Of a stretch of DNA of 64,000 bases, positions 1-64,000 are shown piece after piece. The stretch lies in the NCBI RefSeq assembly GCF_014196455.1, contig NZ_JACIDS010000004.1, positions 434,001-498,000 of the forward strand. Reading direction: 5' to 3'. A program made the position numbers and the translations under genes. Source of the DNA: Kaistia hirudinis (GTDB taxonomy: Bacteria; Pseudomonadota; Alphaproteobacteria; Rhizobiales; Kaistiaceae). Under the pieces are notes generated by a model that did not search any database, had not been told where the DNA came from, and saw nothing but the letters and a program-made list of their open reading frames with translations. Positions within the stretch are counted from its first letter, which is position 1. Every line of letters begins with the position of its first letter.

Positions 1-599
1 TCGGTGATCAGCTGCATGTCGGCATATTCGATGCCGTTATGGACCATCTTGACGAAATGGCCCGAGCCCTCGGTGCCGATATAGGTGCAGCACGGCTCGC
101 CATCGACCTGCGCCGCCATCTTGGTCACGATCGGCTCGATGCGCGAATAGGCTTCCAGCGTGCCGCCGGGCATCATGCTCGGCCCTTCCAGCGCGCCTTC
201 CTCGCCGCCCGACACGCCCATGCCGATGAAGCGCAGCTTCTTCTCGGTCAGGTAATGGAAGCGGCGATTTGTGTCGGTGAACAGCGAATTGCCACCGTCG
301 ATGATGATGTCGCCCTCGTCGAGATGCGGGATCAACTCCTCGATCACCTCGTCGACCGGCTTGCCGGCCTTGACCATGATGATGATCGGGCGCGGGCGCG
401 CGATCGCGGCGACGAAGTCGGCGATCTCCTTGGCCGGATGGAAGCGGCCTTCCGAGCCATATTGCGAGATCAGCTCGTCGGTACGCGCGCCGTGCCGGTT
501 GAAAACGGCGACGCCGAAACCCTTGCGCGCCGCGTTGCGGGCGAGGTTCGCGCCCATGACGGCGAGTCCGAGCACGCCGATATCAGCCAGTTCCGCCAC
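1..599 (-). CDS. gnd: 6-phosphogluconate dehydrogenase, decarboxylating (5' part only)
   Basis: Encodes the N-terminal ~199 residues of 6-phosphogluconate dehydrogenase, which oxidatively decarboxylates 6-phosphogluconate to ribulose 5-phosphate in the cytosolic pentose phosphate pathway. The translation begins with a Rossmann motif (GVLGLAVMGANLARN), followed by IIIDGGNS, GMGVSGGEEGALEGPSMM and KMVHNGIEYADMQ, which are the substrate and catalytic signatures of the family. The Lys and Asn of K-x-V-H-N-G are the known catalytic pair. I chose the GTG at 597-599 because it sits just before the Rossmann strand and has a purine-rich GAGGG upstream. The C-terminal all-helical domain lies beyond position 1, so the gene is cut by the window edge and not necessarily broken. 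Cofactor preference (NAD+ or NADP+) cannot be read here. Confidence 0.95.
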   Translation of the reverse strand, partial: MAELADIGVLGLAVMGANLARNAARKGFGVAVFNRHGARTDELISQYGSEGRFHPAKEIADFVAAIARPRPIIIMVKAGKPVDEVIEELIPHLDEGDIIIDGGNSLFTDTNRRFHYLTEKKLRFIGMGVSGGEEGALEGPSMMPGGTLEAYSRIEPIVTKMAAQVDGEPCCTYIGTEGSGHFVKMVHNGIEYADMQLIT

Positions 600-792
600 G
601 TTTCCACCCTCTTGTGCTTCGGTGAGTTTCTTCGGATGGCCGGACCTTACAACGCTCGGGCGCCGCGGGCCATCCGGGGCGAGGACTAGAATCTTCGTGA
701 CCCGAGGAAAAAAGTGCGTCGGCCGCGTAACGCAAGCGCGTGCTGCGTCGTCATGGGTGGGTAACCCCGTGAAAACACCGAAGGAGACCGCC

Positions 793-1260
793 ATGTCCGA
801 GAGACTGAATTTCGCCGCCGCCGCGCCCGAGGCCTATAAGGCGATGTTCGGCGTCAGCCAGTATGTCGCCCAGTCCAGCATCGAGCACAGCCTCGCGGAG
901 CTCGTGAAGATCCGCGCCTCGCAGATCAATGGCTGCGCCAATTGCCTCCATATGCACACGGCCGATGCGCGCAAGGCCGGCGAGAGCGAGGAGCGCATCT
1001 ATCTCCTGTCCGCCTGGCGGGAATCGATGCTCTACACCCCGCGCGAAAAGGCGGCGCTCGCCTGGACCGAGGCGCTGACGCTGCTGCCGCAGAGCGGGGC
1101 GAGCGATGCCGACTATGCGCTGCTCGCCGAACATTTCTCGCCGCGCGAGCAGGTCGACCTGACGCTGGCGATCAGCGCCATCAACAGCTGGAACCGGCTT
1201 GCGGTCGGCTTCCGGACGGTGCATCCGAATGAGAAGAAGGCCGCGCGCGCCGCGGCGTAA
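793..1260 (+). CDS. carboxymuconolactone decarboxylase family / AhpD-like protein, ECF41 partner
   Basis: A 155-residue all-helical protein of the carboxymuconolactone decarboxylase/AhpD superfamily. It carries the AhpD-type redox motif C48-A-N-C51 followed by H53 and H55, preceded by the conserved Glu of LAELVKIRASQINGC, so a peroxidase or disulfide-reductase role is plausible; the physiological substrate is unknown. The ATG at 793 is preceded by AAGGAG at a good distance. The next gene, 29 bp downstream on the same strand, is an ECF41 sigma factor. Such 'COE' proteins (carboxymuconolactone decarboxylase, oxidoreductase or epimerase) are the conserved genomic partners and usual targets of ECF41 sigma factors, so this is probably the regulated output of that sigma factor. 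Confidence 0.88.
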   Translation: MSERLNFAAAAPEAYKAMFGVSQYVAQSSIEHSLAELVKIRASQINGCANCLHMHTADARKAGESEERIYLLSAWRESMLYTPREKAALAWTEALTLLPQSGASDADYALLAEHFSPREQVDLTLAISAINSWNRLAVGFRTVHPNEKKAARAAA

Positions 1261-1289
1261 GCCTTGCGACCGAGGCCTGCGGATCGACG

Positions 1290-2195
1290 ATGAGCGAAGC
1301 TTCTGCGATCGAATTCGAGCGCGATCGCCCGTTCCTGACGGGTCTCGCCTATCGCATGCTGGGCTCCTTCGCCGATGCGCAGGACATCGTCCAGGATGCG
1401 TTCCTGCGCTGGCACGGCGCGGCCAAGGCGGATATCGCGAACCGGCGCGGCTGGCTCGCGACCGTCGTGACGCGGCTCTGCCTCGACCGGCTCGGCTCCG
1501 CCCGGGCGCGGCGCGAGAGCTATGTCGGCGCCTGGCTGCCCGATCCCGTGGTGGAGACGCTCGCCGCGCCCGAGCGCGAGGCGCCGGATGCGCGCATCGA
1601 TGCGCCGGTCGCGCTGATGCTGGCCATGGAGCGCCTTTCGCCGCTCGAGCGCGCGGCCTTCGTGCTGCATGACCTTATGGATATCGAGATGGGCGAGCTC
1701 TCGGCCGCGCTGCAGCGCAGCGAGGGCGCCTGCCGGCAGCTTCTGATGCGGGCCCGCGCCCATGTCGGCGAGCCGAAGGCGCGCTTTCCCGTCGCCACGG
1801 AGGAGGGCGCGCGGATCGCCGCGGCCTTCTTCGCCGCGGTCGAGACCGGCGAGGTCGGCCCGCTCCGCGATCTCCTCGCCGAGCAGGCGGTGATGATCAG
1901 CGATGGCGGCGGCAAGGTCATCGCGACGCTCAACCCGGTCCGCGGCGGCGACAAGGTCTATCGCTTCTTCCGCGGCATCGCCGCCAAGCGCCGTCCGGGC
2001 CGCTGGTCCTGGTCCGGCCCGCTCACCGTCTCGGGCCTCCCCGGCTATGTCGCGATCGACGCGAACGGCATCCTGCACACGACGGCCCTCGACATCGAGA
2101 ACGGCCGCATCACGGCGGTCTATACCGTGCGCAATCCGGACAAGCTTAAGGGGCTGGGGGAACTTGCCGCCCTGCAGACCGGCAACGCGCGGTGA
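1290..2195 (+). CDS. ECF41-group sigma factor with SnoaL-like C-terminal domain (SigJ-like)
   Basis: A 301-residue extracytoplasmic-function sigma factor. Region sigma2 is near residues 10-75 (AYRMLGSFADAQDIVQDAFLRW) and sigma4 near 105-160 (LSPLERAAFVLHDLMD). A SnoaL-like domain follows from about 170. Three signatures of the ECF41 group are visible: WLPDP at 82-86, DGGGK at 205-209 and NPDKL at 282-286. In characterised ECF41 members the C-terminal domain replaces an anti-sigma factor and controls activity in cis. The upstream neighbour is the typical ECF41 partner gene, so the two probably form an autoregulated unit. No anti-sigma gene is nearby. The inducing signal is not evident. Confidence 0.93.
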   Translation: MSEASAIEFERDRPFLTGLAYRMLGSFADAQDIVQDAFLRWHGAAKADIANRRGWLATVVTRLCLDRLGSARARRESYVGAWLPDPVVETLAAPEREAPDARIDAPVALMLAMERLSPLERAAFVLHDLMDIEMGELSAALQRSEGACRQLLMRARAHVGEPKARFPVATEEGARIAAAFFAAVETGEVGPLRDLLAEQAVMISDGGGKVIATLNPVRGGDKVYRFFRGIAAKRRPGRWSWSGPLTVSGLPGYVAIDANGILHTTALDIENGRITAVYTVRNPDKLKGLGELAALQTGNAR

Positions 2196-2286
2196 ACAAC
2201 GCCATCCGCCAGAGCAGTTCGAACCAACCAGGCGTCCGCTGCGGCTTGTAACCAGCCGATCGGAACGCCGTGCCGAACTGCAGCCG

Positions 2287-2955
2287 CTATTGGCTCGGAT
2301 CGCCTGAGAGCGCGGTGTCGAGGTCTACCTTCAGCTTGCGGTTCGGTGCCATGGGGTGGTCGATGATGCAGTTCTGGCCGAGTTGCCACGCATAGGCGCC
2401 CGTGTATCCGCAGCCTGACGGATGGATGTCGGGGTAGGGCGGGCCGGGAACTGGGTGTGGGGCCGTCGTTGCCACTTTGAAGGCCCAGATCCTGGTGGTG
2501 GAACGGAGCTTGTGCACCTCGGCGGCGAAGGTGTGAGAGCAATAGACCCCCGCCTGAAACCGATTGTGTTCGACAGCGTCAACCCAGTTGGCAACATAGT
2601 CCTGCTGCCTTGAGGTGAACGGTTTCCCGTTCTCTAGGTCGAGATAGACAAAGCTGCCCGCGGGAAATCCGGCTGTCGCCATCAGGTGGCACGCGTCGTT
2701 CCCATCGATCGTCCCCTGAGGTCCTGAGGTATGATGACTGCCCGAGCCGGTCACCTGTTGGCCGACATAGATGGGGGCAAATCCCCAACCTTGACCGGCG
2801 AGGGGCGCACGATTCGTCATCCAGCCCGAACTCGGACGGCTCGGAGCCGGCGCCAGATAAAACCCCGTCCATTTGAAATTGGTGTTGGCCTTCAGCCAAG
2901 CCATTTCCGGCGTGCCCGGATAGGCCAATACGTCAAATCCCGCAAAACCAGTCAT
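2287..2955 (-). CDS. DUF1906 (Rv2525c-like glycoside-hydrolase-like) domain protein
   Basis: A 222-residue protein made almost entirely of a DUF1906 domain, a TIM-barrel fold related to glycoside hydrolase family 25-like enzymes. It starts GFDVLAYPGTPEMAWLK and contains WTGFYLAP, WGFAPIYVGQQ, FVYLDLENG (an acidic pair at the end of a strand, typical of the putative active site) and AWQLGQNC. There is no signal peptide or membrane segment; homologues are often exported by Tat or occur in phage and type VI contexts, but nothing here shows that. A textbook AGGAGG lies 4 bp before the ATG. Base composition inside and especially upstream is visibly more AT-rich than the flanking genes, suggesting recent acquisition. 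It stands alone, convergent with the ECF41 gene. Enzymatic activity of the family is not established. Confidence 0.8.
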   Translation of the reverse strand: MTGFAGFDVLAYPGTPEMAWLKANTNFKWTGFYLAPAPSRPSSGWMTNRAPLAGQGWGFAPIYVGQQVTGSGSHHTSGPQGTIDGNDACHLMATAGFPAGSFVYLDLENGKPFTSRQQDYVANWVDAVEHNRFQAGVYCSHTFAAEVHKLRSTTRIWAFKVATTAPHPVPGPPYPDIHPSGCGYTGAYAWQLGQNCIIDHPMAPNRKLKVDLDTALSGDPSQ

Positions 2956-2998
2956 AACGCCTCCTGCAGCGCTCTACCTATTCGCGAGTAATGATCAT

Positions 2999-3028
2999 AT
3001 TGTAAAATCTATAGTTGTATATGGCCAA
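2999..3028 (-). promoter_or_regulatory. putative sigma70 promoter of the DUF1906 gene
   Basis: Reading the minus strand, TTGGCC (3023-3028) and TACAAT (2999-3004) are separated by 18 bp in an AT-rich patch, about 45 bp upstream of the DUF1906 start. The fit to sigma70 boxes is reasonable in an otherwise GC-rich region, but no other evidence supports it. Confidence 0.45.
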
Positions 3029-3070
3029 TCGGAACGGCATTCGCTCCCGCTCGCGGCGCTCCAAATACAA

Positions 3071-3095
3071 AGCGAGGCGCCAAGGGCGCCTCGCT
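3071..3095 (-). terminator. Rho-independent terminator of clpS-clpA
   Basis: A perfect 11-bp GC-rich stem, AGCGAGGCGCC (3071-3081) pairing with 3085-3095 around a 3-nt loop, begins 27 nt beyond the clpA stop. On the minus strand it is followed by the T-rich TTGTATTT. This is the clearest intrinsic terminator in the window. Confidence 0.88.
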
Positions 3096-3121
3096 CGTAC
3101 AGTCTCCAGAGAATAGAACGG

Positions 3122-5569
3122 CTACTCGGTCTTCAGCGGTACCTTCGGCACGAGGCCGCCGCGCTTGGGCGGGCTTTTCTCCGCTGCTGGCTTGGCCGGG
3201 GCCTTCGCCGTGGCGGCCTTGCGCTTCGGCTTCGCGGCCTTGGCCTTCGGCTCTTCGGGCTCCGGCTTCGGGGTCACCGGGCCGTCCTCGATCGGATCGA
3301 GGTGGAGGATGTCGTCGCCATCCTCGCCCTTCACCACCGTGACCTTGACCGTGCCGCCCTTCTTGAGCTTGCCGAACAGGACCTCATCCGCCAGCGGCTG
3401 CTTGATATATTGCTGGATGATGCGGCCGAGCGGGCGGGCGCCCATCTGGCGGTCGTAACCCTTGCGCGCCAGCCAGTCGACGGCGTCGGCCGAGAGGTCG
3501 AAGGTGACGCCACGATCGGCCAGCTGGGCCTCGAGTTGCAGCACGAACTTCTGCACCACCGAATGCACGATCTCGATCGGCAGATTGCCGAACTGGACGA
3601 TCGCGTCGAGGCGGTTGCGGAATTCCGGCGCGAACAGGCGGTTGATCGCCTCCTGGTCGTCGCCGTCGCGTTCCGAGCTCTTGAAGCCGATCGCCGGCTT
3701 GGCGAGGTCGGCCGCGCCCGCATTGGTCGTCATGATCAGGATGACGTTGCGGAAATCGACCTGCTTGCCGTTGTGGTCGGTCAGCTTGCCGTGATCCATG
3801 ACCTGCAGAAGGATGTTGAACAGGTCCGGATGGGCCTTCTCGATCTCGTCGAGCAGCAGCACGCAATGCGGATGCTGGTCGACGCCGTCGGTCAGCAGGC
3901 CGCCCTGGTCGAAGCCGACATAGCCGGGCGGGGCGCCGATCAGCCGCGAGACCGTGTGGCGCTCCATATATTCCGACATGTCGAAGCGGATCAGCTCGAC
4001 GCCGAGGCTGGCGGCCAGCTGCTTCGCCACTTCCGTCTTGCCGACGCCCGTGGGGCCGGCGAAGAGGTAGGAGCCGATCGGCTTCTCGGGCTCGCGGAGG
4101 CCCGCCCTGGCGAGCTTGATCGCCGAGGTCACCTGCTCGATCGCCTTGTCCTGGCCATAGACGACACGCTTCAGCGTCGTCTCGAGGCTCTTCAGCACCT
4201 CGGCGTCGTTCTTCGAGACGGTCTTGGGCGGGATCCGCGCCATGGTGGCGATCGTATCCTCGATCTCCTTGATGCCGATCGTCTTCTTGCGGCGGCCCTC
4301 GGGCAGCAGCATCTGCGAGGCGCCGGACTCGTCGATCACGTCGATCGCCTTGTCCGGCAGCTTGCGGTCATGGATGTAGCGCGCCGACAGCTCGACCGCC
4401 GTCTTGATCGCGTCATTGGTGAAGCGCACGCGGTGGAAATCCTCGAAGTAGGGCTTCAGCCCCTTCAGGATCTCGATTGCGTCCGGAATCGTTGGCTCGT
4501 TGACGTCGATCTTCTGGAAGCGCCGCACCAGAGCGCGGTCCTTCTCGAAGAACTGGCGGTATTCCTTGTAGGTGGTCGAGCCGATGCAGCGGATCGCGCC
4601 GGAAGCGAGCGCCGGCTTCAGGAGGTTCGACGCGTCCATCGCGCCGCCGGAGGTGGCGCCGGCGCCGATCACGGTGTGGATCTCGTCGATGAACAGGATC
4701 GAGCCGGGATAGTCCTCGATCTCCTTGACGACCTGCTTCAGCCGCTCCTCGAAATCGCCGCGATAGCGCGTTCCGGCGAGCAGCGTGCCCATGTCGAGCG
4801 AGAAGATGGTCGAGCCGGCGAGTACGTCGGGAACGTCGCCTTCGACGATGCGCTTGGCGAGGCCTTCGGCGATCGCCGTCTTGCCGACGCCGGGATCACC
4901 GACGAAGAGCGGGTTGTTCTTCTGGCGACGGCACAGGATCTGGATCGTGCGCGCGATCTCGCTGTCGCGCCCGATCAACGGGTCGATCTTGCCCTTGCGG
5001 GCCTTGTCGTTGAGGTTGACGCAATAGGCCTCGAGCGCATCGGCCTTCTTCTTGCCGCCCTCGTCGCGGCTCTCGACCGTGGCCGCGTCGTCGTCGACGC
5101 CGCGCACCGGCCGGCTCTCGTTCATGCCGGCCCGCTTGGCGATGCCATGCGAGATGTAGTTGACCGCGTCATACCGCGTCATGTCCTGCTCCTGCAGGAA
5201 ATAGGCGGCATGGCTCTCGCGCTCGGCGAAGATGGCGACGAGCACATTGGCGCCCGTGACTTCCTCGCGGCCCGACGACTGGACATGGATCACCGCGCGC
5301 TGGATCACGCGCTGGAAGCCAGCGGTGGGCTTGGAATCCTCGTCCGGCCCGCGGGCCAGATTGGCGAGCTCGGTGTCGATATAGTCGATCAGGCTGCGGC
5401 GCAGCATGTCGAGATCGACATTGCAGGCGCGCATCACGGCGGCCGCGTCCTGATCCTCGATCAGGGCGAGCAGGAGATGTTCGAGGGTTGCGTATTCCTG
5501 ATGGCGCTCGTTTGCGAAAGCGAGGGCCTGGTGGAGTGCCTTTTCGAGGCTTCTGGAGAATGACGGCAC
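3122..5569 (-). CDS. clpA: ATP-dependent Clp protease ATP-binding subunit ClpA
   Basis: An 815-residue AAA+ unfoldase that feeds substrates, including N-degron proteins delivered by ClpS, into ClpP. The N-domain spans about residues 1-150 (two Clp_N repeats). The first AAA module has Walker A GDPGVGKT (224-231) and an LFIDEIHT Walker B. The second has Walker A GPTGVGKT and [11 protein letters not shown]. The ClpP-docking loop tripeptide IGF is present in KPAIGFKSS. Compared with E. coli ClpA (758 residues) it carries an extra Lys/Ala/Pro-rich, probably disordered tail over about residues 762-815. It lies 10 bp downstream of clpS and is followed by a strong terminator, so clpS-clpA is a closed transcription unit. 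Confidence 0.97.
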
Positions 5570-5579
5570 GGCTCGGACC

Positions 5580-5909
5580 TCACTTCCTTTCCATCACGCA
5601 TTGCAGCGGATGCTGGTGTTTGCGCGCGAAATCCATCACCTGCGTGACCTTGGTCTCGGCCACCTCATAGGTGAAGACCCCGCATTCCCCCACGCCATGC
5701 TGGTGCACATGCAGCATGATCTGAGTCGCCTCGTCGCGGCTCTTGTTGAAGAACCGCTCGAGCACGTGCACCACGAACTCCATCGGCGTGTAATCGTCGT
5801 TGAGCAGCAGCACGCGATAAAGGCTCGGCCGCTTGGTTTTCGGCCGGGTCTTCGTGGCGATTCCGATGCCGGTATCGCCATCGTCAGATCGACGGATGTC
5901 TTTGCTCAT
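5580..5909 (-). CDS. clpS: ATP-dependent Clp protease adaptor ClpS
   Basis: A 109-residue N-recognin adaptor that binds N-terminal Leu, Phe, Trp or Tyr residues and hands the protein to ClpA. After a flexible 30-residue N-terminal arm the core shows [16 protein letters not shown], with the ligand-binding N37-D38-D39 and the downstream LHVHQHG supplying the conserved His (H67). Length and motifs match ClpS1 of alphaproteobacteria. It directly precedes clpA. The 166 bp between its start and the end of cobB should hold its promoter, but I could not assign boxes with confidence. Confidence 0.96.
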
Positions 5910-6075
5910 CAGGTTTCGATCGCACGTCGGTGAGGAAAATCCTGCCGGTAATCTCGCTGCAGCGCAATCGCTTAGTTTGACGATTTGGCGACAATGCCCG
6001 GCGGGGCTTCAGGGGAACGTCTCGGCTATATGGGATGCGTTGCACCGCTTGGAAAGAGCGGCCGGCGCGCGGCGC

Positions 6076-7389
6076 TCATGTGGCGGCGATCGCGTGGAAA
6101 TAGCTGCCGGAAACGAGGCCGCGCCGGCCGCCTTCCGGGCCGATCGGTTCGCCGCGGGCATCGAAGAGGCTGGCGAAGGGTGCATCCTCGCCCCGCTCGA
6201 GCAGCGTCGAATAATGGAATTCATGGCCGCGGATCGTCGCGCCTTCCCCGCCGAGCGGACCGGGAGCGGCGAGGATCGCGCTGCGATAGCCGAGGTGCAG
6301 CCGCCGCGTCGCGAAGGAGGTCGTGTGCGAGAGGAGCCCGGCCATCGCATGGCTGTCGCCCGAGCCGTCGACCAGCGCCCGGCCGAGCACCATGTGGCCG
6401 CCGCACTCGCCATGGACCGGCCGTGTCTGCGCGAAGCGGCGAAGGCCGGCCAGAAAATTGCGCGCATTGGCGATCCGGGCCGCATGCAGTTCGGGATAGC
6501 CGCCAGGCAGCCAGCAGGCGTCGCAATCCTCCGGCGGCGCCTCGTCCGCCAGCGGCGAGAAGGGCAGGATCGTAGTGCCCGCCGCCTGCCAGCCCGCCAG
6601 GAGATGGGGATAGATGAAGGAGAAGGCCGCGTCGCGGGCGAGCGCGATGCGCTTCCCGGGCGGCGGCAGAGCGGGGCCGGTCGCCGCGGCTTCGATGCGC
6701 GGCGGCTCGGCCAGCGCGACGAGCGCGTCGAGATCGACATGGGCTGCGATCTGCCCGGCGATGACGGCGATCTTCTCGCCGAGATCGTGCTGCTCGTCGG
6801 CCTGGACGAGGCCGAGATGCCGCTCGGGCAGGGCGAACGTGGCGTCACGGGGCAGGGCGCCGAGCACGGGCAGGCCGATCGCGTCGATGGCGTCCGTGAC
6901 GAGGCGCCGGTGGCGCTCGCTGGCGACCCGGTTGAGGATCACGCCGGCAACGCGCACGCCCGCTTCATGCGCCCGGACACCGCGCAGCAGCGCCGCGACG
7001 GTCTGCGACTGGCCGGAAACGTCGACGACGAGCACGACGGGCAGGGCAAAGCGCGCCGCGAGGTCGGCTGTCGCCCCGCGCCGGCCCGGCGCGCCGCCGG
7101 CACCGTCGAAGAGGCCGAGCGCGCCCTCGATCACGACAAGGTCGGCATCGGCGGTCGCGTGGCGCAGGAGCGCGTCGAGCAGGGGCGGCGGCATGGCCCA
7201 GCTGTCGAGATTGACGCTCGGCGCGCCACTCGCCGCGCGGTGGAAGGCGGGGTCGATATAATCCGGTCCGTTCTTGGCCGCGCGAACGCGCAGGCCGCGC
7301 GCTGCGAGCGCCGCCAGCAGGCCCGTCGTCACGATCGTCTTGCCTTCGCCGGAGCGCAGCGCCGAAAGGATGAAGCCGCCGGCGCTCAC
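6076..7389 (-). CDS. cobB: cobyrinate a,c-diamide synthase / hydrogenobyrinic acid a,c-diamide synthase CobB
   Basis: A 437-residue enzyme that uses glutamine and ATP to amidate the a and c side chains of hydrogenobyrinate in the aerobic cobalamin pathway. The N-terminal P-loop-like domain has the ATP motif SGEGKT (residues 13-18). The C-terminal class I glutamine-amidotransferase-like domain carries the nucleophile in [13 protein letters not shown] and ends with GHEFHYS, giving the catalytic His. The reading frame is open far upstream through cobM; I placed the start at the GTG at 7387-7389, which overlaps the cobM stop (GTGA) and begins the conserved [17 protein letters not shown]. It is the last gene of the cobL-E-M-B run. 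Confidence 0.93.
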
Positions 7390-8162
7390 CGCGTCTCGCC
7401 CGGCGAGGCGCCGCCGCGGAACTGGCGGACATAATCGGTGCTGTAGAGCGCGCTTGTCGTGCCGTGGCCCGTGCCGAGCGCGGGACCGACGAGGACGAGC
7501 GCGCTGCGGCGGATGTCGAGCCCGTCTATGGCGGCGGCGAGATCGGCGAGCCGCGTCTCGACGACGCGCTCGTCCGGCCAGCTGGCGCGGAAGACGATCG
7601 CGGCCGGGCAGTCGGGTCCGTAGAAGGGCAGCAATTCGGTCTGGATGCGTTCGAGGGCATGGACTGCGAGATGGATCGCCAGCGTCGTGCCCGTGGCGGC
7701 GAAGGCGGCGAGCGTCTCGCCCGCCGGCATTTTCGAGGCCCGGCCGGAAATGCGGGTGAGAACGAGGCTCTGCGCCACCTCGGGCACGGTGAGTTCGCGC
7801 TTCAGAACGGCCGCCGCCGCGGCGAAGGCGGGCACGCCCGGCGTCAGCGTATAGGGAATGCCGAGCTTTTCGAGCCGGCGGATCTGCTCGGCGACGGCGC
7901 TGTAGACGGAGAGATCGCCCGAATGCAGCCGCGCCACATCGAGGCCGGCGGCATGGGCGGCGCGATACTCCGCCTCGATCGCGTCGAGATCGAGCGGCGC
8001 GGTATCGACGATCCGCGCGTCCTTCGGGCACCAGGTGAGGATCTCCGGCGCCACGGTCGAGCCGGCATAGAGGCACACCGGGCAGCGGGCGAGCAGGTCG
8101 CGGCCGCGCACGGTGATGAGGTCGGCCGCGCCGGGGCCGGCGCCGATGAAATGGACGCTCAC
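7386..8162 (-). CDS. cobM: precorrin-4 C11-methyltransferase CobM
   Basis: A 258-residue SAM-dependent tetrapyrrole methylase that methylates C11 of precorrin-4 to give precorrin-5. It opens with [18 protein letters not shown], the uroporphyrin-III methylase signature, and contains [24 protein letters not shown] and [15 protein letters not shown], matching CobM/CbiF. Its ATG overlaps the stop of cobE (ATGA) and its own stop overlaps cobB, implying translational coupling in the run cobL-cobE-cobM-cobB. Confidence 0.95.
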
Positions 8163-8572
8163 GCGCGCTGTCCCGCGCTGGTCGCCAGCGCACAGGTCGC
8201 GCCGCCGGCGATATGACGGCCGACGAGCAGCACCGAGGCATCGCCCGCCGCCGCGAGGGCGGAGGCCTCGGCGACGGAGGGGACGCCGAACAGCGCCACC
8301 ACGCGCTCGGACCGCGTCAGCGTGCGCGCGCCGGCGGCCTTCAGCTTCTCCGGCGGCACGAGCACGAGCGGGCGGCCGAGCTGTGCCGCCGCCGCGACGA
8401 TGCCTTCCTCGCCGCCCTTTTCGGCGGGCGCGGCGATGAGCGCGAGCGCCTCGGCGCCGAGCGCCGTCTCGCTGAGCGCCGCGTCGATCGCCGACAAGAC
8501 GTCCGCAACCGACGCCCCGCGCCGGCAGCCAATCCCGGCCACGATCATGCGTTCGATGTCCTCACGGCGCAT
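8159..8572 (-). CDS. cobE: cobalamin biosynthesis protein CobE (CbiG C-terminal-like)
   Basis: A 137-residue protein matching the CobE/CbiG C-terminal domain: [20 protein letters not shown] at the start and a conserved mid-region with SEAALG-like and EERA-like segments, ending in [10 protein letters not shown]. CobE is found in cob operons of aerobic producers and is thought to help handle corrin intermediates; the precise activity is unsettled. Translation could begin at residue 1 or at Met9; the first ATG is only 4 bp from the cobL stop, and either fits. Overlap with cobM supports cotranscription. Confidence 0.9.
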
Positions 8573-8576
8573 CCTC

Positions 8577-9800
8577 TCACGGCTTGGTCCAGCTCCATTG
8601 CAGGATCGGCCGCGCCGGCTCCCAGCCTGTCTTGCCGCCGAGCGGGCGGGCGCGGTCGATGGAGATGCGGATCAGATGGCCGCCGACACTGGCATGAAGG
8701 CCGAGCAGCAGCGCCTCGGATTCGAGCGTGACGGCGTTGACGACGAGGCGGCCATGCGGCAGCAGCGCGGCCCGTGCCGCCTCGATCACACCGCCCTCGG
8801 TGAGCCCGCCGCCGATGAACACCGCATTGGGCGGCGGCAAGCCCGCCAGCGCATCCGGGGCGCGGCCCAGCACGATCTGGAGGTCCGGCACGCCGAAGGC
8901 GAGGGCGTTGCGCAGGATGCGGTCGGAACGGTCATCGTTCGATTCGATCGCGATCGCCCGCGCCCGGCGATCGGCCAGCATCCATTCGATGCCGATCGAG
9001 CCCGAGCCCGCGCCGATATCCCAGAGCAGTTCCCCCGGGCGCGGCGACAGAGCGGCGAGCGCGATGGCGCGGAATTCCTGCTTGGTCAGCTGGCCGTCGG
9101 TCTCGAAGAGTTCGTCGGGCAGGCCGGCCGAGCGCGCCAGGATGCGGGCGCCCGGCCCCGCATGCGCCTCGATGGCGAGGATGTTCAGCGGATGGACATT
9201 GTCGATGTCGAAGCCGGCCGCCGTGGCGGTGCGGATCGCCTCGTCGCGCCCGCCGAGCGCTTCGAGCACGGTGAGGCGCGATCGGCCGAAGCCGATGCGC
9301 GAAAGCAGCGCGGCGATCTCCCAGGGCGCGGATTCGTTCGAGGTCAGCGCCAGGATGCGCGCGCCCTCGAAGAGATGCGGCTTGACCAGATCGATGGAGC
9401 GGCCATGCAGCGACAGCGCCACCGTATCGGCCAGCGGCCAGCCGAGCCGGCTCGCCGCCAGGCTGAAGGCCGAGGGCGCCGGGACGACCAGCATCTCGGC
9501 GAGCGGGATCTGGCGCAGGATCGTGTTGCCGACGCCGAAATGGAACGGATCGCCCGAGGCGAGCACGGTGACGCGCTCGCCGCGCTTGGCGATCAGCGGC
9601 GCGATGTCGAAGGGCGTCGGCCATTCGATCGCCTCGCGCTTGATGACGCTACGCGCCAGCGCGATGTGCCGTGCACCGCCGAAGACGAAATCCGCCGTCT
9701 CGATCAGCCGCCGGGCGATCGGCGATAAACCATAGACGCCGTCCTCGCCCATGCCGACAATGGACAGCCACCGCTCCCTTACGGCAGTTTCCCCGCTCAC
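8577..9800 (-). CDS. cobL: precorrin-6Y C5,15-methyltransferase (decarboxylating) CobL
   Basis: A 407-residue fusion of a CbiE-like tetrapyrrole methylase (about residues 10-210; WLSIVGMGEDGVYGLSPIA at the start, VTVLASGDPFHFGVG within) and a CbiT-like Rossmann methyltransferase (about 230-400; LLWDIGAGSGSIGIEW). CobL methylates C5 and C15 of precorrin-6B and decarboxylates the acetate on ring C. The frame stays open far upstream, over cobK; the GTG at 9798-9800 begins the first conserved strand and gives normal family length. Only 36 bp separate it from the divergent cobK start. Confidence 0.93.
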   Translation of the reverse strand: MSGETAVRERWLSIVGMGEDGVYGLSPIARRLIETADFVFGGARHIALARSVIKREAIEWPTPFDIAPLIAKRGERVTVLASGDPFHFGVGNTILRQIPLAEMLVVPAPSAFSLAASRLGWPLADTVALSLHGRSIDLVKPHLFEGARILALTSNESAPWEIAALLSRIGFGRSRLTVLEALGGRDEAIRTATAAGFDIDNVHPLNILAIEAHAGPGARILARSAGLPDELFETDGQLTKQEFRAIALAALSPRPGELLWDIGAGSGSIGIEWMLADRRARAIAIESNDDRSDRILRNALAFGVPDLQIVLGRAPDALAGLPPPNAVFIGGGLTEGGVIEAARAALLPHGRLVVNAVTLESEALLLGLHASVGGHLIRISIDRARPLGGKTGWEPARPILQWSWTKP

Positions 9801-9836
9801 CCCTGCATTCCCCCGAACCCGTGACGCCAGACCGAC

Positions 9837-10583
9837 ATGACACTCGACATCCTCGTCCTCGGCGGCACGACGGAAGGGCGCGAACTGGCGCTTCGGCTCG
9901 CCGGGGATCGCCGCTTTCGCGCGATCCTCTCGCTGGCCGGACGCACGTCCGAGCCGCTCGCCATCCCGCTTCCGACGCGCATTGGCGGCTTCGGCGGCGC
10001 CGAGGGATTGGCCGACTATATAGCGGATAATCGAATTCGCGCGCTTGTCGTCGCGACGCATCCCTTCGCAGCGCGGATCGCGGTAAACGCCGCCTTGGCG
10101 GCGAAGCGGACCGGCATCCCGGCGATCCGTCTTCTGCGCCCTGCCTGGGTGAGGCAGGCCGGCGACGACTGGCACGAATTTCCCTCGCTCGAAGCCCTCG
10201 CCGATGCGCTCGGACCCGCGCCGCGAAAGGTTTTCGTCACGGTCGGGCGGCAGGAGGCGCATGTGTTCGAGCGCGCGCCGCAGCACCATTATCTCTTCCG
10301 CTCGATCGACCCGATCGACCCGCCCTTGCGCCTGCCCCGAGCCGCCTTTCTGCTCGCGCGCGGTCCCTTCGCCGTCGAAGACGAAATGGCGCTGATGCGC
10401 GCGCAGGGCATTGAGATCCTCGTCGCGAAGACCAGCGGCGGCGAGGCGACCTACGCCAAGATCGAGGCGGCGCGGCGTTTGGGCATCCCGGTCTATCTCG
10501 TGGCCCGGCCGGCGGCGGCCGACCTTGCGGAGGTCGGCTCGGTGGATGCGGCGATGGATTGGATCGAGGCCCTGATGCCTTGA
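9837..10583 (+). CDS. cobK: precorrin-6A reductase CobK
   Basis: A 248-residue NADPH-dependent reductase that converts precorrin-6A to precorrin-6B (6Y). It begins ILVLGGTTEGRELALRL and has the conserved VVATHPFAARI, VFVTVGRQEAHVFE and AKTSGGEATYAKIEAARRL blocks of the CobK/CbiJ family. It is the only cob gene on the plus strand here, lying between cobJ and cobL, so it needs its own promoter in the 36 bp shared with cobL or inside cobL. A palindromic repeat follows its stop. Confidence 0.95.
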   Translation: MTLDILVLGGTTEGRELALRLAGDRRFRAILSLAGRTSEPLAIPLPTRIGGFGGAEGLADYIADNRIRALVVATHPFAARIAVNAALAAKRTGIPAIRLLRPAWVRQAGDDWHEFPSLEALADALGPAPRKVFVTVGRQEAHVFERAPQHHYLFRSIDPIDPPLRLPRAAFLLARGPFAVEDEMALMRAQGIEILVAKTSGGEATYAKIEAARRLGIPVYLVARPAAADLAEVGSVDAAMDWIEALMP

Positions 10584-10612
10584 TGAGAGTGCAGCCAGTC
10601 CCACCCACTCTG

Positions 10613-10708
10613 CCGTCATCCCGGCGCAAGCCGGGATCCATGCAGCCGGAGCATGGCGCGTTTGGATAAGGAGCACGGCTGAATCCCGTGTCGAGCCCGG
10701 GATGACGG
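10613..10708. repeat. REP-like inverted repeat element between cobK and cobJ
   Basis: Two perfect 12-bp arms, CCGTCATCCCGG (10613-10624) and its complement at 10697-10708, enclose 72 bp. The left arm overlaps a hairpin with 8-bp arms ATCCCGGC and a GCAA tetraloop (10618-10637). Such GTCATCCCGG units are common dispersed intergenic repeats in this bacterial order. Here the element sits between two convergent genes and could also help end both transcripts. Confidence 0.75.
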
Positions 10709-10777
10709 AGCTTTGTTCGGTCAGGCCGTGAATCGTGCGCAGCTTCCGACAAGAACCAAACGGCTCGAAACGGCCCT

Positions 10778-11533
10778 TCAGAGCGGCAGCGAGCGCGGCG
10801 TGTAGACGAGGGGCTCGAGACCCGGCCGCTCGACGATGCGCGTCTCCGTCGTGCCGATGATGATGAGCGTCGCCATGTCGGCCAGCGCCGGGTCGGCCCG
10901 CTCCAGCGGCACGATCGTCACGCGCTCGTCGCTGCGTCCGATCGCGCGGCCGAAGATCACCGGCACATGCGGGGGCAGGGCGGTGCGCAGAATGTCGAAC
11001 GCTGCGCCGAGCTGCCAGGGCCGGGCGCGCGAGATCGGATTGTAAAAGGCCATCGCGAAGCCGGCGCGCGCCGCCGCGTCGAGGCGCTTCTCGACCACGG
11101 CCCAGGGCTTCAGATTGTCGGAGAGCGAGAGCGCGCAGAAATCATGGCCGAGCGGCGCGCCGACGCGGGCGGCGAGCGCCAGCATGGCCGTGACGCCGGG
11201 GTGGATCGTCACCGGAAGGGTGCGCCAGGCCGGCGGCCCCGCCTCGATCGCCTCGCAGACCGCGGCGGCCATGGCGAATACGCCGGGATCGCCGCCGGAC
11301 ACGATCGCGACCGTCGCGCCCGCTGCCGCCCGCTCCAGCGCGGCGCCGGCCCGCGCGATTTCTTCGCGATTGTCGGATGGGACGAGTTCCTGCCCGTCGC
11401 GTGGCGGCACGCGGTCGAGATAGGGCTTGTAGCCATAGACCGCATCGGCGCTTTCGAGCGCCGCGACGGCGTCGCCGGTCAGGAAGCGGGCCTCGCCCGG
11501 GCCGAGACCGATGACCAGCACACGGCCGGTCAT
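10778..11533 (-). CDS. cobJ: precorrin-3B C17-methyltransferase CobJ
   Basis: A 251-residue SAM-dependent methylase that methylates C17 and drives ring contraction to precorrin-4. VLVIGLGPGEARFLTGDAV is the N-terminal methylase motif; YKPYLDRV, VAIVSGGDPGVFAMA, VTIHPGVTAMLA and GHDFCALSLSDNLKPW are typical CobJ/CbiH blocks. Its ATG overlaps the cobI stop (ATGA). It is the last gene of the cobG-H-I-J run. Confidence 0.95.
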   Translation of the reverse strand: MTGRVLVIGLGPGEARFLTGDAVAALESADAVYGYKPYLDRVPPRDGQELVPSDNREEIARAGAALERAAAGATVAIVSGGDPGVFAMAAAVCEAIEAGPPAWRTLPVTIHPGVTAMLALAARVGAPLGHDFCALSLSDNLKPWAVVEKRLDAAARAGFAMAFYNPISRARPWQLGAAFDILRTALPPHVPVIFGRAIGRSDERVTIVPLERADPALADMATLIIIGTTETRIVERPGLEPLVYTPRSLPL

Positions 11534-12261
11534 GCCGAACCTCCGTCCCAGCCGGGGACGAGCACGATCGAGAAATAGGGCGCGCTGTCATCCGTCTTGG
11601 CGCTCAGCGGCAGTGTCGTGGCGACGGCGGTCGTCGCACGCTCGACATAGAGCGCGCGCTCCAGCCGGCCGGCCGTCGCCAGCGCACGGCGGACCTTGGC
11701 GAGGTTGCGGCCGAGCTTCATCACGATCGCCGCGTCGCAATCGGCGAAGCGGCGGGCGAGTTCCGCCTCGTCCAGCGTCCCGGGCAGGATCGCCGTCACG
11801 TCGTCGCCTTGCGCGATCGGCACGCCCGCGCCCGACCAGGCACCGGACATGCCGGTCACGCCCGGGATCACCTCTGCCGGAAAGCGCGGCGAAAGGCGTG
11901 TGTGGATGTGCATATAGGAGCCATAGAACAGCGGATCGCCTTCCGAGAGCACCGCGACCGTGCGTCCCGCTTCGAGATGCGCCGCGATCGTCGCTGCTGC
12001 CTGCTCGTAGAAAGCGGCGAGCGCGTCGCGGTAGCGCGGATCGTGGCGGTGGATCTCCGTCGTCACCGGATAGAGCAGCGGCAGTTCGGCGACGCCTTTG
12101 AGCCGGTCGGCGACGATGGCGCGGGCATTGCTCTGGTTCCCGGCCTTGGCGAAATAGGCGACGATATCGGCGCGCTCGATCGCGCGGACGGCCTTGAGCG
12201 TCAGGAGCTCCGGATCGCCGGGCCCGACGCCGACCCCGATCAGGCGGCCGCCTTCGCTCAT
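11530..12261 (-). CDS. cobI: precorrin-2 C20-methyltransferase CobI
   Basis: A 243-residue methylase converting precorrin-2 to precorrin-3A. It starts LIGVGVGPGDPELLTLKAV and contains VAYFAKAGNQSNAR, VAVLSEGDPLFYGSYMHI and VIPGVTGMSGAWSGAG, hallmarks of CobI/CbiL. The frame is open upstream across cobH, so the start was set at the ATG overlapping the cobH stop (ATGA at 12258-12261). Confidence 0.95.
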   Translation of the reverse strand: MSEGGRLIGVGVGPGDPELLTLKAVRAIERADIVAYFAKAGNQSNARAIVADRLKGVAELPLLYPVTTEIHRHDPRYRDALAAFYEQAAATIAAHLEAGRTVAVLSEGDPLFYGSYMHIHTRLSPRFPAEVIPGVTGMSGAWSGAGVPIAQGDDVTAILPGTLDEAELARRFADCDAAIVMKLGRNLAKVRRALATAGRLERALYVERATTAVATTLPLSAKTDDSAPYFSIVLVPGWDGGSA

Positions 12262-12911
12262 AGTGCGTCGCTCGCGATCGCGTTCACGGCGGCGGCCGCG
12301 ATCGCGCTGCCGCCGAGGCGGCCGCGCACGACGAGATAGGGAATGCCGGCGCCATGGGCGGCGAGCGCATCCTTCGATTCCGCCGCGCCGACGAAGCCCA
12401 CGGGCACGCCGATGATCGCGGCCGGGCGCGGCGCGCCGGCGTCGATCCGGCCCAGCAGGTGGAAGAGGGCGGTGGGCGCATTGCCGATCACCACGAGCGC
12501 GCCCGCGAGGCGCTCGCCCCAGAGATCGACGGCCGCGGCGGAGCGCGTCGTGCCCTGCTGCGCGGCGAGATCCGCAACGGCGGGATCGTTCAGCGTGCAC
12601 AGCACGGGGTTTTCGGCGGGGAGGCGGCGGCGCGTCACGCCGCGCTCGACCATCTCGGTATCGCAGAAGATCGGCGCGCCGTTCTGCAGGGCGGCGCGCG
12701 CGGCCTCCGCGAGGCCATGTCCGAAGGCGACATCGGCGGCGAGCGGCACCAGCCCGGCGGCATGGATCATGCGCACGACGATATGCGCCTCGGCTTCCGA
12801 GAAGCGGGCGAGATCGGCCTCGGCGCGGATGATCGCGAAGGAGCGCTCATAGATGGCGCGCCCGTCACGCAGATAGTCGAGGTTGCCGCCTGTCGCGTTC
12901 CCGGCCGTCAC
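12258..12911 (-). CDS. cobH: precorrin-8X methylmutase CobH
   Basis: A 217-residue isomerase that moves the C11 methyl of precorrin-8X to C12, giving hydrogenobyrinate. NLDYLRDGRAIYERSFAII and the catalytic-His region VVRMIHAAGLVPL are diagnostic; the C-terminal part has VIGNAPTALFHLL and IIGVPVGFVGAAESK. I chose the GTG at 12909-12911, preceded by GGAAG, because it gives normal length; this start lies inside cobG and gives a 47-bp overlap with it. Confidence 0.92.
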   Translation of the reverse strand: MTAGNATGGNLDYLRDGRAIYERSFAIIRAEADLARFSEAEAHIVVRMIHAAGLVPLAADVAFGHGLAEAARAALQNGAPIFCDTEMVERGVTRRRLPAENPVLCTLNDPAVADLAAQQGTTRSAAAVDLWGERLAGALVVIGNAPTALFHLLGRIDAGAPRPAAIIGVPVGFVGAAESKDALAAHGAGIPYLVVRGRLGGSAIAAAAVNAIASDAL

Positions 12912-14253
12912 TTCCGCTTCCGTCCTTCCGTGTCCCGTCCACCCCTGAACCGAGCAGGACGTCTTCGATCGCCGCGGCGCCGAGCCGCCGGAGCACCAGA
13001 GCGGATGCCTCGTCCGCGATCCGCGCCTGCGCGACGGCCGCGGCGAGGCGGCCCAGGCGTCCGGCGATCTCTTTTGCCGGCACGATTCCCCGTGCGGGGT
13101 CGCGCGGTCGTCCCTCAAGCACGATTGCGAGGGCGTTGTCGAGTGCGGCGAGGCTGATCGCCGCCGCCTCCGGATGCGCGCAGCCCTTGGCGCAGCCGGA
13201 AACATGCAGCGCGAACGAGCCGTCGAGGAGGTCGGGCACGGCCGCGGCGAGCTCCGCGGCGAGGATCCGCGTCGGCAGCGCTCCGGAGGCGCAGCCGGCC
13301 GAGCCGGCGCAGGCGAAGACGGATTGGCGTGGATCGCCGGCATCCGTGATGAAGCCGAGCCGCTCCGCCGCGGCGCGGATGGCGGCACGTGCGGCGGCCG
13401 GGCCGGCGAAGAGCAGCCGTCGGTCCGGCGCCGCGGCGATGGCGGCGATGCCCGCTGCACGTGCCGTGGCCGCGAGTTCCGCGAGTGGCCCGGCCTCGGC
13501 CTGACCGAAGGGGAAGGCGATCATGGCGAGGTCGCTTGCCGTTTCCCTCCCGTCCCGCGCCGCGGTTGCGGCAGACGGATCTGCGAATTCCGGGTGGCCG
13601 CCAAGGATCGCGGCGAAGGCTGCGTCGTCATGGATGCCGGCGGCGCCGGAGAGGCGCGCGAATTGGCCATAGCCAGCCAGCTGTTCCAGCAGCGCGAAGG
13701 CCGCTTCGGCGGCAGCGTCGACCGGCACCGAGCCGAGGCGGCGCGCGCTGTTCTCGTCGCCGCCGATCGCAAGCTCGGCGCGCCCGGCGCGAAAGGCGAT
13801 GCGGATGTCGCCGTTGAGTCCCCGCGGCGCCTGGGCCGTGCCGAAATCGAGCGTCAGCGCAATCTTGGGCGCGAGCCGGGCCGAAAGGCCGCTTTCCGTG
13901 AGACGCGCGCGGAGCACCTCGGCAAAACCATGTGCTACCGCGACGTTTTCGGGCGGCAGCAGCGGGTCGGCCGAGATGGGCGGGCCGTCGGGCAGGTCGA
14001 GGCCGAGATCGGCGAGGGCGGCGGCCAGCGCCGGCCCGCCATCCTCGGCGAGGCCGCGAATCTGCCAATTGCCGCGCTTGGTGATCTCGACCAGGCCGTT
14101 GCCATGCGCCGTCGCCGCACGGGCCAGTCCGGCCAGTTGATCCGGCGTCAGCGGCGTCAGCAGCGGCGGCAGGCGCGCAAGGCAGCCATCGCCGGTCGGC
14201 ATCGGCACGGCGAGCGTCGGACAGGCACGGCGCGGGGTGATCGCGTTGACCAT
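12865..14253 (-). CDS. cobG: precorrin-3B synthase CobG
   Basis: A 462-residue oxygen-dependent monooxygenase of the nitrite/sulfite reductase ferredoxin-like family. It hydroxylates C20 of precorrin-3A, the step that defines the aerobic pathway. RRACPTLAVPMPTGDG marks the N-terminus; the [4Fe-4S] ligands are visible as ACAGSAGCASG and HVSGCAKGCAHPE. The frame runs open upstream to about 14688, so the start is inferred: ATG at 14251-14253, with upstream GTG codons possible and no strong ribosome site. It heads the cobG-H-I-J run, divergent from the formate dehydrogenase operon. Confidence 0.9.
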   Translation of the reverse strand: MVNAITPRRACPTLAVPMPTGDGCLARLPPLLTPLTPDQLAGLARAATAHGNGLVEITKRGNWQIRGLAEDGGPALAAALADLGLDLPDGPPISADPLLPPENVAVAHGFAEVLRARLTESGLSARLAPKIALTLDFGTAQAPRGLNGDIRIAFRAGRAELAIGGDENSARRLGSVPVDAAAEAAFALLEQLAGYGQFARLSGAAGIHDDAAFAAILGGHPEFADPSAATAARDGRETASDLAMIAFPFGQAEAGPLAELAATARAAGIAAIAAAPDRRLLFAGPAAARAAIRAAAERLGFITDAGDPRQSVFACAGSAGCASGALPTRILAAELAAAVPDLLDGSFALHVSGCAKGCAHPEAAAISLAALDNALAIVLEGRPRDPARGIVPAKEIAGRLGRLAAAVAQARIADEASALVLRRLGAAAIEDVLLGSGVDGTRKDGSGSDGRERDRRQPRLSA

Positions 14254-14352
14254 GCAGACGGTGTGGTCCCGATGCGGCGGCCCGTCAACCGGGCACGGCA
14301 CCGCGCGGGATCGGCTGACGTATCCCTTGAGCGTACGAATCCGGCGTGCATT

Positions 14353-14366
14353 CCGGCAACTGCCGG
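14353..14366. promoter_or_regulatory. inverted repeat in the cobG-fdsG intergenic region
   Basis: Arms CCGGCA and TGCCGG around a 2-bp centre, inside the 168 bp between the divergent cobG and fdsG starts. It is a candidate operator for either operon, for example for an FdsR-like LysR regulator, but no regulator gene is adjacent and no promoter boxes could be fixed. Confidence 0.3.
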
Positions 14367-14421
14367 TACTGACAACAGAATCGTTCCAAGCTAGAAGTCG
14401 GATCGGGGAGGAGTTCGGCGC

Positions 14422-14883
14422 ATGAACAGTCTCGCGGAGCGGGTCGGAGAGATCGTTGACCGGCATGACGGCATGGAAGGCTCGGCCTTGCCGATCCTGC
14501 ATGCCATCCAGGAAGCCTTCGGCTATGTGCCCTCGGAGGCGGTGCCGATCGTCGCCAAGGCGCTGAACCGGACGCGCGCCGAAATCCATGGCGTGGTCAC
14601 CTTCTATCACGACTTCCGCTCCACCCCGGCCGGCCGCCATGTCGTGCGCGTCTGCAAGGCCGAGGCGTGCAAGTCGATGGGCTCGCACCGCATCGTCGAG
14701 GCCTTCGAGACCGCGCTCGGCCAGAAGATCGGCACGACATCGGAGGATGGCGAGGTGACGCTGGAGCCGGTCTATTGCCTCGGCCTCTGCGCCACGGCGC
14801 CCAATGCCATGATCGACGGCAGGCCGGCAGGCCGGCTCGATGCTGCCGCCGTCGGGAAGCTGGTGACGGAGACGCTGCGATGA
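14422..14883 (+). CDS. fdsG: NAD-dependent formate dehydrogenase gamma subunit FdsG
   Basis: A 153-residue NuoE-like thioredoxin-fold subunit carrying a [2Fe-2S] cluster; ligands are C78, C83, C119 and C123 (CKAEACKSMG and YCLGLCATAP). It passes electrons within the soluble, cytosolic molybdenum formate dehydrogenase. GGAGGAG lies just before the ATG. It is first in fdsGBA-fdhD-fdsD and its stop overlaps the fdsB start (ATGA). Confidence 0.95.
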   Translation: MNSLAERVGEIVDRHDGMEGSALPILHAIQEAFGYVPSEAVPIVAKALNRTRAEIHGVVTFYHDFRSTPAGRHVVRVCKAEACKSMGSHRIVEAFETALGQKIGTTSEDGEVTLEPVYCLGLCATAPNAMIDGRPAGRLDAAAVGKLVTETLR

Positions 14884-16442
14884 GCGCGCTGCGTATTTTC
14901 GTGCCCGGCGATGCCGGCGCGCTGGCCGTCGGCGCCGATGCGGTCGCCGATGCGATCCGCGTCGCGGCGTCCGAGCGCGGCCTGGCGGTCGAGATCATCC
15001 GCAACGGCTCGCGTGGCGCCACCTTCCTGGAGCCGCTGGTTGAGGTCGAGACGCCGGCGGGCCGGGTTGCCTACGGTCCGGTCGCGCCCGGCGATGTCGG
15101 CGAACTGGTCGCCGCCGGCCTGTTCGAAGGGCGCGGCGCGCGGCTCTTCCATGGCCCGGCCGACGCGATCCCCTTCCTCAAGAGCCAGACGCGCTTCACC
15201 TTCGCGCGCTGCGGCATCGTCGATCCGGCCTCGATCGCGGACTACGCCGCGCATGGCGGCTGGCAGGGGCTTGCCAAGGCCGCGGCGATGGATCGCCCGG
15301 CGATCGTTGACCTGGTCACGAAATCGGGCCTTCGCGGTCGCGGCGGCGCCGGCTTCCCGACCGGCATCAAGTGGAAGACGGTGCTGGAGACCGAGGCGCC
15401 GCGCAAATTCATCGTCGCCAATGCCGATGAGGGCGACAGCGGCACCTTCGCCGACCGCATCCTGATGGAAGGCGATCCGTTCCTGCTGATCGAGGGCATG
15501 ACGATCGCCGGCTTCGCCTGCGGCGCGGAGAAGGGCTATCTCTATATTCGCTCTGAATATCCCCATTCGATCGCCCGGATGGAGACGGCGATCGCCGCGG
15601 CGCGGGCGGCGGGCTATCTCGGCGCGAATGTTGCCGGCTCCGGCCGGGCCTTCGACATGGAGGTGCGCGTCGGTGCGGGCGCCTATGTCTGCGGCGAGGA
15701 AACGGCGCTGCTCGAAAGCCTCGAGGGCAAGCGCGGCCAGGTGCGCGCCAAGCCGCCGCTGCCGGCGCATAAAGGCCTCTTCGGCGCGCCGACCGCGATC
15801 AACAATCTGATCACGCTCGGCTCCGTGCCGTTCATCCTGTCGGAAGGCGCCGAGGCCTATGCCGCGGTCGGCTATGGCCGCTCGCGCGGCACCATGCCGG
15901 TGCAGCTCGCCGGCAATATCAGGCAGGGCGGGCTCTACGAGGTCGGCTTCGGCGTGACTTTGGGCGAGCTCGTCAACGAGATCGGCGGCGGCACGCTCAC
16001 CGGACGTCCGGTCAAGGCGGTGCAGGTCGGCGGGCCGCTCGGCGCCTATTTCCCGCCTTCGCTGTTCGATACGCCCTTCGACTATGAGGCCTTCGCGGCG
16101 CGCGACGGGCTGATCGGCCATGGCGGCGTCGTCGTGTTCGATGACAGCGTGGAGATGGCCGAGATGGCCCGCTTCGCGCTCGAATTCTGCTCGATCGAGA
16201 GCTGCGGCAAGTGCACGCCCTGCCGGATCGGCTCGATCCGCGGCGTCGAGGTCATGGACGAGATCATCGCCGGGCGCGACGTTGACGCCAATGCCGCGCT
16301 GATCGAGGATCTCTGCGAAACCATGAAATTCGGCTCGCTCTGTGCCCTTGGCGGTTTCACGCCCTATCCTGTCTTGAGCGCGCTCAATCATTATCCGGGC
16401 GATTTCGGCTTGACGCCGGATCTCGCCACGGCCGCGGAATAG
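14880..16442 (+). CDS. fdsB: NAD-dependent formate dehydrogenase beta subunit FdsB
   Basis: A 520-residue NuoF-like diaphorase subunit that takes electrons from the cluster chain and reduces NAD+ at FMN. An N-terminal thioredoxin-like region precedes the NADH/FMN-binding motifs GRGGAGFPTGIKW and NADEGDSGTFADR. The C-terminal [4Fe-4S] ligands are in ESCGKCTPCRIGS plus a later Cys in FGSLCALGG. The ATG at 14880 overlaps the fdsG stop; the frame is open upstream but conserved sequence starts here. Confidence 0.95.
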   Translation: MSALRIFVPGDAGALAVGADAVADAIRVAASERGLAVEIIRNGSRGATFLEPLVEVETPAGRVAYGPVAPGDVGELVAAGLFEGRGARLFHGPADAIPFLKSQTRFTFARCGIVDPASIADYAAHGGWQGLAKAAAMDRPAIVDLVTKSGLRGRGGAGFPTGIKWKTVLETEAPRKFIVANADEGDSGTFADRILMEGDPFLLIEGMTIAGFACGAEKGYLYIRSEYPHSIARMETAIAAARAAGYLGANVAGSGRAFDMEVRVGAGAYVCGEETALLESLEGKRGQVRAKPPLPAHKGLFGAPTAINNLITLGSVPFILSEGAEAYAAVGYGRSRGTMPVQLAGNIRQGGLYEVGFGVTLGELVNEIGGGTLTGRPVKAVQVGGPLGAYFPPSLFDTPFDYEAFAARDGLIGHGGVVVFDDSVEMAEMARFALEFCSIESCGKCTPCRIGSIRGVEVMDEIIAGRDVDANAALIEDLCETMKFGSLCALGGFTPYPVLSALNHYPGDFGLTPDLATAAE

Positions 16443-16452
16443 GAGGCAAGCG

Positions 16453-19347
16453 ATGAGCCTGATCCACGAGATCGACTACGGCACGCCCGCCTCGCGGTCG
16501 GAGAAGACCGTCTCGCTGACCATCGACGGCCAGTCGATTGCCGTTCCAGCCGGCACATCGGTGATGCGCGCGGCCGCCGAGCTCGGGACCTCGATCCCCA
16601 AGCTCTGCGCCACCGATCGCGTCGACGCCTTCGGCTCCTGCCGCCTCTGCCTCGTCGAGGTCGACGGCATGCGCGGCACGCCCGCCTCCTGCACGACGCT
16701 GGTGGCGGAAGGCATGGTGGTGCGCACGCAGACCGAGCGGCTCAAAAAGCTGCGCAAGGGCGTGATGGAACTCTATATCTCCGATCACCCGCTCGACTGC
16801 CTGACCTGCGCGGCCAATGGCGATTGCGAGTTGCAGACGCAGGCCGGCGCCGTGGGCCTGCGCGAAGTGCGCTATGGCGAGGGCGCCAACCATGTCTTCG
16901 CGCGCCGGGCGGGCGAGGAAAACGACCGCTTCCTGCCCAAGGATGAGTCGAACCCCTATTTCACCTATGACCCGGCCAAATGCATCGTCTGCTCGCGCTG
17001 CGTGCGGGCCTGCGAGGAGGTGCAGGGCACCTTCGCGCTGACGATCGAGGGCCGCGGCTTCGACAGCCGCGTGTCGCCCGGCATGCATGAGAGCTTCCTC
17101 GGCTCGGAATGCGTCTCCTGCGGCGCCTGCGTCGATGCCTGCCCGACCGCGACGCTGACCGAGAAGAGCGTGATCGAGATCGGCCAGCCCGAGCACTCGG
17201 TCGTCACCACCTGCGCCTATTGCGGCGTCGGCTGCTCGTTCAAGGCGGAGATGCGCGGCGAGGAAGTGGTGCGCATGCTGCCCTATAAGGACGGCAAGGC
17301 CAATCGCGGCCATAGCTGCGTCAAGGGCCGCTTCGCCTGGGGCTACACCAACCACCGCGACCGCATCCTCAATCCGATGGTGCGCGCGAAGATTACCGAT
17401 CCCTGGCGTGAGGTGACGTGGGAGGAGGCGTTCGCCCATGTCGCGAGCGAATTCCGCCGCATCCAGATGAAGGCCGGCAAGGGCGCGATCGGCGGTATTA
17501 CGTCGTCGCGCTGCACCAATGAGGAAACCTTCCTCGTCCAGAAGCTGGTCCGCGCCGGCTTCGGCAACAACAATGTCGATACCTGCGCCCGCGTCTGCCA
17601 CTCGCCGACCGGCTATGGCCTCAAGGTCGCCTTCGGCACCTCGGCCGGCACGCAGGATTTCGACAGTGTCGAGCATTCCGACGTCGTCCTCGTCATCGGC
17701 GCCAATCCGACCGACGGCCATCCCGTCTTCGCCTCGCGGCTCAAGAAGCGGCTCCGCCAGGGCGCGAAGCTCATCGTGATCGACCCGCGCCGGATCGACC
17801 TCGTGCGCACGCCGCATGTCGAGGCGGCGCATCACCTCGCGCTGAAGCCCGGCACCAATGTCGCCGTGCTCGACGCGATCGCGCATGTGATCGTGACGGA
17901 GGGTCTCTTCGACGAGTCCTTCGTGCGCGAGCGCTGCGACTGGAGCGAGTTCGAGCACTGGGCTTCGTTCGTTTCCGAGGAACGCAATTCGCCCGAGGCG
18001 GTCGAGAAGGTCTCCGGCGTTCCCGCGGCCGAGATCCGCGCCGCCGCGCGGCTCTATGCGACCGGCGGCAATGCCGCGATCTATTACGGCCTCGGCGTCA
18101 CCGAGCACAGCCAGGGCTCGACCACGGTGATGGCCATCGCCAATCTCGCCATGGCGACCGGCAATCTCGGCCGGCCGGGCGTCGGCGTGAATCCGCTGCG
18201 CGGGCAGAACAATGTCCAGGGCTCCTGCGACATGGGCTCGTTCCCGCATGAGCTGCCCGGCTATCGCCATGTCAGCGACGACGCGACGCGCGACATCTTC
18301 GAGAAGCTCTGGGGCGTCACGCTGGCCGACGAGCCGGGGCTGCGCATCCCGAACATGTTCGATGCCGCGCTCGATGGCTCCTTCCTCGGCCTCTATGTCC
18401 AGGGCGAGGACATCGTGCAGTCTGATCCCGACACGCATCATGTGACGTCCGGCCTCGCCGCGATGGAATGCGTCGTCGTGCACGACCTCTTCCTGAACGA
18501 GACGTCTGACTACGCCCATGTCTTCCTGCCGGGCTCGACCTTCCTCGAAAAGGACGGGACCTTCACCAATGCCGAGCGGCGCATCAACCGCGTGCGCAAG
18601 GTGATGGCGCCGCGCAACGGCCCGGGCGGCAAGAACGGCCTGGCCGATTGGGAGGTGACGCAGCGCCTGGCGCAGGCCATGGGCCTCGACTGGCACTATA
18701 CGCATCCCTCTGAGATCATGGCCGAGATCGCGGCGACGACGCCGAGCTTCACCGGCGTCACTTATGAGAAGCTGGACGAACTCGGCTCGGTGCAGTGGCC
18801 CTGCAACGAGAAGGCGCCCGAAGGCACGCCGGTCATGCATATCGGCGGCTTCGCGCGCGGCCTCGGCAAGTTCATGATCACCGAATATGTGCCGACCGAC
18901 GAGAAGACCGGCCCGCGCTTCCCGCTGCTGCTGACCACCGGCCGGATCCTGTCGCAGTACAATGTCGGCGCGCAGACGCGGCGCACGGCGAATGTGATCT
19001 GGCACGAGGAAGACCTGCTCGAGATCCATCCGCACGATGCCGAGAATCGCGGCGTGCGCGACGGCGATTTCGTGCGCGTCGCCAGCCGCGCCGGCGAGAC
19101 GACCCTCCGCGCCAAGGTCACAGACCGCGTGGCGCCGGGCGTCGTCTACACGACGTTCCACCATCCGCTGACGCAGGTGAACGTCATCACGACCGATTAT
19201 TCCGACTGGGCGACCAATTGCCCGGAATACAAGGTCACGGCCGTGCAGGTGGCGCCCTCCAACGGGCCGAGCCTGTGGCAGGAGGAATATCGCGAGCACA
19301 GCGTGGAGAGCCGACGGGTACTCGGCTCCCTGGACGCGGCGGAATAG
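16453..19347 (+). CDS. fdsA: NAD-dependent formate dehydrogenase alpha (molybdenum) subunit FdsA
   Basis: A 964-residue catalytic subunit oxidising formate to CO2 at a bis-MGD molybdenum (or tungsten) centre. Cluster ligands can be followed along the N-terminus: [2Fe-2S] C52, C63, C66, C80; the His-ligated cluster H112, C116, C119, C125; two ferredoxin-type sets C177/180/183/187 and C220/223/226/230; and C254/257/261/289 in the molybdopterin domain. The metal ligand is Cys382 in RVCHSPTGYG, a cysteine and not selenocysteine. There is no Tat signal, matching a cytosolic FdsABG enzyme. AGGAGG lies 5 bp before the ATG. Confidence 0.97.
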   Translation: MSLIHEIDYGTPASRSEKTVSLTIDGQSIAVPAGTSVMRAAAELGTSIPKLCATDRVDAFGSCRLCLVEVDGMRGTPASCTTLVAEGMVVRTQTERLKKLRKGVMELYISDHPLDCLTCAANGDCELQTQAGAVGLREVRYGEGANHVFARRAGEENDRFLPKDESNPYFTYDPAKCIVCSRCVRACEEVQGTFALTIEGRGFDSRVSPGMHESFLGSECVSCGACVDACPTATLTEKSVIEIGQPEHSVVTTCAYCGVGCSFKAEMRGEEVVRMLPYKDGKANRGHSCVKGRFAWGYTNHRDRILNPMVRAKITDPWREVTWEEAFAHVASEFRRIQMKAGKGAIGGITSSRCTNEETFLVQKLVRAGFGNNNVDTCARVCHSPTGYGLKVAFGTSAGTQDFDSVEHSDVVLVIGANPTDGHPVFASRLKKRLRQGAKLIVIDPRRIDLVRTPHVEAAHHLALKPGTNVAVLDAIAHVIVTEGLFDESFVRERCDWSEFEHWASFVSEERNSPEAVEKVSGVPAAEIRAAARLYATGGNAAIYYGLGVTEHSQGSTTVMAIANLAMATGNLGRPGVGVNPLRGQNNVQGSCDMGSFPHELPGYRHVSDDATRDIFEKLWGVTLADEPGLRIPNMFDAALDGSFLGLYVQGEDIVQSDPDTHHVTSGLAAMECVVVHDLFLNETSDYAHVFLPGSTFLEKDGTFTNAERRINRVRKVMAPRNGPGGKNGLADWEVTQRLAQAMGLDWHYTHPSEIMAEIAATTPSFTGVTYEKLDELGSVQWPCNEKAPEGTPVMHIGGFARGLGKFMITEYVPTDEKTGPRFPLLLTTGRILSQYNVGAQTRRTANVIWHEEDLLEIHPHDAENRGVRDGDFVRVASRAGETTLRAKVTDRVAPGVVYTTFHHPLTQVNVITTDYSDWATNCPEYKVTAVQVAPSNGPSLWQEEYREHSVESRRVLGSLDAAE

Positions 19348-19351
19348 GGCC

Positions 19352-20182
19352 ATGGCCGAGCCGTTCACGGCGGCGGCGACGACGGTCTGGCGGCATGGCC
19401 AGGCCAGCGCCGGCTCGCGCCTCGTGCCGGAGGAGACGGCGGTCGCCTTCACCTATGGCGGCTCGACGCAGGCCGTGATGATGGCGACGCCGGCCGACCT
19501 CGAGGATTTCGCCGTCGGCTTCACGCTGACCGAGGGCATCGCCGCATCGCCGGCCGACATCCTCGCAGTCGAGACGATCGAGAGCGATCTCGGCATCGAG
19601 CTGCGCATCGATCTTGCCGAGGCGCGTGCCGAACGGCTGACGGCGCGGCGCCGTGCGCTCGCGGGGCCCGTCGGTTGCGGGCTCTGCGGCATAGAGAGCC
19701 TCGAGGAAGCAGCCCGCGCTGCGCCGATGGTCGCGGGCGGGACGGTATTCGAGGCCGCCGCGATCGCCAGCGCCATGACCTCGATCGCTGCCTTGCAGGC
19801 GATGAATGCGCGCACCCATGCCGTCCATGCCGCCGCCTTTTGGCGGCCCGGCACGCCGCTCGGCCTGCTGCGCGAGGATGTCGGCCGGCACAATGCGCTC
19901 GACAAGCTCGCCGGGGCGCTCGCCCGCGCGGGCCTGACAGGGCAGGGCGGGGCGGTGCTGCTGACCAGCCGCGTCTCGGTCGAGATGGTGCAGAAGAGCG
20001 CGCGCATCGGCGCCGCCCTGATCGTCGCCGTCTCCGCGCCCACAGCGCTGGCGATCCGCACCGCCGAGGCCGCCGGCATCACGCTCGCGGCGATCGCGCG
20101 CGCCGATGGCTTCGAAATCTTCACCCATCCCGAACGAATCCGTTTCGCCGAACCCGTAGAAGAAGGCCGTCATGTCGCCTGA
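19352..20182 (+). CDS. fdhD: formate dehydrogenase accessory sulfurtransferase FdhD (FdsC)
   Basis: A 276-residue chaperone that binds bis-MGD and moves sulfur from the cysteine desulfurase to the cofactor before insertion in FdsA. The sulfur-transfer cysteines are in CGLC (C109, C112), and LREDVGRHNALDKL is the conserved cofactor-binding block. It starts 5 bp after fdsA and overlaps fdsD by 11 bp, so it is a tightly coupled member of the operon. In Rhodobacter and Cupriavidus this gene is called fdsC. Confidence 0.95.
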   Translation: MAEPFTAAATTVWRHGQASAGSRLVPEETAVAFTYGGSTQAVMMATPADLEDFAVGFTLTEGIAASPADILAVETIESDLGIELRIDLAEARAERLTARRRALAGPVGCGLCGIESLEEAARAAPMVAGGTVFEAAAIASAMTSIAALQAMNARTHAVHAAAFWRPGTPLGLLREDVGRHNALDKLAGALARAGLTGQGGAVLLTSRVSVEMVQKSARIGAALIVAVSAPTALAIRTAEAAGITLAAIARADGFEIFTHPERIRFAEPVEEGRHVA

Positions 20183-20396
20183 GAAGCTCGTCTACATGGC
20201 CAACCAGATCGCGACCTTCTTCGCGAGCCAGAGCGAGGCGGACGCGCCGGCCGCGGTGGCGCAGCATCTCGAACAATTCTGGGAACCGCGCATGCGCCGC
20301 GGCATCGTCGATTTCGTCGCGGCCGGCGGCACGGGCCTCGATCCGGTCGCGGCCAAGGCGGTGGCGCTGCTCGCCGCGGATGCGAAGGCCGGATAG
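20172..20396 (+). CDS. fdsD: formate dehydrogenase delta subunit FdsD
   Basis: A 74-residue protein with YMANQIATFFASQSE and HLEQFWEPRMRRGIVDFVA, the conserved FdsD core. It is a small subunit of the soluble formate dehydrogenase, needed for full activity or stability in other species; its structural role is limited. It is the last gene of the operon and overlaps fdhD by 11 bp. Confidence 0.93.
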   Translation: MSPEKLVYMANQIATFFASQSEADAPAAVAQHLEQFWEPRMRRGIVDFVAAGGTGLDPVAAKAVALLAADAKAG

Positions 20397-20442
20397 CGGC
20401 GCACATTGCAGCGCCGCGGGGAAGCTGAAAGGATGTGCGCCG
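20397..20442. other. inverted repeat after fdsD
   Basis: Nine-bp arms CGGCGCACA (20397-20405) and TGTGCGCCG (20434-20442) separated by 28 bp, starting directly after the fdsD stop. No T-run follows, so it is either a weak terminator or an mRNA-end structure. Confidence 0.35.
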
Positions 20443-20464
20443 GCCGAGGCAGGACGAAGGCATC

Positions 20465-21352
20465 ATGGACAGCGTTTCCCTTTCGAACGGCGTGATTTCC
20501 GCCGTCATTGCGACCAAAGGCGCGGAGCTGGTTTCGCTCAAGGACGCTGCCGGAGCTGAGTGGCTGTGGCAGGCTGATCCGGCCGTCTGGGGGCGGCATG
20601 CGCCGATCCTGTTTCCCATCGTCGGCCGGGCGACCAACGACGCGATCCGCTACCGGGGTGTTGCCTATCCGATCGGCCAGCACGGCTTCGCGCGCGATTC
20701 GGCGTTCGCGGTGATCGAGCAGACGGAGGCGTCCGTGACGCTCCGCCTCGTCGCCAGCGAGGCGACGCGGCAGCACTATCCCTTCGATTTCGAGCTTGAG
20801 CTGACCTATGCGCTCGACGGCGCGACGCTGCGCCAGCGCGCGACCATCACCAATCCGGGCGACGACGTGCTGCCGGCCTGCTTCGGCTATCATCCCGGCT
20901 TCGCCTGGCCGCTGCCGGGGAGCGACGCGGCGCAGGAAGCGCACATCGTCCTGTTCGAGAAGGACGAGCCGGCCGGCATTCGCCGCCTCGTGCCGGGCGG
21001 CGCCGGCGTGGCGCTCGACCCGCGCTCGACGCCGGTTGTCGGGCGTCGCCTGCCGCTCTCGCCGGCGCTGTTCGATGAGGACGCGATCATCTTCGACCAG
21101 CTCAAAAGCCGCTCGCTCTGGTTCGGCGTTCCGGGGCGGCCGGGGCTCCGGGCCGACTTCCCGGACATGCCGCATCTCGGCCTCTGGATGAAGCCGGGCG
21201 CGCCCTATCTCTGCATCGAACCCTGGCAGGGCCATGCCGCGCCGGTCGGCTTTTCCGGCGAGGTCGGCGACATTCCCGGCATGATGAAGATCGCGCCGGG
21301 GACGAGCGTCGCGCGGCATATGGACGTGACGCTCGGCGCGCCGGAGGTCTGA
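20465..21352 (+). CDS. aldose 1-epimerase family protein (galactose-mutarotase fold)
   Basis: A 295-residue beta-sandwich protein of the aldose 1-epimerase/LacX-like family, which interconverts anomers of free or phosphorylated sugars. Signatures are APILFPIVGRATNDAIRYRG, IGQHGFARDSAF (the conserved GHGFAR-like block with a catalytic His), PACFGYHPGFAWPL and CIEPWQGHA, the last supplying the likely catalytic Glu. The internal ATG at 20465 is chosen because it begins the first conserved strand and follows GACGAAGG. It is a single gene between the fds operon and an amidohydrolase; the sugar is unknown. Confidence 0.85.
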   Translation: MDSVSLSNGVISAVIATKGAELVSLKDAAGAEWLWQADPAVWGRHAPILFPIVGRATNDAIRYRGVAYPIGQHGFARDSAFAVIEQTEASVTLRLVASEATRQHYPFDFELELTYALDGATLRQRATITNPGDDVLPACFGYHPGFAWPLPGSDAAQEAHIVLFEKDEPAGIRRLVPGGAGVALDPRSTPVVGRRLPLSPALFDEDAIIFDQLKSRSLWFGVPGRPGLRADFPDMPHLGLWMKPGAPYLCIEPWQGHAAPVGFSGEVGDIPGMMKIAPGTSVARHMDVTLGAPEV

Positions 21353-21457
21353 TCGGGCGCTGCCTACAGTTCGGGCAGCACCTGCAATTATCTACGCCTT
21401 GAACGATTCACGACGATCGGACCTATTGTCGAATCTCTTTGCGTGAGGGGGAACGAC

Positions 21458-22921
21458 ATGGCAGGACGGATCGTCGAGACGCTGGAAGTGGGGGCGGTTC
21501 TGGCTGCGCCGGGGCGCGGCCCGGCCTCGGGACCGGCGCTGATCCGCATCGACCATGGCCGCATTGCCGCGATCGAGCCGCTGGGGGGCTCCGGCAATGG
21601 GCTGATGGCGATCGCCGCGCCGGTCAACGCGCATGATCATGGCCGGGGCCTGCGCACGCTCGCCTTTGGCGCGGTCGACGACGCGCTCGAATCCTGGATC
21701 CCGACGCTCGGCCGCGAGCCGAAGCTGGATGCCTATCGCCGCGCGGCGGTCGCGTTTGCGCGCATGGCCGAGGGCGGCATCTGCGCCACCAACCATTCGC
21801 ATGGGCCGCAGGACGAGACGAAGATCCTGGAGGAGGCCGAGGCCGTGTCGCGCGCGGCGCGCGATGTCGGCATCCACGTCGCCTTCGCCGCGCCGTTCAC
21901 GGACCGCAATCCGCTCGTCTATGGCGACCAGAAGGTCTTTCTCGCCGCCGCCGAGCCGAGCCTCCGCCCCCGTCTCGAAGGCCGGCTGGCCCCGCCGAAG
22001 GCCGTTGGCGACTTCCTGCGCCTCTTCGACGAGATGGCGGCCTTCGAGCACGAGAATTTCTCGCTGCAATATTGCCCGGTCGGCGCGCAATGGGTCTCGG
22101 ATGCGTCGCTCGCCGCGATCGCTGAGGCCTCGGCGCTGAACGGGCGGCGCATCCACATGCATTTCCTGGAGACGCGCTACCAGCGCGAATGGGCCGACCA
22201 TGCCTATCCCGACGGCATCGTACGCCGGCTCGACGAGCTCGGCCTGCTGTCGCCGCGCCTGTCGCTGGCGCATGGCGTCTACCTGACCGAGGCGGAATGC
22301 GAATTGCTTGCCGAGCGCGGCGTCATCGTCTCGGTCAATACGTCGTCCAACTTCCGCCTGCGCTCCGGCATCGCGCCGGTGGCCGCCTTCGTGAAGGCGG
22401 GACTCGATTTCGGTGCCGGTCTCGATGCGCAGCCGATGGACGACGATGACGACATGCTGCGCGAGATGCGGCTCCTCTATCTCAATCATCGCGGCTTCGG
22501 CCTCGATGACGTGCTGACGCCGGCGCGCCTGTTCGAGGCGGCCTGTGCCGATGGGCGGCGGGCGGTGATCGGCCTCGATGGCGGCGGGCGCATCGAGGTC
22601 GGCGCGCCGGCCGATCTGCTCGTGCTCGACTATGCCGGCATGGCGCCCGATCTGCTCTCCGCCAAGGCCGACCCGACCAATGTTCTGCTGACCCGCGCGA
22701 CGCGAAAGCACATTGTCCGCCTCCTCGTCCGCGGCAAGGTCGTCGCCGAGGGCGGACGCGCCACGGGCATCGACCGGACCGCACTGGAGGCGGAACTGCT
22801 CGCCGAGGCGCGTGCGAACTGGAACGCCGCGCCGCCCGACGACGAGGCTACGGCGGCGATGAAGCGGGCGGTGCGCCGCTATTATGGCTGCGGCTGCCAT
22901 TTCGGCGCTGGCCTCAGATGA
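21458..22921 (+). CDS. amidohydrolase family protein (cytosine deaminase-like subgroup)
   Basis: A 487-residue metal-dependent hydrolase of the amidohydrolase superfamily. The N-terminal metal motif appears as APVNAHDHGRG (H-D-H in place of the commoner H-x-H). Further conserved histidines are in ICATNHSHGP, RIHMHFLET and LSLAHGVYLT, and VSVNTSSNFRLRSGIAPVAAF resembles the end of the deaminase barrel. The metal-ligand Asp is probably in GAGLDAQPMDDDDD. The C-terminal composite domain has APADLLVLDYAGM. The start is the ATG after a strong AGGGGGAA; a GTG 15 bp upstream is possible. Substrate unknown: a deamination or ring-opening is the best guess. Confidence 0.8.
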   Translation: MAGRIVETLEVGAVLAAPGRGPASGPALIRIDHGRIAAIEPLGGSGNGLMAIAAPVNAHDHGRGLRTLAFGAVDDALESWIPTLGREPKLDAYRRAAVAFARMAEGGICATNHSHGPQDETKILEEAEAVSRAARDVGIHVAFAAPFTDRNPLVYGDQKVFLAAAEPSLRPRLEGRLAPPKAVGDFLRLFDEMAAFEHENFSLQYCPVGAQWVSDASLAAIAEASALNGRRIHMHFLETRYQREWADHAYPDGIVRRLDELGLLSPRLSLAHGVYLTEAECELLAERGVIVSVNTSSNFRLRSGIAPVAAFVKAGLDFGAGLDAQPMDDDDDMLREMRLLYLNHRGFGLDDVLTPARLFEAACADGRRAVIGLDGGGRIEVGAPADLLVLDYAGMAPDLLSAKADPTNVLLTRATRKHIVRLLVRGKVVAEGGRATGIDRTALEAELLAEARANWNAAPPDDEATAAMKRAVRRYYGCGCHFGAGLR

Positions 22922-22977
22922 GATGCGCGGTGTAGCGAGATCGCCAAGAAGGGCACCTAAGAAAAATCGAACATCGC

Positions 22978-23004
22978 TGTCGATTCCGTGTTGTCTCGTT
23001 CGTC
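22978..23004 (+). promoter_or_regulatory. putative ECF42-dependent promoter of the DGPF/yciI gene
   Basis: TGTCGA (22978-22983) and CGTC (23001-23004) are spaced 17 bp apart, about 54 bp before the DGPF gene. These boxes match those reported for ECF42 sigma factors, and an ECF42 gene lies immediately downstream of that target gene. Confidence 0.65.
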
Positions 23005-23057
23005 GTAGGCTACAGAGAGGGCGCTTCGACCCTTTCCGGCCAACAAGGGAGACAGCA

Positions 23058-23480
23058 ATGCGCGTGATCGTGATGGTGAAGGCGACCGAGGACAGCGAAG
23101 CCGGCGTGATGCCGAGCAATGAACTCGTCGAGGCGATGGGTCGCTACAACGAGGACCTGATCAAGGCCGGCATCATGCTGTCGGGCGAGGGCCTCAAGGC
23201 GTCCTCGCATGGCAAGCGGATCGCCTTTGACGGGCCGAGCCGTACCGTCATCGACGGTCCCTTCGCCGAGACGCGGGAACTCGTCGCCGGCTTCTGGATG
23301 TGGGAAGTCAAGGACATGGCGGAGGCGGTCGAATGGGTTCGCCGCTGCCCGAACCCCATGCCGGGCCCGAGCGAGATCGAGATCCGCCCGGTGATCGAGA
23401 TGTCGGATTTCGCCGAGGTGATGACCCCGGAGACGACGGAACTGCACGAGCGCAACCGCGCGAACCTCGAAAACCGCTGA
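23058..23480 (+). CDS. YciI/DGPF domain protein, ECF42 partner
   Basis: A 140-residue dimeric alpha/beta-barrel protein of the YCII-related superfamily with the eponymous motif DGPFAETRELVAGFW (DGPF at 66-69). The first strand RVIVMVKATEDSEAG is typical. Function is not known; DGPF proteins are the near-obligate genomic partners and targets of ECF42 sigma factors, and one follows 98 bp downstream. GGGAGACAGC precedes the ATG. It is preceded by a good ECF42-type promoter. Confidence 0.9.
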   Translation: MRVIVMVKATEDSEAGVMPSNELVEAMGRYNEDLIKAGIMLSGEGLKASSHGKRIAFDGPSRTVIDGPFAETRELVAGFWMWEVKDMAEAVEWVRRCPNPMPGPSEIEIRPVIEMSDFAEVMTPETTELHERNRANLENR

Positions 23481-23516
23481 GGCCGGCCGCGCGCCGCCGT
23501 CCGGGACTCGGCAGGC

Positions 23517-23578
23517 CGGAAGGTCTTGGCAAGTGGGAAGGTCTTGCCAATCCGGACGGCCTTGCCTAGTCGGGAAGC
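23517..23578 (+). repeat. three tandem 18-bp imperfect repeats plus a partial copy, before the ECF42 gene
   Basis: Units at 23517-23534, 23535-23552 and 23553-23570 share the pattern (C/G)GGA(A/C)GG(T/C)(C)TTG(C/G)C, with a fourth partial copy to 23578, directly abutting the sigma-factor start codon. Units 1 and 2 also form a hairpin: TTGGCAAG (23526-23533) pairs perfectly with CTTGCCAA (23543-23550). It could set translation of the sigma factor or be a repeated binding site. Confidence 0.7.
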
Positions 23579-24847
23579 GTGCAGCCTCAGGACGCCCACC
23601 GCACTGTCGAGACCGTCTTCCGCATCGAGCAGGCGCGGCTCATCGCTGCGCTGGCGCGCATGGTGCGCGATGTCGGCCTCGCCGAGGAACTGGCGCAGGA
23701 GGCGCTGGCGATCGCGCTCACCGAGTGGCCGCGATCGGGCGTTCCCGCCAATCCGGCCGCCTGGCTGATGGCGACGGCGAAGCGGAGGGCGATCGACCTC
23801 CTGCGCCGCCGCGCCCTGCAGGATCGCAAGCACGCCGAGATCGGGCTCGATCTCGACGACGCGCAGGAGGACCCCGTGGCGCTGATCGAGCATCGGCTCG
23901 ACGATGATGTCGGCGACGAGCTGCTGGCGCTGATCTTCACCGCCTGCCACCCGATCCTCACCCCCGAGGCGCGGGCCGCGCTGACGCTGCGCCTGATCGG
24001 CGGGCTCACCACCGACGAGATCGCGCGCGCCTTCCTGCAGAGCGAGCCGACCATCGCCCAGCGCATCGTGCGGGCCAAGAAGACGCTGGCGCAATCGGGG
24101 CTCGCCTATGAGGTGCCGCGCGGAGCGAAGCGACGGACGCGGCTCGCATCGGTGCTGGAAGTCCTCTACCTCATTTTCAACGAGGGCTATGCCGCGACCG
24201 CGGGCGAGGATCTGATCCGGCCCGCGCTCTGCGCGGAGGCGCAGCGGCTCGGGCGGATCCTGTCCGGGCTCATGCCGGACGAGGCGGAGGTGTTCGGCCT
24301 GCTGGCGCTGATGGAAATCCAGGCCTCGCGCCTCGCCGCCCGGACGGGGCCGGACGGCATGGCGATCCCGATCACCGAGCAGAATCGCAGCCGCTGGGAC
24401 CGCCTGCTGATCGGCCGCGGCCTCGCCGCGCTCGCGCGCGCCGAGTCGCTCGGCGGCGCAGATGGCTCCTATGCGCTGCAGGCGGCGATCGCCGCCTGCC
24501 ATGCCCGCGCGCCGCGCGCGGCGGATACGGACTGGCGGCGGATCGCGGAACTCTATGACCGCCTCGTCGCCGTCCAGCCTTCGCCGGTCGTCGGGCTCGG
24601 CCGTGCGGTGGCGCATTCCATGGCATTCGGCCCCGAAGCCGGCCTGGCGCTGCTCGATGCGCCCGGCCTCGCCGAGCGCCTCGACGGCTTCGCACCGCTC
24701 GCCGCCGCCCGTGGCGATTTCATGCTCCGCGCCGGCCGCGCCGCCGAAGCCAAGCTCCAATTCGAGCGCGCCGCCACGCTGACACGCAATGCCGGCGAGC
24801 GGGCGTTCCTGCTGTCGCGCGCCGCAGCGGCGGGCGAGGGGGGCTGA
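23579..24847 (+). CDS. ECF42-group sigma factor with C-terminal TPR-like extension (SigG-like)
   Basis: A 422-residue sigma factor. Sigma2 is at about residues 15-80 (VRDVGLAEELAQEALAIALTEW, AWLMATAKRRAIDLLRRR) and sigma4 at about 110-170 (TACHPILTPEARAALTLRLIGGLTTDEIARAFL). A helical C-terminal extension of over 200 residues follows (LIFNEGYAAT..., PSPVVGLGRAVAHSMAFGPEAGLALLD), the TPR-like domain of ECF42. That extension is needed for activity in studied members, and no anti-sigma factor is involved. The partner DGPF gene is just upstream. The start is a GTG within an 18-bp repeat array. A short hairpin (GCTGAAC...GTTCAGC, 24843-24867) overlaps the stop. Confidence 0.92.
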   Translation: MQPQDAHRTVETVFRIEQARLIAALARMVRDVGLAEELAQEALAIALTEWPRSGVPANPAAWLMATAKRRAIDLLRRRALQDRKHAEIGLDLDDAQEDPVALIEHRLDDDVGDELLALIFTACHPILTPEARAALTLRLIGGLTTDEIARAFLQSEPTIAQRIVRAKKTLAQSGLAYEVPRGAKRRTRLASVLEVLYLIFNEGYAATAGEDLIRPALCAEAQRLGRILSGLMPDEAEVFGLLALMEIQASRLAARTGPDGMAIPITEQNRSRWDRLLIGRGLAALARAESLGGADGSYALQAAIAACHARAPRAADTDWRRIAELYDRLVAVQPSPVVGLGRAVAHSMAFGPEAGLALLDAPGLAERLDGFAPLAAARGDFMLRAGRAAEAKLQFERAATLTRNAGERAFLLSRAAAAGEGG

Positions 24848-24881
24848 ACTCGGGAAGGGGGTTCAGCGCGCTGGCGCAGTC

Positions 24882-25205
24882 TCAGTCCTCATCCGTGTCG
24901 TCAGGCACGAAGAAGAGGAACTGATCGTCCTGCGCCTGGTGACGGACGAGGATCACGATCGTACGTCCGTCGGCGTCGAGTTCATAGTCGAAACTATAGC
25001 CGCCCTTGATCCAGCGACGGATGCCGGCAAGCGGCGTGTTGCGCAGCGCGGCGAGCGGCGTTCCGATATCGGGGCGCGCGTCCAGCATCTCCACGACACT
25101 GGCGATATCGGCCAGGAAGTGGCGCACCGCCGCGGGACTGCGCTGCCGGAGGTAATTTCGTTCCCGGCGGATGAACGCTGCCGCGGAGGGAACGAAGCGG
25201 GTCAT
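24882..25205 (-). CDS. parE: RelE/ParE family toxin
   Basis: A 107-residue protein of the ParE/RelE fold: helical N-terminus (AAAFIRRERNYLRQRSPAAVRHFLADI), then ARPDIGTPLAALRNTPLAGIRRWIKGGYSFDYELDADGRTIVILVRH, the conserved beta-sheet region ending in a basic-aromatic strand. ParE toxins poison gyrase and RelE-like toxins cut mRNA; the sequence does not tell which applies. Its ATG overlaps the antitoxin stop (ATGA), the usual coupled order antitoxin then toxin. An acidic tail (DDTDED) ends the protein. Confidence 0.85.
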   Translation of the reverse strand: MTRFVPSAAAFIRRERNYLRQRSPAAVRHFLADIASVVEMLDARPDIGTPLAALRNTPLAGIRRWIKGGYSFDYELDADGRTIVILVRHQAQDDQFLFFVPDDTDED

Positions 25206-25465
25206 TTTCTTCCGCCGACGCGCACGACCTCATCGTCCAGCGTGGCGAGAAGTTCCGTCCCGTCGACCAAGCCCCCGGCTGCCGCCTCTTTATGGCCGGC
25301 AGCGAGATCGAGGACTTGCTGCCCTTCCTGGGCAAGGTAAGCGCGCAGCGCCCTGACCATGACCCAGCTCCGGGGACGATCGAGCGCGGCGGCCACCGCA
25401 TCGACACCGCGCAGCACATCCTCCGGCAGGCGGATGGCGACCGGATCGGATCGAAGCTGGGACAT
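25202..25465 (-). CDS. ribbon-helix-helix (CopG/ParD-like) antitoxin
   Basis: An 87-residue antitoxin. The N-terminal ribbon-helix-helix is clear: DPVAIRLPEDVLRGVDAVAAALDRPRSWVMVRALRAYL. The C-terminal part (QQVLDLAAGHKEAAAGGLVDGTELLATLDDEVV) should wrap the toxin. It lies directly upstream of and overlaps the toxin gene. A 19-bp near-perfect palindrome 14 bp before its start is the likely autoregulatory operator. Confidence 0.87.
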   Translation of the reverse strand: MSQLRSDPVAIRLPEDVLRGVDAVAAALDRPRSWVMVRALRAYLAQEGQQVLDLAAGHKEAAAGGLVDGTELLATLDDEVVRVGGRK

Positions 25466-25478
25466 CGCATTCCTCTTC

Positions 25479-25497
25479 TGTAATACGGCGTATCACA
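25479..25497. promoter_or_regulatory. probable operator of the RHH-ParE toxin-antitoxin operon
   Basis: A 19-bp palindrome with arms TGTAATACG and CGTATCACA around a central G; 8 of 9 positions pair. It lies 14 bp upstream of the antitoxin start, where RHH antitoxins normally bind to repress their operon. Confidence 0.65.
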
Positions 25498-25530
25498 GAC
25501 AATAGGGTCGGATCGCCATCGCTTCAACCG

Positions 25531-26472
25531 TCAGGCGGCGATCCCCTCCGGTCCGGCGCCGCAGACGAGGGCGCAGACGGTTTCGCCGGGGGCGACCGGG
25601 ACGAGGCCGCCCTTCAGCGCGGCGAGAGCGGCGGCGCCGGAGAGGTCGGCGGCGAGGCCCATTTCGAACCAGAGCCATCTGGCGGCGTCGATCATCGCCG
25701 CATCGTCGACGAGGACGATGTCGTCGACCACGGAGCGCACGAGCTCGAACACGCGCTCGTCGGTGCGGGCGCAGGACATGGTGGGCACGATGGTCGTGAT
25801 CTTGTCGATCGTCACGACATGGCCGGCATCGATGCTGGCCTTGAGCGTCGGGCAGCCGACCGGCTCGATGCCGATGATGCGCGCCTTCGGCTTCAGCGCG
25901 CGGATCGCAGTGCCCATGCCGCCGACGAGCCCGCCGCCGCCGATCGCGATCAGGAAGGTGTCGACCTCGGGCAGATCCTCCAGGATTTCGAGCGCCACCG
26001 TGCCCTGGCCGGCGACGACGAGCGGATCGGCGAAGGGGTGGAAATAGACGGCGCCGATCTCCTTCGCATAGGCGCGGGCGGCCTTGTCGGCCTCGTCGAA
26101 AACGTCGCCGACCAGCTGGACCTCGGCGCCCCAGCGCTTCAGCTTTTCGAGCTTGGGCGGCGAGATGTTCTTCGGCACGAAGACATGCGCCGGTACGCCG
26201 GCGAGCTTGCCGGTCCGCGCCACGGCGACGCCGTGATTGCCGCCCGACGCCGTGACGATGCCGTGGGCAAGCTCTTCCTTCGGCGTCGCGAGCAGGCGGT
26301 TGGTCGCGCCGCGCGCCTTGAAGGAGCCCGTCGCCTGCAGCAATTCGAGCTTCAGATGCAGCGCGGCGTCGGTGATCGGGGCCGAGAGATTGTCGGCCTT
26401 CAGCATCGGCGTGCGGCGGATGTTCGCGCCGAGCCGTGCGCGCGCGGCCTGAACGTCGGAGAGGGTGATCAT
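25531..26472 (-). CDS. PLP-dependent threonine/serine dehydratase-like enzyme
   Basis: A 313-residue fold-type II PLP enzyme like catabolic threonine dehydratase, serine racemase or hydroxy-amino-acid dehydratases. The PLP lysine is in GSFKARGATN; SGGNHGVAVA contacts the cofactor; the phosphate loop is IAIGGGGLVGGMGTA. No ACT regulatory domain is present, so it is the short, non-isoleucine type. It is the last gene of the minus-strand run that starts with the pyroglutamyl-peptidase-like gene, 9 bp after the SDR. It could deaminate a beta-hydroxy amino acid formed upstream in the pathway (inference). Confidence 0.88.
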   Translation of the reverse strand: MITLSDVQAARARLGANIRRTPMLKADNLSAPITDAALHLKLELLQATGSFKARGATNRLLATPKEELAHGIVTASGGNHGVAVARTGKLAGVPAHVFVPKNISPPKLEKLKRWGAEVQLVGDVFDEADKAARAYAKEIGAVYFHPFADPLVVAGQGTVALEILEDLPEVDTFLIAIGGGGLVGGMGTAIRALKPKARIIGIEPVGCPTLKASIDAGHVVTIDKITTIVPTMSCARTDERVFELVRSVVDDIVLVDDAAMIDAARWLWFEMGLAADLSGAAALAALKGGLVPVAPGETVCALVCGAGPEGIAA

Positions 26473-26481
26473 TCCGTTTTC

Positions 26482-27276
26482 CTACAGCGCGGCCCAGCCG
26501 CCATCGACCGGCAGGTCGACGCCGGTGATCTGGCGCGACATGTCGCTGGCAAGGAAGAGGCAGGCATTGGCGACATCGGCATCGGTCGAGACGCGCTTCA
26601 GCGCATAGTCCTCGGCGTGGCGGCGCGCGGCTTCCTCCTCGCTGATGCCGAGCTCGCGCGCCATGTTGCGGCACACCTTCTCGCGGAAGCGCGGTCCGTC
26701 GACCATGCCCGGTGCGACGCAGTTGACGTTGATGTTGGCGGCGCCGAGTTCGAGCGCGAAGCTCTTGGTGAGCCCGCGGAGGCCCCATTTCGAGGCCGAA
26801 TAAGCGACGCGTCCGGCGCGGCCGCGCATGCCGAACGTGCCGCCGACATTGACGATCTTGCCGGAGCGCTGGGCCGTCATCACCGGCGCCACGGCACGGA
26901 TCATGTTGAAGCAGCCCGTCATATTGACGTCCACGATGTCGCGGAACTCCGCCGATGATGTCGCGGCGCCCGTCTTGCCGATCGGGCCGGTGCCGCCGGC
27001 GACATTGACGAGGATGTCGATCGCGCCGCCGAACCGCGCCTGCGCCGCGGCGACGGCGGCCTCGCAGGCCGCCTCGTCGGTGACGTCACAGGACTGGACG
27101 AGCGTCTCGCCGCCCGCCGCGCGGATCGCCGCCGCGACGGGCTCGATCGCCAGAAGGTCGCGCCCGAGCAGGACGGTGCGGCAACCTTCCGCGGCGAAGG
27201 CCTGGCTGACCGCCGCGCCCATGCCCTTGGCGGGCCCGGTGATCAGGGCGACCTTGCCGCCGAGTTTCAGATCCAT
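26482..27276 (-). CDS. SDR family oxidoreductase (paralogue A)
   Basis: A 264-residue classical short-chain dehydrogenase. The cofactor motif is TGPAKGMG, the structural motif NVAGG, and the catalytic Tyr-Lys pair is in YSASKWGLRG; the C-terminus is DLPVDGGWAAL. The R in LLGRD after beta-2 gives no clear NAD/NADP choice. It is strongly similar to the SDR at 33564-34352, sharing TGPAKGMG, NVAGG(V)xGPxGK and GGTFG. It lies between the threonine-dehydratase-like gene and the oxygenase gene, separated from the latter by a long hairpin. Confidence 0.92.
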   Translation of the reverse strand: MDLKLGGKVALITGPAKGMGAAVSQAFAAEGCRTVLLGRDLLAIEPVAAAIRAAGGETLVQSCDVTDEAACEAAVAAAQARFGGAIDILVNVAGGTGPIGKTGAATSSAEFRDIVDVNMTGCFNMIRAVAPVMTAQRSGKIVNVGGTFGMRGRAGRVAYSASKWGLRGLTKSFALELGAANINVNCVAPGMVDGPRFREKVCRNMARELGISEEEAARRHAEDYALKRVSTDADVANACLFLASDMSRQITGVDLPVDGGWAAL

Positions 27277-27306
27277 TCTCGCTCCTTGGATGGCAGGGCT
27301 AGCGTG

Positions 27307-27340
27307 ACGCCTTCACCGCGCATTTGCGCGGTGAAGGCGT
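27307..27340 (-). other. perfect 16-bp inverted repeat (hairpin) inside the minus-strand operon
   Basis: ACGCCTTCACCGCGCA (27307-27322) is followed by TT and its exact complement (27325-27340). It fills the gap between the oxygenase stop and the SDR start. No T-run follows on the minus strand, so it is more likely an mRNA-stabilising or partial-termination structure than a full intrinsic terminator. Confidence 0.7.
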
Positions 27341-27345
27341 GCGCC

Positions 27346-28371
27346 TCAATAGCCCGACTTCGCGCCCGGCTTCTTGAGATAGGCCATGCCCATCTCGTAG
27401 AAATCGCGCATGTAGGGCCCGTTCTCGAACGGCTCGAACTGTGCCGTCTCGCCGTTCTTCATGATCTCGGCGATCGGCGCGATCGTGACGTCGTAGTCGG
27501 GATTGGCGAAGAAGGGGATCGAGTAGCGGGCCTTCAGCGCGCGGTTGACCACGCGATGCGGCGTCGAGACGAAGCGGCCATTGGTCCATTTCATCATGAC
27601 ATTGCCGATATTGATCACATAGGCGCCCTTGACCGGCGGGGCGCCGATCCACACGCCGTCCTTGCGCTCGACTTCGAGGCCCCCGGTATCGTCCTGCATC
27701 AAGAGCGTGAAGGCGCCGGTATCGCGGTGCTCGCCCGCGCCGATCTCGATGTCCTTCTCGTCGAGCGACGCCGGCGGGCGATAATGCAGCAGCGAGAGCT
27801 GCACGACGGGCTTCTGGTAATAGGGCTCGAAATAGTCCTCCGGCAGGCCGAGCGCCATGGCGAAGGCGGCGCGGAGCTGCTTGGAGAGGTTCATTACCGC
27901 GTCGAAATAGGCTTCCACCGTCGGCTTGAAGGCCGGCAGACCCTCGGGCCAGCGGTTCGGCAAATGCAGCGGCTTGCCGGCGAGCACGTCCGGATCGTCG
28001 GGCGCGAGGTCGAGCATGAAGCGGTAGGTCTCGATCGCGCCGCCGACCGTGCCGCCCTCGGCTTCCAGCTTCGACGGCACATAGCCGCGCCAGTGTTCCA
28101 GCGTCGCGGCCGCGTTCATGCGCCCGGCGAAGGGCTGCGCGTAGAATTCCTTCGAGACGCCGAAGGTCGCGTCGATCAGATCCTGCGAAATGCCGTGGTT
28201 CGCGAGATAGAAGAAGCCGACCTCCTCGCAGGCCTTGCCGATCTCGGCCGCCACGGCGGCGCGCTCCGCGGCGCTGCCGGTCAGGAACGGGCCGAAATCG
28301 ATGATCGGGATGTCGGAAACGTCGACGCTCTGGGCCTTCTCATAGGCCTTGGGCAGTTCCGCGAGGGTCAT
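27346..28371 (-). CDS. Fe(II)/2-oxoglutarate oxygenase, isopenicillin N synthase-like family
   Basis: A 341-residue double-stranded beta-helix oxygenase. The N-terminal DIOX_N region has IPIIDFGPF and VGFFYLANHGI. The iron triad is H215-x-D217 (EHRDTGAFTLL) and H272 (STPHRVV); the 2-oxoglutarate-binding R-x-S is R282-Y-S284. All key residues are intact. Homologues hydroxylate or oxidatively close small molecules; the substrate here is unknown. Its ATG overlaps the stop of the pyroglutamyl-peptidase-like gene (ATGA), so the two act together, perhaps on a lactam or amide compound (inference). Confidence 0.9.
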   Translation of the reverse strand: MTLAELPKAYEKAQSVDVSDIPIIDFGPFLTGSAAERAAVAAEIGKACEEVGFFYLANHGISQDLIDATFGVSKEFYAQPFAGRMNAAATLEHWRGYVPSKLEAEGGTVGGAIETYRFMLDLAPDDPDVLAGKPLHLPNRWPEGLPAFKPTVEAYFDAVMNLSKQLRAAFAMALGLPEDYFEPYYQKPVVQLSLLHYRPPASLDEKDIEIGAGEHRDTGAFTLLMQDDTGGLEVERKDGVWIGAPPVKGAYVINIGNVMMKWTNGRFVSTPHRVVNRALKARYSIPFFANPDYDVTIAPIAEIMKNGETAQFEPFENGPYMRDFYEMGMAYLKKPGAKSGY

Positions 28372-29093
28372 GGCAGCAGTTCCTCCGAGGAGAGAGGTGG
28401 TGAAGCGGGGACGGCGCCGCAGGCGATGGCCTGGCGCGCGAGCGCGCCGAGCGCCGCGCGGACGGCGGTGAGCTGGGTTTCGAGCGCCATGGACGGCAAT
28501 TCGAGCGGGCTGCTCTGGGCGCTGCCGGGCTGGTTGCCGCGCTGGCGCATCAGCCAGACGATCTGCTCGGGCAGATAGGGCAGATGCAGGAAGCCGCAGG
28601 GCGATGCGAGGCCGAGCGCCTCCAGCGCGCCGAGATAGGTGTAGAGTGTGAGATTGCAGAGATGCGTGCCGGCGTGGAACGAGCGCCGCGCGGGGATATC
28701 CTGCGCCAGGATCGCCTCGACGACGGCGCCGGCGTCCCAGCTGGCCATGCGCGCCGCCGGGCCGCCGGGCTCGATCGGCTCGCCGCCGAGCGGGCGCACG
28801 CCCTCATTGTCGGGAATCGCGAAATGGCAGGCATTCACCGCGATCGTCTCGATGCGGATGTCCGGCGCGCCGAGCGCCAGGCCGAGCGCCAGCACGAAGA
28901 CCGGACGATGCTCGGCGACGAGCGCCGGAAGGTGATCCGGCAGGCCCGTCCGGCTGACCGGCGTCGCGCGGGCGATGATGGTGATGCCGTCGACCATCAT
29001 GCCGTCGAGGAAGGGGAGCAGCAGTTCCGCAGGGTTGGTCGGCAGGCCCGCGAAGGGCTTGGACCCGGTCACGAGCGCAACGGGACCGGTCAT
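28368..29093 (-). CDS. pyroglutamyl-peptidase I-like (C15 family) hydrolase
   Basis: A 241-residue member of peptidase family C15, which removes N-terminal 5-oxoproline from peptides. The catalytic triad is in place: E82 (IRIETIAVN), C146 (HAGTHLCNLTLY) and H170 (GFLHLPYLP), with family-typical spacing. The N-terminal VTGSKPFAGLPTNP corresponds to the usual TGFxPFxxxxxNP. The C-terminal ~35 residues are longer than in E. coli-type Pcp. As first gene of an operon with an oxygenase, SDR and dehydratase, it may open a lactam ring of a small molecule, not trim peptides (inference). GGGAGG precedes the ATG. Confidence 0.85.
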   Translation of the reverse strand: MTGPVALVTGSKPFAGLPTNPAELLLPFLDGMMVDGITIIARATPVSRTGLPDHLPALVAEHRPVFVLALGLALGAPDIRIETIAVNACHFAIPDNEGVRPLGGEPIEPGGPAARMASWDAGAVVEAILAQDIPARRSFHAGTHLCNLTLYTYLGALEALGLASPCGFLHLPYLPEQIVWLMRQRGNQPGSAQSSPLELPSMALETQLTAVRAALGALARQAIACGAVPASPPLSSEELLP

Positions 29094-29270
29094 CGTCCCG
29101 CCTCCCGCATTCGCTGCGCCCTGATGGCTTGCCGCATGATCGCTCCCTGTTCCGATGGCCGTGGGGTTCGGCAGGAACCATGGTTGGCAAGAGCCGTGCC
29201 ATGGCGGAACGCAAGGAGACTACAATGGAACGCCGGAGACGGCTGCGCAAAATCGCGTCACCCTGCGCAA

Positions 29271-29301
29271 ATCATCGACACAATATATCATTGTCGATGA
29301 T
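29271..29301. promoter_or_regulatory. 10+10-bp palindrome upstream of the pcp-like operon, probable GntR operator
   Basis: Perfect arms ATCATCGACA (29271-29280) and TGTCGATGAT (29292-29301) with an 11-bp AT-rich centre. A further CGACAA is at 29314-29319. The TTGTCG half-site recurs on the other side of the neighbouring gntR gene, which suggests one regulator acts at both places. The rest of the 237-bp gap (29094-29330) shows nothing else distinct. Confidence 0.55.
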
Positions 29302-29330
29302 CGGTATGATTTACGACAAAGGCCGAACGC

Positions 29331-30023
29331 CTATGCGAGGCGCTTGAGCCGCTCAACCACGGCGCGCCGCGTGCCGTCGATATGGTCGGCGAGGACCTTG
29401 CCGGCGCGCGCGGCGTCGCGGGCGATGGCGGCGTCGAGCAGTTCCTCGTGCTGCTGGGCGAGATGGACCTGTGCGACCGGGTCACGGCCGGCGAGACGGC
29501 GATAGCGATCGAACTGGTCGTGCAGCACGGCGCAGAAATGCAGCGTCCAGGGCGAGCCGCAGGCGGCGATGAGCGCATTGTGGAAGGCGCGGTGGCGGGT
29601 TTCCCATTCCTCGGGAACCGCATCCTCCTCCGGCGCGGCCTCCTGGCGGCCGAGGCGGCGCAGGCGATGATGCGCCAGCACGATGCCCTCCTCCCAGGCC
29701 TCGTCGCCCGAGCGGACGGCGGCTTCGATCGCCTGGCTCTCCAGTTCGATGCGGAGCGCAGCGATGTCCTCGAAATCGTCGAGCGAGATCGGCGGCACGC
29801 GGAAGCCGCGATTGACCTCCTGCACCACCAGCCGGTCGGCAGCGAGGCGCGACAGCGCCTCGCGCAGCGGGCTGGTGCCGATGCCGTAGCGCGCCTGCAG
29901 CTCGATGAAGCGCAGCCGCGCGCCGGCCTGGAGGGCGCCGGAAATGATGTCGGCGCGCAGCAGCGTGAACGCATCCGCCGACGCCGTCTCGTCCGCCTCG
30001 CGAATGGGAACCGCCTCAGCCAT
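29331..30023 (-). CDS. GntR family transcriptional regulator (FadR/FCD subfamily)
   Basis: A 230-residue regulator with an N-terminal winged helix (DAFTLLRADIISGALQAGARLRFIELQARYGIGTSPLREALSRLAADRLV in part) and a C-terminal all-helical FCD ligand domain. The FCD metal-site acidic and His residues are suggested by HRAFHNALIAACGSPW and the C-terminal LAQQHEELLDAAIARD. Small organic acids are the usual effectors. It lies between two operons of catabolic genes, with TTGTCG half-sites on both sides, and probably represses both and itself. Confidence 0.92.
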   Translation of the reverse strand: MAEAVPIREADETASADAFTLLRADIISGALQAGARLRFIELQARYGIGTSPLREALSRLAADRLVVQEVNRGFRVPPISLDDFEDIAALRIELESQAIEAAVRSGDEAWEEGIVLAHHRLRRLGRQEAAPEEDAVPEEWETRHRAFHNALIAACGSPWTLHFCAVLHDQFDRYRRLAGRDPVAQVHLAQQHEELLDAAIARDAARAGKVLADHIDGTRRAVVERLKRLA

Positions 30024-30073
30024 CGCAAACTCCTCTCGCGGCCATCGGCCGCATAATCCACTACACTAGAAAA

Positions 30074-30110
30074 TCGACAAAATTAGGATTCGGAGGCGGG
30101 TTGTCGACAA
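30074..30110. promoter_or_regulatory. paired TTGTCGA sites between gntR and the cyclic-amidohydrolase operon
   Basis: TCGACAA (30074-30080) and the perfect palindrome TTGTCGACAA (30101-30110), followed by TATCGAC, lie in the 135 bp between the divergent genes. On the minus strand TTGTCG with GATTAT 16 bp downstream could be the gntR promoter; on the plus strand the palindrome sits near a -35 position. This arrangement fits autorepression plus repression of the plus-strand operon. Confidence 0.55.
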
Positions 30111-30158
30111 TATCGACTTGCTGATAGGTTTTCACCGACCCGACAACCGAGACGCCTG

Positions 30159-31619
30159 ATGCAAGCTCCCGTAAGCTCCGCCGACCTTTCCGTGAAACCT
30201 GTCGATATGGTGCTGACCGGCGGGCGAGTCGTCAATGAAGACGGCATCGTCGATGCGTCGATCGCCGTGGATGGCGGCCGCATCGTCGCCATCGGGGATG
30301 AGCGGCTGATGCCGCCGGCGCGCGAGCGCATCGCGGTCGATGGCCTGCATGTGCTGCCGGGCGCGATCGACGTGCATGTCCATTTCCGCGAGCCGGGCAT
30401 GCCGCAGAAGGAGGACTGGGCGACCGGCAGCGCCGCGGCGGCGGTGGGCGGCGTCACCACCGTCTTCGACATGCCGAACACCATCCCGCCGACCGACAGC
30501 GTCGAGAATTTCCAATTGAAGCTCGGCGCGGCCAAGTCGAAGTCGATCGTTGATTTCGGGCTCTATGGCCTGCTCGGCGAGCACAATCTCGGTGATCTCG
30601 AGAGCCTCGCCGCCGCCGGGGTCATCGGCTACAAGCTCTTTCTTGGCAATACGACGGGCGATCTGCCATGCCCCTCGGACGGCGCGGTGCTCGAAGGCTT
30701 CGAGATCCTGGCCGCGCTGGGGCTGCGCTGCTCCATCCATGCCGAGAATTCGCCGATCCTGTTCTGGCGCCAGAACAAGCTGAAGGCGGCCGGACGCGAC
30801 GACGTGCTCGCGCATCTGGCGGCGCGCACCGACGTCGTCGCCGTCGAGGCGCTCAACCGCGCCGCCACGCTCGCCGATTGGACCGGCGCGCGCATCCATA
30901 TCGTGCATGAGAGCTGCGCGCGCTCGCTGCCCTTCATCCGCTTCTGGAAGGAGCGCGGCGTCGACATGACCGTCGAGACGCTGCCGCAATATCTCTATCT
31001 CTCCGCCGAGATGATGCTGAATCCGGGCGGCGAGGTGCTGCGGATGAACCCGCCGATCCGCGAGGCGGCGCATCAGGAACCGCTCTGGGCGGCGCTCGCC
31101 GACGGCACGATCGACATGATCGCCACCGACCATGCGCCGCATGCGATCGAGGAGAAATACGGGCCGCGCATCTGGGATCTCGCCTGCGGCTTCCCCGGCG
31201 TCGAGACGTCGATGGCGCTGATGCTGACCGCGGTCGCCGATGGCCGCCTCAGCCTGGAGCGCGTCGCGACGATCACCTCCGGCGCGCCGGCCCGCGCCTT
31301 CGGGCTCTATGGCCGCAAGGGCGTGATTCGCGTCGGCGCCGATGCCGATCTCGCCGTGGTCGACCTGAACCGCAGCGCGACGCTTTCGGCGGCGGCGCTG
31401 CATTCGCGCGGCAAGGTCTCCGCCTATGAGGGCAAGGAGGTCAAGGGCGTGCCGGTCATGACCTTCGTCCGTGGGCGCATGGTGGCGAAGGACGGCGAGG
31501 TCGTCGCTGAAAAGGGCTGGGGTGAACTGGTGCGGCCGAACATGGCCCCGCCGGCACCGCGCAACCTCAATACGACCATGAAGGAGATCCTCGAGCCCGG
31601 CCAGCGGCCATGGGGCTGA
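30159..31619 (+). CDS. cyclic amidohydrolase (dihydroorotase/allantoinase/hydantoinase family)
   Basis: A 486-residue binuclear metal amidohydrolase that opens cyclic amide rings. Metal ligands are visible: H73 and H75 (DVHVHFREPG), the likely carboxylated K159 (GYKLFLG), H194, H250 (IHIVHESC) and D324 (ATDHAPH). The sequence and length are closest to allantoinase/dihydroorotase-like enzymes; since it sits in a catabolic operon, pyrimidine synthesis is unlikely. It heads a plus-strand run with a Gfo/Idh/MocA enzyme and an amidohydrolase-2. Allantoin, a hydantoin or another ureido/lactam compound are options; the sequence does not decide. Confidence 0.88.
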   Translation: MQAPVSSADLSVKPVDMVLTGGRVVNEDGIVDASIAVDGGRIVAIGDERLMPPARERIAVDGLHVLPGAIDVHVHFREPGMPQKEDWATGSAAAAVGGVTTVFDMPNTIPPTDSVENFQLKLGAAKSKSIVDFGLYGLLGEHNLGDLESLAAAGVIGYKLFLGNTTGDLPCPSDGAVLEGFEILAALGLRCSIHAENSPILFWRQNKLKAAGRDDVLAHLAARTDVVAVEALNRAATLADWTGARIHIVHESCARSLPFIRFWKERGVDMTVETLPQYLYLSAEMMLNPGGEVLRMNPPIREAAHQEPLWAALADGTIDMIATDHAPHAIEEKYGPRIWDLACGFPGVETSMALMLTAVADGRLSLERVATITSGAPARAFGLYGRKGVIRVGADADLAVVDLNRSATLSAAALHSRGKVSAYEGKEVKGVPVMTFVRGRMVAKDGEVVAEKGWGELVRPNMAPPAPRNLNTTMKEILEPGQRPWG

Positions 31620-31632
31620 GGGGGAGGGCCTG

Positions 31633-32679
31633 ATGGCTGAGGCGCTGCGGATCGGGTTGATCGGGGCCGGCGCCATCGGCGCCTGGCATGCGCGCATCGT
31701 CGCCGAGCGGCCCGATGCCGTGCTCGCCGCGATCTGCGACATCGATACGGATCGCGCCGCCAAGCTGGCCGCGCCATGGGGTGCGGCGGTCTTCACCGAT
31801 GCCGCCGCCTTCTTTGCGGAAGCCGCTCTGGACGGCGTCATCATCGCCAGCCCCGAACGCGTGCATGAGGAGCAGGCGCGCCTCGCCGCTGCGGCGCGTG
31901 TGCCGATGCTGATCGAAAAGCCGGTGGCGCCCGATCCGGCTGGCATCGCCGCGATCCGCGCGGCGACGGCTTCGACCGGTGTTCCGGTGATGGCTGGCCA
32001 TGTCGAGCGCTTCGAGATCGGCTCGGCGCAATTGAAGGCGGCCGTCGATGAGGGTGTCTGCGGCAAGGTCGTCACGATCGCCGCGCGCCGCCAGTTCGTC
32101 GCGGCCGATACCCCGCGCTTCAAGGGCCTCTCGACGACGTTGCGCATTCTCGGCGTGCATGATTTCGACCTCGTCGCCTGGGTCCATCCCGTGCCGGTCG
32201 TGCAGGTCTATGCCGCGGCTGGCCGCGGACGGGTGCATGCGGAGACGGGCCTCGACGATCATGTCGTGACGACATTGCGCTTTGCCGATGGCGCCATCGC
32301 GCTGGTCGAAAGCGGCTGGACGCTGCCGGCGCCCTATGGCGTCTTTTCCGCGCCCGCCTCCTGGTCGCCGGCCGGCAATAACCGACTCGACGTGTTCGGC
32401 GCGTTGGGCATGGTCTCGAACGATATGAGCCTCCGCGGCCAGCAACTCGTCGCCTTCGACGAGGCCGCGGGCTTCCGCGCCGCCGGCATCCGCCACCAGC
32501 CGATCCTCAATGGGCGCGTCGTCGGCGCGCTCGCCGAGGAAGTCGCCGCCTTCATCCGTATGATCCGCGAGGGGACGGAGCCGCTCGTCGGGCTCGACGA
32601 TGCCGAGCGGGCGGTGCGGATCGTCGAGGCGGCGGAAGCCTCGCTCGCCTCCGGCCTGCCGGTGCGGCTGGACGGCTGA
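31633..32679 (+). CDS. Gfo/Idh/MocA family oxidoreductase
   Basis: A 348-residue NAD(P)-dependent dehydrogenase. The Rossmann motif IGLIGAGAIGAWHARI is at the start, and the E-K-P cofactor motif is in MLIEKPVAPD. The second domain has GHVERFEIGSAQ and HDFDLVAWVHP, the latter supplying the D-x-x-x-W/H catalytic region of the family. It is second in the plus-strand operon, 13 bp after the cyclic amidohydrolase and 1 bp before the next gene, so it acts in the same pathway. Confidence 0.9.
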   Translation: MAEALRIGLIGAGAIGAWHARIVAERPDAVLAAICDIDTDRAAKLAAPWGAAVFTDAAAFFAEAALDGVIIASPERVHEEQARLAAAARVPMLIEKPVAPDPAGIAAIRAATASTGVPVMAGHVERFEIGSAQLKAAVDEGVCGKVVTIAARRQFVAADTPRFKGLSTTLRILGVHDFDLVAWVHPVPVVQVYAAAGRGRVHAETGLDDHVVTTLRFADGAIALVESGWTLPAPYGVFSAPASWSPAGNNRLDVFGALGMVSNDMSLRGQQLVAFDEAAGFRAAGIRHQPILNGRVVGALAEEVAAFIRMIREGTEPLVGLDDAERAVRIVEAAEASLASGLPVRLDG

Positions 32680-32680
32680 G

Positions 32681-33553
32681 ATGGCGCGCTATGACGGCCC
32701 GATCGTCGACGCGCATCACCACCTCTGGTCCTATGACGCGGCGCTGCTGCCCTGGCTCGCGGGCGAGCCCACCCTCGCGCGCGATGTCTCCGCCGAGGAC
32801 TATTTCGCCGCCGCGGCGCCGCTGAATGTCGTCGCCAGCGTCTGGATCGAGGCCGTCGCGACCGATCCGCTCGCCGAGGCGCGGGCGGCGGCGCGTCTCA
32901 ATGCCGCCGAGCCCCGTCTCGCCGCCGCGATCATCGCGCATGCGCCGCTGGATGCGCCGGATCTAGCCGCGCGGCTGGACCGCCTCGCTGAGGCCGCGCC
33001 GACGCTGCGCGGCATTCGCGACATCGTTGCGGTGCGACCGGGCTTTCCGAGCTTCGCCCGGCATGGCGATCTCCTGGAGCGCGCCGCCTTCGCCGCGGGG
33101 CTCAAGGTACTCGCGCGGCGCGGCCTCGCCTTCGACCTCATGCTCGAACCCTGTCAGATGGGCGCGGCGCTCCGCCTCGCGGCGGCGATCCCCGACCTTT
33201 CCATCATCATCGAGCATGCCGGCAGCCCGGATTTTTCGACGGAGGAAGGTTCTGCACGGTGGGCCGGCGCCATGCAGGCGGCGGCGCGGCTGCCGAATAT
33301 CAGCGTGAAGATCTCGGCGCTGCATTGCCGCATGCCCGGCTGGAGCGATGCCGCGCTGGCCGCGCCGATCCGCGCGCTGGTGGACTGGTTCGGCGTCGAT
33401 CGCCTCGCCTTTGCCAGCGACTTCCCGGTGCACGACCGCACCGTGCCCTTCACCCGCGGCTATGAGACGTTCGCGCGCGCGGTGGCGGATCTTTCGCCCG
33501 ACGAGCAGCGCGCGCTGTTCCAGGGCACGGCGCGGCGGCTCTATCGGATCTGA
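32681..33553 (+). CDS. amidohydrolase-2 family (TIM-barrel) hydrolase or lactonase
   Basis: A 290-residue metal-dependent TIM-barrel hydrolase, as in the L-rhamnono-/fuconolactonase and 2-pyrone-4,6-dicarboxylate lactonase group. It begins IVDAHHHLWSYD, the metal motif, followed by GIRDIV, SIIIEHAGSPD, SVKISALHC and the terminal FASDFPVHD with the catalytic Asp. The true start is the ATG at 32681, one base after the previous stop. In this operon it would open a lactone made by the Gfo/Idh/MocA dehydrogenase, a common pairing (inference). Confidence 0.9.
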   Translation: MARYDGPIVDAHHHLWSYDAALLPWLAGEPTLARDVSAEDYFAAAAPLNVVASVWIEAVATDPLAEARAAARLNAAEPRLAAAIIAHAPLDAPDLAARLDRLAEAAPTLRGIRDIVAVRPGFPSFARHGDLLERAAFAAGLKVLARRGLAFDLMLEPCQMGAALRLAAAIPDLSIIIEHAGSPDFSTEEGSARWAGAMQAAARLPNISVKISALHCRMPGWSDAALAAPIRALVDWFGVDRLAFASDFPVHDRTVPFTRGYETFARAVADLSPDEQRALFQGTARRLYRI

Positions 33554-33563
33554 TCGCCCACCA

Positions 33564-34352
33564 TCACACGATCGTGCCGCCGTCGACGAGCAGGTCCTGG
33601 CCGGTGACGTTGCGCGCCATGTCGGAGAGCAGGAAGACGACGGCGTTGGCGATGTCGTCCGCCGTACTCAGCCGGCCGAGCGCTGCGGTCGTGGCGAAGC
33701 GGGCATAGCGCTCCTCATAGGTGATGCCTTCGAGCGCGGCCTCTTCCAAGAACTGGCGCAGGATGCGCGGGCCCTCGACGCCGCCGGGCGAGACCATGTT
33801 GACGCGGACGCCAGCGCTGCCGGCTTCCAGCGCTGCCGATTTGGTGAGGCCGCGCAGCGTCCATTTGGTGGCGCCGTAGAGCGAGGCGTTGCGCACGCCC
33901 TTGAAGCCGAACGTGCCGCCGATATTGACGATGCCGCCGCCGCCCCGCGCCATCAGCTCCGGCAGCATGGCCTTCATGACGAGGAAGGTGCCGAGCACGT
34001 TGACGTCGAACAGCTCGCGGAAATCGTCGGTGGTGTGCTCCCAGAGCTTCTTGCCCGTCGGGCCGGAGACGCCGGCGACATTGACCGCGCCATGCAGGCG
34101 GGTTCCGAAATGCGCTGCGGCCTCGGCCACCGCATGCGCGACCTCGGCCTCGTCGGTGACATCGGTGCGGATCGCCAGCGCCTCGCGGCCGAGCGCGCGG
34201 ACGTCCGCGGCGATCGCCTCGATCGGCGCCATGTCGCGACCGATCAGGACGAGATCGCCGCCCGCCGCGGCGATCGCGCGGGTGATGGCGCCGCCCATGC
34301 CCTTGGCCGGCCCGGTGACGAGGATGGCGCGGCCTTCGAGGGGAAGCGGCAT
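33564..34352 (-). CDS. SDR family oxidoreductase (paralogue B)
   Basis: A 262-residue classical SDR with cofactor motif TGPAKGMG, NVAGVSGPTGK, GGTFGFKG and catalytic YGATKWTLRG; it ends DLLVDGG. It is closely similar throughout to the SDR at 26482-27276, suggesting duplication within the cluster followed by divergence in substrate. It is convergent with the amidohydrolase-2 gene (10 bp apart) and is the last gene of a minus-strand run headed by the ABC transporter genes. Confidence 0.92.
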   Translation of the reverse strand: MPLPLEGRAILVTGPAKGMGGAITRAIAAAGGDLVLIGRDMAPIEAIAADVRALGREALAIRTDVTDEAEVAHAVAEAAAHFGTRLHGAVNVAGVSGPTGKKLWEHTTDDFRELFDVNVLGTFLVMKAMLPELMARGGGGIVNIGGTFGFKGVRNASLYGATKWTLRGLTKSAALEAGSAGVRVNMVSPGGVEGPRILRQFLEEAALEGITYEERYARFATTAALGRLSTADDIANAVVFLLSDMARNVTGQDLLVDGGTIV

Positions 34353-34377
34353 TGCGGTTTCTCTCTTTCGGGAATGT

Positions 34378-35160
34378 TCAGCTGCGCCAGCTCGTCAGCC
34401 GCTTCTCGACCAGCGTCGTGGCGGAGAAGATCAGATAGGCGAGCAGCATGGAGACGACCACGGCTGCCCAGAGCAGGTCGTTCTTGCGATAGGAGGCGGC
34501 ATCGAGGATCAGCGAGCCGAGCCCCGGCGCGCCGGAGAGCCATTCGGCCAGCATGGCCGAGAGGATGGCGCTGGTCGCCGCGCTGCGAAGGCCCGCGAAG
34601 ATGAAGGGGAGGGCGAAGGGAAACCGCACCTTGAGGAAGAGCTGCACGCGGCTCGCGCCGAGCACATGCATGAGTTCGAGCGCGTTCTTTCGCGTCGAGG
34701 AGAAGCCCTTCATGGCGTTGACCATGATGGGGAAGAACGAGACGATCACGACGACGACGATCGCCGTGCCGATGCCGCGGCCGAACACCATGATCAGGAT
34801 CGGCGCGATGGCGAGGACGGGCGCGGTGCGGAGGCCAATGACGATCGGCAGGACGGCATGAGTCGCCTTCTGCGAATTGACGAAGAGCGCGGCAAGGCCG
34901 ATGGCGACGAGGAAGGCGACGACGAGGCCGGCCGCGGCGTTGCGCAGGGTCAGCGCGACGGAGAGGCCGATCTTGCCGAAATTGGCCTCGAAGGCGGCGA
35001 GCGTCGCTTCCGGCGGCGGCATGATGTAGGGCGGCACGGCGAAGACCGTGACCGCCGCTTTCCAGATCACGACGATCACCAGCGCGAAGACGAGCGGCCC
35101 GAGCGCCGCCCGAAGCAGGCTGCCGGCCCGGTTCGGCGCGGTGGCAGCAACATCAGCCAT
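34378..35160 (-). CDS. ABC transporter permease (SsuC/ThiX/TauC-like), second permease
   Basis: A 260-residue inner-membrane permease with about six transmembrane helices. The cytoplasmic coupling loop is MHVLGASRVQLFLKVRFPFALP, of the nitrate/sulfonate/taurine type. It overlaps the companion permease by 8 bp and precedes SDR paralogue B. Together with the second permease it would form a heterodimer served by the ATPase at 35973-36779. Confidence 0.92.
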   Translation of the reverse strand: MADVAATAPNRAGSLLRAALGPLVFALVIVVIWKAAVTVFAVPPYIMPPPEATLAAFEANFGKIGLSVALTLRNAAAGLVVAFLVAIGLAALFVNSQKATHAVLPIVIGLRTAPVLAIAPILIMVFGRGIGTAIVVVVIVSFFPIMVNAMKGFSSTRKNALELMHVLGASRVQLFLKVRFPFALPFIFAGLRSAATSAILSAMLAEWLSGAPGLGSLILDAASYRKNDLLWAAVVVSMLLAYLIFSATTLVEKRLTSWRS

Positions 35161-35980
35161 GGCCGCCGCCTCCGCCAGTTGTCTGCTGCGGCGCGCCGAT
35201 CACGATCCGCTCGGCTAGCGCGACGAGGCCATAGGCAATGGTCGCGACCAGGCAGACGGCGACGATGGTGAGCCAGGCGAGCGGCACGTCGAAGGAGAAC
35301 AGCGCATAGGTCATCATGATGCCGAGGCCGCGATCGGCGCTGACCCATTCGGCGATGAGCGCGCCGAGGACGGAGAGGGGCGCGGCGATCTTCAGCGCCG
35401 AGAACAGGTAGGGCAGGGCCGAGGGGAAGGCGAGTTTCGCGAGGCGCTGCCAGCGCGACGCCGCGAGGATGTGGAAGAGTTCGGAGACGTTGCGGTCGAT
35501 CGCCTTGAAGCCCTGGATCACGCCGACAACGAGGGGAAACAGCGCCGCGATGGTCGCGATGACGATGCGCGAGGCGAGGCCATTGCCGACCCAAACCATC
35601 AGGATCGGCGTCAGCGCGATCAGCGGGATCGAATCCACGATGATGGCGAACTTCATGATGCTCGGCTCGGTGCGCCGCCATGAGGTGGCGACGGCTCCAA
35701 GGACGAGCGCGACGAGGGTTGCCAGGAAGAAGCCGGCCGCCGCCGACAGCACGGTCGGCACCATGTGGTAAAAGAGATCCGACCAGGAGCGGGTGAACGC
35801 GCCGGCGATCTCGCTCGGCGCCGGCACGGTGATCGGCAGCAGGTTCGCCGCCTTCGCCAGTTCCCAGATCGCCAGAATGACAATGATCACGGCGGCGGGC
35901 GCGAACAGCCTGCCCGCGGCGCGGCCGATGGCGCCGCCTTCGCGCGGGCGCGGCGCGGCGAGCGCGGCCTCGTCAGCCAT
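35153..35980 (-). CDS. ABC transporter permease (SsuC/ThiX/TauC-like), first permease
   Basis: A 275-residue inner-membrane permease; hydrophobic segments start at LFAPAAVIIVILAIWELA, and the coupling loop is FHILAASRWQRLAKLAFPSALP. The frame is open upstream; the ATG at 35978-35980, overlapping the ATPase end by 8 bp, starts MADEAALAAPRPRE. The C-terminus has a Gly run (TTGGGGGHG). Two different permeases in one importer is less common in this family, which often uses a homodimer. Confidence 0.9.
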   Translation of the reverse strand: MADEAALAAPRPREGGAIGRAAGRLFAPAAVIIVILAIWELAKAANLLPITVPAPSEIAGAFTRSWSDLFYHMVPTVLSAAAGFFLATLVALVLGAVATSWRRTEPSIMKFAIIVDSIPLIALTPILMVWVGNGLASRIVIATIAALFPLVVGVIQGFKAIDRNVSELFHILAASRWQRLAKLAFPSALPYLFSALKIAAPLSVLGALIAEWVSADRGLGIMMTYALFSFDVPLAWLTIVAVCLVATIAYGLVALAERIVIGAPQQTTGGGGGHG

Positions 35981-36779
35981 GGGCGCGCTCCGGTCGGGCG
36001 GCCGCGCCATCATCCGCCAGTTCGTCGCCGAACAGGGCGGCGCGCACGGCGTTTTCCAGCCGGTTGAATTCCGCCGTCTGCAGCATGGCGAGATGGCGCG
36101 GGCGCGGCAGGTCGACCTCGATCGTCGTGACCAGACGGCCGGGATGGGCGGCGAGCACATGCACCTGATCGGCCATGAACACGGCCTCGCCGATCGTGTG
36201 CGTGACGAGGATCGCCGTGGTGCCGGTCTCCTGCCAGATGCGGAGCAGTTCGAGATTCATGCGCTGGCGTGTGATCTCGTCGAGCGCACCGAACGGCTCG
36301 TCGAGCAGCAGCACCTTGGGCCGCAGCGTCAGGGCGCGGGCGATCGAGACGCGCTGCTGCATGCCGCCGGAAAGCTGGGCGGGCTTGGCATTCTCGAAGC
36401 CGGAGAGGCCGACGAGGCGGATCAGGTTCTCCGGCCGCGGGCCGTCGCCGATCGGGCCGCCGGCGATCTCGAGCGGTAGCGAGACATTGTCGAGCACGGT
36501 GCGCCAGGGCAGCAGGCTCGCATCCTGAAAGACGAAGCCGATATCGTGGCGCAGCCGCGCCTCGCCCGGCGGTTTGCCGCCGATGGTGATCGCGCCGCTG
36601 GTCGGCCCGAGAATGTCGGCGACGAGCCTGAGCAGCGTGGACTTGCCGCAGCCCGACGGGCCGATCAGCGCGGAGAAGCTGCCCGAGGGGAAGGTCAGCG
36701 AGACATCGTCGATCGCCCGGACCGACCGGCGGTCGATCTCGAAATCCTTGGAGACGTGGTCGAGGATGATCTCGGTCAT
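35973..36779 (-). CDS. ABC transporter ATP-binding protein (SsuB/TauB-like)
   Basis: A 268-residue ATPase. Walker A is GPSGCGKSTLL, the signature is LSGGMQQRVSIARAL, Walker B with D-loop is VLLLDEPFGALDE, and the switch His is in VTHTIGEAVF. The IEVDLPRPR near the end is typical of the nitrate/sulfonate/bicarbonate class. First of the run ATPase-permease-permease-SDR; the binding-protein gene lies upstream across a 202-bp gap that holds a 31-bp inverted repeat. Confidence 0.95.
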   Translation of the reverse strand: MTEIILDHVSKDFEIDRRSVRAIDDVSLTFPSGSFSALIGPSGCGKSTLLRLVADILGPTSGAITIGGKPPGEARLRHDIGFVFQDASLLPWRTVLDNVSLPLEIAGGPIGDGPRPENLIRLVGLSGFENAKPAQLSGGMQQRVSIARALTLRPKVLLLDEPFGALDEITRQRMNLELLRIWQETGTTAILVTHTIGEAVFMADQVHVLAAHPGRLVTTIEVDLPRPRHLAMLQTAEFNRLENAVRAALFGDELADDGAAARPERAHG

Positions 36780-36840
36780 GCGATCAAGTCACTCCACATG
36801 GCCGCCCGCCGTGGTGGGCGCGCCCCGGCCCGCAATCAGT

Positions 36841-36948
36841 TGTCATTGCCGGGCTTGACCCGGCAATCCAGACTGGCTTGCGGCCTTCGGCTTTGGTTCC
36901 GGTCTTGCGAAGAAGGACTGGATTGCCGGGTCAAGCCCGGCAATGACA
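36841..36948. repeat. perfect 31-bp inverted repeats flanking 46 bp (REP doublet / MITE-like)
   Basis: The arm at 36841-36871 (begins TGTCATTGCCGGG) is exactly complementary to 36918-36948. Each arm can also fold on itself, TTGCCGGG pairing with CCCGGCAA around CTTGA. The 46-bp centre has no coding signal. It lies between the binding-protein gene and the ATPase gene of one transporter. Such elements are dispersed repeats in this order and may change expression within the operon. Confidence 0.88.
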
Positions 36949-36981
36949 GCCTTTCTGTCGTTGCTCGTTCGGCCTGATGCC

Positions 36982-38058
36982 TCACTTCCCGTGCGCGGCG
37001 GCGATGAGCTTCTGCGTGACGACGTCCTCGACCTTGACCTGGCCCTCTTTCAGCTCGCCGGCCTTGATCGAGAAATCGATGCCCTGCTGGAACACCGAGG
37101 GCTCGATCCAGAGCAGGCCGTGCGTCTTGGCGTCGCCCACAGGGATGAAGTCCTTGTAGACACCGGCCTCGGCGGTCTGCGCCTTCAGGTCCAGGCCGCG
37201 CTGGCCGTATTTGTCGACCATCAGCTTGGCCATGGCGTCGGGATTGTCGAGGAACCATTGCCAGCCCTTGATCTCGGCCTTGAGCCAGCGCGTGATCAGG
37301 TCGGCCTTGGTATCGATCGACTCGTCGGTCGCGAACAGCACGCCGGCATAGCCGGGCAGGCCGAGGTCGTTCATGTAGGCGACCTCGATATCGACGCCGC
37401 GCTCCTTGAGCATGACACCCTGATTGGTCGCCCAGCCGTAATAGCCGTCGACCTGCCCGGCGGCGAGCATACCGGGATCCGTGCCGACCGGGACATAATT
37501 GACCGTCGAGGGATCGATACCGGCCGCTTTGAGCAGCACGTCCATCTGCGGGCGCGTCGCATTGGGCAGCGCGATCGTCTTGCCCGGGAAATCCTGCAGC
37601 GTCTTGATGGGCTTCGACGCGAGCGACATGATCGCGCCCGGCGCCTTCTGCATGATCGCGGCGAAGGCCTTGACCGGCACGCCCGAGATGCGCGTGCGCA
37701 CGACGCCTTCGACATCGCTGTCGGAGGTCATCGCCTGGCCGCTGACGACGACGGCCGTGCCATCGGTGCCCGGGCCGCCCGAGAGGAACTCGGCCTCGAT
37801 GCCCTCATCGGCGAAATAGCCCTGGTCGATGGCCGCGAAATGGCCGCCGAACTGGATGGATTTGATCCAGCCGAGCTGGTGGACGAACTTGTCCGCCGCA
37901 TAGGCCGTCCTCGCGCCGAAGGAGAGGGCGCCGGGCGCGACGAAGACGCCGGCGAGGAGGCCGCCGCCGGCCTTCAGCAGCGAGCGGCGATCAAGCTTCA
38001 GCGCCGGCGCCTTGAGCGGGGCGGTGATCAGGTCGGAGGTGCTTTTCTTGTCGGTCAT
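36982..38058 (-). CDS. ABC transporter substrate-binding protein (NMT1/THI5-like, SsuA-like)
   Basis: A 358-residue periplasmic binding protein. A twin-arginine-like N-region and hydrophobic core (DRRSLLKAGGGLLAGVF...ALSFGARTAYAA) indicate export, probably by Tat, with cleavage after AYA. The mature part has VHQLGWIKSIQFGGHFAAIDQGYF, typical of the NMT1/THI5 and nitrate/sulfonate group that binds pyrimidine precursors, sulfonates and other small heterocycles. The start is the internal ATG at 38058, preceded by GGAAAGG. It is the first gene of the importer. Confidence 0.92.
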   Translation of the reverse strand: MTDKKSTSDLITAPLKAPALKLDRRSLLKAGGGLLAGVFVAPGALSFGARTAYAADKFVHQLGWIKSIQFGGHFAAIDQGYFADEGIEAEFLSGGPGTDGTAVVVSGQAMTSDSDVEGVVRTRISGVPVKAFAAIMQKAPGAIMSLASKPIKTLQDFPGKTIALPNATRPQMDVLLKAAGIDPSTVNYVPVGTDPGMLAAGQVDGYYGWATNQGVMLKERGVDIEVAYMNDLGLPGYAGVLFATDESIDTKADLITRWLKAEIKGWQWFLDNPDAMAKLMVDKYGQRGLDLKAQTAEAGVYKDFIPVGDAKTHGLLWIEPSVFQQGIDFSIKAGELKEGQVKVEDVVTQKLIAAAHGK

Positions 38059-38151
38059 TGGCTGGCCTTTCCGGCATCCCTTCTGGAGAATGTCGCTGGT
38101 CAAAAGAGCAAGCTCCGTGCCACAAGAAAGCCGCGCAAACCCGACTTTCTA

Positions 38152-38166
38152 CAAAATGGTATTTTG
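38152..38166. promoter_or_regulatory. 15-bp palindrome between the binding-protein gene and the alpha/beta-hydrolase gene
   Basis: Arms CAAAAT and ATTTTG around GGT, in an AT-rich patch of the 176-bp gap between divergent starts. It is a candidate operator or promoter element. No TTGTCG half-site of the gntR type was seen in this gap. Confidence 0.3.
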
Positions 38167-38234
38167 CCGATAATCGAGGTTCATGGCGCAAATCGCAGCA
38201 AGTGTTGCTTTCTTGAGCAAGGGAACAGGCTGAC

Positions 38235-39047
38235 ATGGCGGAAACGATCATCGCCAGCGGCATCGCGCAGCATGTCGCGATCGAGGGCCCTGCGGCGGGG
38301 CCGGCCCTGCTGCTCGTGCATGGCCTCGGCTGGGATCACACGCTCTGGGCCGGCCAGATCGAGACGCTGGTCGCGCGCGGCTGGCGCGTGATCGCGCCGG
38401 ACCTCCGCGGCATGGGGGCGAGCGACAAGCCGGGCAGCCCCTATTCGATCGATCTCTATGCCGACGACATGCTGGCGCTGATGGATGCGCTTGGCGTGCG
38501 GCGCTTCGCGCTCGCCGGATTCTCTCTCGGCGGCATCATCGCGGCGGCGATGATCGGCAAGGCGGCGGCGCGGATCGAGGCGGCGCTGATCGCCTGCTGC
38601 GGCGTGCATTCGACGGCGGAAGGCGAGGCCGTCACGGAGGCGATGCTGGCGCGCGCAGTCGAGCTCGGTCCGCTCGCCTTCGCCCGCGAGCAGGCGGCGG
38701 CGATCTGGCATCCGGATTTTGCCGCGGCGCATCCCGACGCGGTCGAGCGCTTCATCGTCTGGCGCGCCGCAATGGATCAGGCGGCGCTGACGCGCGCGTT
38801 TCGCTCGGGTTACGGCATCGACTATCGGCCGGTGCTGGATGCGGCGCGGCTGCCGGTCCGCTTCGTCGCGGCCGATCGCGACCCCTTCGCCTCCGTCGCG
38901 ACGCTGGAGGATCTCAAACGCCGGGTTCCGGGCGCCGATCTCGTCGTGATCGAACGGTCGGGCCATATGGCGCCGATCGAGCAGCGCCCGGCCTTCGACG
39001 CGGCGCTGGTGGATTTTCTCGATCGGGCGGCCGTCAGGAAGGGGTAG
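38235..39047 (+). CDS. alpha/beta hydrolase (enol-lactonase/RutD-like)
   Basis: A 270-residue alpha/beta-hydrolase fold enzyme. The oxyanion loop is LLVHGLGWDHTLW, the nucleophile S97 is in GFSLGG, the acid is in VAADRDPF and the His in ERSGHMAPIE. Length and motifs are closest to 3-oxoadipate enol-lactonase and RutD-type hydrolases. Divergent from the importer binding-protein gene, it probably belongs to the same catabolic region. Its end overlaps the convergent lacI-type gene by 14 bp. Confidence 0.88.
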   Translation: MAETIIASGIAQHVAIEGPAAGPALLLVHGLGWDHTLWAGQIETLVARGWRVIAPDLRGMGASDKPGSPYSIDLYADDMLALMDALGVRRFALAGFSLGGIIAAAMIGKAAARIEAALIACCGVHSTAEGEAVTEAMLARAVELGPLAFAREQAAAIWHPDFAAAHPDAVERFIVWRAAMDQAALTRAFRSGYGIDYRPVLDAARLPVRFVAADRDPFASVATLEDLKRRVPGADLVVIERSGHMAPIEQRPAFDAALVDFLDRAAVRKG

Positions 39048-40104
39048 GCGCCGGCGCCGTGCTGCCGCGCTCCAGCCATTCGCTGGGGAGCACGGTGCGC
39101 TCGGCGAGGGCTGCCTCGCCGGCAATGGCCTTCAGCAGGCCCTGCGCGGCCGCCGCGCCCATATCGACCGTCGGCTGGCGGATCGTCGCGAGGCCCGGAC
39201 CGCAGAATTCGCCGACCGCCGCGCCGTCGAAGCCCATCACCGAGACGGCCTCCGGCACGGCGATGCCCGCCCGGCGGATCGTGTGCATGAAGGCGATGGC
39301 GATATCGTCGCTGCAGCAGAGCACTGCGGTCGGCCGCTCATCGAGCGCGAGGAACGCGGCGGCGGCCGCGCTGCCGCAAGCGAAGCCCTCTCGAAAATCA
39401 TAGAACTGTCCGAAGCGGCGGACCGCTCCCTCGCCGAGGCCGGCTACGTCCAGTGCCTCGATCAGCCCGCCATAACGCTCGACATCGTGGAAATTGCCGA
39501 TCGGCCCGGCCACGAAGTAGAAGTGCCGATGGCCCGTCGCGATCAGGCGCTGTGCCGCCGCGCGCATCGCCTCGCGCTCGTTGGTGACGACGCTCGGCAC
39601 GCCCTTGCCGGTGAGATCCAGCAACACCGAGACGATCGGAATGCCGGCATCCGATAGCGTGCGGTTGCCGTGGTGCGGAAGCTCCGAGGCGAGAATGATC
39701 GCGCCGCGGACCGTGCCGCCGAAGGCGAGGTCGAGAATGTGCCGTTCCGTATCTTCGTCACGGTCGAGGTTCGCGATGAGGAGATGGAAGCCGGCCTTGG
39801 TCAGTTCAGTATCGACGCCATCGAGGACCTCGGACACGGTCTGCGAGGCGCCATAGAAGAGCGGGCCGGGCAGCACGACCATGACGATGTCGGAGCGCCC
39901 GATGCGCAGGTTGCGCGCTGCGGCGTTCGGGGTATAGCCGAGCTGCTCGGCCGCCGCTGCGATGCGCTGGCGTGTCTCCTCGTTGACCCGGCCCGGATTG
40001 GCGAGCGCCCGGCTCACCGTCGAGACGGCGACGCCGGCCAAGCGGGCGACGTCGCTCATCAACGGGCCGGTGCCCTCATGCGTTGCTGCCGTTCTTTTCT
40101 TCAT
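39034..40104 (-). CDS. LacI family transcriptional regulator of the adjacent sugar operon
   Basis: A 356-residue repressor. After a short N-terminal arm the helix-turn-helix and hinge are MSDVARLAGVAVSTVSRALANPGRVNEETRQR, followed by a periplasmic-binding-protein-like sensor domain (IVSVLLDLTGKGVPSV, VLCCSDDIAIAFMHTIRRAGIAVPE, VMGFDG). The frame is open far upstream through the operators; the ATG at 40104 is the start consistent with the family. Divergent from the sugar operon, with two identical palindromes between, it most likely represses that operon and itself until a sugar binds. Confidence 0.94.
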   Translation of the reverse strand: MKKRTAATHEGTGPLMSDVARLAGVAVSTVSRALANPGRVNEETRQRIAAAAEQLGYTPNAAARNLRIGRSDIVMVVLPGPLFYGASQTVSEVLDGVDTELTKAGFHLLIANLDRDEDTERHILDLAFGGTVRGAIILASELPHHGNRTLSDAGIPIVSVLLDLTGKGVPSVVTNEREAMRAAAQRLIATGHRHFYFVAGPIGNFHDVERYGGLIEALDVAGLGEGAVRRFGQFYDFREGFACGSAAAAAFLALDERPTAVLCCSDDIAIAFMHTIRRAGIAVPEAVSVMGFDGAAVGEFCGPGLATIRQPTVDMGAAAAQGLLKAIAGEAALAERTVLPSEWLERGSTAPAPTPS

Positions 40105-40156
40105 GACCCCATTCCACGCGATTCGGCGGCTCGCCGAAACCGATATCGGAATTTTC

Positions 40157-40172
40157 TGGCAATCGATTGCCA
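40157..40172. promoter_or_regulatory. LacI-type operator O1
   Basis: Perfect 16-bp palindrome TGGCAATCGATTGCCA with the central CG typical of LacI-family operators. It lies 53 bp upstream of the lacI-type start and 22 bp upstream of the -10/-35 pair's first box start on the plus strand. An identical copy is 57 bp downstream. Confidence 0.88.
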
Positions 40173-40178
40173 ACCCCG

Positions 40179-40206
40179 TTGCACATTTTCCGGACTCGGC
40201 TAATCT
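40179..40206 (+). promoter_or_regulatory. sigma70-type promoter of the sugar operon
   Basis: TTGCAC (40179-40184) and TAATCT (40201-40206) with a 16-bp spacer, directly between the two LacI operators. The start of transcription would fall at about 40213, the first base pair of operator O2, an ideal place for repression. Confidence 0.72.
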
Positions 40207-40213
40207 AGGTGCA

Positions 40214-40229
40214 TGGCAATCGATTGCCA
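40214..40229. promoter_or_regulatory. LacI-type operator O2
   Basis: An exact second copy of TGGCAATCGATTGCCA, 57 bp centre-to-centre from O1 and overlapping the predicted transcription start. Paired sites at this distance would allow a short DNA loop across the promoter. Confidence 0.88.
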
Positions 40230-40320
40230 ACCCATAACGCATTGATTTTGAAATGATCTGGCCAAGGCCAGGTCGCGGATGTCCGCTGCGCGGGCGCCGG
40301 CTGAATGGATGGAAGAGACG

Positions 40321-41274
40321 ATGGTCGAGGCGAAGAAGCTCAAGTTCGGCGTGGATCTGGTGACGTTTTTCCACCCCGGATTCTGGGGTGTGGACAGCTA
40401 TGACGCGATCATCGCCCATGCGAAGGCCGAGCCCCGTGCGTTCTGGGACAAGATCCTCGACGCGATCGAGGCATCGGGCGTCACCGGCGTCGAGCCGACC
40501 TTCTCGCCCTTCAACTGGCGCGATGCGGTGAAGACCTATGGTTCGGTCGAGGCCTTTGCAGCCGAGCTCTCGAAGCGCGGCCTGTCGCTCGCCTCGGGCT
40601 TCTTCGCCGAGCTGGAGCATGGCGCGTCGATCGCCGATCCGGCCGTGCAGGCCAGGATCCTGGCCAGCGCCGGCGACTACGCGGCCTTCATCAAGGCCTG
40701 CGGTGGCGAGGCCATGGTCATCGGCATGCCGATGCGCCAGACGCCCGGCGCCGAGCCCGTCGAGTTCGTTGACCTCGCCGCGGCACAGCCGATCGCCGAT
40801 TTCCTCAATCGTCTCGGCGCACTGACGGCGAAGCACGGCGTCAAGCTGGCGCTCCATACCGAAGCGCACTCGATGTTCTGTTCGAGCCGCGACGTCGATC
40901 TCTTCCTGCTGCTGACCGACCCGGCCTATGTGCATTTCTGCCCGGACACCGCGCATCTGATCGTCGCCGGCGCCGATCCGCTGAAGGTGATCGAGCGCCA
41001 CCGCGAGCGCATGGTGATTGCGCACTGGAAGGATGCGATCGGCCCGATGCCGGTGGATACGCCGATCGACGAGAAGATCCACGAGCGGCATCGGCCGTAT
41101 TTCTGTGGCTTCGGCATCGGCCGCGTCGACTGGCACGCCTTCGTGAAGCTGCTCCGCGACACGCAGTATGAGGGCTGGGCGATCCTCGAGCTCGACGCCG
41201 CGCCCGATCCCATCGCCGACATCGCCGCCGGCCTCAAGTTCATCAACACTGCGCTGGCGCCGACCTACATCTGA
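40321..41274 (+). CDS. sugar phosphate isomerase/epimerase (AP-endonuclease-2 TIM barrel)
   Basis: A 317-residue TIM-barrel enzyme of the IolE/IolI/YcjR group. Likely metal ligands are in GVEPTFSPFNW (Glu), KLALHTEAHSMF, VHFCPDTAHL (Asp-His), IAHWKD and AILELDAAPDP (Glu). Of three in-frame ATGs, that at 40321 has the best ribosome site (GGAAGAG, 4 bp). Relatives isomerise or epimerise keto-sugars. It is first in an operon with a carbohydrate ABC importer and a Gfo/Idh/MocA dehydrogenase, which fits epimerisation of a 3-keto sugar (inference). Confidence 0.87.
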   Translation: MVEAKKLKFGVDLVTFFHPGFWGVDSYDAIIAHAKAEPRAFWDKILDAIEASGVTGVEPTFSPFNWRDAVKTYGSVEAFAAELSKRGLSLASGFFAELEHGASIADPAVQARILASAGDYAAFIKACGGEAMVIGMPMRQTPGAEPVEFVDLAAAQPIADFLNRLGALTAKHGVKLALHTEAHSMFCSSRDVDLFLLLTDPAYVHFCPDTAHLIVAGADPLKVIERHRERMVIAHWKDAIGPMPVDTPIDEKIHERHRPYFCGFGIGRVDWHAFVKLLRDTQYEGWAILELDAAPDPIADIAAGLKFINTALAPTYI

Positions 41275-41283
41275 CCCTTCGCC

Positions 41284-41307
41284 GGAGGCGGCTCCTCCGC
41301 CGCCTCC
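41284..41307 (+). other. intergenic hairpin between the epimerase and binding-protein genes
   Basis: GGAGGCGGC (41284-41292) pairs with GCCGCCTCC (41299-41307) around a 6-nt loop, 10 bp after the epimerase stop; no T-run follows. Hairpins at this place commonly help raise the level of binding-protein mRNA relative to other operon parts. Confidence 0.5.
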
Positions 41308-41354
41308 TCCAGCAAGGCCCCGCAAGAGGGCCCCTTCCTTGCAGAGGTGACTTC

Positions 41355-42587
41355 ATGACGAGACTGACGAAAGCCCTTCTTTGCTGTTCCGCGCTGCTGA
41401 TCGCATCCTCGGCCCATGCCGACGACAAGCTGCCGGCCGAAGTGATGCATTCCTGGACATCGGGCGGCGAAGCCGCTGCGGTCAAGGTGATCGTGGACGC
41501 GTTCAACGCCCGCGGCGGCGAATGGTCGGATGCGTCCATCGCCGGCTTCGAGAGCGCCAATGCCGCCTATACGAGCCGCATCCTCTCCGGCAATCCGCCG
41601 ACGGCCCGCTCCGTGATCTTCGGCCTCGACCAGCGCGAATTGATGGAGCAGGGGCTGCTCAACTATGTCGACGCGGTCGCGGCGGCAGGCAAATGGTCGG
41701 ACGCGGTTCCCGCCAATCTCTATGCGACGCTCGGCTATGACGGGCACATCTATCTCGCGCCGATCTCCATGCATGGCGAGAGCTGGATGTTCTATTCGAA
41801 GCCCGTCTTCGAGAAGGCCGGCATCGCGGCCGAGCCGGCGAGCTGGGACGAGTTCTTCGCCGACATGGACAAGATCAAGGCTGCCGGCCTGGTGCCGATC
41901 GCCTGGGGCGGCCAGGCCTGGCAGGAGCTGAAGGTGTTCAACGCCATCCTCCTGTCGCAGCTCGGCGTCGAGGGCTTCGGCAAGGCCTATGCGGGCGACG
42001 AGGCCACCATCAAGTCCGACGGCTTCAAGAAGACCGTCGAGATCTTCGGCAAGATGCGCGACTATGTCGATCCGTCGGCGGCGGGCCGCAACTGGAACGA
42101 CGCCACCGCCATGGTCATCTCCGGCAAGGCCGGCGTCCAGTTCATGGGCGACTGGGCCAAGGGCGAGTTCATCAATGCCGGCAAGACGCTCGGCACCGAT
42201 TATGGCTGTGCGCTGGCGCCGGGATCGGACGGCATGGTGATCATCGGCGACGCCATGGCCTTCCCCAAGACCGGCAAGGCCGAGCAGGACAAGGCGCAGG
42301 CGCTGCTCGCCGAGGTGATCATGGATCCCAAGATCCAGGTCGAGTTCGCCAAGAAGAAGGGCTCCTTCCCGGTCCGCAAGGATGTCGACACGTCGAGCCT
42401 CGACGCCTGCGCGCAGAAGGGCGTCGCCATGCTCGCCGCCGGCAAGGTGGCGCCCGAGCATGCGATCATCATCTCACCGGCCAAGGGCGGTGCCGTCACC
42501 GATCTGATCGGCGAGTTCTGGGCGAACCCCGCCATGACCGGCGACGAGGTCGTGGAGAAGTTCGCCGCCGCGGTCACCGAGGGCTGA
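41355..42587 (+). CDS. carbohydrate ABC transporter substrate-binding protein
   Basis: A 410-residue periplasmic sugar-binding protein of the CUT1 class. A Sec signal peptide (MTRLTKALLCCSALLIASSAHA) has likely cleavage after AHA. Mature sequence has EVMHSWTSGGEAAAVKVIVDAF at the N-terminus and LYATLGYDGHIYLAPISMHGE, AGLVPIAWGGQAWQE and VQFMGDWAKGEF, typical of extracellular solute-binding family 1. Immediately followed by two permeases and an ATPase. Confidence 0.95.
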   Translation: MTRLTKALLCCSALLIASSAHADDKLPAEVMHSWTSGGEAAAVKVIVDAFNARGGEWSDASIAGFESANAAYTSRILSGNPPTARSVIFGLDQRELMEQGLLNYVDAVAAAGKWSDAVPANLYATLGYDGHIYLAPISMHGESWMFYSKPVFEKAGIAAEPASWDEFFADMDKIKAAGLVPIAWGGQAWQELKVFNAILLSQLGVEGFGKAYAGDEATIKSDGFKKTVEIFGKMRDYVDPSAAGRNWNDATAMVISGKAGVQFMGDWAKGEFINAGKTLGTDYGCALAPGSDGMVIIGDAMAFPKTGKAEQDKAQALLAEVIMDPKIQVEFAKKKGSFPVRKDVDTSSLDACAQKGVAMLAAGKVAPEHAIIISPAKGGAVTDLIGEFWANPAMTGDEVVEKFAAAVTEG

Positions 42588-42591
42588 GCCG

Positions 42592-43560
42592 ATGGCTGCC
42601 GGGCGGGAGACCTCCCCTCGCTTGCCCGGCGCCGGCAAGGCTGCGTCCTCCAAGGGGCGCGGCCTTGCCGGGAAGCCGAGGCGTCTTCGCGCCGCGACGG
42701 CCTTCCTGACGCTGGTGCCGACCTGGATCGTCGTCCTCGTCGTCTATGTCGGCACCATGATCTGGTCGATCCAGCTCTCCTTCACATCCTCGCGCATGCT
42801 GCCGACGGCGAACTATGTCGGCGTCGAGCAGTACAGGCGGCTGTTTGCGACGGCGCGCTGGATCGTCTCGCTGCAGAACCTCGTGATCTTCGGCGTCCTG
42901 TTCATCGCCGGCTGCATCGTGATCGGCACGCTGCTGGCGATTTCGCTCGACCGGAAGGTGCGGTTCGAGAACGCGTTCCGCACCATCTTCCTCTACCCCT
43001 ACGCCATGTCGTTCATCGTCACCGGTCTTGTCTGGCAATGGCTGATGAATCCCGAGCTCGGCATCCAGACCACGATGCGCGCGCTCGGCTGGACCTCCTT
43101 CACCTTCGATTGGGTTGTCGATCGCAACCTTGCCATCTACGCCGTCGTGCTCTCCGGTCTCTGGCAATCTTCGGGCCTCGTCATGGTGCTGATGCTCGCG
43201 GGCCTGCGCGGTGTCGACGGTGAGATCTGGCGCGCCGCCCGCGTCGACGGCATCCCGACCTGGCGCATCTATGTCTCGATCGTGCTGCCGCAGCTCGGCC
43301 CCTCGCTCGCCACGGCGGTGACGCTGCTGGCCATGGGCGTGGTGAAAACTTACGACCTCGTCGTGGCGCTCACGAATGGCGGTCCGGGATCGGCGTCCGA
43401 AGTGCCGGCGAAATTCATCATGGACAATCTGTTCGGACGCCAGAATCTGGGCCTCGCCACGGCCGCCTCGACGGTGATGCTGATCACCGTGCTCGCGATC
43501 CTCGCGCCCTATGCCTATGCCCAGTCGATGCGCGCCCGGCGTGCACGGGGAGCGGTCTGA
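42592..43560 (+). CDS. sugar ABC transporter permease (MalF-like)
   Basis: A 322-residue inner-membrane permease with about six helices. The coupling loop is WRAARVDGIPTWRIYVSIVLPQL. The first ~35 residues are Gly/Arg/Lys-rich and unlike the family; the DNA for them contains a long inverted repeat. It starts 4 bp after the binding-protein stop and overlaps the next permease by one base. Confidence 0.94.
   Translation: MAAGRETSPRLPGAGKAASSKGRGLAGKPRRLRAATAFLTLVPTWIVVLVVYVGTMIWSIQLSFTSSRMLPTANYVGVEQYRRLFATARWIVSLQNLVIFGVLFIAGCIVIGTLLAISLDRKVRFENAFRTIFLYPYAMSFIVTGLVWQWLMNPELGIQTTMRALGWTSFTFDWVVDRNLAIYAVVLSGLWQSSGLVMVLMLAGLRGVDGEIWRAARVDGIPTWRIYVSIVLPQLGPSLATAVTLLAMGVVKTYDLVVALTNGGPGSASEVPAKFIMDNLFGRQNLGLATAASTVMLITVLAILAPYAYAQSMRARRARGAV
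42632..42671 (+). other. stem-loop in the first codons of the malF-like permease
   Basis: CCGGCAAGGC (42632-42641) pairs perfectly with GCCTTGCCGG (42662-42671) around 20 nt. It lies 40-80 nt into the permease coding region, just past the binding-protein gene. It could protect the upstream mRNA end and slow permease translation. Confidence 0.5.
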
Positions 43561-44447
43561 TGGCAGCGCCCCAGAATCCGCGCGGCCCCCGGCCGGCGGG
43601 CGTGACCGTCGGCCGCGTTGGCCTCTATGGCTTCCTCGCGATCTCCGCCGCCTTCTTCCTGCTGCCGGCCTATGTGATGGTCGTGACGTCGCTGAAGAGC
43701 ATGGACGAGATCCGCCTCGGCGCCATCTTCGCCTGGCCGGCGCATTTCGACCTCTCGGCCTGGCTCACGGCCTGGTCCGGCGCCTGCACGGGACTGACGT
43801 GCAACGGCATCGGCGTCGGCTTCTGGAACTCGGTCAAGATCACCGTGCTCTCGGTCGCCTTCTCCGTGATCATCGGCGCGATCAATGGCTATGCGCTCTC
43901 CTTCTGGCGGCCGGCCGGCGCGAAGATCGTCTTCGGCCTGCTGATGCTCGGCGCCTTCCTGCCGTTCCAGATCTTCATCTATCCGCTGGTGCGTGGCTTC
44001 GCGGCGATCGGGATCGCGGATTCCTTGGCCGGCATCGTGCTGGTGCACGTGCTGTTCGGCCTGCCGCTGGTGACGCTGCTGTTCCGCAACTACTACGCCG
44101 CGATCCCGGTCGAGCTGTTCAAGGCGGCGCGGGTCGACGGCGCCGGCTTCTGGCGGATCTTCCTCGAGGTGATCCTGCCGATGTCGACGCCGATGGTGGT
44201 GGTCGCCTCGATCTTCCAGACGACCGGCATCTGGAACGACTTCCTGTTCGGCCTCGTCTTCGCCGGCCGCGACAACCTGCCGATGACCGTGCAGCTCAAC
44301 AATATCGTCAACACGACGACGGGCGAGCGCTTCTACAACGTCAACATGGCCGCGACCATGCTCGCCGCCGCCGTCCCCCTCGTCATCTATTTCGTCTCGG
44401 GGCGGTGGTTCGTGCGCGGCATCGCCGCCGGCGCGGTGAAGGGATGA
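43560..44447 (+). CDS. carbohydrate ABC transporter permease (MalG-like)
   Basis: A 295-residue inner-membrane permease. Helices start at LYGFLAISAAFFLLPAYVMV and the coupling loop is FKAARVDGAGFWRIFLEVILPM, typical of CUT1 MalG-type partners. Its start and stop overlap the neighbouring permease (1 bp) and ATPase (ATGA), so the transporter genes are translationally coupled. Confidence 0.94.
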   Translation: MAAPQNPRGPRPAGVTVGRVGLYGFLAISAAFFLLPAYVMVVTSLKSMDEIRLGAIFAWPAHFDLSAWLTAWSGACTGLTCNGIGVGFWNSVKITVLSVAFSVIIGAINGYALSFWRPAGAKIVFGLLMLGAFLPFQIFIYPLVRGFAAIGIADSLAGIVLVHVLFGLPLVTLLFRNYYAAIPVELFKAARVDGAGFWRIFLEVILPMSTPMVVVASIFQTTGIWNDFLFGLVFAGRDNLPMTVQLNNIVNTTTGERFYNVNMAATMLAAAVPLVIYFVSGRWFVRGIAAGAVKG

Positions 44448-45547
44448 GCCCTATGGATGTGGCCATGACGGCGGACGCGGCCGTATCCGTCCGCGACCTC
44501 GACATCGCCTATGGCGGCGCGACCGTGGTCAAGAGCCTTTCGCTCGATATCGCGCCGGGGGAGTTCCTTGTGCTGCTGGGGCCGTCGGGCTGCGGCAAGT
44601 CCACGCTGCTCAACGCCATTGCCGGCCTGATCGACATCGCCGACGGCGAGATCTGGATCGCCGGCAACAACGTCACCTGGGCCGAGCCGAGCCAGCGCGG
44701 GATCGGCATGGTGTTCCAGTCCTATGCGCTCTATCCGCGCATGACCGTGGAGCGGAACCTCTCCTTCGGCCTTCGCGTCGCCGGGCTGCCCAAGGCCGAG
44801 ATCGAGACGCGCGTCGCCAAGGCGGCGGCGCTGCTGCATCTCGGCCCGCTCCTGAAGCGGCGCCCCTCCGAGCTTTCCGGCGGCCAGCGCCAGCGCGTCG
44901 CCATCGGCCGCGCCCTGGTGCGCGACGTCGACGTCTTCCTGTTCGACGAGCCGCTCTCCAATCTGGATGCCAAGCTGCGCAACGAGCTGCGCGTCGAGAT
45001 CAAGAAGCTGCACCAGCAGCTCGGCAATACCATGGTCTATGTGACGCATGACCAGGTCGAGGCGCTGACGCTCGCAGACCGGATCGCCGTCATGCAGGGC
45101 GGCGTGATCCAGCAGCTCGCGAGCCCGGCCGAGATCTATCACCGTCCCGTCAACCGCTTCGTCGCCGGCTTCATCGGCGCGCCGGCGATGAACTTCCTCG
45201 AGGGGCGGCTGGACCTGACGCATGGCCCCGTCTTCGTTGCGGGCAACCAGCGGCTCGACCTCGGGCGCTATCCCTTCACCGCGCCGCCCGCTGAAGGGCC
45301 GGCGACCCTCGGCTTCCGGCCGGAGCACGTCGCGCTCGCCGCGGCGCCGGGCGCGCCGGTTCTGCCGGCCACCGTCTCGGTCGTCGAGCCGATGGGCGCC
45401 GACGCCGTCATCTGGGCCGAGCATGATGGCTGGCCATTCTCGATCCGCATCATGAGCGAGGTCACGGTCGCGCCCGGCGACATCCTCGCCGTCGGCCTCG
45501 ACGTCGCGCGCGCCTCGCTGTTCGGCGCGGACGGGATGCGTCTCTGA
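44444..45547 (+). CDS. sugar ABC transporter ATP-binding protein (UgpC/MalK-like)
   Basis: A 367-residue ATPase. Walker A GPSGCGKSTLL, Q-loop MVFQSYALYPRMTV, signature LSGGQRQRVAIGRAL, Walker B VFLFDEPLSNLDAKLR and the switch VTHDQVEA are all intact. A C-terminal OB-type regulatory domain follows from about residue 240 (FIGAPAMNFLEG, LGFRPEHVAL), as in MalK/UgpC. The frame is open upstream; the ATG at 44444 overlaps the permease stop. Confidence 0.95.
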   Translation: MSPMDVAMTADAAVSVRDLDIAYGGATVVKSLSLDIAPGEFLVLLGPSGCGKSTLLNAIAGLIDIADGEIWIAGNNVTWAEPSQRGIGMVFQSYALYPRMTVERNLSFGLRVAGLPKAEIETRVAKAAALLHLGPLLKRRPSELSGGQRQRVAIGRALVRDVDVFLFDEPLSNLDAKLRNELRVEIKKLHQQLGNTMVYVTHDQVEALTLADRIAVMQGGVIQQLASPAEIYHRPVNRFVAGFIGAPAMNFLEGRLDLTHGPVFVAGNQRLDLGRYPFTAPPAEGPATLGFRPEHVALAAAPGAPVLPATVSVVEPMGADAVIWAEHDGWPFSIRIMSEVTVAPGDILAVGLDVARASLFGADGMRL

Positions 45548-45570
45548 TCCAACCTCTGGAGTATCGTCAC

Positions 45571-46713
45571 ATGACCCAGCGCGTCGGCCTCGTCGGCTGC
45601 GGCAACATCTCTGAAATCTACCTCGTCAACGCGGCCCGTTTCCCGGCGATCCGCGTCGTCGCCTGCGCGGATCTCAATCCGGCGGCGGCGAAGGCCAAGG
45701 CCGAGGCGCATGGCATCGCGGCCCGCTCGGTCGCGGATCTCATCGCCGCCGACGATGTCGATATCGTGCTGAACCTCACCGTCCCGGCGGCCCATGCCGA
45801 GGTGGCGCTCGCCGCGCTCGCGGCCGGTAAGCACGTCTATACCGAGAAGCCGCTCGCCACGACGACGGCGGCCGGACGGCTCATCCTCGAAAGCGCGTTG
45901 GCGCGCGGCCTTCGCGTCGGCGCGGCGCCCGATACGGTGCTCGGCGCCGGCGTGCAGACCGCGCGGCGGCTCTTCGACGAAGGCTCGCTCGGCCGGCCGG
46001 TGCTCGGCACGGCGGCCGTCCTGTCGCACGGCATGGAGATGTGGCATCCGAACCCGGATTTCTTCTTCAAGTCCGGCGGCGGTCCCGTGCTCGACATGGG
46101 GCCCTATTACGTCGCCACGCTGCTGACGCTGCTCGGCCCGGTCGCGACGGTCGCCGCCATCGGCCAGATCGGCAATGCCGAGCGCATCATCACGGCGCCG
46201 GATTCGCCCTTCCGTGGCAACACGATCAAGGTCGAGACGCTGACCAGCGTGCAGGCGCTGCTGCAATTCGCGAACGGAACGCAGGTTTCGTTCCTGGCGA
46301 GCTGGGATGTGTGGAACCACTCCATGCCGCATGTCGAGCTGCACGGCACCGAGGGCTCGCTCCGCGTTCCCGATCCGAACTGGTTCGGCGGCGCGGTGGA
46401 GGTCTCGCGCGGCGGGGCGCCGTTCGAGGCCGTCGCGACGGGCGGCATGGTCTATGGCGGCGCCAACTGGCCGACCTTTGCCGGCGACGTCGCCAATTAT
46501 CGCGGCCTCGGCCTCGCCGACATGGCGGACGCGATCGAGACCGGCCGGCCGCACCGAGCCAATGGCGATGTCGGATTGCATGCGCTCGCCGTGATGGAGG
46601 CCATGCTCGAATCGGCGCTCGCCGGCGGGACGACACTGGCGATCGACGCGCCGATGGAGCGGCCGGCGGCACTCGGCGAAGATGAAGCGCGCGCCCTGAC
46701 GGTAACGCCCTGA
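45571..46713 (+). CDS. Gfo/Idh/MocA family oxidoreductase (sugar dehydrogenase)
   Basis: A 380-residue NAD(P)-dependent dehydrogenase. It begins RVGLVGCGNISEIYLVNAARF, has VYTEKPLATT (cofactor E-K-P) and the catalytic-region GGGPVLDMGPYYVATLL, with the D-x-G-x-Y/H form seen in sugar-oxidising members. Last gene of the sugar operon, 23 bp after the ATPase gene. With the epimerase it would oxidise a sugar (often at C3) before rearrangement, as in the E. coli ycj pathway (inference). Confidence 0.92.
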   Translation: MTQRVGLVGCGNISEIYLVNAARFPAIRVVACADLNPAAAKAKAEAHGIAARSVADLIAADDVDIVLNLTVPAAHAEVALAALAAGKHVYTEKPLATTTAAGRLILESALARGLRVGAAPDTVLGAGVQTARRLFDEGSLGRPVLGTAAVLSHGMEMWHPNPDFFFKSGGGPVLDMGPYYVATLLTLLGPVATVAAIGQIGNAERIITAPDSPFRGNTIKVETLTSVQALLQFANGTQVSFLASWDVWNHSMPHVELHGTEGSLRVPDPNWFGGAVEVSRGGAPFEAVATGGMVYGGANWPTFAGDVANYRGLGLADMADAIETGRPHRANGDVGLHALAVMEAMLESALAGGTTLAIDAPMERPAALGEDEARALTVTP

Positions 46714-46761
46714 TCCGGGCGGGCCTATCCATTGTTCTCGACTGACTCTAGACTGCGCGTC

Positions 46762-46786
46762 TGCAGCCGAAACGCGTTCGGCTGCA
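46762..46786 (+). terminator. hairpin after the sugar operon
   Basis: TGCAGCCGAA (46762-46771) pairs perfectly with TTCGGCTGCA (46777-46786) around ACGCG, 49 bp after the dehydrogenase stop and 36 bp before the gntR-type gene. No T-run follows, so it may be a weak terminator, or an operator of the GntR regulator. Confidence 0.45.
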
Positions 46787-46822
46787 CGGAACGCCGGTAG
46801 GCTGGACTGCGGATCGAGGCGA

Positions 46823-47572
46823 ATGGACGTCGGAACGGGCGGCAAGGGGCGCGGCGCGAACGAGGCGGAGCCGCCGGAAGAGGGCGGCCGGCGCGTGCGC
46901 GGTCTCGGCGCGCAGACGGTCTATGAGCGGCTGCGCCGCTCGATCCTCGATCTGTCGCTCGCGCCCGGCAGCCCGCTCGACGAGGTCAGCCTGGCGGCCG
47001 AGTTCGACATGTCGCGGACCCCGGTGCGCGAGGCCATGGTGCGCCTCGCAGCGGAGGGGCTCGTCACGACGCTGCCGAACCGCAACACCATCGTCTCGCC
47101 GATCGATTTCATGCGCCTGCCAGTCTATTTCGAGGCGCTGACGCTGATGTATCGCGTGACGACGCGCGCGGCGGCCGTGCATCGGAGCGCGGCGGACCTG
47201 AAGAAGATCCGCGCGCTCGCCGCCGCCTATGCCGATGCCGTCGAGCGGCGCGACGCGCTGACCATGATCGAGCAGAACCGCGAGTTCCACGTCGCGATCG
47301 CCGAGGCCGGCGGCAATCCCTACTTCCTGACCCTCTTCACGCGCCTGCTGGATGAGGGAAGGCGCCTGCTCCGCCTTTATTATTCCTCGTTCGACGACCG
47401 GTTGCCGCGCCAATATGTCGACGAGCACGAGGCCATGGTCGTGGCCATCGAGGCGCACGACGCCGAGCGGGCCGACGGGCTGGCCGCCGCCCATGCCGCG
47501 CAGATCGTGCGGCAGATCCAGAGCTATATGACGCGCGACACCATGGCGGGGATCGCGCTCACCGATCGCTGA
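46823..47572 (+). CDS. GntR family transcriptional regulator (FCD subfamily)
   Basis: A 249-residue regulator. A ~25-residue Gly/Glu-rich N-terminus precedes the winged helix (TVYERLRRSILDLSLAPGSPLDEVSLAAEFDMSRTPVREAMVRLAAEGLV in part). The FCD domain has EQNREFHVAIAEAGGNPYF and YVDEHEAMVVAIEAHDAERA, with the His and Asp residues that bind metal and ligand. It follows the sugar operon in the same direction and could be a second control on it, or regulate an unlinked pathway. Confidence 0.92.
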   Translation: MDVGTGGKGRGANEAEPPEEGGRRVRGLGAQTVYERLRRSILDLSLAPGSPLDEVSLAAEFDMSRTPVREAMVRLAAEGLVTTLPNRNTIVSPIDFMRLPVYFEALTLMYRVTTRAAAVHRSAADLKKIRALAAAYADAVERRDALTMIEQNREFHVAIAEAGGNPYFLTLFTRLLDEGRRLLRLYYSSFDDRLPRQYVDEHEAMVVAIEAHDAERADGLAAAHAAQIVRQIQSYMTRDTMAGIALTDR

Positions 47573-47594
47573 CGGCCTTCTGGGGGGAGGGGAC

Positions 47595-48272
47595 ATGCGC
47601 CAGTTCGCGGAGATCGTCGCGCTCGCCGCGAGCCGCAAGGGCGGCATCGCGGCAGTGGAGACGTTGCTCGCCGAGACGCCGTCGCGCACGCCCGAGCAGA
47701 TCGCGGCGCTGACCGACGATCGCATCCTCGCCGCCATGACCAAGCGCATCTTCAGCGCCGGCCTCTCGCACAAGATGATCGAGGCGAAATGGCCGGCCTT
47801 CGAGGCGGCGTTCGATCGCTTCGATCCGGCAGCCTGCGCCTTCATGGATGACGAGCGCTTCGATGCGCTGACGCGGGACGCGTCGATCGTGCGCAATGGC
47901 GCCAAGATCCGCGCGGTGCAGGCCAATGCCGCCTTCCTGATGGATCTCGCCCGCGAACATGGCAGCGCCGCGCGCTTCTTCGCGAACTGGCCGGACGCCG
48001 ATCTCGTCGGGCTGCTCGATGTCATGAAGCGCCGCGGGGCGTATCTCGGCGGTGACAGCGGCATGCGCGTGCTGCGCGACATCGGCAAGCCGGCCTTCGT
48101 GGCGACCCGCGCCGTGGTGGCCGCGCTGATCCGCGAGGGCGTGATCGACAAGGCGCCGAGCGCCAAGCGCGATTTCGCCGCGATCCAGGCCGCGTTCAAC
48201 GCCTGGTCCGCGCAATCGGGCCGCGACCTGACCCAGATCAGCCGCATCCTGGCGATGAGCACCGACGACTGA
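47595..48272 (+). CDS. DNA-3-methyladenine glycosylase I-like protein
   Basis: A 225-residue helical protein resembling the TagI-type adenine glycosylase family. FDALTRDASIVRNGAKIRAVQANAAFLMDLAREHGSAARFFANWP matches the family core (in part). It lacks the obvious Cys/His zinc ligands that E. coli Tag has at its ends, so it belongs to a divergent subgroup. It follows the gntR-type gene by 22 bp, with GGGAGGGG before the ATG, and may be cotranscribed. Base-excision activity is likely but not assured. Confidence 0.68.
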   Translation: MRQFAEIVALAASRKGGIAAVETLLAETPSRTPEQIAALTDDRILAAMTKRIFSAGLSHKMIEAKWPAFEAAFDRFDPAACAFMDDERFDALTRDASIVRNGAKIRAVQANAAFLMDLAREHGSAARFFANWPDADLVGLLDVMKRRGAYLGGDSGMRVLRDIGKPAFVATRAVVAALIREGVIDKAPSAKRDFAAIQAAFNAWSAQSGRDLTQISRILAMSTDD

Positions 48273-48382
48273 AGCCCGCGCCGGGGCCGCAAGGTCAGGC
48301 TCTCGCGCCCTTCATCCCTCCCATGCCGTGACGCCCGGACCGCGCCCGCCCGCGGATCGCCGCAATTCGCCAAAAATTAACC

Positions 48383-48397
48383 TTAACAATAGGTAAA
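48383..48397. promoter_or_regulatory. putative CtrA site (one mismatch)
   Basis: TTAA (48383-48386), 7 bp, then TAAA (48394-48397): one mismatch from the CtrA consensus TTAA-N7-TTAA. A further TTAACC at 48377-48382 adjoins it. It lies 119-133 bp upstream of the FeeM-like gene in an AT-rich stretch of a GC-rich gap. Confidence 0.5.
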
Positions 48398-48451
48398 CAT
48401 GAAATTGCCGTCACATCGGCGGGTTGAGGCGTCTGGCCGCCTTGTCGTCAG

Positions 48452-48466
48452 TTAACGCTTTGTTAA
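48452..48466. promoter_or_regulatory. CtrA-type binding site, perfect consensus
   Basis: TTAA-CGCTTTG-TTAA at 48452-48466, an exact TTAA-N7-TTAA. It lies 50 bp upstream of the FeeM-like start codon, a typical position for CtrA activation or repression of cell-cycle genes in alphaproteobacteria. The rest of 48273-48515 shows no other clear signal. Confidence 0.7.
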
Positions 48467-48515
48467 GCTTGTTCGCATTCGGGGCATGAAGGCCTGCCCC
48501 TTCAGGAGACACGTC

Positions 48516-49250
48516 ATGTCTGTTGCGGCTTTGGCGCCCTCGGCGCCAAGCTTCTCGGAGCGCTTGTTCAGTGCTCTGGAGAAGGTCGACTACCGGGCTG
48601 CGGTGAGCGAGGCGGATCGCGACGCCGTGTTCCGTCTGCGCTACGATGCCTATGAGCGGGAGCGGGCGGTCGGGCCGACCCCAACCCGCCGACTCTCCGA
48701 TCGTTATGACGATCTCGCCAACACCATGGTCACGTCGATCCATCTCGATGGGGCGCTGGCGGCGACGATCCGCATCAGCGTGATGACGCCCGAGCAGCCG
48801 GACGGCCCGGATGGTCCGCCCTTCGCCGATGTCGTCGATCCCATGCTCGCGGCGGGCAAGGTGCTGATCGACCCGACCCGGCATGCAACGGATGAAGGTT
48901 TCTCGAACGCCTATCCGGGGCTGATGCCCTATTTGACCACCCGCGTCGCCTGGATGGCTGCCGAATATTTCGATGCTGACGTGATCCTTGCCAGCGTGCG
49001 GACCGAGCACCAGGCGTTCTATCGGCGCGTGTTCGGCTGCGTGCTGATCTGCGAGCCGCGGCCCTATCCGCCGCTGACCAAGCCGCTCAGCCTGATGATG
49101 CTGGACTTCAAGGCGGCGCGCGAGAAGGTGCTGCAGCGCTATCCCTCGTTCCGCTCGACGGCGTTCGAGCGGCGCATGCTGTTCGAGCCGTTCTACGGCG
49201 CGGCGAAACGCGAGCTGCCGGCCGAGCCGGCCATGGCCCGATCGGCCTGA
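48516..49250 (+). CDS. FeeM-like N-acyl amino acid synthase / autoinducer-synthase-like GNAT protein
   Basis: A 244-residue GNAT-fold protein resembling N-acyl amino acid synthase FeeM and the LuxI-type acyl-homoserine-lactone synthases. Features are VSEADRDAVFRLRYDAYERE (the LuxI-like R-x-x-x-F/Y start), GALAATIRISVMTP, VLIDPTRHATDEGFSNAYPGLMPYLTTRVAWMAAEYF and ILASVRTEHQAFYRRVFGC (in part). It would transfer an acyl group from acyl-ACP to an amino acid or related amine; the product is unknown. The start is the ATG after AGGAGA. It is monocistronic, with CtrA-type sites upstream. Confidence 0.78.
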   Translation: MSVAALAPSAPSFSERLFSALEKVDYRAAVSEADRDAVFRLRYDAYERERAVGPTPTRRLSDRYDDLANTMVTSIHLDGALAATIRISVMTPEQPDGPDGPPFADVVDPMLAAGKVLIDPTRHATDEGFSNAYPGLMPYLTTRVAWMAAEYFDADVILASVRTEHQAFYRRVFGCVLICEPRPYPPLTKPLSLMMLDFKAAREKVLQRYPSFRSTAFERRMLFEPFYGAAKRELPAEPAMARSA

Positions 49251-49292
49251 CGCGGCCCCTCCGGGGACCGCATCAGAGCGATCCTGCGTCCC

Positions 49293-49595
49293 CTATGGGC
49301 AGCGCCAGTAGAGCTGCCCGTAGGAATTGGCCACCTGGTAGCAGCCGGGACGCGGGGCGACGACGACCACCGGCGGCGGCACGACCACGACCGGCGTCGT
49401 CGCCGCGCGATAGGTCGTCCGGCGCGCGACGCCGGCATAGCTCATCGGGGTCAGCGGACGTCCGACCACCGCCTCGGCTTGCGGGGCGAGCGCAAGACGT
49501 GCGCCCATGAAAGATCCCGGATCCGGCGTCAGGGTCGCGAAGCCCGCCACGGCAGCGAAGGCGAGGGCGGCAAGGCGCGATGCGGCGTGTTTCAT
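49293..49595 (-). CDS. small secreted Val/Pro-rich hypothetical protein
   Basis: A 100-residue protein with a probable signal peptide (MKHAASRLAALAFAAVAGFATL), a middle part GRPLTPMSYAGVARRTTYRA, a Val/Pro run (PVVVVPPPVVVVAP) and a C-terminal CYQVANSYGQLYWRCP with two Cys. Function unknown; the composition suggests an exported, wall- or membrane-associated protein. Its ATG overlaps the stop of the DUF2092 gene (ATGA) and has GGGAGAAG before it, so the two are coupled and likely act together. Confidence 0.75.
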   Translation of the reverse strand: MKHAASRLAALAFAAVAGFATLTPDPGSFMGARLALAPQAEAVVGRPLTPMSYAGVARRTTYRAATTPVVVVPPPVVVVAPRPGCYQVANSYGQLYWRCP

Positions 49596-50401
49596 TTCGC
49601 TTCTCCCATGATGGCACCGGGCGGAACTTCGTCGATGGCGCCGAGCGCGGCGAAATCGACCTTCTGCGCGCCGGCCGGCGGCGTGAAGGTGAAGGCGTCG
49701 GCGGCGAAGTTCGGGCTCGCATTCCAGTTCTTGATGCGGAGCGTATATTCCGGCGCCGCGGCCACGCCCTTGCTGGTGATCACCAGCTGACGGGGAATCG
49801 GCTTCGGCCCCACCTCGACCCAGAGCTGGATGTCGGTATCGATGGTGCGGAAGGCGAGGTGCTCGCATTCGACGCCGTCGATCACGCCGCGGCCGATATG
49901 ATGCGCCTCGATGACGCCGCCCATCAGCGCGCCAAACGCGTCACCCGAGATCAGATCCGCGGCCGGCAGTTCGGCGCCACCCTGACGCAGGGCCGAAACG
50001 ATATCGGCGATGGTCGCGCCCTCGACGGGGAATTGCGCATAGCGGCCGACATTGCGTCCGAGCACGGTGAATGTCTTGCCGTCGCTGACGGCCTCGACAT
50101 CGGCATAGCCGCCGGTGCGGCGGGCGTGGATGCGGTTGGGGCGGTCGAGATCGAGCGACCCGGACGAGGTGAAGCGGATCTTCTGGATCTGCGGCGTCAC
50201 GACCTCGATCGCGGTATCGAAGGTGATCGAAAGCGCCTTCTGGCTCGCGACATAGTCGGACATCGCCTTGACGATCGCCGCCGCGTCGTCCTCGGCACGG
50301 GCCACGCCGGCACCGGCGAGCGCCAGCCCCAGGACGGCCGACGCAAGGACCGCCCGGCGCAGAAATCCGCGCCTGCGGCCGCTGCTGGACAAGTGCGTCA
50401 T
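49592..50401 (-). CDS. DUF2092 periplasmic protein
   Basis: A 269-residue exported protein. An Arg-rich N-terminus (RRRGFLRRAVLASAVLGLALAGAGVARA) gives a signal peptide, possibly Tat. The rest matches DUF2092, a LolA-like beta-barrel half-fold: VKAMSDYVASQKALSITFDTAIEVV, IRFTSSGSLDLDRPNRI, GVECEHLAFRTIDTDIQLWVEVGPKPIPRQLVITSKG (in part). Such proteins may bind lipids or polymers; none is well characterised. The start is the ATG after GGGAGGAA. First gene of a two-gene unit with the small secreted protein. Confidence 0.82.
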   Translation of the reverse strand: MTHLSSSGRRRGFLRRAVLASAVLGLALAGAGVARAEDDAAAIVKAMSDYVASQKALSITFDTAIEVVTPQIQKIRFTSSGSLDLDRPNRIHARRTGGYADVEAVSDGKTFTVLGRNVGRYAQFPVEGATIADIVSALRQGGAELPAADLISGDAFGALMGGVIEAHHIGRGVIDGVECEHLAFRTIDTDIQLWVEVGPKPIPRQLVITSKGVAAAPEYTLRIKNWNASPNFAADAFTFTPPAGAQKVDFAALGAIDEVPPGAIMGEAK

Positions 50402-50495
50402 CGCATTCCTCCCGGAATTTCGTTGGTCTTGCCGGGATGGTAGGCTTCGCGGGACGATATGGTGAACGAATTCGCGACAGACGCGGAGGTTGTCG

Positions 50496-51587
50496 TCAGT
50501 GTCCCTTCTCGCTCGCGGCGAGACGGCGGGCGACGAAGCCGGCGATCGATGGGCCGAGCAGCACGATGAGGAAGAAGCGCAGCGCCTGCAGCGACATGAC
50601 GAAGCCGATGTCGACCGGCGCGGAGGAGGCGATGATCGCGACCGAATCCATGCCGCCGGGGCTCGTCGCGAGATAGGCGGTGAGCGGATCGACGCCGACG
50701 AGCCGCACGAGCAGCAGAGCGAGCGCACCGCAGAAGGCGATGAGCACCAGGATCGACAGGACGAGATGCGGCAGGATCCGCGCGGCGTGGTGCAGGATCT
50801 GCCGCGTGAAGCCGAGCCCGATCCGCCATCCGATCAGCGCATAGCCGATCGACAGCAGCCACTCCGGCAGCACGATGTCGATCACGCCGCCCGCGTGCAG
50901 CGCCGCGCCGGCGATCATCGGCACCAGCATCGTGCCGGAGGGAATGCGGCTGAACCTGCCGATGATCGTTCCGCCCGCGGCGATCGCCAGCGTCGCGGAG
51001 AAGGCGCTCCAGTCGAGCGCCGGAAACCAGATGATCGCGGGACGGGGCGCGGCGGAGAGATCGGCGAAGAATCCCGCGACGATCGAGGCGGCGCCGGCGA
51101 CCATGACCACGCGCAGATATTGCATCAGCGCCACGAGGCGCGCGTCGGCGCCGAAGGTCTCTGCCATCAGCACCATGGCGGAGGCCGCGCCCGGCGAGGA
51201 GCCCCAGACGGCGGTCGTGCCGGGCAGGATGCGGCGACGGCTCATCACGAAGCCGAGGAAGCTCGATGCGAAGACCGTCGTGGCAACGATCGCGACGAAG
51301 AGCGGCCAGTCGGCGAGGAAGGTTCCGAGGATGCCGGGCGTGATCGCCGAGGCGATCAGCATCGCCACGATCGCCTGTGCCGCCAGCGAAAGACCCTCGG
51401 GAACGCGCACCGTCGCGCCGGCCACGCCGGCGCCGATCGCCGCGATCATCGGCCCGAGCAGCAGCGCCGCCGGCAGCCCTGCCGCGAACAGCAGCGCCGA
51501 CACGAGCGCCGACGCGGCAAGGAGCGCGAGCCATTGCAGCGCGCGCGGCCAGAGGCCGATCGTTGGAGAGCGGAAGGAGCGCATCAT
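50496..51587 (-). CDS. AbrB family inner-membrane protein (ammonia monooxygenase-type annotation)
   Basis: A 363-residue polytopic membrane protein with about ten helices in two repeats, matching the AbrB/PF05145 family of putative transporters (often misnamed ammonia monooxygenase). WGSSPGAASAMVLMAETFGADARLVALMQYLRV and YLATSPGGMDSVAIIASSAPVDIGFVMSLQALRF are the two duplicated cores (in part). The frame is open far upstream; I used the ATGATG at 51582-51587, though no ribosome site is evident. Substrate unknown. It is not the soluble AbrB regulator. Confidence 0.82.
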   Translation of the reverse strand: MMRSFRSPTIGLWPRALQWLALLAASALVSALLFAAGLPAALLLGPMIAAIGAGVAGATVRVPEGLSLAAQAIVAMLIASAITPGILGTFLADWPLFVAIVATTVFASSFLGFVMSRRRILPGTTAVWGSSPGAASAMVLMAETFGADARLVALMQYLRVVMVAGAASIVAGFFADLSAAPRPAIIWFPALDWSAFSATLAIAAGGTIIGRFSRIPSGTMLVPMIAGAALHAGGVIDIVLPEWLLSIGYALIGWRIGLGFTRQILHHAARILPHLVLSILVLIAFCGALALLLVRLVGVDPLTAYLATSPGGMDSVAIIASSAPVDIGFVMSLQALRFFLIVLLGPSIAGFVARRLAASEKGH

Positions 51588-51736
51588 CGGGGGAGGGAGC
51601 CTCTGAACGGGGGCATGATAGCACCATCGCCCCGCGCGCGGCGACGATGGACCGCGACCAAGCGTCCGCGCGGCAGCGCCGATCCTCTCCAATCCGTGAT
51701 CGCCCCGAACTTGACCGGGCCCGGGCATCGGGTCAG

Positions 51737-52087
51737 ATGGACGCCATGCAACGTGCGCTCCGCACATTCCTGGCTCTGTTGATGTTGGTCGGCGTCGCGC
51801 TGGCCGGCGGTGCTTCGCCGGCCTCGGCCGATCCGGATCGGCATGCCGGCATGGCGGATTGTCCGCATGCCGCTCTGGCGGATCATGGCAAGGCGCCGAG
51901 GCCCGGCCATCCCGCGACGGCCATGCCGATGATGCCGTGCTGCACCAGCCTGCCGCCTGCGAGCAGCGCCGAGGCGGCGATGCTGCGTGTTCCCGTGCGG
52001 CAGGCCAGCCCTGCACTGCGTCCGGTCTCCGACCGGTTGCCGGCGGGCGACGCGCCCGGGCCGGAACTGCCACCGCCGCGCGCCTGA
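51737..52087 (+). CDS. small secreted Cys/His/Met-containing protein, possibly copper-related
   Basis: A 116-residue protein with a signal peptide (RALRTFLALLMLVGVALAGGASPASA). The mature part is short and has potential metal ligands in HAGMADCPHAALADHGK and HPATAMPMMPCCTSLP, then a Pro/Ala-rich tail. No family is recognised. ATG at 51737 or 51746 may start it. The next gene, 87 bp on, is a Met-rich DUF305 protein; the pair suggests periplasmic copper handling (inference). Confidence 0.65.
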   Translation: MDAMQRALRTFLALLMLVGVALAGGASPASADPDRHAGMADCPHAALADHGKAPRPGHPATAMPMMPCCTSLPPASSAEAAMLRVPVRQASPALRPVSDRLPAGDAPGPELPPPRA

Positions 52088-52174
52088 CGGATCGACGATC
52101 TGCCGAGGGACCGGCGGCGCGCGGGCCGCGCCGGTGCCCATGCGCATGCCCGCTGACCATTCAGGATATTGACG

Positions 52175-52576
52175 ATGAAGACGTCTCGTACGCTTGCGGC
52201 ACTCGCGGCCGCGCTTCTGCTGCCGGTCGCGCTGGCGACCGCGCAGGACAAGGGAATGATGGACCATGGCGCGATGGGCGGCGACATGCCCATGCAGGGC
52301 ATGGACGGGGCCGACGCCAGCCCGTCGACGCAGGCGTTTCGCGCCGCCGACAAGGCGATGATGCAGGGCATGATGATCGATTACACCGGCAATGCCGATG
52401 TCGACTTCGTGCGCGGCATGATCCCGCATCACGAGGGCGCGATCGCCATGGCCCGCGTCGAACTGCAATACGGCAAGGATCCGGAGATCCGGAAGCTGGC
52501 CGAGGCGATCATCAAGGCGCAGGACAGCGAGATCGCCTTCATGAAGGCCTGGCTCGCCAAGAACGACGCCAAATAG
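52175..52576 (+). CDS. DUF305 family Met/His-rich periplasmic protein
   Basis: A 133-residue secreted protein. The signal peptide is [20 protein letters not shown], followed by a Met-rich stretch ([19 protein letters not shown]) and the DUF305 core: [36 protein letters not shown] (in part), with the conserved HHxGAIxMA. DUF305 proteins are often near copper-resistance genes and are thought to bind Cu(I). The ATG at 52175 is preferred over a TTG two codons earlier because AGGA is then 8 bp away. Confidence 0.88.
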
Positions 52577-52726
52577 GGCATCTTCACGGCGCGGCGGCAC
52601 GCCGCCGCGCCGTTCCTGCGGGGCTCCGCACGGTGAATCGTTGACACCGCGTGCGGCGCGATGTTCCCTCGCGTTACGGGCGGCAGGGCGCACTCCCGGC
52701 GCCGGGCATCGGAGGATCCTCGCATC

Positions 52727-53497
52727 ATGTTTCCTGCAGTTCGTTTCGCTCTCGCCGGCACGGGCCTCGCCCTCGGCATCCTGTTCGCCGGCGCGGCGTC
52801 CGCGGCGACTTCGCCCGCGATGCAAGCCTGCTCCGACCAGTGGTCGCAGCTGAAGGCGGACGACAAGGTTCCGGCCGGCCAGACCTGGCCGAAATTCTGG
52901 AGCCAGTGCGCCAAGGACTACGCCGCCGCGCATCCGGACGATGCCGCCGCTGCCGCCGACAAGACCGCCGCCGCGCCCGCGGAGCCGCCGCCCGCCAAGA
53001 CCAAGTCCACGGCCAAGACCGCGCCCACGCCGGCTCCCGCACCTGCCGATGACGCCGCTGCCGGCGGCAAGGGCAAGTCGCCGGCCATGGCGGCCTGTTC
53101 CGACCAGTGGGCGAAGCTGAAGGCCGACAACAAGGTGCCGGCCGGCCAGACCTGGCCGAAGTTCTGGAGCCAGTGCGCCAAGGACTATGCCGCCGCGCAT
53201 CCTGACGAGGCAGCTGCGGCGAAGTCCACCGCGAAGTCGAAGGCGGCCAAGGCCAATGACGACGAGCTCGGCGCGCCGCTGCCCGATCCCGAAGTCGCCG
53301 CCAAGGTCGATCCGAACAAGCCGGCCGTCGCCGGCAAGAAGGAGCCGACGCCGGGCCAGAAGGCCGCCTGGGCCCGCATGCGCGCCTGCGGCGCCGAATG
53401 GCAGTCCGAGAAGAAGGCCGGGACGCTGCCGGCCGGCGCGAAGTGGCCGCAATATTGGAGCGACTGCAACAAGCGCCTGAAGGCCAAGGGCCAGTAA
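52727..53497 (+). CDS. secreted protein with three 35-40-residue Cys-x26-Cys modules
   Basis: A 256-residue exported protein (signal peptide FALAGTGLALGILFAGAASA). It contains three copies of a module with two Cys 25 residues apart: C35-C61, C124-C150 and C221-C247, each with the pattern W...LKA..KVPAG(Q/A)xWP(K/Q)(F/Y)WS(Q/D)C. Modules 1 and 2 are almost identical, also at DNA level; module 3 is more divergent. Linkers are Ala/Lys/Pro-rich. Each module probably forms one disulfide. Similar single modules occur in rhizobial hypothetical proteins, but no function is known. GGAGGA lies 10 bp before the ATG. Confidence 0.82.
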   Translation: MFPAVRFALAGTGLALGILFAGAASAATSPAMQACSDQWSQLKADDKVPAGQTWPKFWSQCAKDYAAAHPDDAAAAADKTAAAPAEPPPAKTKSTAKTAPTPAPAPADDAAAGGKGKSPAMAACSDQWAKLKADNKVPAGQTWPKFWSQCAKDYAAAHPDEAAAAKSTAKSKAAKANDDELGAPLPDPEVAAKVDPNKPAVAGKKEPTPGQKAAWARMRACGAEWQSEKKAGTLPAGAKWPQYWSDCNKRLKAKGQ

Positions 53498-53575
53498 TCG
53501 CCCCCAGTCCATTCCACGACGTCACCGGCGGGCCAGTTCCCGCCGGTTCCATTCGCACATGCCGGGGAGACGAAG

Positions 53576-54796
53576 ATGGGGCTGCTGTTCAAGGACGACC
53601 TCCTCGACGAGTTCGGTACCTGGGCGCTGGCCTATATTCCTTATGGCGGCCCCGACTTCGGCGAACTCGCGGCAGTGGGGGCGGCCACGGGTGACGATGG
53701 TCCGGATGCCTATTACGAGGCATGGATCGCGGCGGGTGATCGCGCGGCCGCCGACGCCGAGGCGGCGGCATCGAAGGGCCGGACTGCTGATGCCCGCGAT
53801 CTCTTTCTGCGCGCCTCGGTGTTCTATAATTCGTCGTTCCACCCGATCTACGGCGCGCCGACGGATCCGCGCCTCGTTGCCGCCTATCGCAAGCAGATTG
53901 CGGCGATGAACCGTGGCCTGGCGCTGTTCGAAGCCCCGATCCTGCCGCTGACGATCGCCTTCGAGGGCATCGCCATGCCGGCCTATTTCGTTCCGGCTGC
54001 GGGCTTCGAACACGAAGTGCGGCCGCTGGTGATCTTCACCAACGGCTATGACGGCACCGTCACGGATATGTATTTCGCCTCGGCCGCCGCCGCCTCGCGG
54101 CACGGATTCCACAGCCTGATCTTTGACGGTCCCGGACAGGGCGCCGTGCTGTACGAGCAGGGGGTGCCGATCCGGCCCGACTGGGAGGTCGTGATCCGCG
54201 CTGTCGTCGATTTTGCGTTGGAACTGCCGCTGGTCGATCCTGCCCGGATCGCGCTCAATGGCTGGAGCTTCGGCGGCTATCTCGCGACGCGCGCGGCGAC
54301 GGGGGAGCATCGGATCGCGGCGCTCGTCGCCGATCCGATCCAGCTTGGCCTTGCCGACGGCTTTCGTTCCGTGGCCGTCAAATTCGGCGCCACGCCTGAA
54401 GAGGCCGCGGATTTGCGGCGCCTCAAGCCGGCGATGATCGACGCCTTCCAAGCTTTCGTCGCGGGCAATCCTTCGCTGCAATGGAAGATCGTCCAACGCG
54501 GTCTCTGGGTGCACGGGCTGTCAACGATCGCCGATTATCTCGCCGTCGCCGAGGACTTCACCATCAATGGCCGGATCGGAGATATCCGCTGTCCGGTCAT
54601 GATGACGCTGGCGGAGCGGGACGGCCTCGCCGCAGGGACGAACGCCGTCGCGTCCGAACTCAAGGTGCCGTATCGGATCATGCCGTTCACGGCCGCCGAG
54701 GGCGCCGGCGACCATTGCGAAATGCAGAACCGTTCGCTGCTCAATCGGCGGACCTTCGAATGGCTTGACGCCGTGTTCGCAGGCGAGTTGCGCTGA
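53576..54796 (+). CDS. alpha/beta hydrolase, FrsA / pseudooxynicotine-hydrolase-like
   Basis: A 406-residue hydrolase with a helical N-terminal lid of ~140 residues (ARDLFLRASVFYNSSFHPIYG) and an alpha/beta-hydrolase core. The nucleophile is in NGWSFGGYLATRA, the oxyanion region in VIFTNGYDGTVTDMYF and FDGPGQGAVLYEQG, the acid in TLAERDGLAAG and the His in GAGDHCEMQN. The architecture resembles 2,6-dihydroxypseudooxynicotine hydrolase and other C-C or ester hydrolases of the DUF1100 group. A single gene; the substrate is unknown. Confidence 0.85.
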   Translation: MGLLFKDDLLDEFGTWALAYIPYGGPDFGELAAVGAATGDDGPDAYYEAWIAAGDRAAADAEAAASKGRTADARDLFLRASVFYNSSFHPIYGAPTDPRLVAAYRKQIAAMNRGLALFEAPILPLTIAFEGIAMPAYFVPAAGFEHEVRPLVIFTNGYDGTVTDMYFASAAAASRHGFHSLIFDGPGQGAVLYEQGVPIRPDWEVVIRAVVDFALELPLVDPARIALNGWSFGGYLATRAATGEHRIAALVADPIQLGLADGFRSVAVKFGATPEEAADLRRLKPAMIDAFQAFVAGNPSLQWKIVQRGLWVHGLSTIADYLAVAEDFTINGRIGDIRCPVMMTLAERDGLAAGTNAVASELKVPYRIMPFTAAEGAGDHCEMQNRSLLNRRTFEWLDAVFAGELR

Positions 54797-54920
54797 CGGG
54801 TCGGGCGGCTTGAACCGGCCGCCGGCGATGCGAGGAGGCGGCGGCGTTCTCGAAAAGGCGTTCCAGTTCGTGGGCGAATGCACTAGAGGCTAGACGAATT
54901 CTCCAGACGCAGAGCCTCGA

Positions 54921-55880
54921 TTGACCGAAGATCACACCCATTCCTCCGTCGCCGCGCCCGAACTCCTCACGCTGCGTGATGTGCTGCGCTATGCTGTGAG
55001 CCGTTTCAACGCCGCCGGCATCGCCTTTGGCCACGGGGCGTCCTCGGCGTTCGACGAGGCCGCCTATCTGGTTCTCGAGGGGCTGCATCTCCCGATCGAC
55101 CAGCTCGAGCCGTTCCTCGATGCGCGGTTGCTGGCCGATGAACGCGCCCGTCTCCTCGCGCTGATCGAGGCGCGGGTCACTACGCGCAAGCCGCTCGCCT
55201 ATCTCCTGAAGCGCGCCTATGTGCAGGGCATCCCGCTCTATGTCGACGAGCGCGTGATCGTTCCGCGCTCCTTCATCTGCGAGCTGCTCTATTCCGATGC
55301 CTTCGGCGGCGAGGATTTCACGCTGGTCGAGGATACGGATTCGGTCGAGACGGTGCTGGACCTCTGCACCGGATCCGGCGCGATCGCGATTCTCGCCTCC
55401 AACGTGTTCGAGAATGCCGAGATCGATGCGGTCGACCTCTCGTCCGACGCGCTCGAGGTCGCGCGCATCAATGTCGACCAGCAGGGCCTCGCCGGCCGGA
55501 TCGAACTCTATGAGGGCGATCTGTTCGCGCCGCTCGAAGGCAAGCGCTACGACCTGATCCTCACCAACCCGCCCTATGTCGACGAAATCGCCATGGAGGA
55601 GCTGCCGGAGGAATATCGCCATGAGCCCGCCATGGCGCTCGGCTCCGGCCTCGATGGACTCGATATCGTCCGCCGCATCCTGGCCGTGGCGCCCGACCAT
55701 CTGAACCCCGGCGGCGGCATTCTCTGCGAGATCGGCGCCGGGCGCGAGATCCTCGAAGCCGAGTTCCCGGACTTCGAATTCCTCTGGCTCGACACCGAGG
55801 AGAGCGAGGGCGAAGTGTTCTGGCTCTCTGCCGAGGCGCTCGGCGTCGCGGATTCAAGCACGATCGGCGCCGTCGACTGA
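54921..55880 (+). CDS. prmB: 50S ribosomal protein uL3 N5-glutamine methyltransferase PrmB
   Basis: A 319-residue SAM-dependent enzyme that methylates a glutamine of ribosomal protein L3. It has the SAM motif LDLCTGSGAIAI (147-) and the glutamine-site NPPY (216-219), followed by VDEIAMEELPEEYRHEPAMALGSGLDGLD (in part), which is characteristic of PrmB and not PrmC. I used a TTG at 54921 as start; no closer ATG or GTG would keep the conserved N-terminal domain, and the ribosome site is weak. It is upstream of phaC in the same direction. Confidence 0.9.
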   Translation: MTEDHTHSSVAAPELLTLRDVLRYAVSRFNAAGIAFGHGASSAFDEAAYLVLEGLHLPIDQLEPFLDARLLADERARLLALIEARVTTRKPLAYLLKRAYVQGIPLYVDERVIVPRSFICELLYSDAFGGEDFTLVEDTDSVETVLDLCTGSGAIAILASNVFENAEIDAVDLSSDALEVARINVDQQGLAGRIELYEGDLFAPLEGKRYDLILTNPPYVDEIAMEELPEEYRHEPAMALGSGLDGLDIVRRILAVAPDHLNPGGGILCEIGAGREILEAEFPDFEFLWLDTEESEGEVFWLSAEALGVADSSTIGAVD

Positions 55881-55969
55881 TCGTCCGCGACGTTGACACC
55901 GGTCAATGCGATCCCGATGTCGAGGATCAGGATGCCTTGGCATCGACCGGTGGCGTGAGGACGACGGAC

Positions 55970-57784
55970 ATGGACATGCGCAGTGGAGGCCCCGCGCATA
56001 AGGCGCATGATCCCGGCGCGCTCAGCGCGGTCGAACCGTCCCCCGCCGCCGACGGTTTGCCTGAAGAGGCCTTCCGCCATCTCGACAAGCTGGCCGCAGC
56101 CACGCTGGCGCGGGCGACCTTCGGCCTCTCGCCCGCCGCGATCGGCCTTGCCTATGCCGATTGGGCGCTGCATCTGGCCGCCGCGCCCGGCAAGCAGGCC
56201 GAACTCGTCATGAAGGCGTGGCGGAAGCTCGCCCGGCTTTCGGAGCAGGCAGCCCGCGCCGCCGCGGATCCGCAGGCCGCGCCCTGCATCGAGCCGCTGC
56301 CGGGCGACGACCGCTTCCGCGGCGAGGCATGGCAGCTCCCCGCCTACAAGATGCTCTACCAGTCGTTTCTGCTGACCCAGCAATGGTGGCACAACGCGAC
56401 ACATGATGTGCCCGGCGTGTCGCGCCATCATGAGGACGTCGTGTTCTTCGCCGCGCGACAGCTGCTCGACATGGTGTCGCCGGCGAACTTCCTCGCCACC
56501 AATCCCGAGGTGCTCCGGCGGACGATCGAGACGGGCGGCACCAATCTTCTCCGCGGTGCGATCAATGCGGCCGAGGATGCACGCCGCGCTGCCGGGCATC
56601 TGCCGCCGGTGGGCGCCGACGCCTTCGTGGTCGGCCGCGATGTCGCGGTCACGCCCGGCAAGGTGGTGTTCCGCAACCATCTGATCGAGCTGATCCAGTA
56701 CGCGCCCGCGACGGAGACCGTCCACGCCGAGCCGATCCTGATCGTGCCGGCCTGGATCATGAAATTCTACATCCTCGACCTGTCGCCGCAGAACTCGCTG
56801 GTGCGCTTCCTGGTCGAGCAGGGCCACACGGTGTTCTGCGTCTCCTGGCGCAATGTCACGGGCGAGGATCGCGAACTTTCGCTCGACGATTATCGCCGCC
56901 TCGGCGTGCTCGCGGCGCTCGATGCGGTCGAGGCGATCCTGCCCGGGCGCAAGGTGCACGCCGCCGGCTATTGCCTCGGCGGCACGCTGCTGGCGCTCAC
57001 CGCCGCCGCGATGGCTGAGACGGGCGATGACCGCCTCGCCTCGATGACGCTGCTCGCCGCGCAGACGGATTTCACGGAAGCCGGCGAGTTGCAGCTCTTC
57101 ATCGACGAGAGCGAGGTGTCGTTCCTGGAGGCGATGATGTGGGAGCGCGGCGTGCTCGATTCCGAGCAGATGGCCGGCGCCTTCCAGATGCTGCGCTCGA
57201 ACGATCTCGTCTGGTCGCGCGTGATTCGCGACTATCTGATGGGCGAGCGCCAGCCCATGATCGACCTTATGGCCTGGAACGCCGACGCGACGCGCATGCC
57301 CTATCGCATGCATTCGCAATATCTGCGCGAGCTCTTCCTCGACAACGACCTCGCCGCCGGCCGTTATCGCGTCGACGGGCAGGCGATCGAGATCCAGAAT
57401 ATCAAGGCGCCGATCTTCGCCGTGGGCACCGAGCGCGACCATGTCGCGCCGTGGCGCTCGGTCTACAAGATCCACTATCTCGCCGACACCGAGGTCACCT
57501 TCGCGCTGACGGTCGGCGGCCACAATGCCGGCATCGTCAGCGAACCCGGCCATCCCCGTCGCTCCTTCAAAATAGCGACGCATAGCGACGGGGCGCTGCA
57601 TCTCAGCCCCGAGGAATGGCTCGAAACTGCCGAGCAGCGTCCGGGATCATGGTGGCTCGCCTGGCATGACTGGCTCGCCGGTCATTCGTCGCGCGACCGT
57701 GTGGCGCCGCCGGCAATGGGCGCGCCGGAGGCCGGCTATCCGCCGCTTGCCGACGCGCCGGGCACCTATGTGCTGCAGAAATAG
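55970..57784 (+). CDS. phaC: class I poly(R)-hydroxyalkanoate synthase PhaC
   Basis: A 604-residue polymerase that joins hydroxyacyl-CoA units into polyester storage granules. The lipase-like box has the catalytic Cys in AAGYCLGGTLL; the Asp is in GTERDHVAPW and the His in VGGHNAGIVSEPGH. The N-terminal PhaC_N domain has FRGEAWQLPAYKMLYQSFLLTQQWW (in part). Length fits class I. Translation is placed at the ATG at 55970 (GAGG upstream); the frame is open 33 bp further with non-ATG starts. No phaAB or phasin genes are nearby. Confidence 0.93.
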   Translation: MDMRSGGPAHKAHDPGALSAVEPSPAADGLPEEAFRHLDKLAAATLARATFGLSPAAIGLAYADWALHLAAAPGKQAELVMKAWRKLARLSEQAARAAADPQAAPCIEPLPGDDRFRGEAWQLPAYKMLYQSFLLTQQWWHNATHDVPGVSRHHEDVVFFAARQLLDMVSPANFLATNPEVLRRTIETGGTNLLRGAINAAEDARRAAGHLPPVGADAFVVGRDVAVTPGKVVFRNHLIELIQYAPATETVHAEPILIVPAWIMKFYILDLSPQNSLVRFLVEQGHTVFCVSWRNVTGEDRELSLDDYRRLGVLAALDAVEAILPGRKVHAAGYCLGGTLLALTAAAMAETGDDRLASMTLLAAQTDFTEAGELQLFIDESEVSFLEAMMWERGVLDSEQMAGAFQMLRSNDLVWSRVIRDYLMGERQPMIDLMAWNADATRMPYRMHSQYLRELFLDNDLAAGRYRVDGQAIEIQNIKAPIFAVGTERDHVAPWRSVYKIHYLADTEVTFALTVGGHNAGIVSEPGHPRRSFKIATHSDGALHLSPEEWLETAEQRPGSWWLAWHDWLAGHSSRDRVAPPAMGAPEAGYPPLADAPGTYVLQK

Positions 57785-57792
57785 CGCGCCGG

Positions 57793-58179
57793 TCAGGCGA
57801 TCGCGGAGACGATGTCGGTGCGCGCGAAGTCATTGCCGATGAAGAGCAGCGGGCAACCGCGCTCGGCCGCCAGCGCATAGGCGAAGCAGTCGCCGAGGTT
57901 GAGGCTGGCGGGATGCCGACCCTTGCCCCAGCGCCGATAGGCGGCGCGGACCCGCAGTGCCGTTTCGGCCGTCACGGGGATGATGCTCGGACCCAAGCCC
58001 TCGAGCAGGGCCTCAAGGGCGTCGAACTGGCCGCGACCGTCGGCGACGATCATGGCCTCGGACAGCGTTCCGGCGGAAATCAGAAGGCTGGACGCCGACT
58101 GGAGCGCCTGCATGCACGCTGGTCCTTCCGGTTCACCGAGACAGATCGCCATCAAGGCCGACGTGTCGACGACGATCAT
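57793..58179 (-). CDS. vapC: VapC-type PIN-domain toxin
   Basis: A 128-residue PIN-domain ribonuclease. The acidic metal site is intact: D5 (MIVVDTSALM), E41 (TLSEAMIV), D97 (NLGDCFAYALA) and D117 (FIGNDFARTDI). VapC toxins cut specific tRNA or rRNA sites. Its start overlaps the antitoxin stop (ATGA). It is convergent with phaC (8 bp apart). Confidence 0.93.
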   Translation of the reverse strand: MIVVDTSALMAICLGEPEGPACMQALQSASSLLISAGTLSEAMIVADGRGQFDALEALLEGLGPSIIPVTAETALRVRAAYRRWGKGRHPASLNLGDCFAYALAAERGCPLLFIGNDFARTDIVSAIA

Positions 58180-58445
58180 CCCGGCAGGCCGTTCTCATCG
58201 TAGAGATAATCCTGGCTCCGTGCGGCGCTGGGACCGGCGAGTGCCTTGGCCTTGGCGGTCTCCCAGATGCCTTCCATCAGCCTGCGCCGCGCAGCGATCT
58301 GCTCTTCGGTCAGGGCAGGGAGCTCGACCGGCACGAGGCGGACGGAGGGTTTGCCGTCGCGCGTCAGCACGATCTCGTCACCGGCCTCGGCGCGGCGGAC
58401 GAGTTCGCCGAGCTGCGTCTCGGCCTCTGCGAGGGAAATGCGCAT
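58176..58445 (-). CDS. vapB: VapB-type (Phd/YefM-like) antitoxin
   Basis: An 89-residue antitoxin with a Phd/YefM-type N-terminal DNA-binding fold: ISLAEAETQLGELVRRAEAGDEIVLTRDGKPSVRLVPV (in part). The C-terminal helices (EEQIAARRRLMEGIWETAKAKALAGPSAARSQDYLYDENG, in part) would block the toxin. First gene of the pair. A perfect 22-bp palindrome lies 18 bp upstream of its start. Confidence 0.92.
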   Translation of the reverse strand: MRISLAEAETQLGELVRRAEAGDEIVLTRDGKPSVRLVPVELPALTEEQIAARRRLMEGIWETAKAKALAGPSAARSQDYLYDENGLPG

Positions 58446-58463
58446 GGGGGAACCTCGATCGAT

Positions 58464-58485
58464 TCCGGACGACCGGTCGTCCGGA
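58464..58485. promoter_or_regulatory. perfect 22-bp palindrome, probable VapBC operator
   Basis: An 11-bp arm TCCGGACGACC (58464-58474) is followed directly by its exact complement to 58485. It lies 18 bp upstream of vapB and just downstream of a minus-strand TATAGT (58494-58499), so a bound VapBC complex would block transcription. The rest of 58446-58703 shows nothing else distinct; the rlmN promoter was not identified. Confidence 0.7.
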
Positions 58486-58703
58486 TGACGCCGACTATAT
58501 CATCAGAAGTGGGACGCGCCGGTGCGGCTGTCAATTGAGCCGCTGCGTTCCGCCCGATCGGAAGCGCCGGCCTTGAACCTCGACCGAGCCGCCCTCATCT
58601 CAAACATTCCAGATCCGCAGCTTTTCTGCTAAGAGGCGGCTCGAAACAGGTCGCGCCGGCTTTCACCGCCCGTTCGCCGCCGACCGCCTCATCCGGATTG
58701 CCC

Positions 58704-59915
58704 ATGACCGCACCGCTCGCCACGGCCCCCGCCGCAGCCCGATCGACCGTTTCCGAGAAGCCCTCGCTGATCGGGCTTTCGCGCGAGGGTATCGGCGCGG
58801 AACTCGAGCGCATCGGCGTCGAACGCAAGCAAATCCGCATGCGCACCGCCCAGCTCTGGAACTGGATGTATGCGCGGGGCGTGACCGATTTCGCCGACAT
58901 GCTCAACGTGTCGAAGGACATGCGGTCGACGCTCGAAAGCGCCTTCACGCTGAAGCGGCCGGAGATCGTCGCCGAACAGGTCTCCGAGGATGGCACGCGC
59001 AAATGGCTGATGCGCTTTCCGGCGCGCGGCGCCGGCCGGCCGGTCGAGATCGAGACAGTCTATATTCCCGAGATCGGTCGCGGCACGCTCTGCGTCTCGT
59101 CACAGGTCGGCTGCACGCTGACCTGCTCCTTCTGCCATACGGGCACGCAAAAGCTGGTGCGCAACCTGACGGCGGAGGAAATCGTCGGCCAGATCCTCGT
59201 CGCGCGGGATCGCCTCGGCGATTTTCCCGACGCGACGACACCAGTCGGCGCGGCCGTGCCGAGCGAGGGCCGCCTCGTCTCCAACATCGTGATGATGGGC
59301 ATGGGCGAGCCGCTCTACAATTTCGACAATGTCAAAGAGGCGCTGCTGATCGCCTCCGATGGCGAGGGCCTGTCGCTTTCCAAGCGCCGCATCACGCTTT
59401 CCACCTCCGGCGTCGTGCCGATGATCCCGCGCGCCGGCGAGGAGATCGGCTCGATGCTGGCCATCTCGCTGCATGCGGTGCGCGACGACCTGCGTGACCT
59501 GCTCGTACCGCTCAACAAGAAATACCCGATCAAGGAACTGCTCGACGCCTGCCGCAACTATCCCGGCCTGTCGAACGCCCGCCGCATCACGTTCGAATAT
59601 GTGATGCTGAAGGACGTCAATGACAGCCCGGCCGATGCGCGCGAGCTCGTCCGCCTGCTCAAGGGCATTCCGGCCAAGATCAACCTGATCCCGTTCAATC
59701 CCTGGCCGGGCGTCAATTACCAGTGCTCGGATTGGGAGACGATCGAGACCTTCTCCGACATCGTCAACCGCGCCGGCTATGCCTCGCCGATCCGGACGCC
59801 ACGCGGCCGCGACATCCTCGCCGCCTGCGGGCAATTGAAGAGCGAGAGCGAGCGCATGCGCGCTCGCGAGCGCCTGGCGCTCGAGGCGATGATGGCCGGC
59901 GACGCGGACGAATAG
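58704..59915 (+). CDS. rlmN: 23S rRNA / tRNA adenine C2-methyltransferase RlmN
   Basis: A 403-residue radical-SAM methyltransferase that methylates A2503 of 23S rRNA and A37 of some tRNAs. The [4Fe-4S] ligands are C137, C141 and C144 ([11 protein letters not shown]). GMGEPLYNF is the SAM-binding loop. The two methylation Cys are expected in VSSQVGC context and near the C-terminus ([19 protein letters not shown]). The ATG at 58704 is chosen over an upstream TTG. A small membrane-protein gene follows by 8 bp. Confidence 0.96.
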
Positions 59916-59923
59916 GCCCTGCC

Positions 59924-60343
59924 ATGCGCGCCTTCCTGCGCATTCTCTTCCTGATCCCGATCGGCTTCATGGCGGCGATCGCGGCCGCGGTCGCGGTCTA
60001 TCTCGCCGCCTTCGGCTTCCGCGAGGCGGATCTGTGGGGTGGTCCGTTCGGGGATGTCCCGGTGATCATCGCGCCGGTCATGGTGCTCGTCGCCGAGATC
60101 GCCAAGGGTTGCGTGCTGCCCTTCCTTGCGGCGATCGTCCTTTCGGAGATCTTCGCGATCCGCTCGGCGCTCGCCTGGATGGTCTTCGGCGGCGCGCTCG
60201 GGCTCGGCGCGCATCTCTTCGCCTTTCCCGGCAATGACGCCTATCCGCCGCCGCTGGCGGCCGGCTTCGTCGCGGGCTTCGTCTACTGGCTGATCGCCGG
60301 GCGCGGGGCCGGCCTTCGCGCGGTCGCCGAACCGAAACTCTAG
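59924..60343 (+). CDS. small inner-membrane protein of unknown function
   Basis: A 139-residue protein with four predicted membrane helices (about residues 5-30, 45-70, 75-95 and 115-135). No domain name can be given with confidence; similar proteins follow rlmN in other Hyphomicrobiales genomes as far as I recall. It starts 8 bp after the rlmN stop and is probably cotranscribed. Its stop overlaps the convergent flavoprotein gene by 4 bp. Confidence 0.75.
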   Translation: MRAFLRILFLIPIGFMAAIAAAVAVYLAAFGFREADLWGGPFGDVPVIIAPVMVLVAEIAKGCVLPFLAAIVLSEIFAIRSALAWMVFGGALGLGAHLFAFPGNDAYPPPLAAGFVAGFVYWLIAGRGAGLRAVAEPKL

Positions 60344-61467
60344 GCGTTCAGCGCGCCGGAGAGGAATTCGATCAGGGAATTTGGCGCGCGCTCACCGAGG
60401 CAAAGACCGAGGACGCGATGAGCCTCCCGGGCCGTTTCGGTGCTGCGCTTGAACATCCTGTCCTCAAAGGCGGCGAGCGCCGTTTCGACCGAGTCGGGCT
60501 GGGCAGCGAGCGCCTCGCCAAGTTCGGCGCCGTCGAGCAAGGCAAGATTGGCACCATCGCCCGCCGGGGGCATGAGATGCGCCGCATCGCCGATCAGCGT
60601 CAGGCCTGGCAGCCGCTTCCAGCGATGGTCATTTGGCAGGCTGTGGATCATCCGTAGCATGGGCGCGGTATCGCCGTCCGTGATCAAGGCCGTGAGTGCC
60701 GGTGCCCACCCGGCGAATTCGGCGACCAGACGCGTCCGCGCGGTGCTGGCATCGGCAAAATCGATGTCCTCGATCCATCGGGCCGGTCGGCTCAGTGCGA
60801 TGTAGGCGTGGAGGACCCCATGCGGCTCGCGATGTGCGAAGATGCCCTTGCCGGCCTCCACTGCGAACAAGGCGCCGGAGCCCACGGCAGCGGCCGTAGC
60901 GGGGTGACGCGAGTCGGCATCCGAGAGGTAGGTCTCGACAAAGGTCGTGCCGACATAGGCCGGCCTGGCATCGGAGAGCAAGGGCCGTACTTTCGACCAC
61001 GCCCCGTCGGCACCGACGAGCAGGTTGGCAGTCGCAGTGGAGCCGTCCGCGAAGATGAGCCGGTGCATGCCTTCGCCGAGCGGAACGATTTCGATCACCT
61101 TGCGTCCCCAGCGGATCGTGCCGGCTGGCAGAGACTCGATCAGAATGCGCCGAAGCGCGCCGCGCAAGACCTCGGGGCGGCCGCCGCTGCCGTCGTCCGG
61201 CTGATCGAACAGCACCGTACCATCGCGGCGCAAGACACGCGAAGCCTGACCTCCGACATGAACAAGGGCGCGAAATTCATCCTTCAGGCCGGCCATGGCC
61301 AAGGCGCGCTGCCCATCCTGCTCGTGGATATCGAGCATACCGCCCTGGGTCCGGGAGCCGGCGGAGGCATCAGCTTCGTAGATCACGGCCGTGATTCCGT
61401 GGACCGCGAGGACGCGTGCGAGCATCAGGCCGCCAAGGCCGGCGCCCACAATGGTAACTGACGACAT
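60340..61467 (-). CDS. FAD-dependent monooxygenase, Tet(X)-like
   Basis: A 375-residue group A flavoprotein monooxygenase. The FAD motif GxGxxG is at the N-terminus (VTIVGAGLGGLMLARVLA), the second FAD motif is LTLIGDAAHLMPPAGDGANLAL (in part). The N-terminal GSRTQGGMLDIHEQDGQRAL parallels the tetracycline-inactivating Tet(X) family (FGGTLDLHKGSGQEAM). Homologues hydroxylate tetracyclines or other aromatic ring compounds; whether this one acts on tetracyclines is unknown. The start is the ATG at 61467. It is divergent from a TetR regulator. Confidence 0.88.
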   Translation of the reverse strand: MSSVTIVGAGLGGLMLARVLAVHGITAVIYEADASAGSRTQGGMLDIHEQDGQRALAMAGLKDEFRALVHVGGQASRVLRRDGTVLFDQPDDGSGGRPEVLRGALRRILIESLPAGTIRWGRKVIEIVPLGEGMHRLIFADGSTATANLLVGADGAWSKVRPLLSDARPAYVGTTFVETYLSDADSRHPATAAAVGSGALFAVEAGKGIFAHREPHGVLHAYIALSRPARWIEDIDFADASTARTRLVAEFAGWAPALTALITDGDTAPMLRMIHSLPNDHRWKRLPGLTLIGDAAHLMPPAGDGANLALLDGAELGEALAAQPDSVETALAAFEDRMFKRSTETAREAHRVLGLCLGERAPNSLIEFLSGALNA

Positions 61468-61489
61468 GAGATTGAACCTTCCATCACGT

Positions 61490-61506
61490 TTGGAACACCG
61501 TTCCAA
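61490..61506. promoter_or_regulatory. TetR-type operator O1
   Basis: Palindrome with perfect 7-bp arms TTGGAAC and GTTCCAA around ACC. It lies 23 bp upstream of the flavoprotein gene start in the 83-bp gap to the TetR gene. O2 is its mirror image. Confidence 0.82.
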
Positions 61507-61512
61507 TCCATC

Positions 61513-61542
61513 ACTATTGGAACGGTGTTCCATATCTGTCAA
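61513..61542 (-). promoter_or_regulatory. sigma70-type promoter of the flavoprotein gene
   Basis: On the minus strand a perfect TTGACA (61537-61542) and AATAGT (61513-61518) are separated by 18 bp. Operator O2 fills the spacer and O1 lies just downstream, so bound TetR would exclude RNA polymerase. Confidence 0.7.
61517..61533. promoter_or_regulatory. TetR-type operator O2
   Basis: TTGGAAC-GGT-GTTCCAT: the reverse complement of O1 except for the last base. Centres are 27 bp apart, close to 2.5 helical turns. Confidence 0.82.
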
Positions 61543-61550
61543 TATGGAGC

Positions 61551-62222
61551 ATGGACAATCGGAAGCAGCGCAGCGAGCGGCGCACGGACGCCCTGTCGAG
61601 AGAACGGATCGTAGAGGCCGCCATAGAGATCCTGGACGCGGATGGCGAAGCTGCGCTGACCTTCCGGGCATTGGCCAGCCGTCTCTCGACCGGTAGTGGC
61701 GCGATCTACTGGCATGTTGCCGACAAGGGTGAGTTGCTCGCCGCCTGCGCCGACGCGATCGTTGTTCCCCTCATGCGCATCGAGGTGATGGCTGGCGAGC
61801 CGCGTGAGGGCATCCGGCTGATCGCACTGGGCATATTCGATGCGATCGATCGGCATCCCTGGGTCGGGAGCCAGCTGTTTCGCGAGCCCTGGCGCTTCGG
61901 CATGCTGCAGATGTTCGAATCGGTAGGGGCTCGCCTGCTGAAGCTCGGTGTTCCGGACAAGGCCCTGTTCGACTGCGTGTCGGCGCTGGTGAGCTATATC
62001 CTCGGCGTCGCCGGCCAGAATGCAGCCAATGCCCGAATGCACCCGGAGGGGACCGATCGATCCAGCTTGCTCGCCGCGGTCGCTGCGCGATGGGAAGAAT
62101 CCGACGCGGAGGACTATGTCGCCGTCCGCAAGATGGCGACACAACTGCGCGACCATGATGATCGGGCGCAGTTCCTCGCGGGCATCGACCTGCTGCTCAA
62201 TGGTATCGCGCATCTCCGATAG
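61551..62222 (+). CDS. TetR family transcriptional regulator (TetR_C_1-type)
   Basis: A 223-residue repressor. The helix-turn-helix is LSRERIVEAAIEILDADGEAALTFRALASRLSTGSGAIYWHVADKGELL (in part); note the GAIYWHV recognition helix. The C-terminal ligand domain has IFDAIDRHPWVGSQLF and resembles regulators of drug-modifying or efflux genes. Divergent from the Tet(X)-like gene, with two mirror operators between, it most likely represses that gene and itself in the absence of a small-molecule ligand. Confidence 0.93.
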   Translation: MDNRKQRSERRTDALSRERIVEAAIEILDADGEAALTFRALASRLSTGSGAIYWHVADKGELLAACADAIVVPLMRIEVMAGEPREGIRLIALGIFDAIDRHPWVGSQLFREPWRFGMLQMFESVGARLLKLGVPDKALFDCVSALVSYILGVAGQNAANARMHPEGTDRSSLLAAVAARWEESDAEDYVAVRKMATQLRDHDDRAQFLAGIDLLLNGIAHLR

Positions 62223-62271
62223 GCGGACTTGCGCTGCCCAGTCCGATACCGTCGCTCGAAGTTCTCGGCGG

Positions 62272-62913
62272 CTACTTCGTCTGCGCCAGAATGAGGCGCA
62301 CGGCGAAGCCGCCGAGCACCGTCGCGAAGAGATAATCGACGAAGCGCGTCGCCCTCGGCGAGCGCTTCAGGAATTCGGCGATCGAACCGGCGAAGTAGAT
62401 CATCGGCAGGCTCATCGGGATCGACAGGGCGACGAAGAGCAGGCCGAGGAACATCAGCTTGCCGCTCGCATGCGGATCGCCCGGCGTCACGAATTGCGGC
62501 AGGAAGGTCACGAAGAAGACGATGATCTTCGGGTTGAGCAGATTGACCGTCAGCCCGTGAAGGAAGACGCGATAGAGCGGCGCGGCCGTGCGCTTGCCGC
62601 CGAGGCTGAGCGCCGAGCCATGCCGGATGGCCTGATAGGCGAGATAAGCGAGATAGGCGGCGCCGACGACCTTGAGGATCGTGAAGGCGGTGACCGACGC
62701 GGCGAGCAGCGCAGCGAGGCCGATCGCGACCAGCACGGTGTGGATCACGAGGCCGACCGAATTGCCGAGCATCGCCGCAACGCCGGCAAGGCGCGACTGG
62801 CTGACGGCCTTGCCCAGGAACAGCGTCATATCCGGACCGGGCGTCAGGATGAGCGCCACGACGGCGATGACATAGGCGATGAGAACCGGCGTCGCCGGAA
62901 CGAAGTTCATCAT
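62272..62913 (-). CDS. LysE/RhtB family amino-acid or metabolite exporter
   Basis: A 213-residue inner-membrane protein with about six helices, of the LysE/RhtB family. Conserved ALILTPGPDMTLFLGKAVSQSRLAGVAAMLGNSVGL (in part) and NLLNPKIIVFFVTFLPQFV are diagnostic. It would export amino acids or related compounds by proton antiport. A single gene, convergent with the TetR gene. Confidence 0.92.
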   Translation of the reverse strand: MMNFVPATPVLIAYVIAVVALILTPGPDMTLFLGKAVSQSRLAGVAAMLGNSVGLVIHTVLVAIGLAALLAASVTAFTILKVVGAAYLAYLAYQAIRHGSALSLGGKRTAAPLYRVFLHGLTVNLLNPKIIVFFVTFLPQFVTPGDPHASGKLMFLGLLFVALSIPMSLPMIYFAGSIAEFLKRSPRATRFVDYLFATVLGGFAVRLILAQTK

Positions 62914-62988
62914 GATCGCGCTCCCGTGCGAAGGCGCGATCTATAGCACGAAGCCGCGGCGGGCCAAGCATCGGCAAGGGGCGTTGCT

Positions 62989-63480
62989 TCAGCCGAGGCG
63001 CTTCTGCAGGAAGACCAGATCGAGGAAGCGGCCGAACTTGAAGCCGAGCTCCGGCATGCGGGCCGTCTCGACGAAGCCCTGCCGCTCATGGAGGCGCAGC
63101 GAGACGGCATTGTCGGCCGTGATGCCGGCGACCATGACATGCTTGCCGGCCGCGCTCGCATGGTCGATCAGCGCGGCGAGCAGCTTCGCGCCCGCGCCGC
63201 GTCCGCGCGCCGCCGCTGCGACATAGATCGAATTCTCGACCGTGAAGCGATAGCCCTGGAAAGGGCGGAAATCGCCATAGCTCGCATAGCCGAGCACGGC
63301 GCCGTCGGCCTCGGCGACGAGGACCGGATAGCCCTGCGCGCTGCGTGCCGCGAACCAGGCCCGGCGATTGTCGAGGTCGACCACATCGTCGTTCCAGATC
63401 GCGGTCGTGTTGACGACGGCGTCGTTATAGATCGCGAGGATCGCCGGAAGGTCGGCCTCGGCCGCGGCGCGGATCTCCAT
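62989..63480 (-). CDS. GNAT N-acetyltransferase (phosphinothricin acetyltransferase-like)
   Basis: A 163-residue acetyltransferase close to the Pat/MddA/YncA group that acetylates phosphinothricin-like or methionine-derivative amines. It begins MEIRAAAEADLPAILAIYNDAV and has GYASYGDFRPFQGYRFTVENSIYV (in part), the acetyl-CoA loop GRGAGAKLL and GFVETARMPELGFKFGRFLDLVFLQ near the end. The frame is open upstream; the ATG is placed one base after the stop of the next gene. Likely cotranscribed with that GNAT gene. Confidence 0.9.
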   Translation of the reverse strand: MEIRAAAEADLPAILAIYNDAVVNTTAIWNDDVVDLDNRRAWFAARSAQGYPVLVAEADGAVLGYASYGDFRPFQGYRFTVENSIYVAAAARGRGAGAKLLAALIDHASAAGKHVMVAGITADNAVSLRLHERQGFVETARMPELGFKFGRFLDLVFLQKRLG

Positions 63481-63481
63481 C

Positions 63482-64000
63482 TCAGGCGTCTCCGATCGTC
63501 TTGTAGAAGATGGTGGCGCCCGAGGGGCGGCCATCCGTCGAGAGCGCATAGCCGGGAATGGTGCCGACCTCGATCCAGCCGCAGGCGGCATAGAGGCGGT
63601 GGCCGGCGCTGTCCGTTTCCGTATCCAGCACGAGCAGCGAGCGGCCCGCCGCCTGCGCCGCCGCCTCCGCCGCATCGAGCAAAGCGCGGCCGATGCCGCG
63701 CCGCCGAGCCGCGGAGTGCACCAGCATCTTGCCGATATCGGCCCGGTGCGGCTGGTTCGGCTGCGGCGCGAAGGTGACGACCACCGTCCCGACGATGGCG
63801 CCGTCCAGCTCGGCGACGATCAGGATGCGCTTGCCCTCGGCGACGAGCGGGATCTGGCCGCGCCAGAACGTCTCCGCCTCGTCCTGCCGGAAGCCGGCCA
63901 TGAAATTGACCGAGGCGCCGCCCGCCACCGCGTCGACCAGCACCGCGCCGAGCGCCGGCAGCGCCGCTTCCGCCTCTGCGGCCGTCAGCGCGCGCAGCGT
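63482..64000 (-). CDS. GNAT N-acetyltransferase (5' end beyond the window)
   Basis: At least 172 residues of a GNAT acetyltransferase. The reading frame stays open to the window end, with TLRALTAAEAEAALPALGAVL upstream of an internal GTG, a plausible continuation of the protein; I therefore annotate it as partial. The acetyl-CoA motif is HSAARRRGIGRALLDAAEAAA and the terminal strands are GRSLLVLDTETDSAGHRLYAACGW (in part). Substrate unknown. Its stop is one base before the next GNAT gene start. Confidence 0.87.
   Translation of the reverse strand, partial: TLRALTAAEAEAALPALGAVLVDAVAGGASVNFMAGFRQDEAETFWRGQIPLVAEGKRILIVAELDGAIVGTVVVTFAPQPNQPHRADIGKMLVHSAARRRGIGRALLDAAEAAAQAAGRSLLVLDTETDSAGHRLYAACGWIEVGTIPGYALSTDGRPSGATIFYKTIGDA

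Follow-up and report, generated by a model that had tools for sequence, protein, structure and literature searches.

Side-chain oxidation followed by opening of a pyrimidine ring has a precedent in the lumichrome/riboflavin catabolism of Nocardioides simplex, in which a methyl group is oxidized to a carboxylate and several hydrolases then hydrolyse the pyrimidine ring stepwise (PMC12746152). The same order of events is proposed below for the locus under study, although the likeness is one of description: the Nocardioides cluster relies on P450, xanthine oxidase and Rieske enzymes, and the available part of that account describes no C15 protein, 2-oxoglutarate (2OG) oxygenase or pair of short-chain dehydrogenases (SDRs) (PMC12746152). 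Two further known systems resemble single components of the locus. Its binding protein is a sequence relative of the ThiY/THI5 pyrimidine-binding proteins, and its C15 protein has the fold and the Glu-Cys-His triad in common with pyroglutamyl peptidase I. No description of the gene set as a whole was among the literature matches listed.

We analysed a 64,000-nt stretch of Kaistia hirudinis DNA (the window), which carries an island of about 15 genes, a large part of it common to nine other genomes found. That the locus forms one co-inherited, probably GntR-controlled catabolic system acting on a small N-heterocycle that bears an amino group and is of the pyrimidine or six-membered cyclic-ureide kind, is a reading whose prospects we judge to be even. 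Its features, in window coordinates, are as follows.

21458–22921 (+): deaminase-type amidohydrolase (AtzA/SsnA/MTA-deaminase superfamily), with homologues in or near related clusters
25531–26472 (−): PALP, PLP-dependent serine/threonine-dehydratase-like protein (PF00291, 5.5e-81)
26482–27276 (−): short-chain dehydrogenase SDR1 (Pfam class)
27346–28371 (−): Fe(II)/2OG oxygenase, IPNS-like (PF03171 and PF14226)
28368–29093 (−): C15 pyroglutamyl-peptidase-like hydrolase with an altered pocket loop (PF01470, 8.8e-36)
29094–29330 (−): GntR-to-C15 gap with further operator-like copies
29331–30023 (−): GntR-FCD regulator, CsiR-like (Pfam GntR and FCD domains)
30101–30111 (no strand): operator-like palindrome TTGTCGACAAT in the GntR/cyclic amidohydrolase gap, 0 mismatches in the window
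30159–31619 (+): cyclic amidohydrolase, dihydroorotase/allantoinase superfamily (Pfam class)
31633–32679 (+): Gfo/Idh/MocA dehydrogenase, Gfo (Pfam class)
32681–33553 (+): amidohydrolase-2, lactonase-like (PF04909)
33564–34352 (−): short-chain dehydrogenase SDR2, paralogue of SDR1 (Pfam class)
34378–35160 (−): ABC permease 1 (9 of 10 island genomes, including the window)
35153–35980 (−): ABC permease 2 (probable ATG start at 35980 from sequence; longest ORF to 36160)
35973–36779 (−): ABC ATPase, SsuB/TauB-like (NCBIfam, below the cut-offs of those models)
36982–38058 (−): NMT1/THI5-type binding protein (PF09084, 150.7 bits, cut-off 20.5)
38164–38174 (+): operator-like site in the binding protein/alpha/beta hydrolase gap, 1 mismatch
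38235–39047 (+): alpha/beta hydrolase, 3-oxoadipate-enol-lactonase-like (NCBIfam, below cut-off)

Gene calls and family searches recovered, between 25531 and 39047, every enzyme class that the initial annotation had named there, and Pfam returned the stated class for all 10 proteins scanned, confirming that inventory; the ATPase and the alpha/beta hydrolase were placed by NCBIfam matches below cut-off, and the two permeases lay outside the family-library scan. Seven of 10 same-direction neighbour pairs overlap or lie ≤25 bp apart. The right edge assigned earlier, at 39047, looks correct. The left side had been drawn too short, and the deaminase-type amidohydrolase at 21458–22921 (+) belongs to the island. 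LacI and sugar-ABC genes to the right of 39047 were rejected as members: in a flank check covering four genomes they adjoined the island in G727, whereas G605, G673 and G714 lacked them at that position.

In 10 genomes, island-type C15, 2OG oxygenase and cyclic amidohydrolase genes recur, with several gene orders among them. A look for the gene set in other genomes had been suggested in the initial annotation, and large parts of it proved to be conserved together in these 10, with the order rearranged. Among 14 genomes of the genus, the cyclic amidohydrolase, the deaminase and the 2OG oxygenase have orthologues in one identical set of five, and C15 was present in these five too, of 12 members searched. 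The gene set is a real unit. Genome searches sampled 385 members of the class, 397 of the order and 398 of the phylum, and the contig scan used one query sequence and detects close relatives only; given this limited sampling, the distribution counts are lower bounds. The presence of the island in some members of one genus, K. dalseonensis (L032) among them, and its absence from others provide natural knock-outs for growth comparison. We also considered two unrelated pathways (C15–2OG oxygenase–SDR1 and importer–cyclic amidohydrolase–Gfo) that share a regulator and neighbourhood by chance. The variable gene order, the coming and going of PALP, Gfo and amidohydrolase-2, and the division of the G449 set into a C15/2OG oxygenase/importer module and an SDR1–cyclic amidohydrolase module on two contigs speak for such an arrangement, but the identical presence pattern in the genus and the occurrence of C15, 2OG oxygenase and cyclic amidohydrolase in 10/10 genomes make it very unlikely. 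The two G449 modules also reside in a single genome, in keeping with one system.

The putative operons of the island share an operator-like motif, which bears indirectly on whether they respond to unrelated inducers, as the initial annotation had asked. TTGTCGAYAA, with ≤1 mismatch, recurs at three promoters: in the GntR/cyclic amidohydrolase gap (7/8 genomes, the gap in G690 being GntR/SDR1, and the sole miss being G972, on a contig without C15), in the GntR-to-C15 gap (6/6) and in the binding protein/alpha/beta hydrolase gap (7/8). The motif was picked by eye from the same gaps that were later scored, and shuffled gaps gave 0.04–0.12 sites per set. It is frequent genome-wide, with 160 one-mismatch 11-mers versus 24 for the reversed control, and 20-kb loci of four relatives hold 6–7 sites each, 1–4 of them outside the scored gaps; none was found in the four deaminase gaps scored. 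The GntR regulator itself, present in 7/10 island genomes within the locus DNA examined, scored below the CsiR model NF008576 (150.9 of 218 bits).

Sister clusters of two types share part of the set. Those in Azospirillum, Skermanella and G616 (L048, L049, L099, L105) carry SDR1 (70–74% identity), cyclic amidohydrolase (52–56%) and deaminase (44–45%) homologues and, as in the island, an ABC importer with NMT1-like binding proteins, although these are encoded by two genes, unlike in the island. No homologue of C15, Gfo, amidohydrolase-2, GntR or the 2OG oxygenase was matched in the locus DNA examined. Formamidase is found in all of these clusters, DUF3830 in those of Azospirillum and Skermanella, and the A. 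brasilense copy has an unrelated TauD-type dioxygenase annotated in its vicinity. The second type, in Novosphingobium RL4 (L050/L100) and G334 (L107), has homologues of SDR1, cyclic amidohydrolase, deaminase, 2OG oxygenase and SDR2, as in the island, with the RL4 deaminase ~23 kb from SDR1. Both of its clusters add HyuA/HyuB and a cystathionine-lyase-like gene, and neither gave a C15 or NMT1 importer match in the locus DNA examined. The HyuA/HyuB, DUF3830 and formamidase genes of these sister clusters, and a cyanuric-acid-amidohydrolase-type gene in that of Skermanella, are in line with the N-heterocycle reading.

The C15 protein combines a conserved catalytic core with an altered substrate loop. 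Its triad E82-C146-H170, described earlier as intact, is invariant across a 30-row alignment; the AF2 model (mean pLDDT 89.9) has the C15 fold, and Foldseek ranks 1–34 are all C15 structures. In contrast to pyroglutamyl peptidase I, the TG[F/Y] loop, whose aromatic residue we take to line the pyroglutamate pocket, has Ser in 10/10 island genomes versus Phe/Tyr in 44/44 other rows. The protein also scores below the cut-off of the pyroglutamyl-peptidase I model TIGR00504 (127.9 of 201.75 bits), and the island C15 proteins occupy one side of a tree branch with an SH-aLRT of 98. The island C15 seems to be a former peptide-cutting enzyme with a new role; no fitting paper on the C15 pocket was among the literature matches listed. 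An ordinary pyroglutamyl peptidase that scavenges pyroglutamyl peptides, with the remaining genes degrading the released residues, would agree with the fold and the intact triad. The Ser replacement in all 10 genomes, the missed family model and the NMT1 type of the importer make it extremely improbable, as does the finding that several other alphaproteobacterial C15 genes adjoin ABC ATPase genes of other systems. If the reading favoured here is correct, this branch of C15 ‘peptidases’ would be marked as likely non-peptidase, and the labels ‘pyroglutamyl-peptidase I’ and ‘allantoinase AllB’ would be misleading for island genes.

The cyclic amidohydrolase, found in 10/10 island genomes, carries HVHFR[ED]PG and MPNT in 16/16 orthologous rows. 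The Arg of HxHxR and the Asn of MPN, presumably the carboxylate-binding signature of dihydroorotases, are shared by six other family homologues (QVHFREPG), and the dihydroorotase subfamily model TIGR00857 was reached (318 of 279.05 bits). The allantoinase model TIGR03178 was barely reached as well (359.1 of 357.85 bits, ~1.3 bits over), as would be expected if the enzyme served as an allantoinase in the use of allantoin or purine ureides. We consider this highly improbable: the solved Bacillus allantoinase 3hm7, the sole allantoinase compared, has HVHFNEPG and MPLN in place of the motifs seen here in every row, and no allantoate, ureidoglycolate or uricase family appeared among the best 25 matches per protein for ten island proteins. 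Besides the island enzyme, the window's genome encodes four further full-length homologues, none of them assigned to pyrC, the dihydroorotase of pyrimidine biosynthesis.

The window copy of the deaminase-type amidohydrolase was located with the G690 protein as query and lies 2.6 kb from PALP. Homologues fall within the cluster in G449, G690 and G662, adjoin it in G673, G714 and G727, and lie ~136–137 kb from it in G605 and G510; a genome-wide search found the gene in 9/10 island genomes and not in G247. At ≥79% identity it is present in exactly 5/14 genus members, those carrying the island, and it also occurs in G777 and G778 without other island genes. All NCBIfam matches were far under their cut-offs (best 109.3 of 522), and its name is therefore kept at superfamily level; this scoring and the genome-wide and genus searches used the stretch from 21476. 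The association of a deaminase-type enzyme with the set suggests a ring bearing an amino substituent. In barbiturate or s-triazine-like degradation, a deaminase would strip an amino or alkylamino group from a triazine or aminopyrimidine before ring opening. Membership of the AtzA/TrzN/SsnA superfamily is consistent with that, as is a cyanuric-acid-amidohydrolase-type (AtzD-type) gene in the Skermanella sister cluster (549.6 bits, curated cut-off 360), which has a homologue at a second locus in G449. However, searches that included the AtzD-type protein as query gave no ring opener of this kind within the island DNA of any of the 10 genomes, outside that separate G449 locus, and two SDRs, the 2OG oxygenase and the lactonase-type genes would be left unexplained, so that a triazine-like pathway appears quite unlikely.

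The importer hints at pyrimidine-like ligands. The solved chain nearest to its binding protein is the FAMP-binding protein 3ix1 (3.9e-21; 78.7 bits, in a broad transporter family), and the protein is nearest to pyrimidine binders (3ix1 and THI5); the best NCBIfam matches of the binding protein and the ATPase are of the sulfonate/taurine type, all below cut-off. The ATPase was found in 8 of the 9 other island genomes (70–93% identity) and permease 2 in 9/10 including the window, with a fragment in G247 and a partial match at a contig end in G662 that is uncounted. As a check of thiamin-salvage transport, an Rfam search of positions 20000–46000 returned no family at gathering score and hence no TPP riboswitch. 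In contrast to ThiY/THI5, the island protein comes with no Rfam riboswitch and is linked to degradation-type genes.

These results bear on the pathway first proposed for the locus, import of a lactam or five-membered hydantoin, hydantoinase-like opening and C15 acting on the lactam amide. From that proposal we retain a single catabolic system, served by an importer and a GntR regulator of its own and probably directed at a nitrogen ring compound. A lactam, hydantoin or pyroglutamyl amide as substrate is unsupported because of the C15 Ser, the HxHFR/MPNT signature, the deaminase and the nearness of the binding protein to pyrimidine binders, and we regard the original pathway as unlikely. In its favour, the cyclic amidohydrolase superfamily includes L-hydantoinase, the best PDB match of the island enzyme is 1gkr (2.3e-81), and the HyuA/HyuB proteins of the Novosphingobium and G334 clusters are caprolactamase-like (below cut-off), with an M20 gene in G334. 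Against it, the D-hydantoinase/dihydropyrimidinase model TIGR02033 was missed (301 of 393.25 bits), HxHFR/MPNT differs from the motifs of the solved hydantoinases compared as well as of the Bacillus allantoinase, and a deaminase-type enzyme accompanies the set.

Among the oxidative enzymes, the 2OG oxygenase was found in 10/10 island genomes; its HxD...H and RxS motifs, noted earlier as intact, appear in the window as HRD...H...RYS, and the iron and 2OG ligands are kept in 12/12 relatives. SDR1 is 62–74% identical across sister clusters in Azospirillum, Skermanella, Novosphingobium, G334, G616 and G972, with YxxxK in 12/12 relatives, and is 49–50% identical to SDR2. The GxSxGG motif of the alpha/beta hydrolase is present in 8/8 relatives. 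PALP, found in only 4/10 island genomes (the window, G605, G673 and G510), was rejected as a core gene and is thus accessory. Ectoine use, considered because of PALP, was dismissed on the missed EutB models (hydroxyectoine dehydratase TIGR02991, 218.8 of 413.35 bits).

For the amino-substituted N-heterocycle favoured here, the NMT1/ThiY-type ABC importer would take up the compound and the deaminase-type amidohydrolase would replace a ring amino group with oxygen. A methyl or hydroxymethyl substituent of the ring could then be oxidised towards the carboxylate level by the 2OG oxygenase together with both SDRs, after which the dihydroorotase-like enzyme would open the carboxylated ring. A leftover amide or ester may be cleaved by the alpha/beta hydrolase and by the C15-like enzyme, which is predicted to have lost its pyroglutamyl-peptidase function, and a side product prone to form a lactone or lactam may be handled by Gfo with the lactonase-like amidohydrolase. 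The gene set, its co-occurrence, the common operator-like motif, the changed C15 loop residue and the Arg/Asn signature are observations; the substrate class, the sequence of steps and the individual reactions are inferred from them. More tentatively, and as a possibility we would hold loosely, the substrate may be an amino-methyl-pyrimidine-type metabolite, such as a methylated aminopyrimidine or the pyrimidine of thiamin, broken down by an undescribed route. There, a C15 peptidase would have become a hydrolase acting on a non-peptide product of ring opening, and the oxidised ring would be opened by the dihydroorotase-like enzyme. Should the reading favoured here hold, the island would give genetic access to a compound class to which the literature found assigns no bacterial turnover genes of this kind.

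Gfo was found in 8/10 island genomes; at E 1e-60, neither G690 nor G662 gave a match. Amidohydrolase-2-type proteins include one that acts by decarboxylation in thymine salvage. A decarboxylase role was considered for the island protein and set aside, as its two PDB matches, 6uvz and 4dlf (the latter, we assume, a lactonase), and its single NCBIfam match, far under the L-fucono-1,5-lactonase model NF052480 (100.6 of 400 bits), favour the lactonase-like side. The metal-motif patterns tried for it each matched only 5/7 relatives. The Gfo and lactonase-like genes are equally compatible with a sugar-like moiety.

Open reading frames and enzyme classes annotated initially in a catabolic gene set at window 25531-39047 were borne out by Pfam searches with ten of the proteins, and the predicted C15 triad (E82, C146, H170) and 2OG oxygenase ligands are intact. 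NCBIfam was run on the same ten proteins, as well as on the ATPase, alpha/beta hydrolase and deaminase. Seven of the 10 same-direction neighbour pairs overlap or lie ≤25 bp apart. All genes named in the initial list stood, but the list had overlooked a deaminase-type amidohydrolase, which we treat as part of the island:

21458-22921, (+) strand, deaminase-type amidohydrolase, 2.6 kb from PALP
23579-24847, ECF sigma factor-like gene (by eye), between deaminase and PALP; no NCBIfam match at E 1e-20
25531-39047, catabolic gene set
39034-46713, LacI regulator, TIM-barrel protein, sugar-type ABC importer; by eye, an additional oxidoreductase ORF

The LacI-to-ATPase part of the last segment adjoins the island in one of four relatives examined, G727.

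The island is a genuine unit. The C15 protein, used as a query against genome contigs, identified 16 loci, and the island neighbourhood was present in four of them (contigs of equal length in brackets):

L032 (G673:C4), Kaistia dalseonensis
L033 (G510:C19), MAG named Bosea
L034 (G714:C3), Prosthecomicrobium pneumaticum, with the importer block on the opposite side of the C15 operon
L035 (G247:C135), alphaproteobacterial MAG

At the remaining 12 loci, 14 island proteins used as queries matched only C15 and ATPase homologues. Searches of 385 class and 397 order members added further genomes with the island-type C15, each of the four loci being merged with its contig and counted once. A search of other genomes had been proposed in the initial annotation, and the gene set does recur: 10 distinct genomes, including that of the window, carry the island-type C15. 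The 2OG oxygenase and the cyclic amidohydrolase were found in all 10 (the latter in the same cluster in eight, with G449 and G662 having it on a different contig), the deaminase, genome-wide, and each permease in nine, Gfo in eight, GntR in seven, SDR1 in the cluster of seven (with an extra copy in a second locus of G449) and PALP in four, some absences reflecting a contig that breaks off or the extent of the DNA examined (G247, G662 and the alpha/beta hydrolase of G510). At ≥79% identity, orthologues of the cyclic amidohydrolase, deaminase and 2OG oxygenase occurred in the identical five of 14 genus members searched (G000, G727, G605, G510 and G673), and C15 in the same five among 12 searched. 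All four proteins are present in G714, outside the genus. G510 groups with K. dalseonensis in the genus of the window; the name Bosea given to the matching MAG L033 may be wrong.

The deaminase lies within the cluster in G449, G690 and G662 and beside it in G673, G714 and G727. In G605 and G510 it shares a contig with the cluster but is ~136-137 kb distant; its metal motif HDHGR was retained in 13/13 relatives. It is not exclusive to the island, because homologues with 40-66% identity are present in four family members (G687, G777, G778 and G779) without a close cyclic amidohydrolase or 2OG oxygenase orthologue. On Rhizobium pRL11 and an Ensifer plasmid (L097, L098), a 42% identical homologue lies a few kb from an importer whose ATPase is 55% identical to that of the island; on pRL11, CoA-transferase and hydratase genes lie in between.

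An operator-like motif, TTGTCGAYAA, spotted by eye in several gaps and then counted at ≤1 mismatch, suggests that the island promoters may be under shared control. It occurred in the GntR/cyclic amidohydrolase gap of seven of eight genomes (absent in G972; in G690 the site falls between GntR and SDR1 instead), in the GntR/C15 gap of 6/6, in the binding protein/alpha/beta hydrolase gap of 7/8 (absent in G449) and upstream of the deaminase in none of four gaps. Shuffled gaps yielded 0.04, 0.06 and 0.12 sites per set, with the motif defined on the very gaps scored, the genomes related and the shuffles preserving base composition only; 11.5 kb of coding DNA of the window yielded one site. The loci L032, L034, L076 and L077 contained 7, 7, 7 and 6 sites, of which 2, 4, 3 and 1, by subtraction, lie outside the three gaps. 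The window held 40 two-mismatch 11-mers of the motif where 10.3 would be expected; many of these fall elsewhere than in the gaps, and it is a frequent word throughout the genome. One further element was observed upstream of the C15 operon:

29244-29271, (-) strand, direct repeat TTTGCGCAG..TGAC....TTTTGCGCA, chance expectation 0

By eye, L033, L076 and L077 retain both copies in this gap, and L032 and L034 just the second.

Sister clusters with SDR1 and the cyclic amidohydrolase, but with no C15 match in the DNA examined, resemble the island. Azospirillum and Skermanella plasmids carry SDR1, the cyclic amidohydrolase and a deaminase homologue together, as do G334 and G616, and in Novosphingobium the deaminase homologue lies ~23 kb from the other two. 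A 6.2-kb contig of G972 encodes SDR1, the cyclic amidohydrolase, GntR, SDR2, 2OG oxygenase and DUF3830, with no deaminase and no C15. The Skermanella cluster includes a cyanuric-acid-amidohydrolase-type protein (549.6 bits, cut-off 360); other extra genes are formamidase, DUF3830, HyuA/HyuB, M20 and nitrilase-like. In two island genomes, G690 and G662, DUF3830 is likewise a neighbour of the cyclic amidohydrolase, but it had no match in the window. G449 holds both kinds of locus: its C15 locus has neither SDR1 nor the cyclic amidohydrolase in the DNA examined, and both are in a Skermanella-like second locus (L124:5596-14535) with a deaminase, an AtzD-type ring opener and DUF3830. We infer that the sister sets represent a ring-handling core, and C15, Gfo, amidohydrolase-2 and the alpha/beta hydrolase an expansion.

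The pocket loop reads TGS in all 10 island C15 proteins versus TGF, TGY, AGY or LGF in 44/44 other rows (one archaeal, the others alphaproteobacterial). We take the altered residue to line the pyroglutamate pocket (Phe10 in the Bacillus enzyme); literature on it was absent among the matches listed. L009 and Rhodobacteraceae rows also have the His that stands two residues ahead of the catalytic Cys. In a quick 54-row tree, which included the pocket columns and excluded four duplicates among 14 island rows (three being partial genes of other stretches), the ten island proteins formed one side of a branch (SH-aLRT 98, no bootstrap). The AF2 model, which is confident (mean pLDDT 89.9), matches C15 structures. 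Elsewhere, the Rhodobacteraceae/Roseibium-type C15 gene adjoins two ABC ATPase matches in 9/10 loci (L036-L045), possibly tied to peptide import; a Microvirga plasmid has C15 within the operon of an ABC importer (L052:7155-11755), and C15 adjoins an ABC ATPase match in G473 and G437 too (L082, L083).

The cyclic amidohydrolase barely reached the NCBIfam allantoinase model and missed the D-hydantoinase threshold. HVHFR[ED]PG and MPNT were conserved in 16/16 rows of orthologues (eight from island genomes, one from G972, six from sister clusters and a solitary copy in G780), whereas the solved comparators 1gkr and 3hm7 read HVHIID/MPIT and HVHFNEPG/MPLN. Because these Arg and Asn residues bind the carboxylate in dihydroorotase, they suggest a carboxylated ring as substrate. 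Both residues also occur in six family homologues with QVHFREPG (L071-L075, L111), so the island is not alone in having this signature.

The deaminase, oxygenase, dehydrogenases and ring opener make a deamination, oxidation and ring-opening route the simplest story. The substrate would be imported by the ABC system, whose binding protein has its nearest matches in the FAMP-binding protein and THI5 (78.7 bits), and deaminated; a side group would be oxidised by the oxygenase and dehydrogenases, the ring opened by an enzyme that seems to prefer a carboxylate, and the remaining amide or ester finally cleaved. Lumichrome catabolism, where methyl oxidation precedes pyrimidine hydrolysis, offers a precedent for this order (PMC12746152). 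Among the open-licence literature matches listed for the gene combination and for related pathways, none described this set; all enzyme families of the island are already known. The metal-site patterns of the lactonase-like protein each matched five of seven relatives, which makes its predicted activity less certain than those of the other enzymes.
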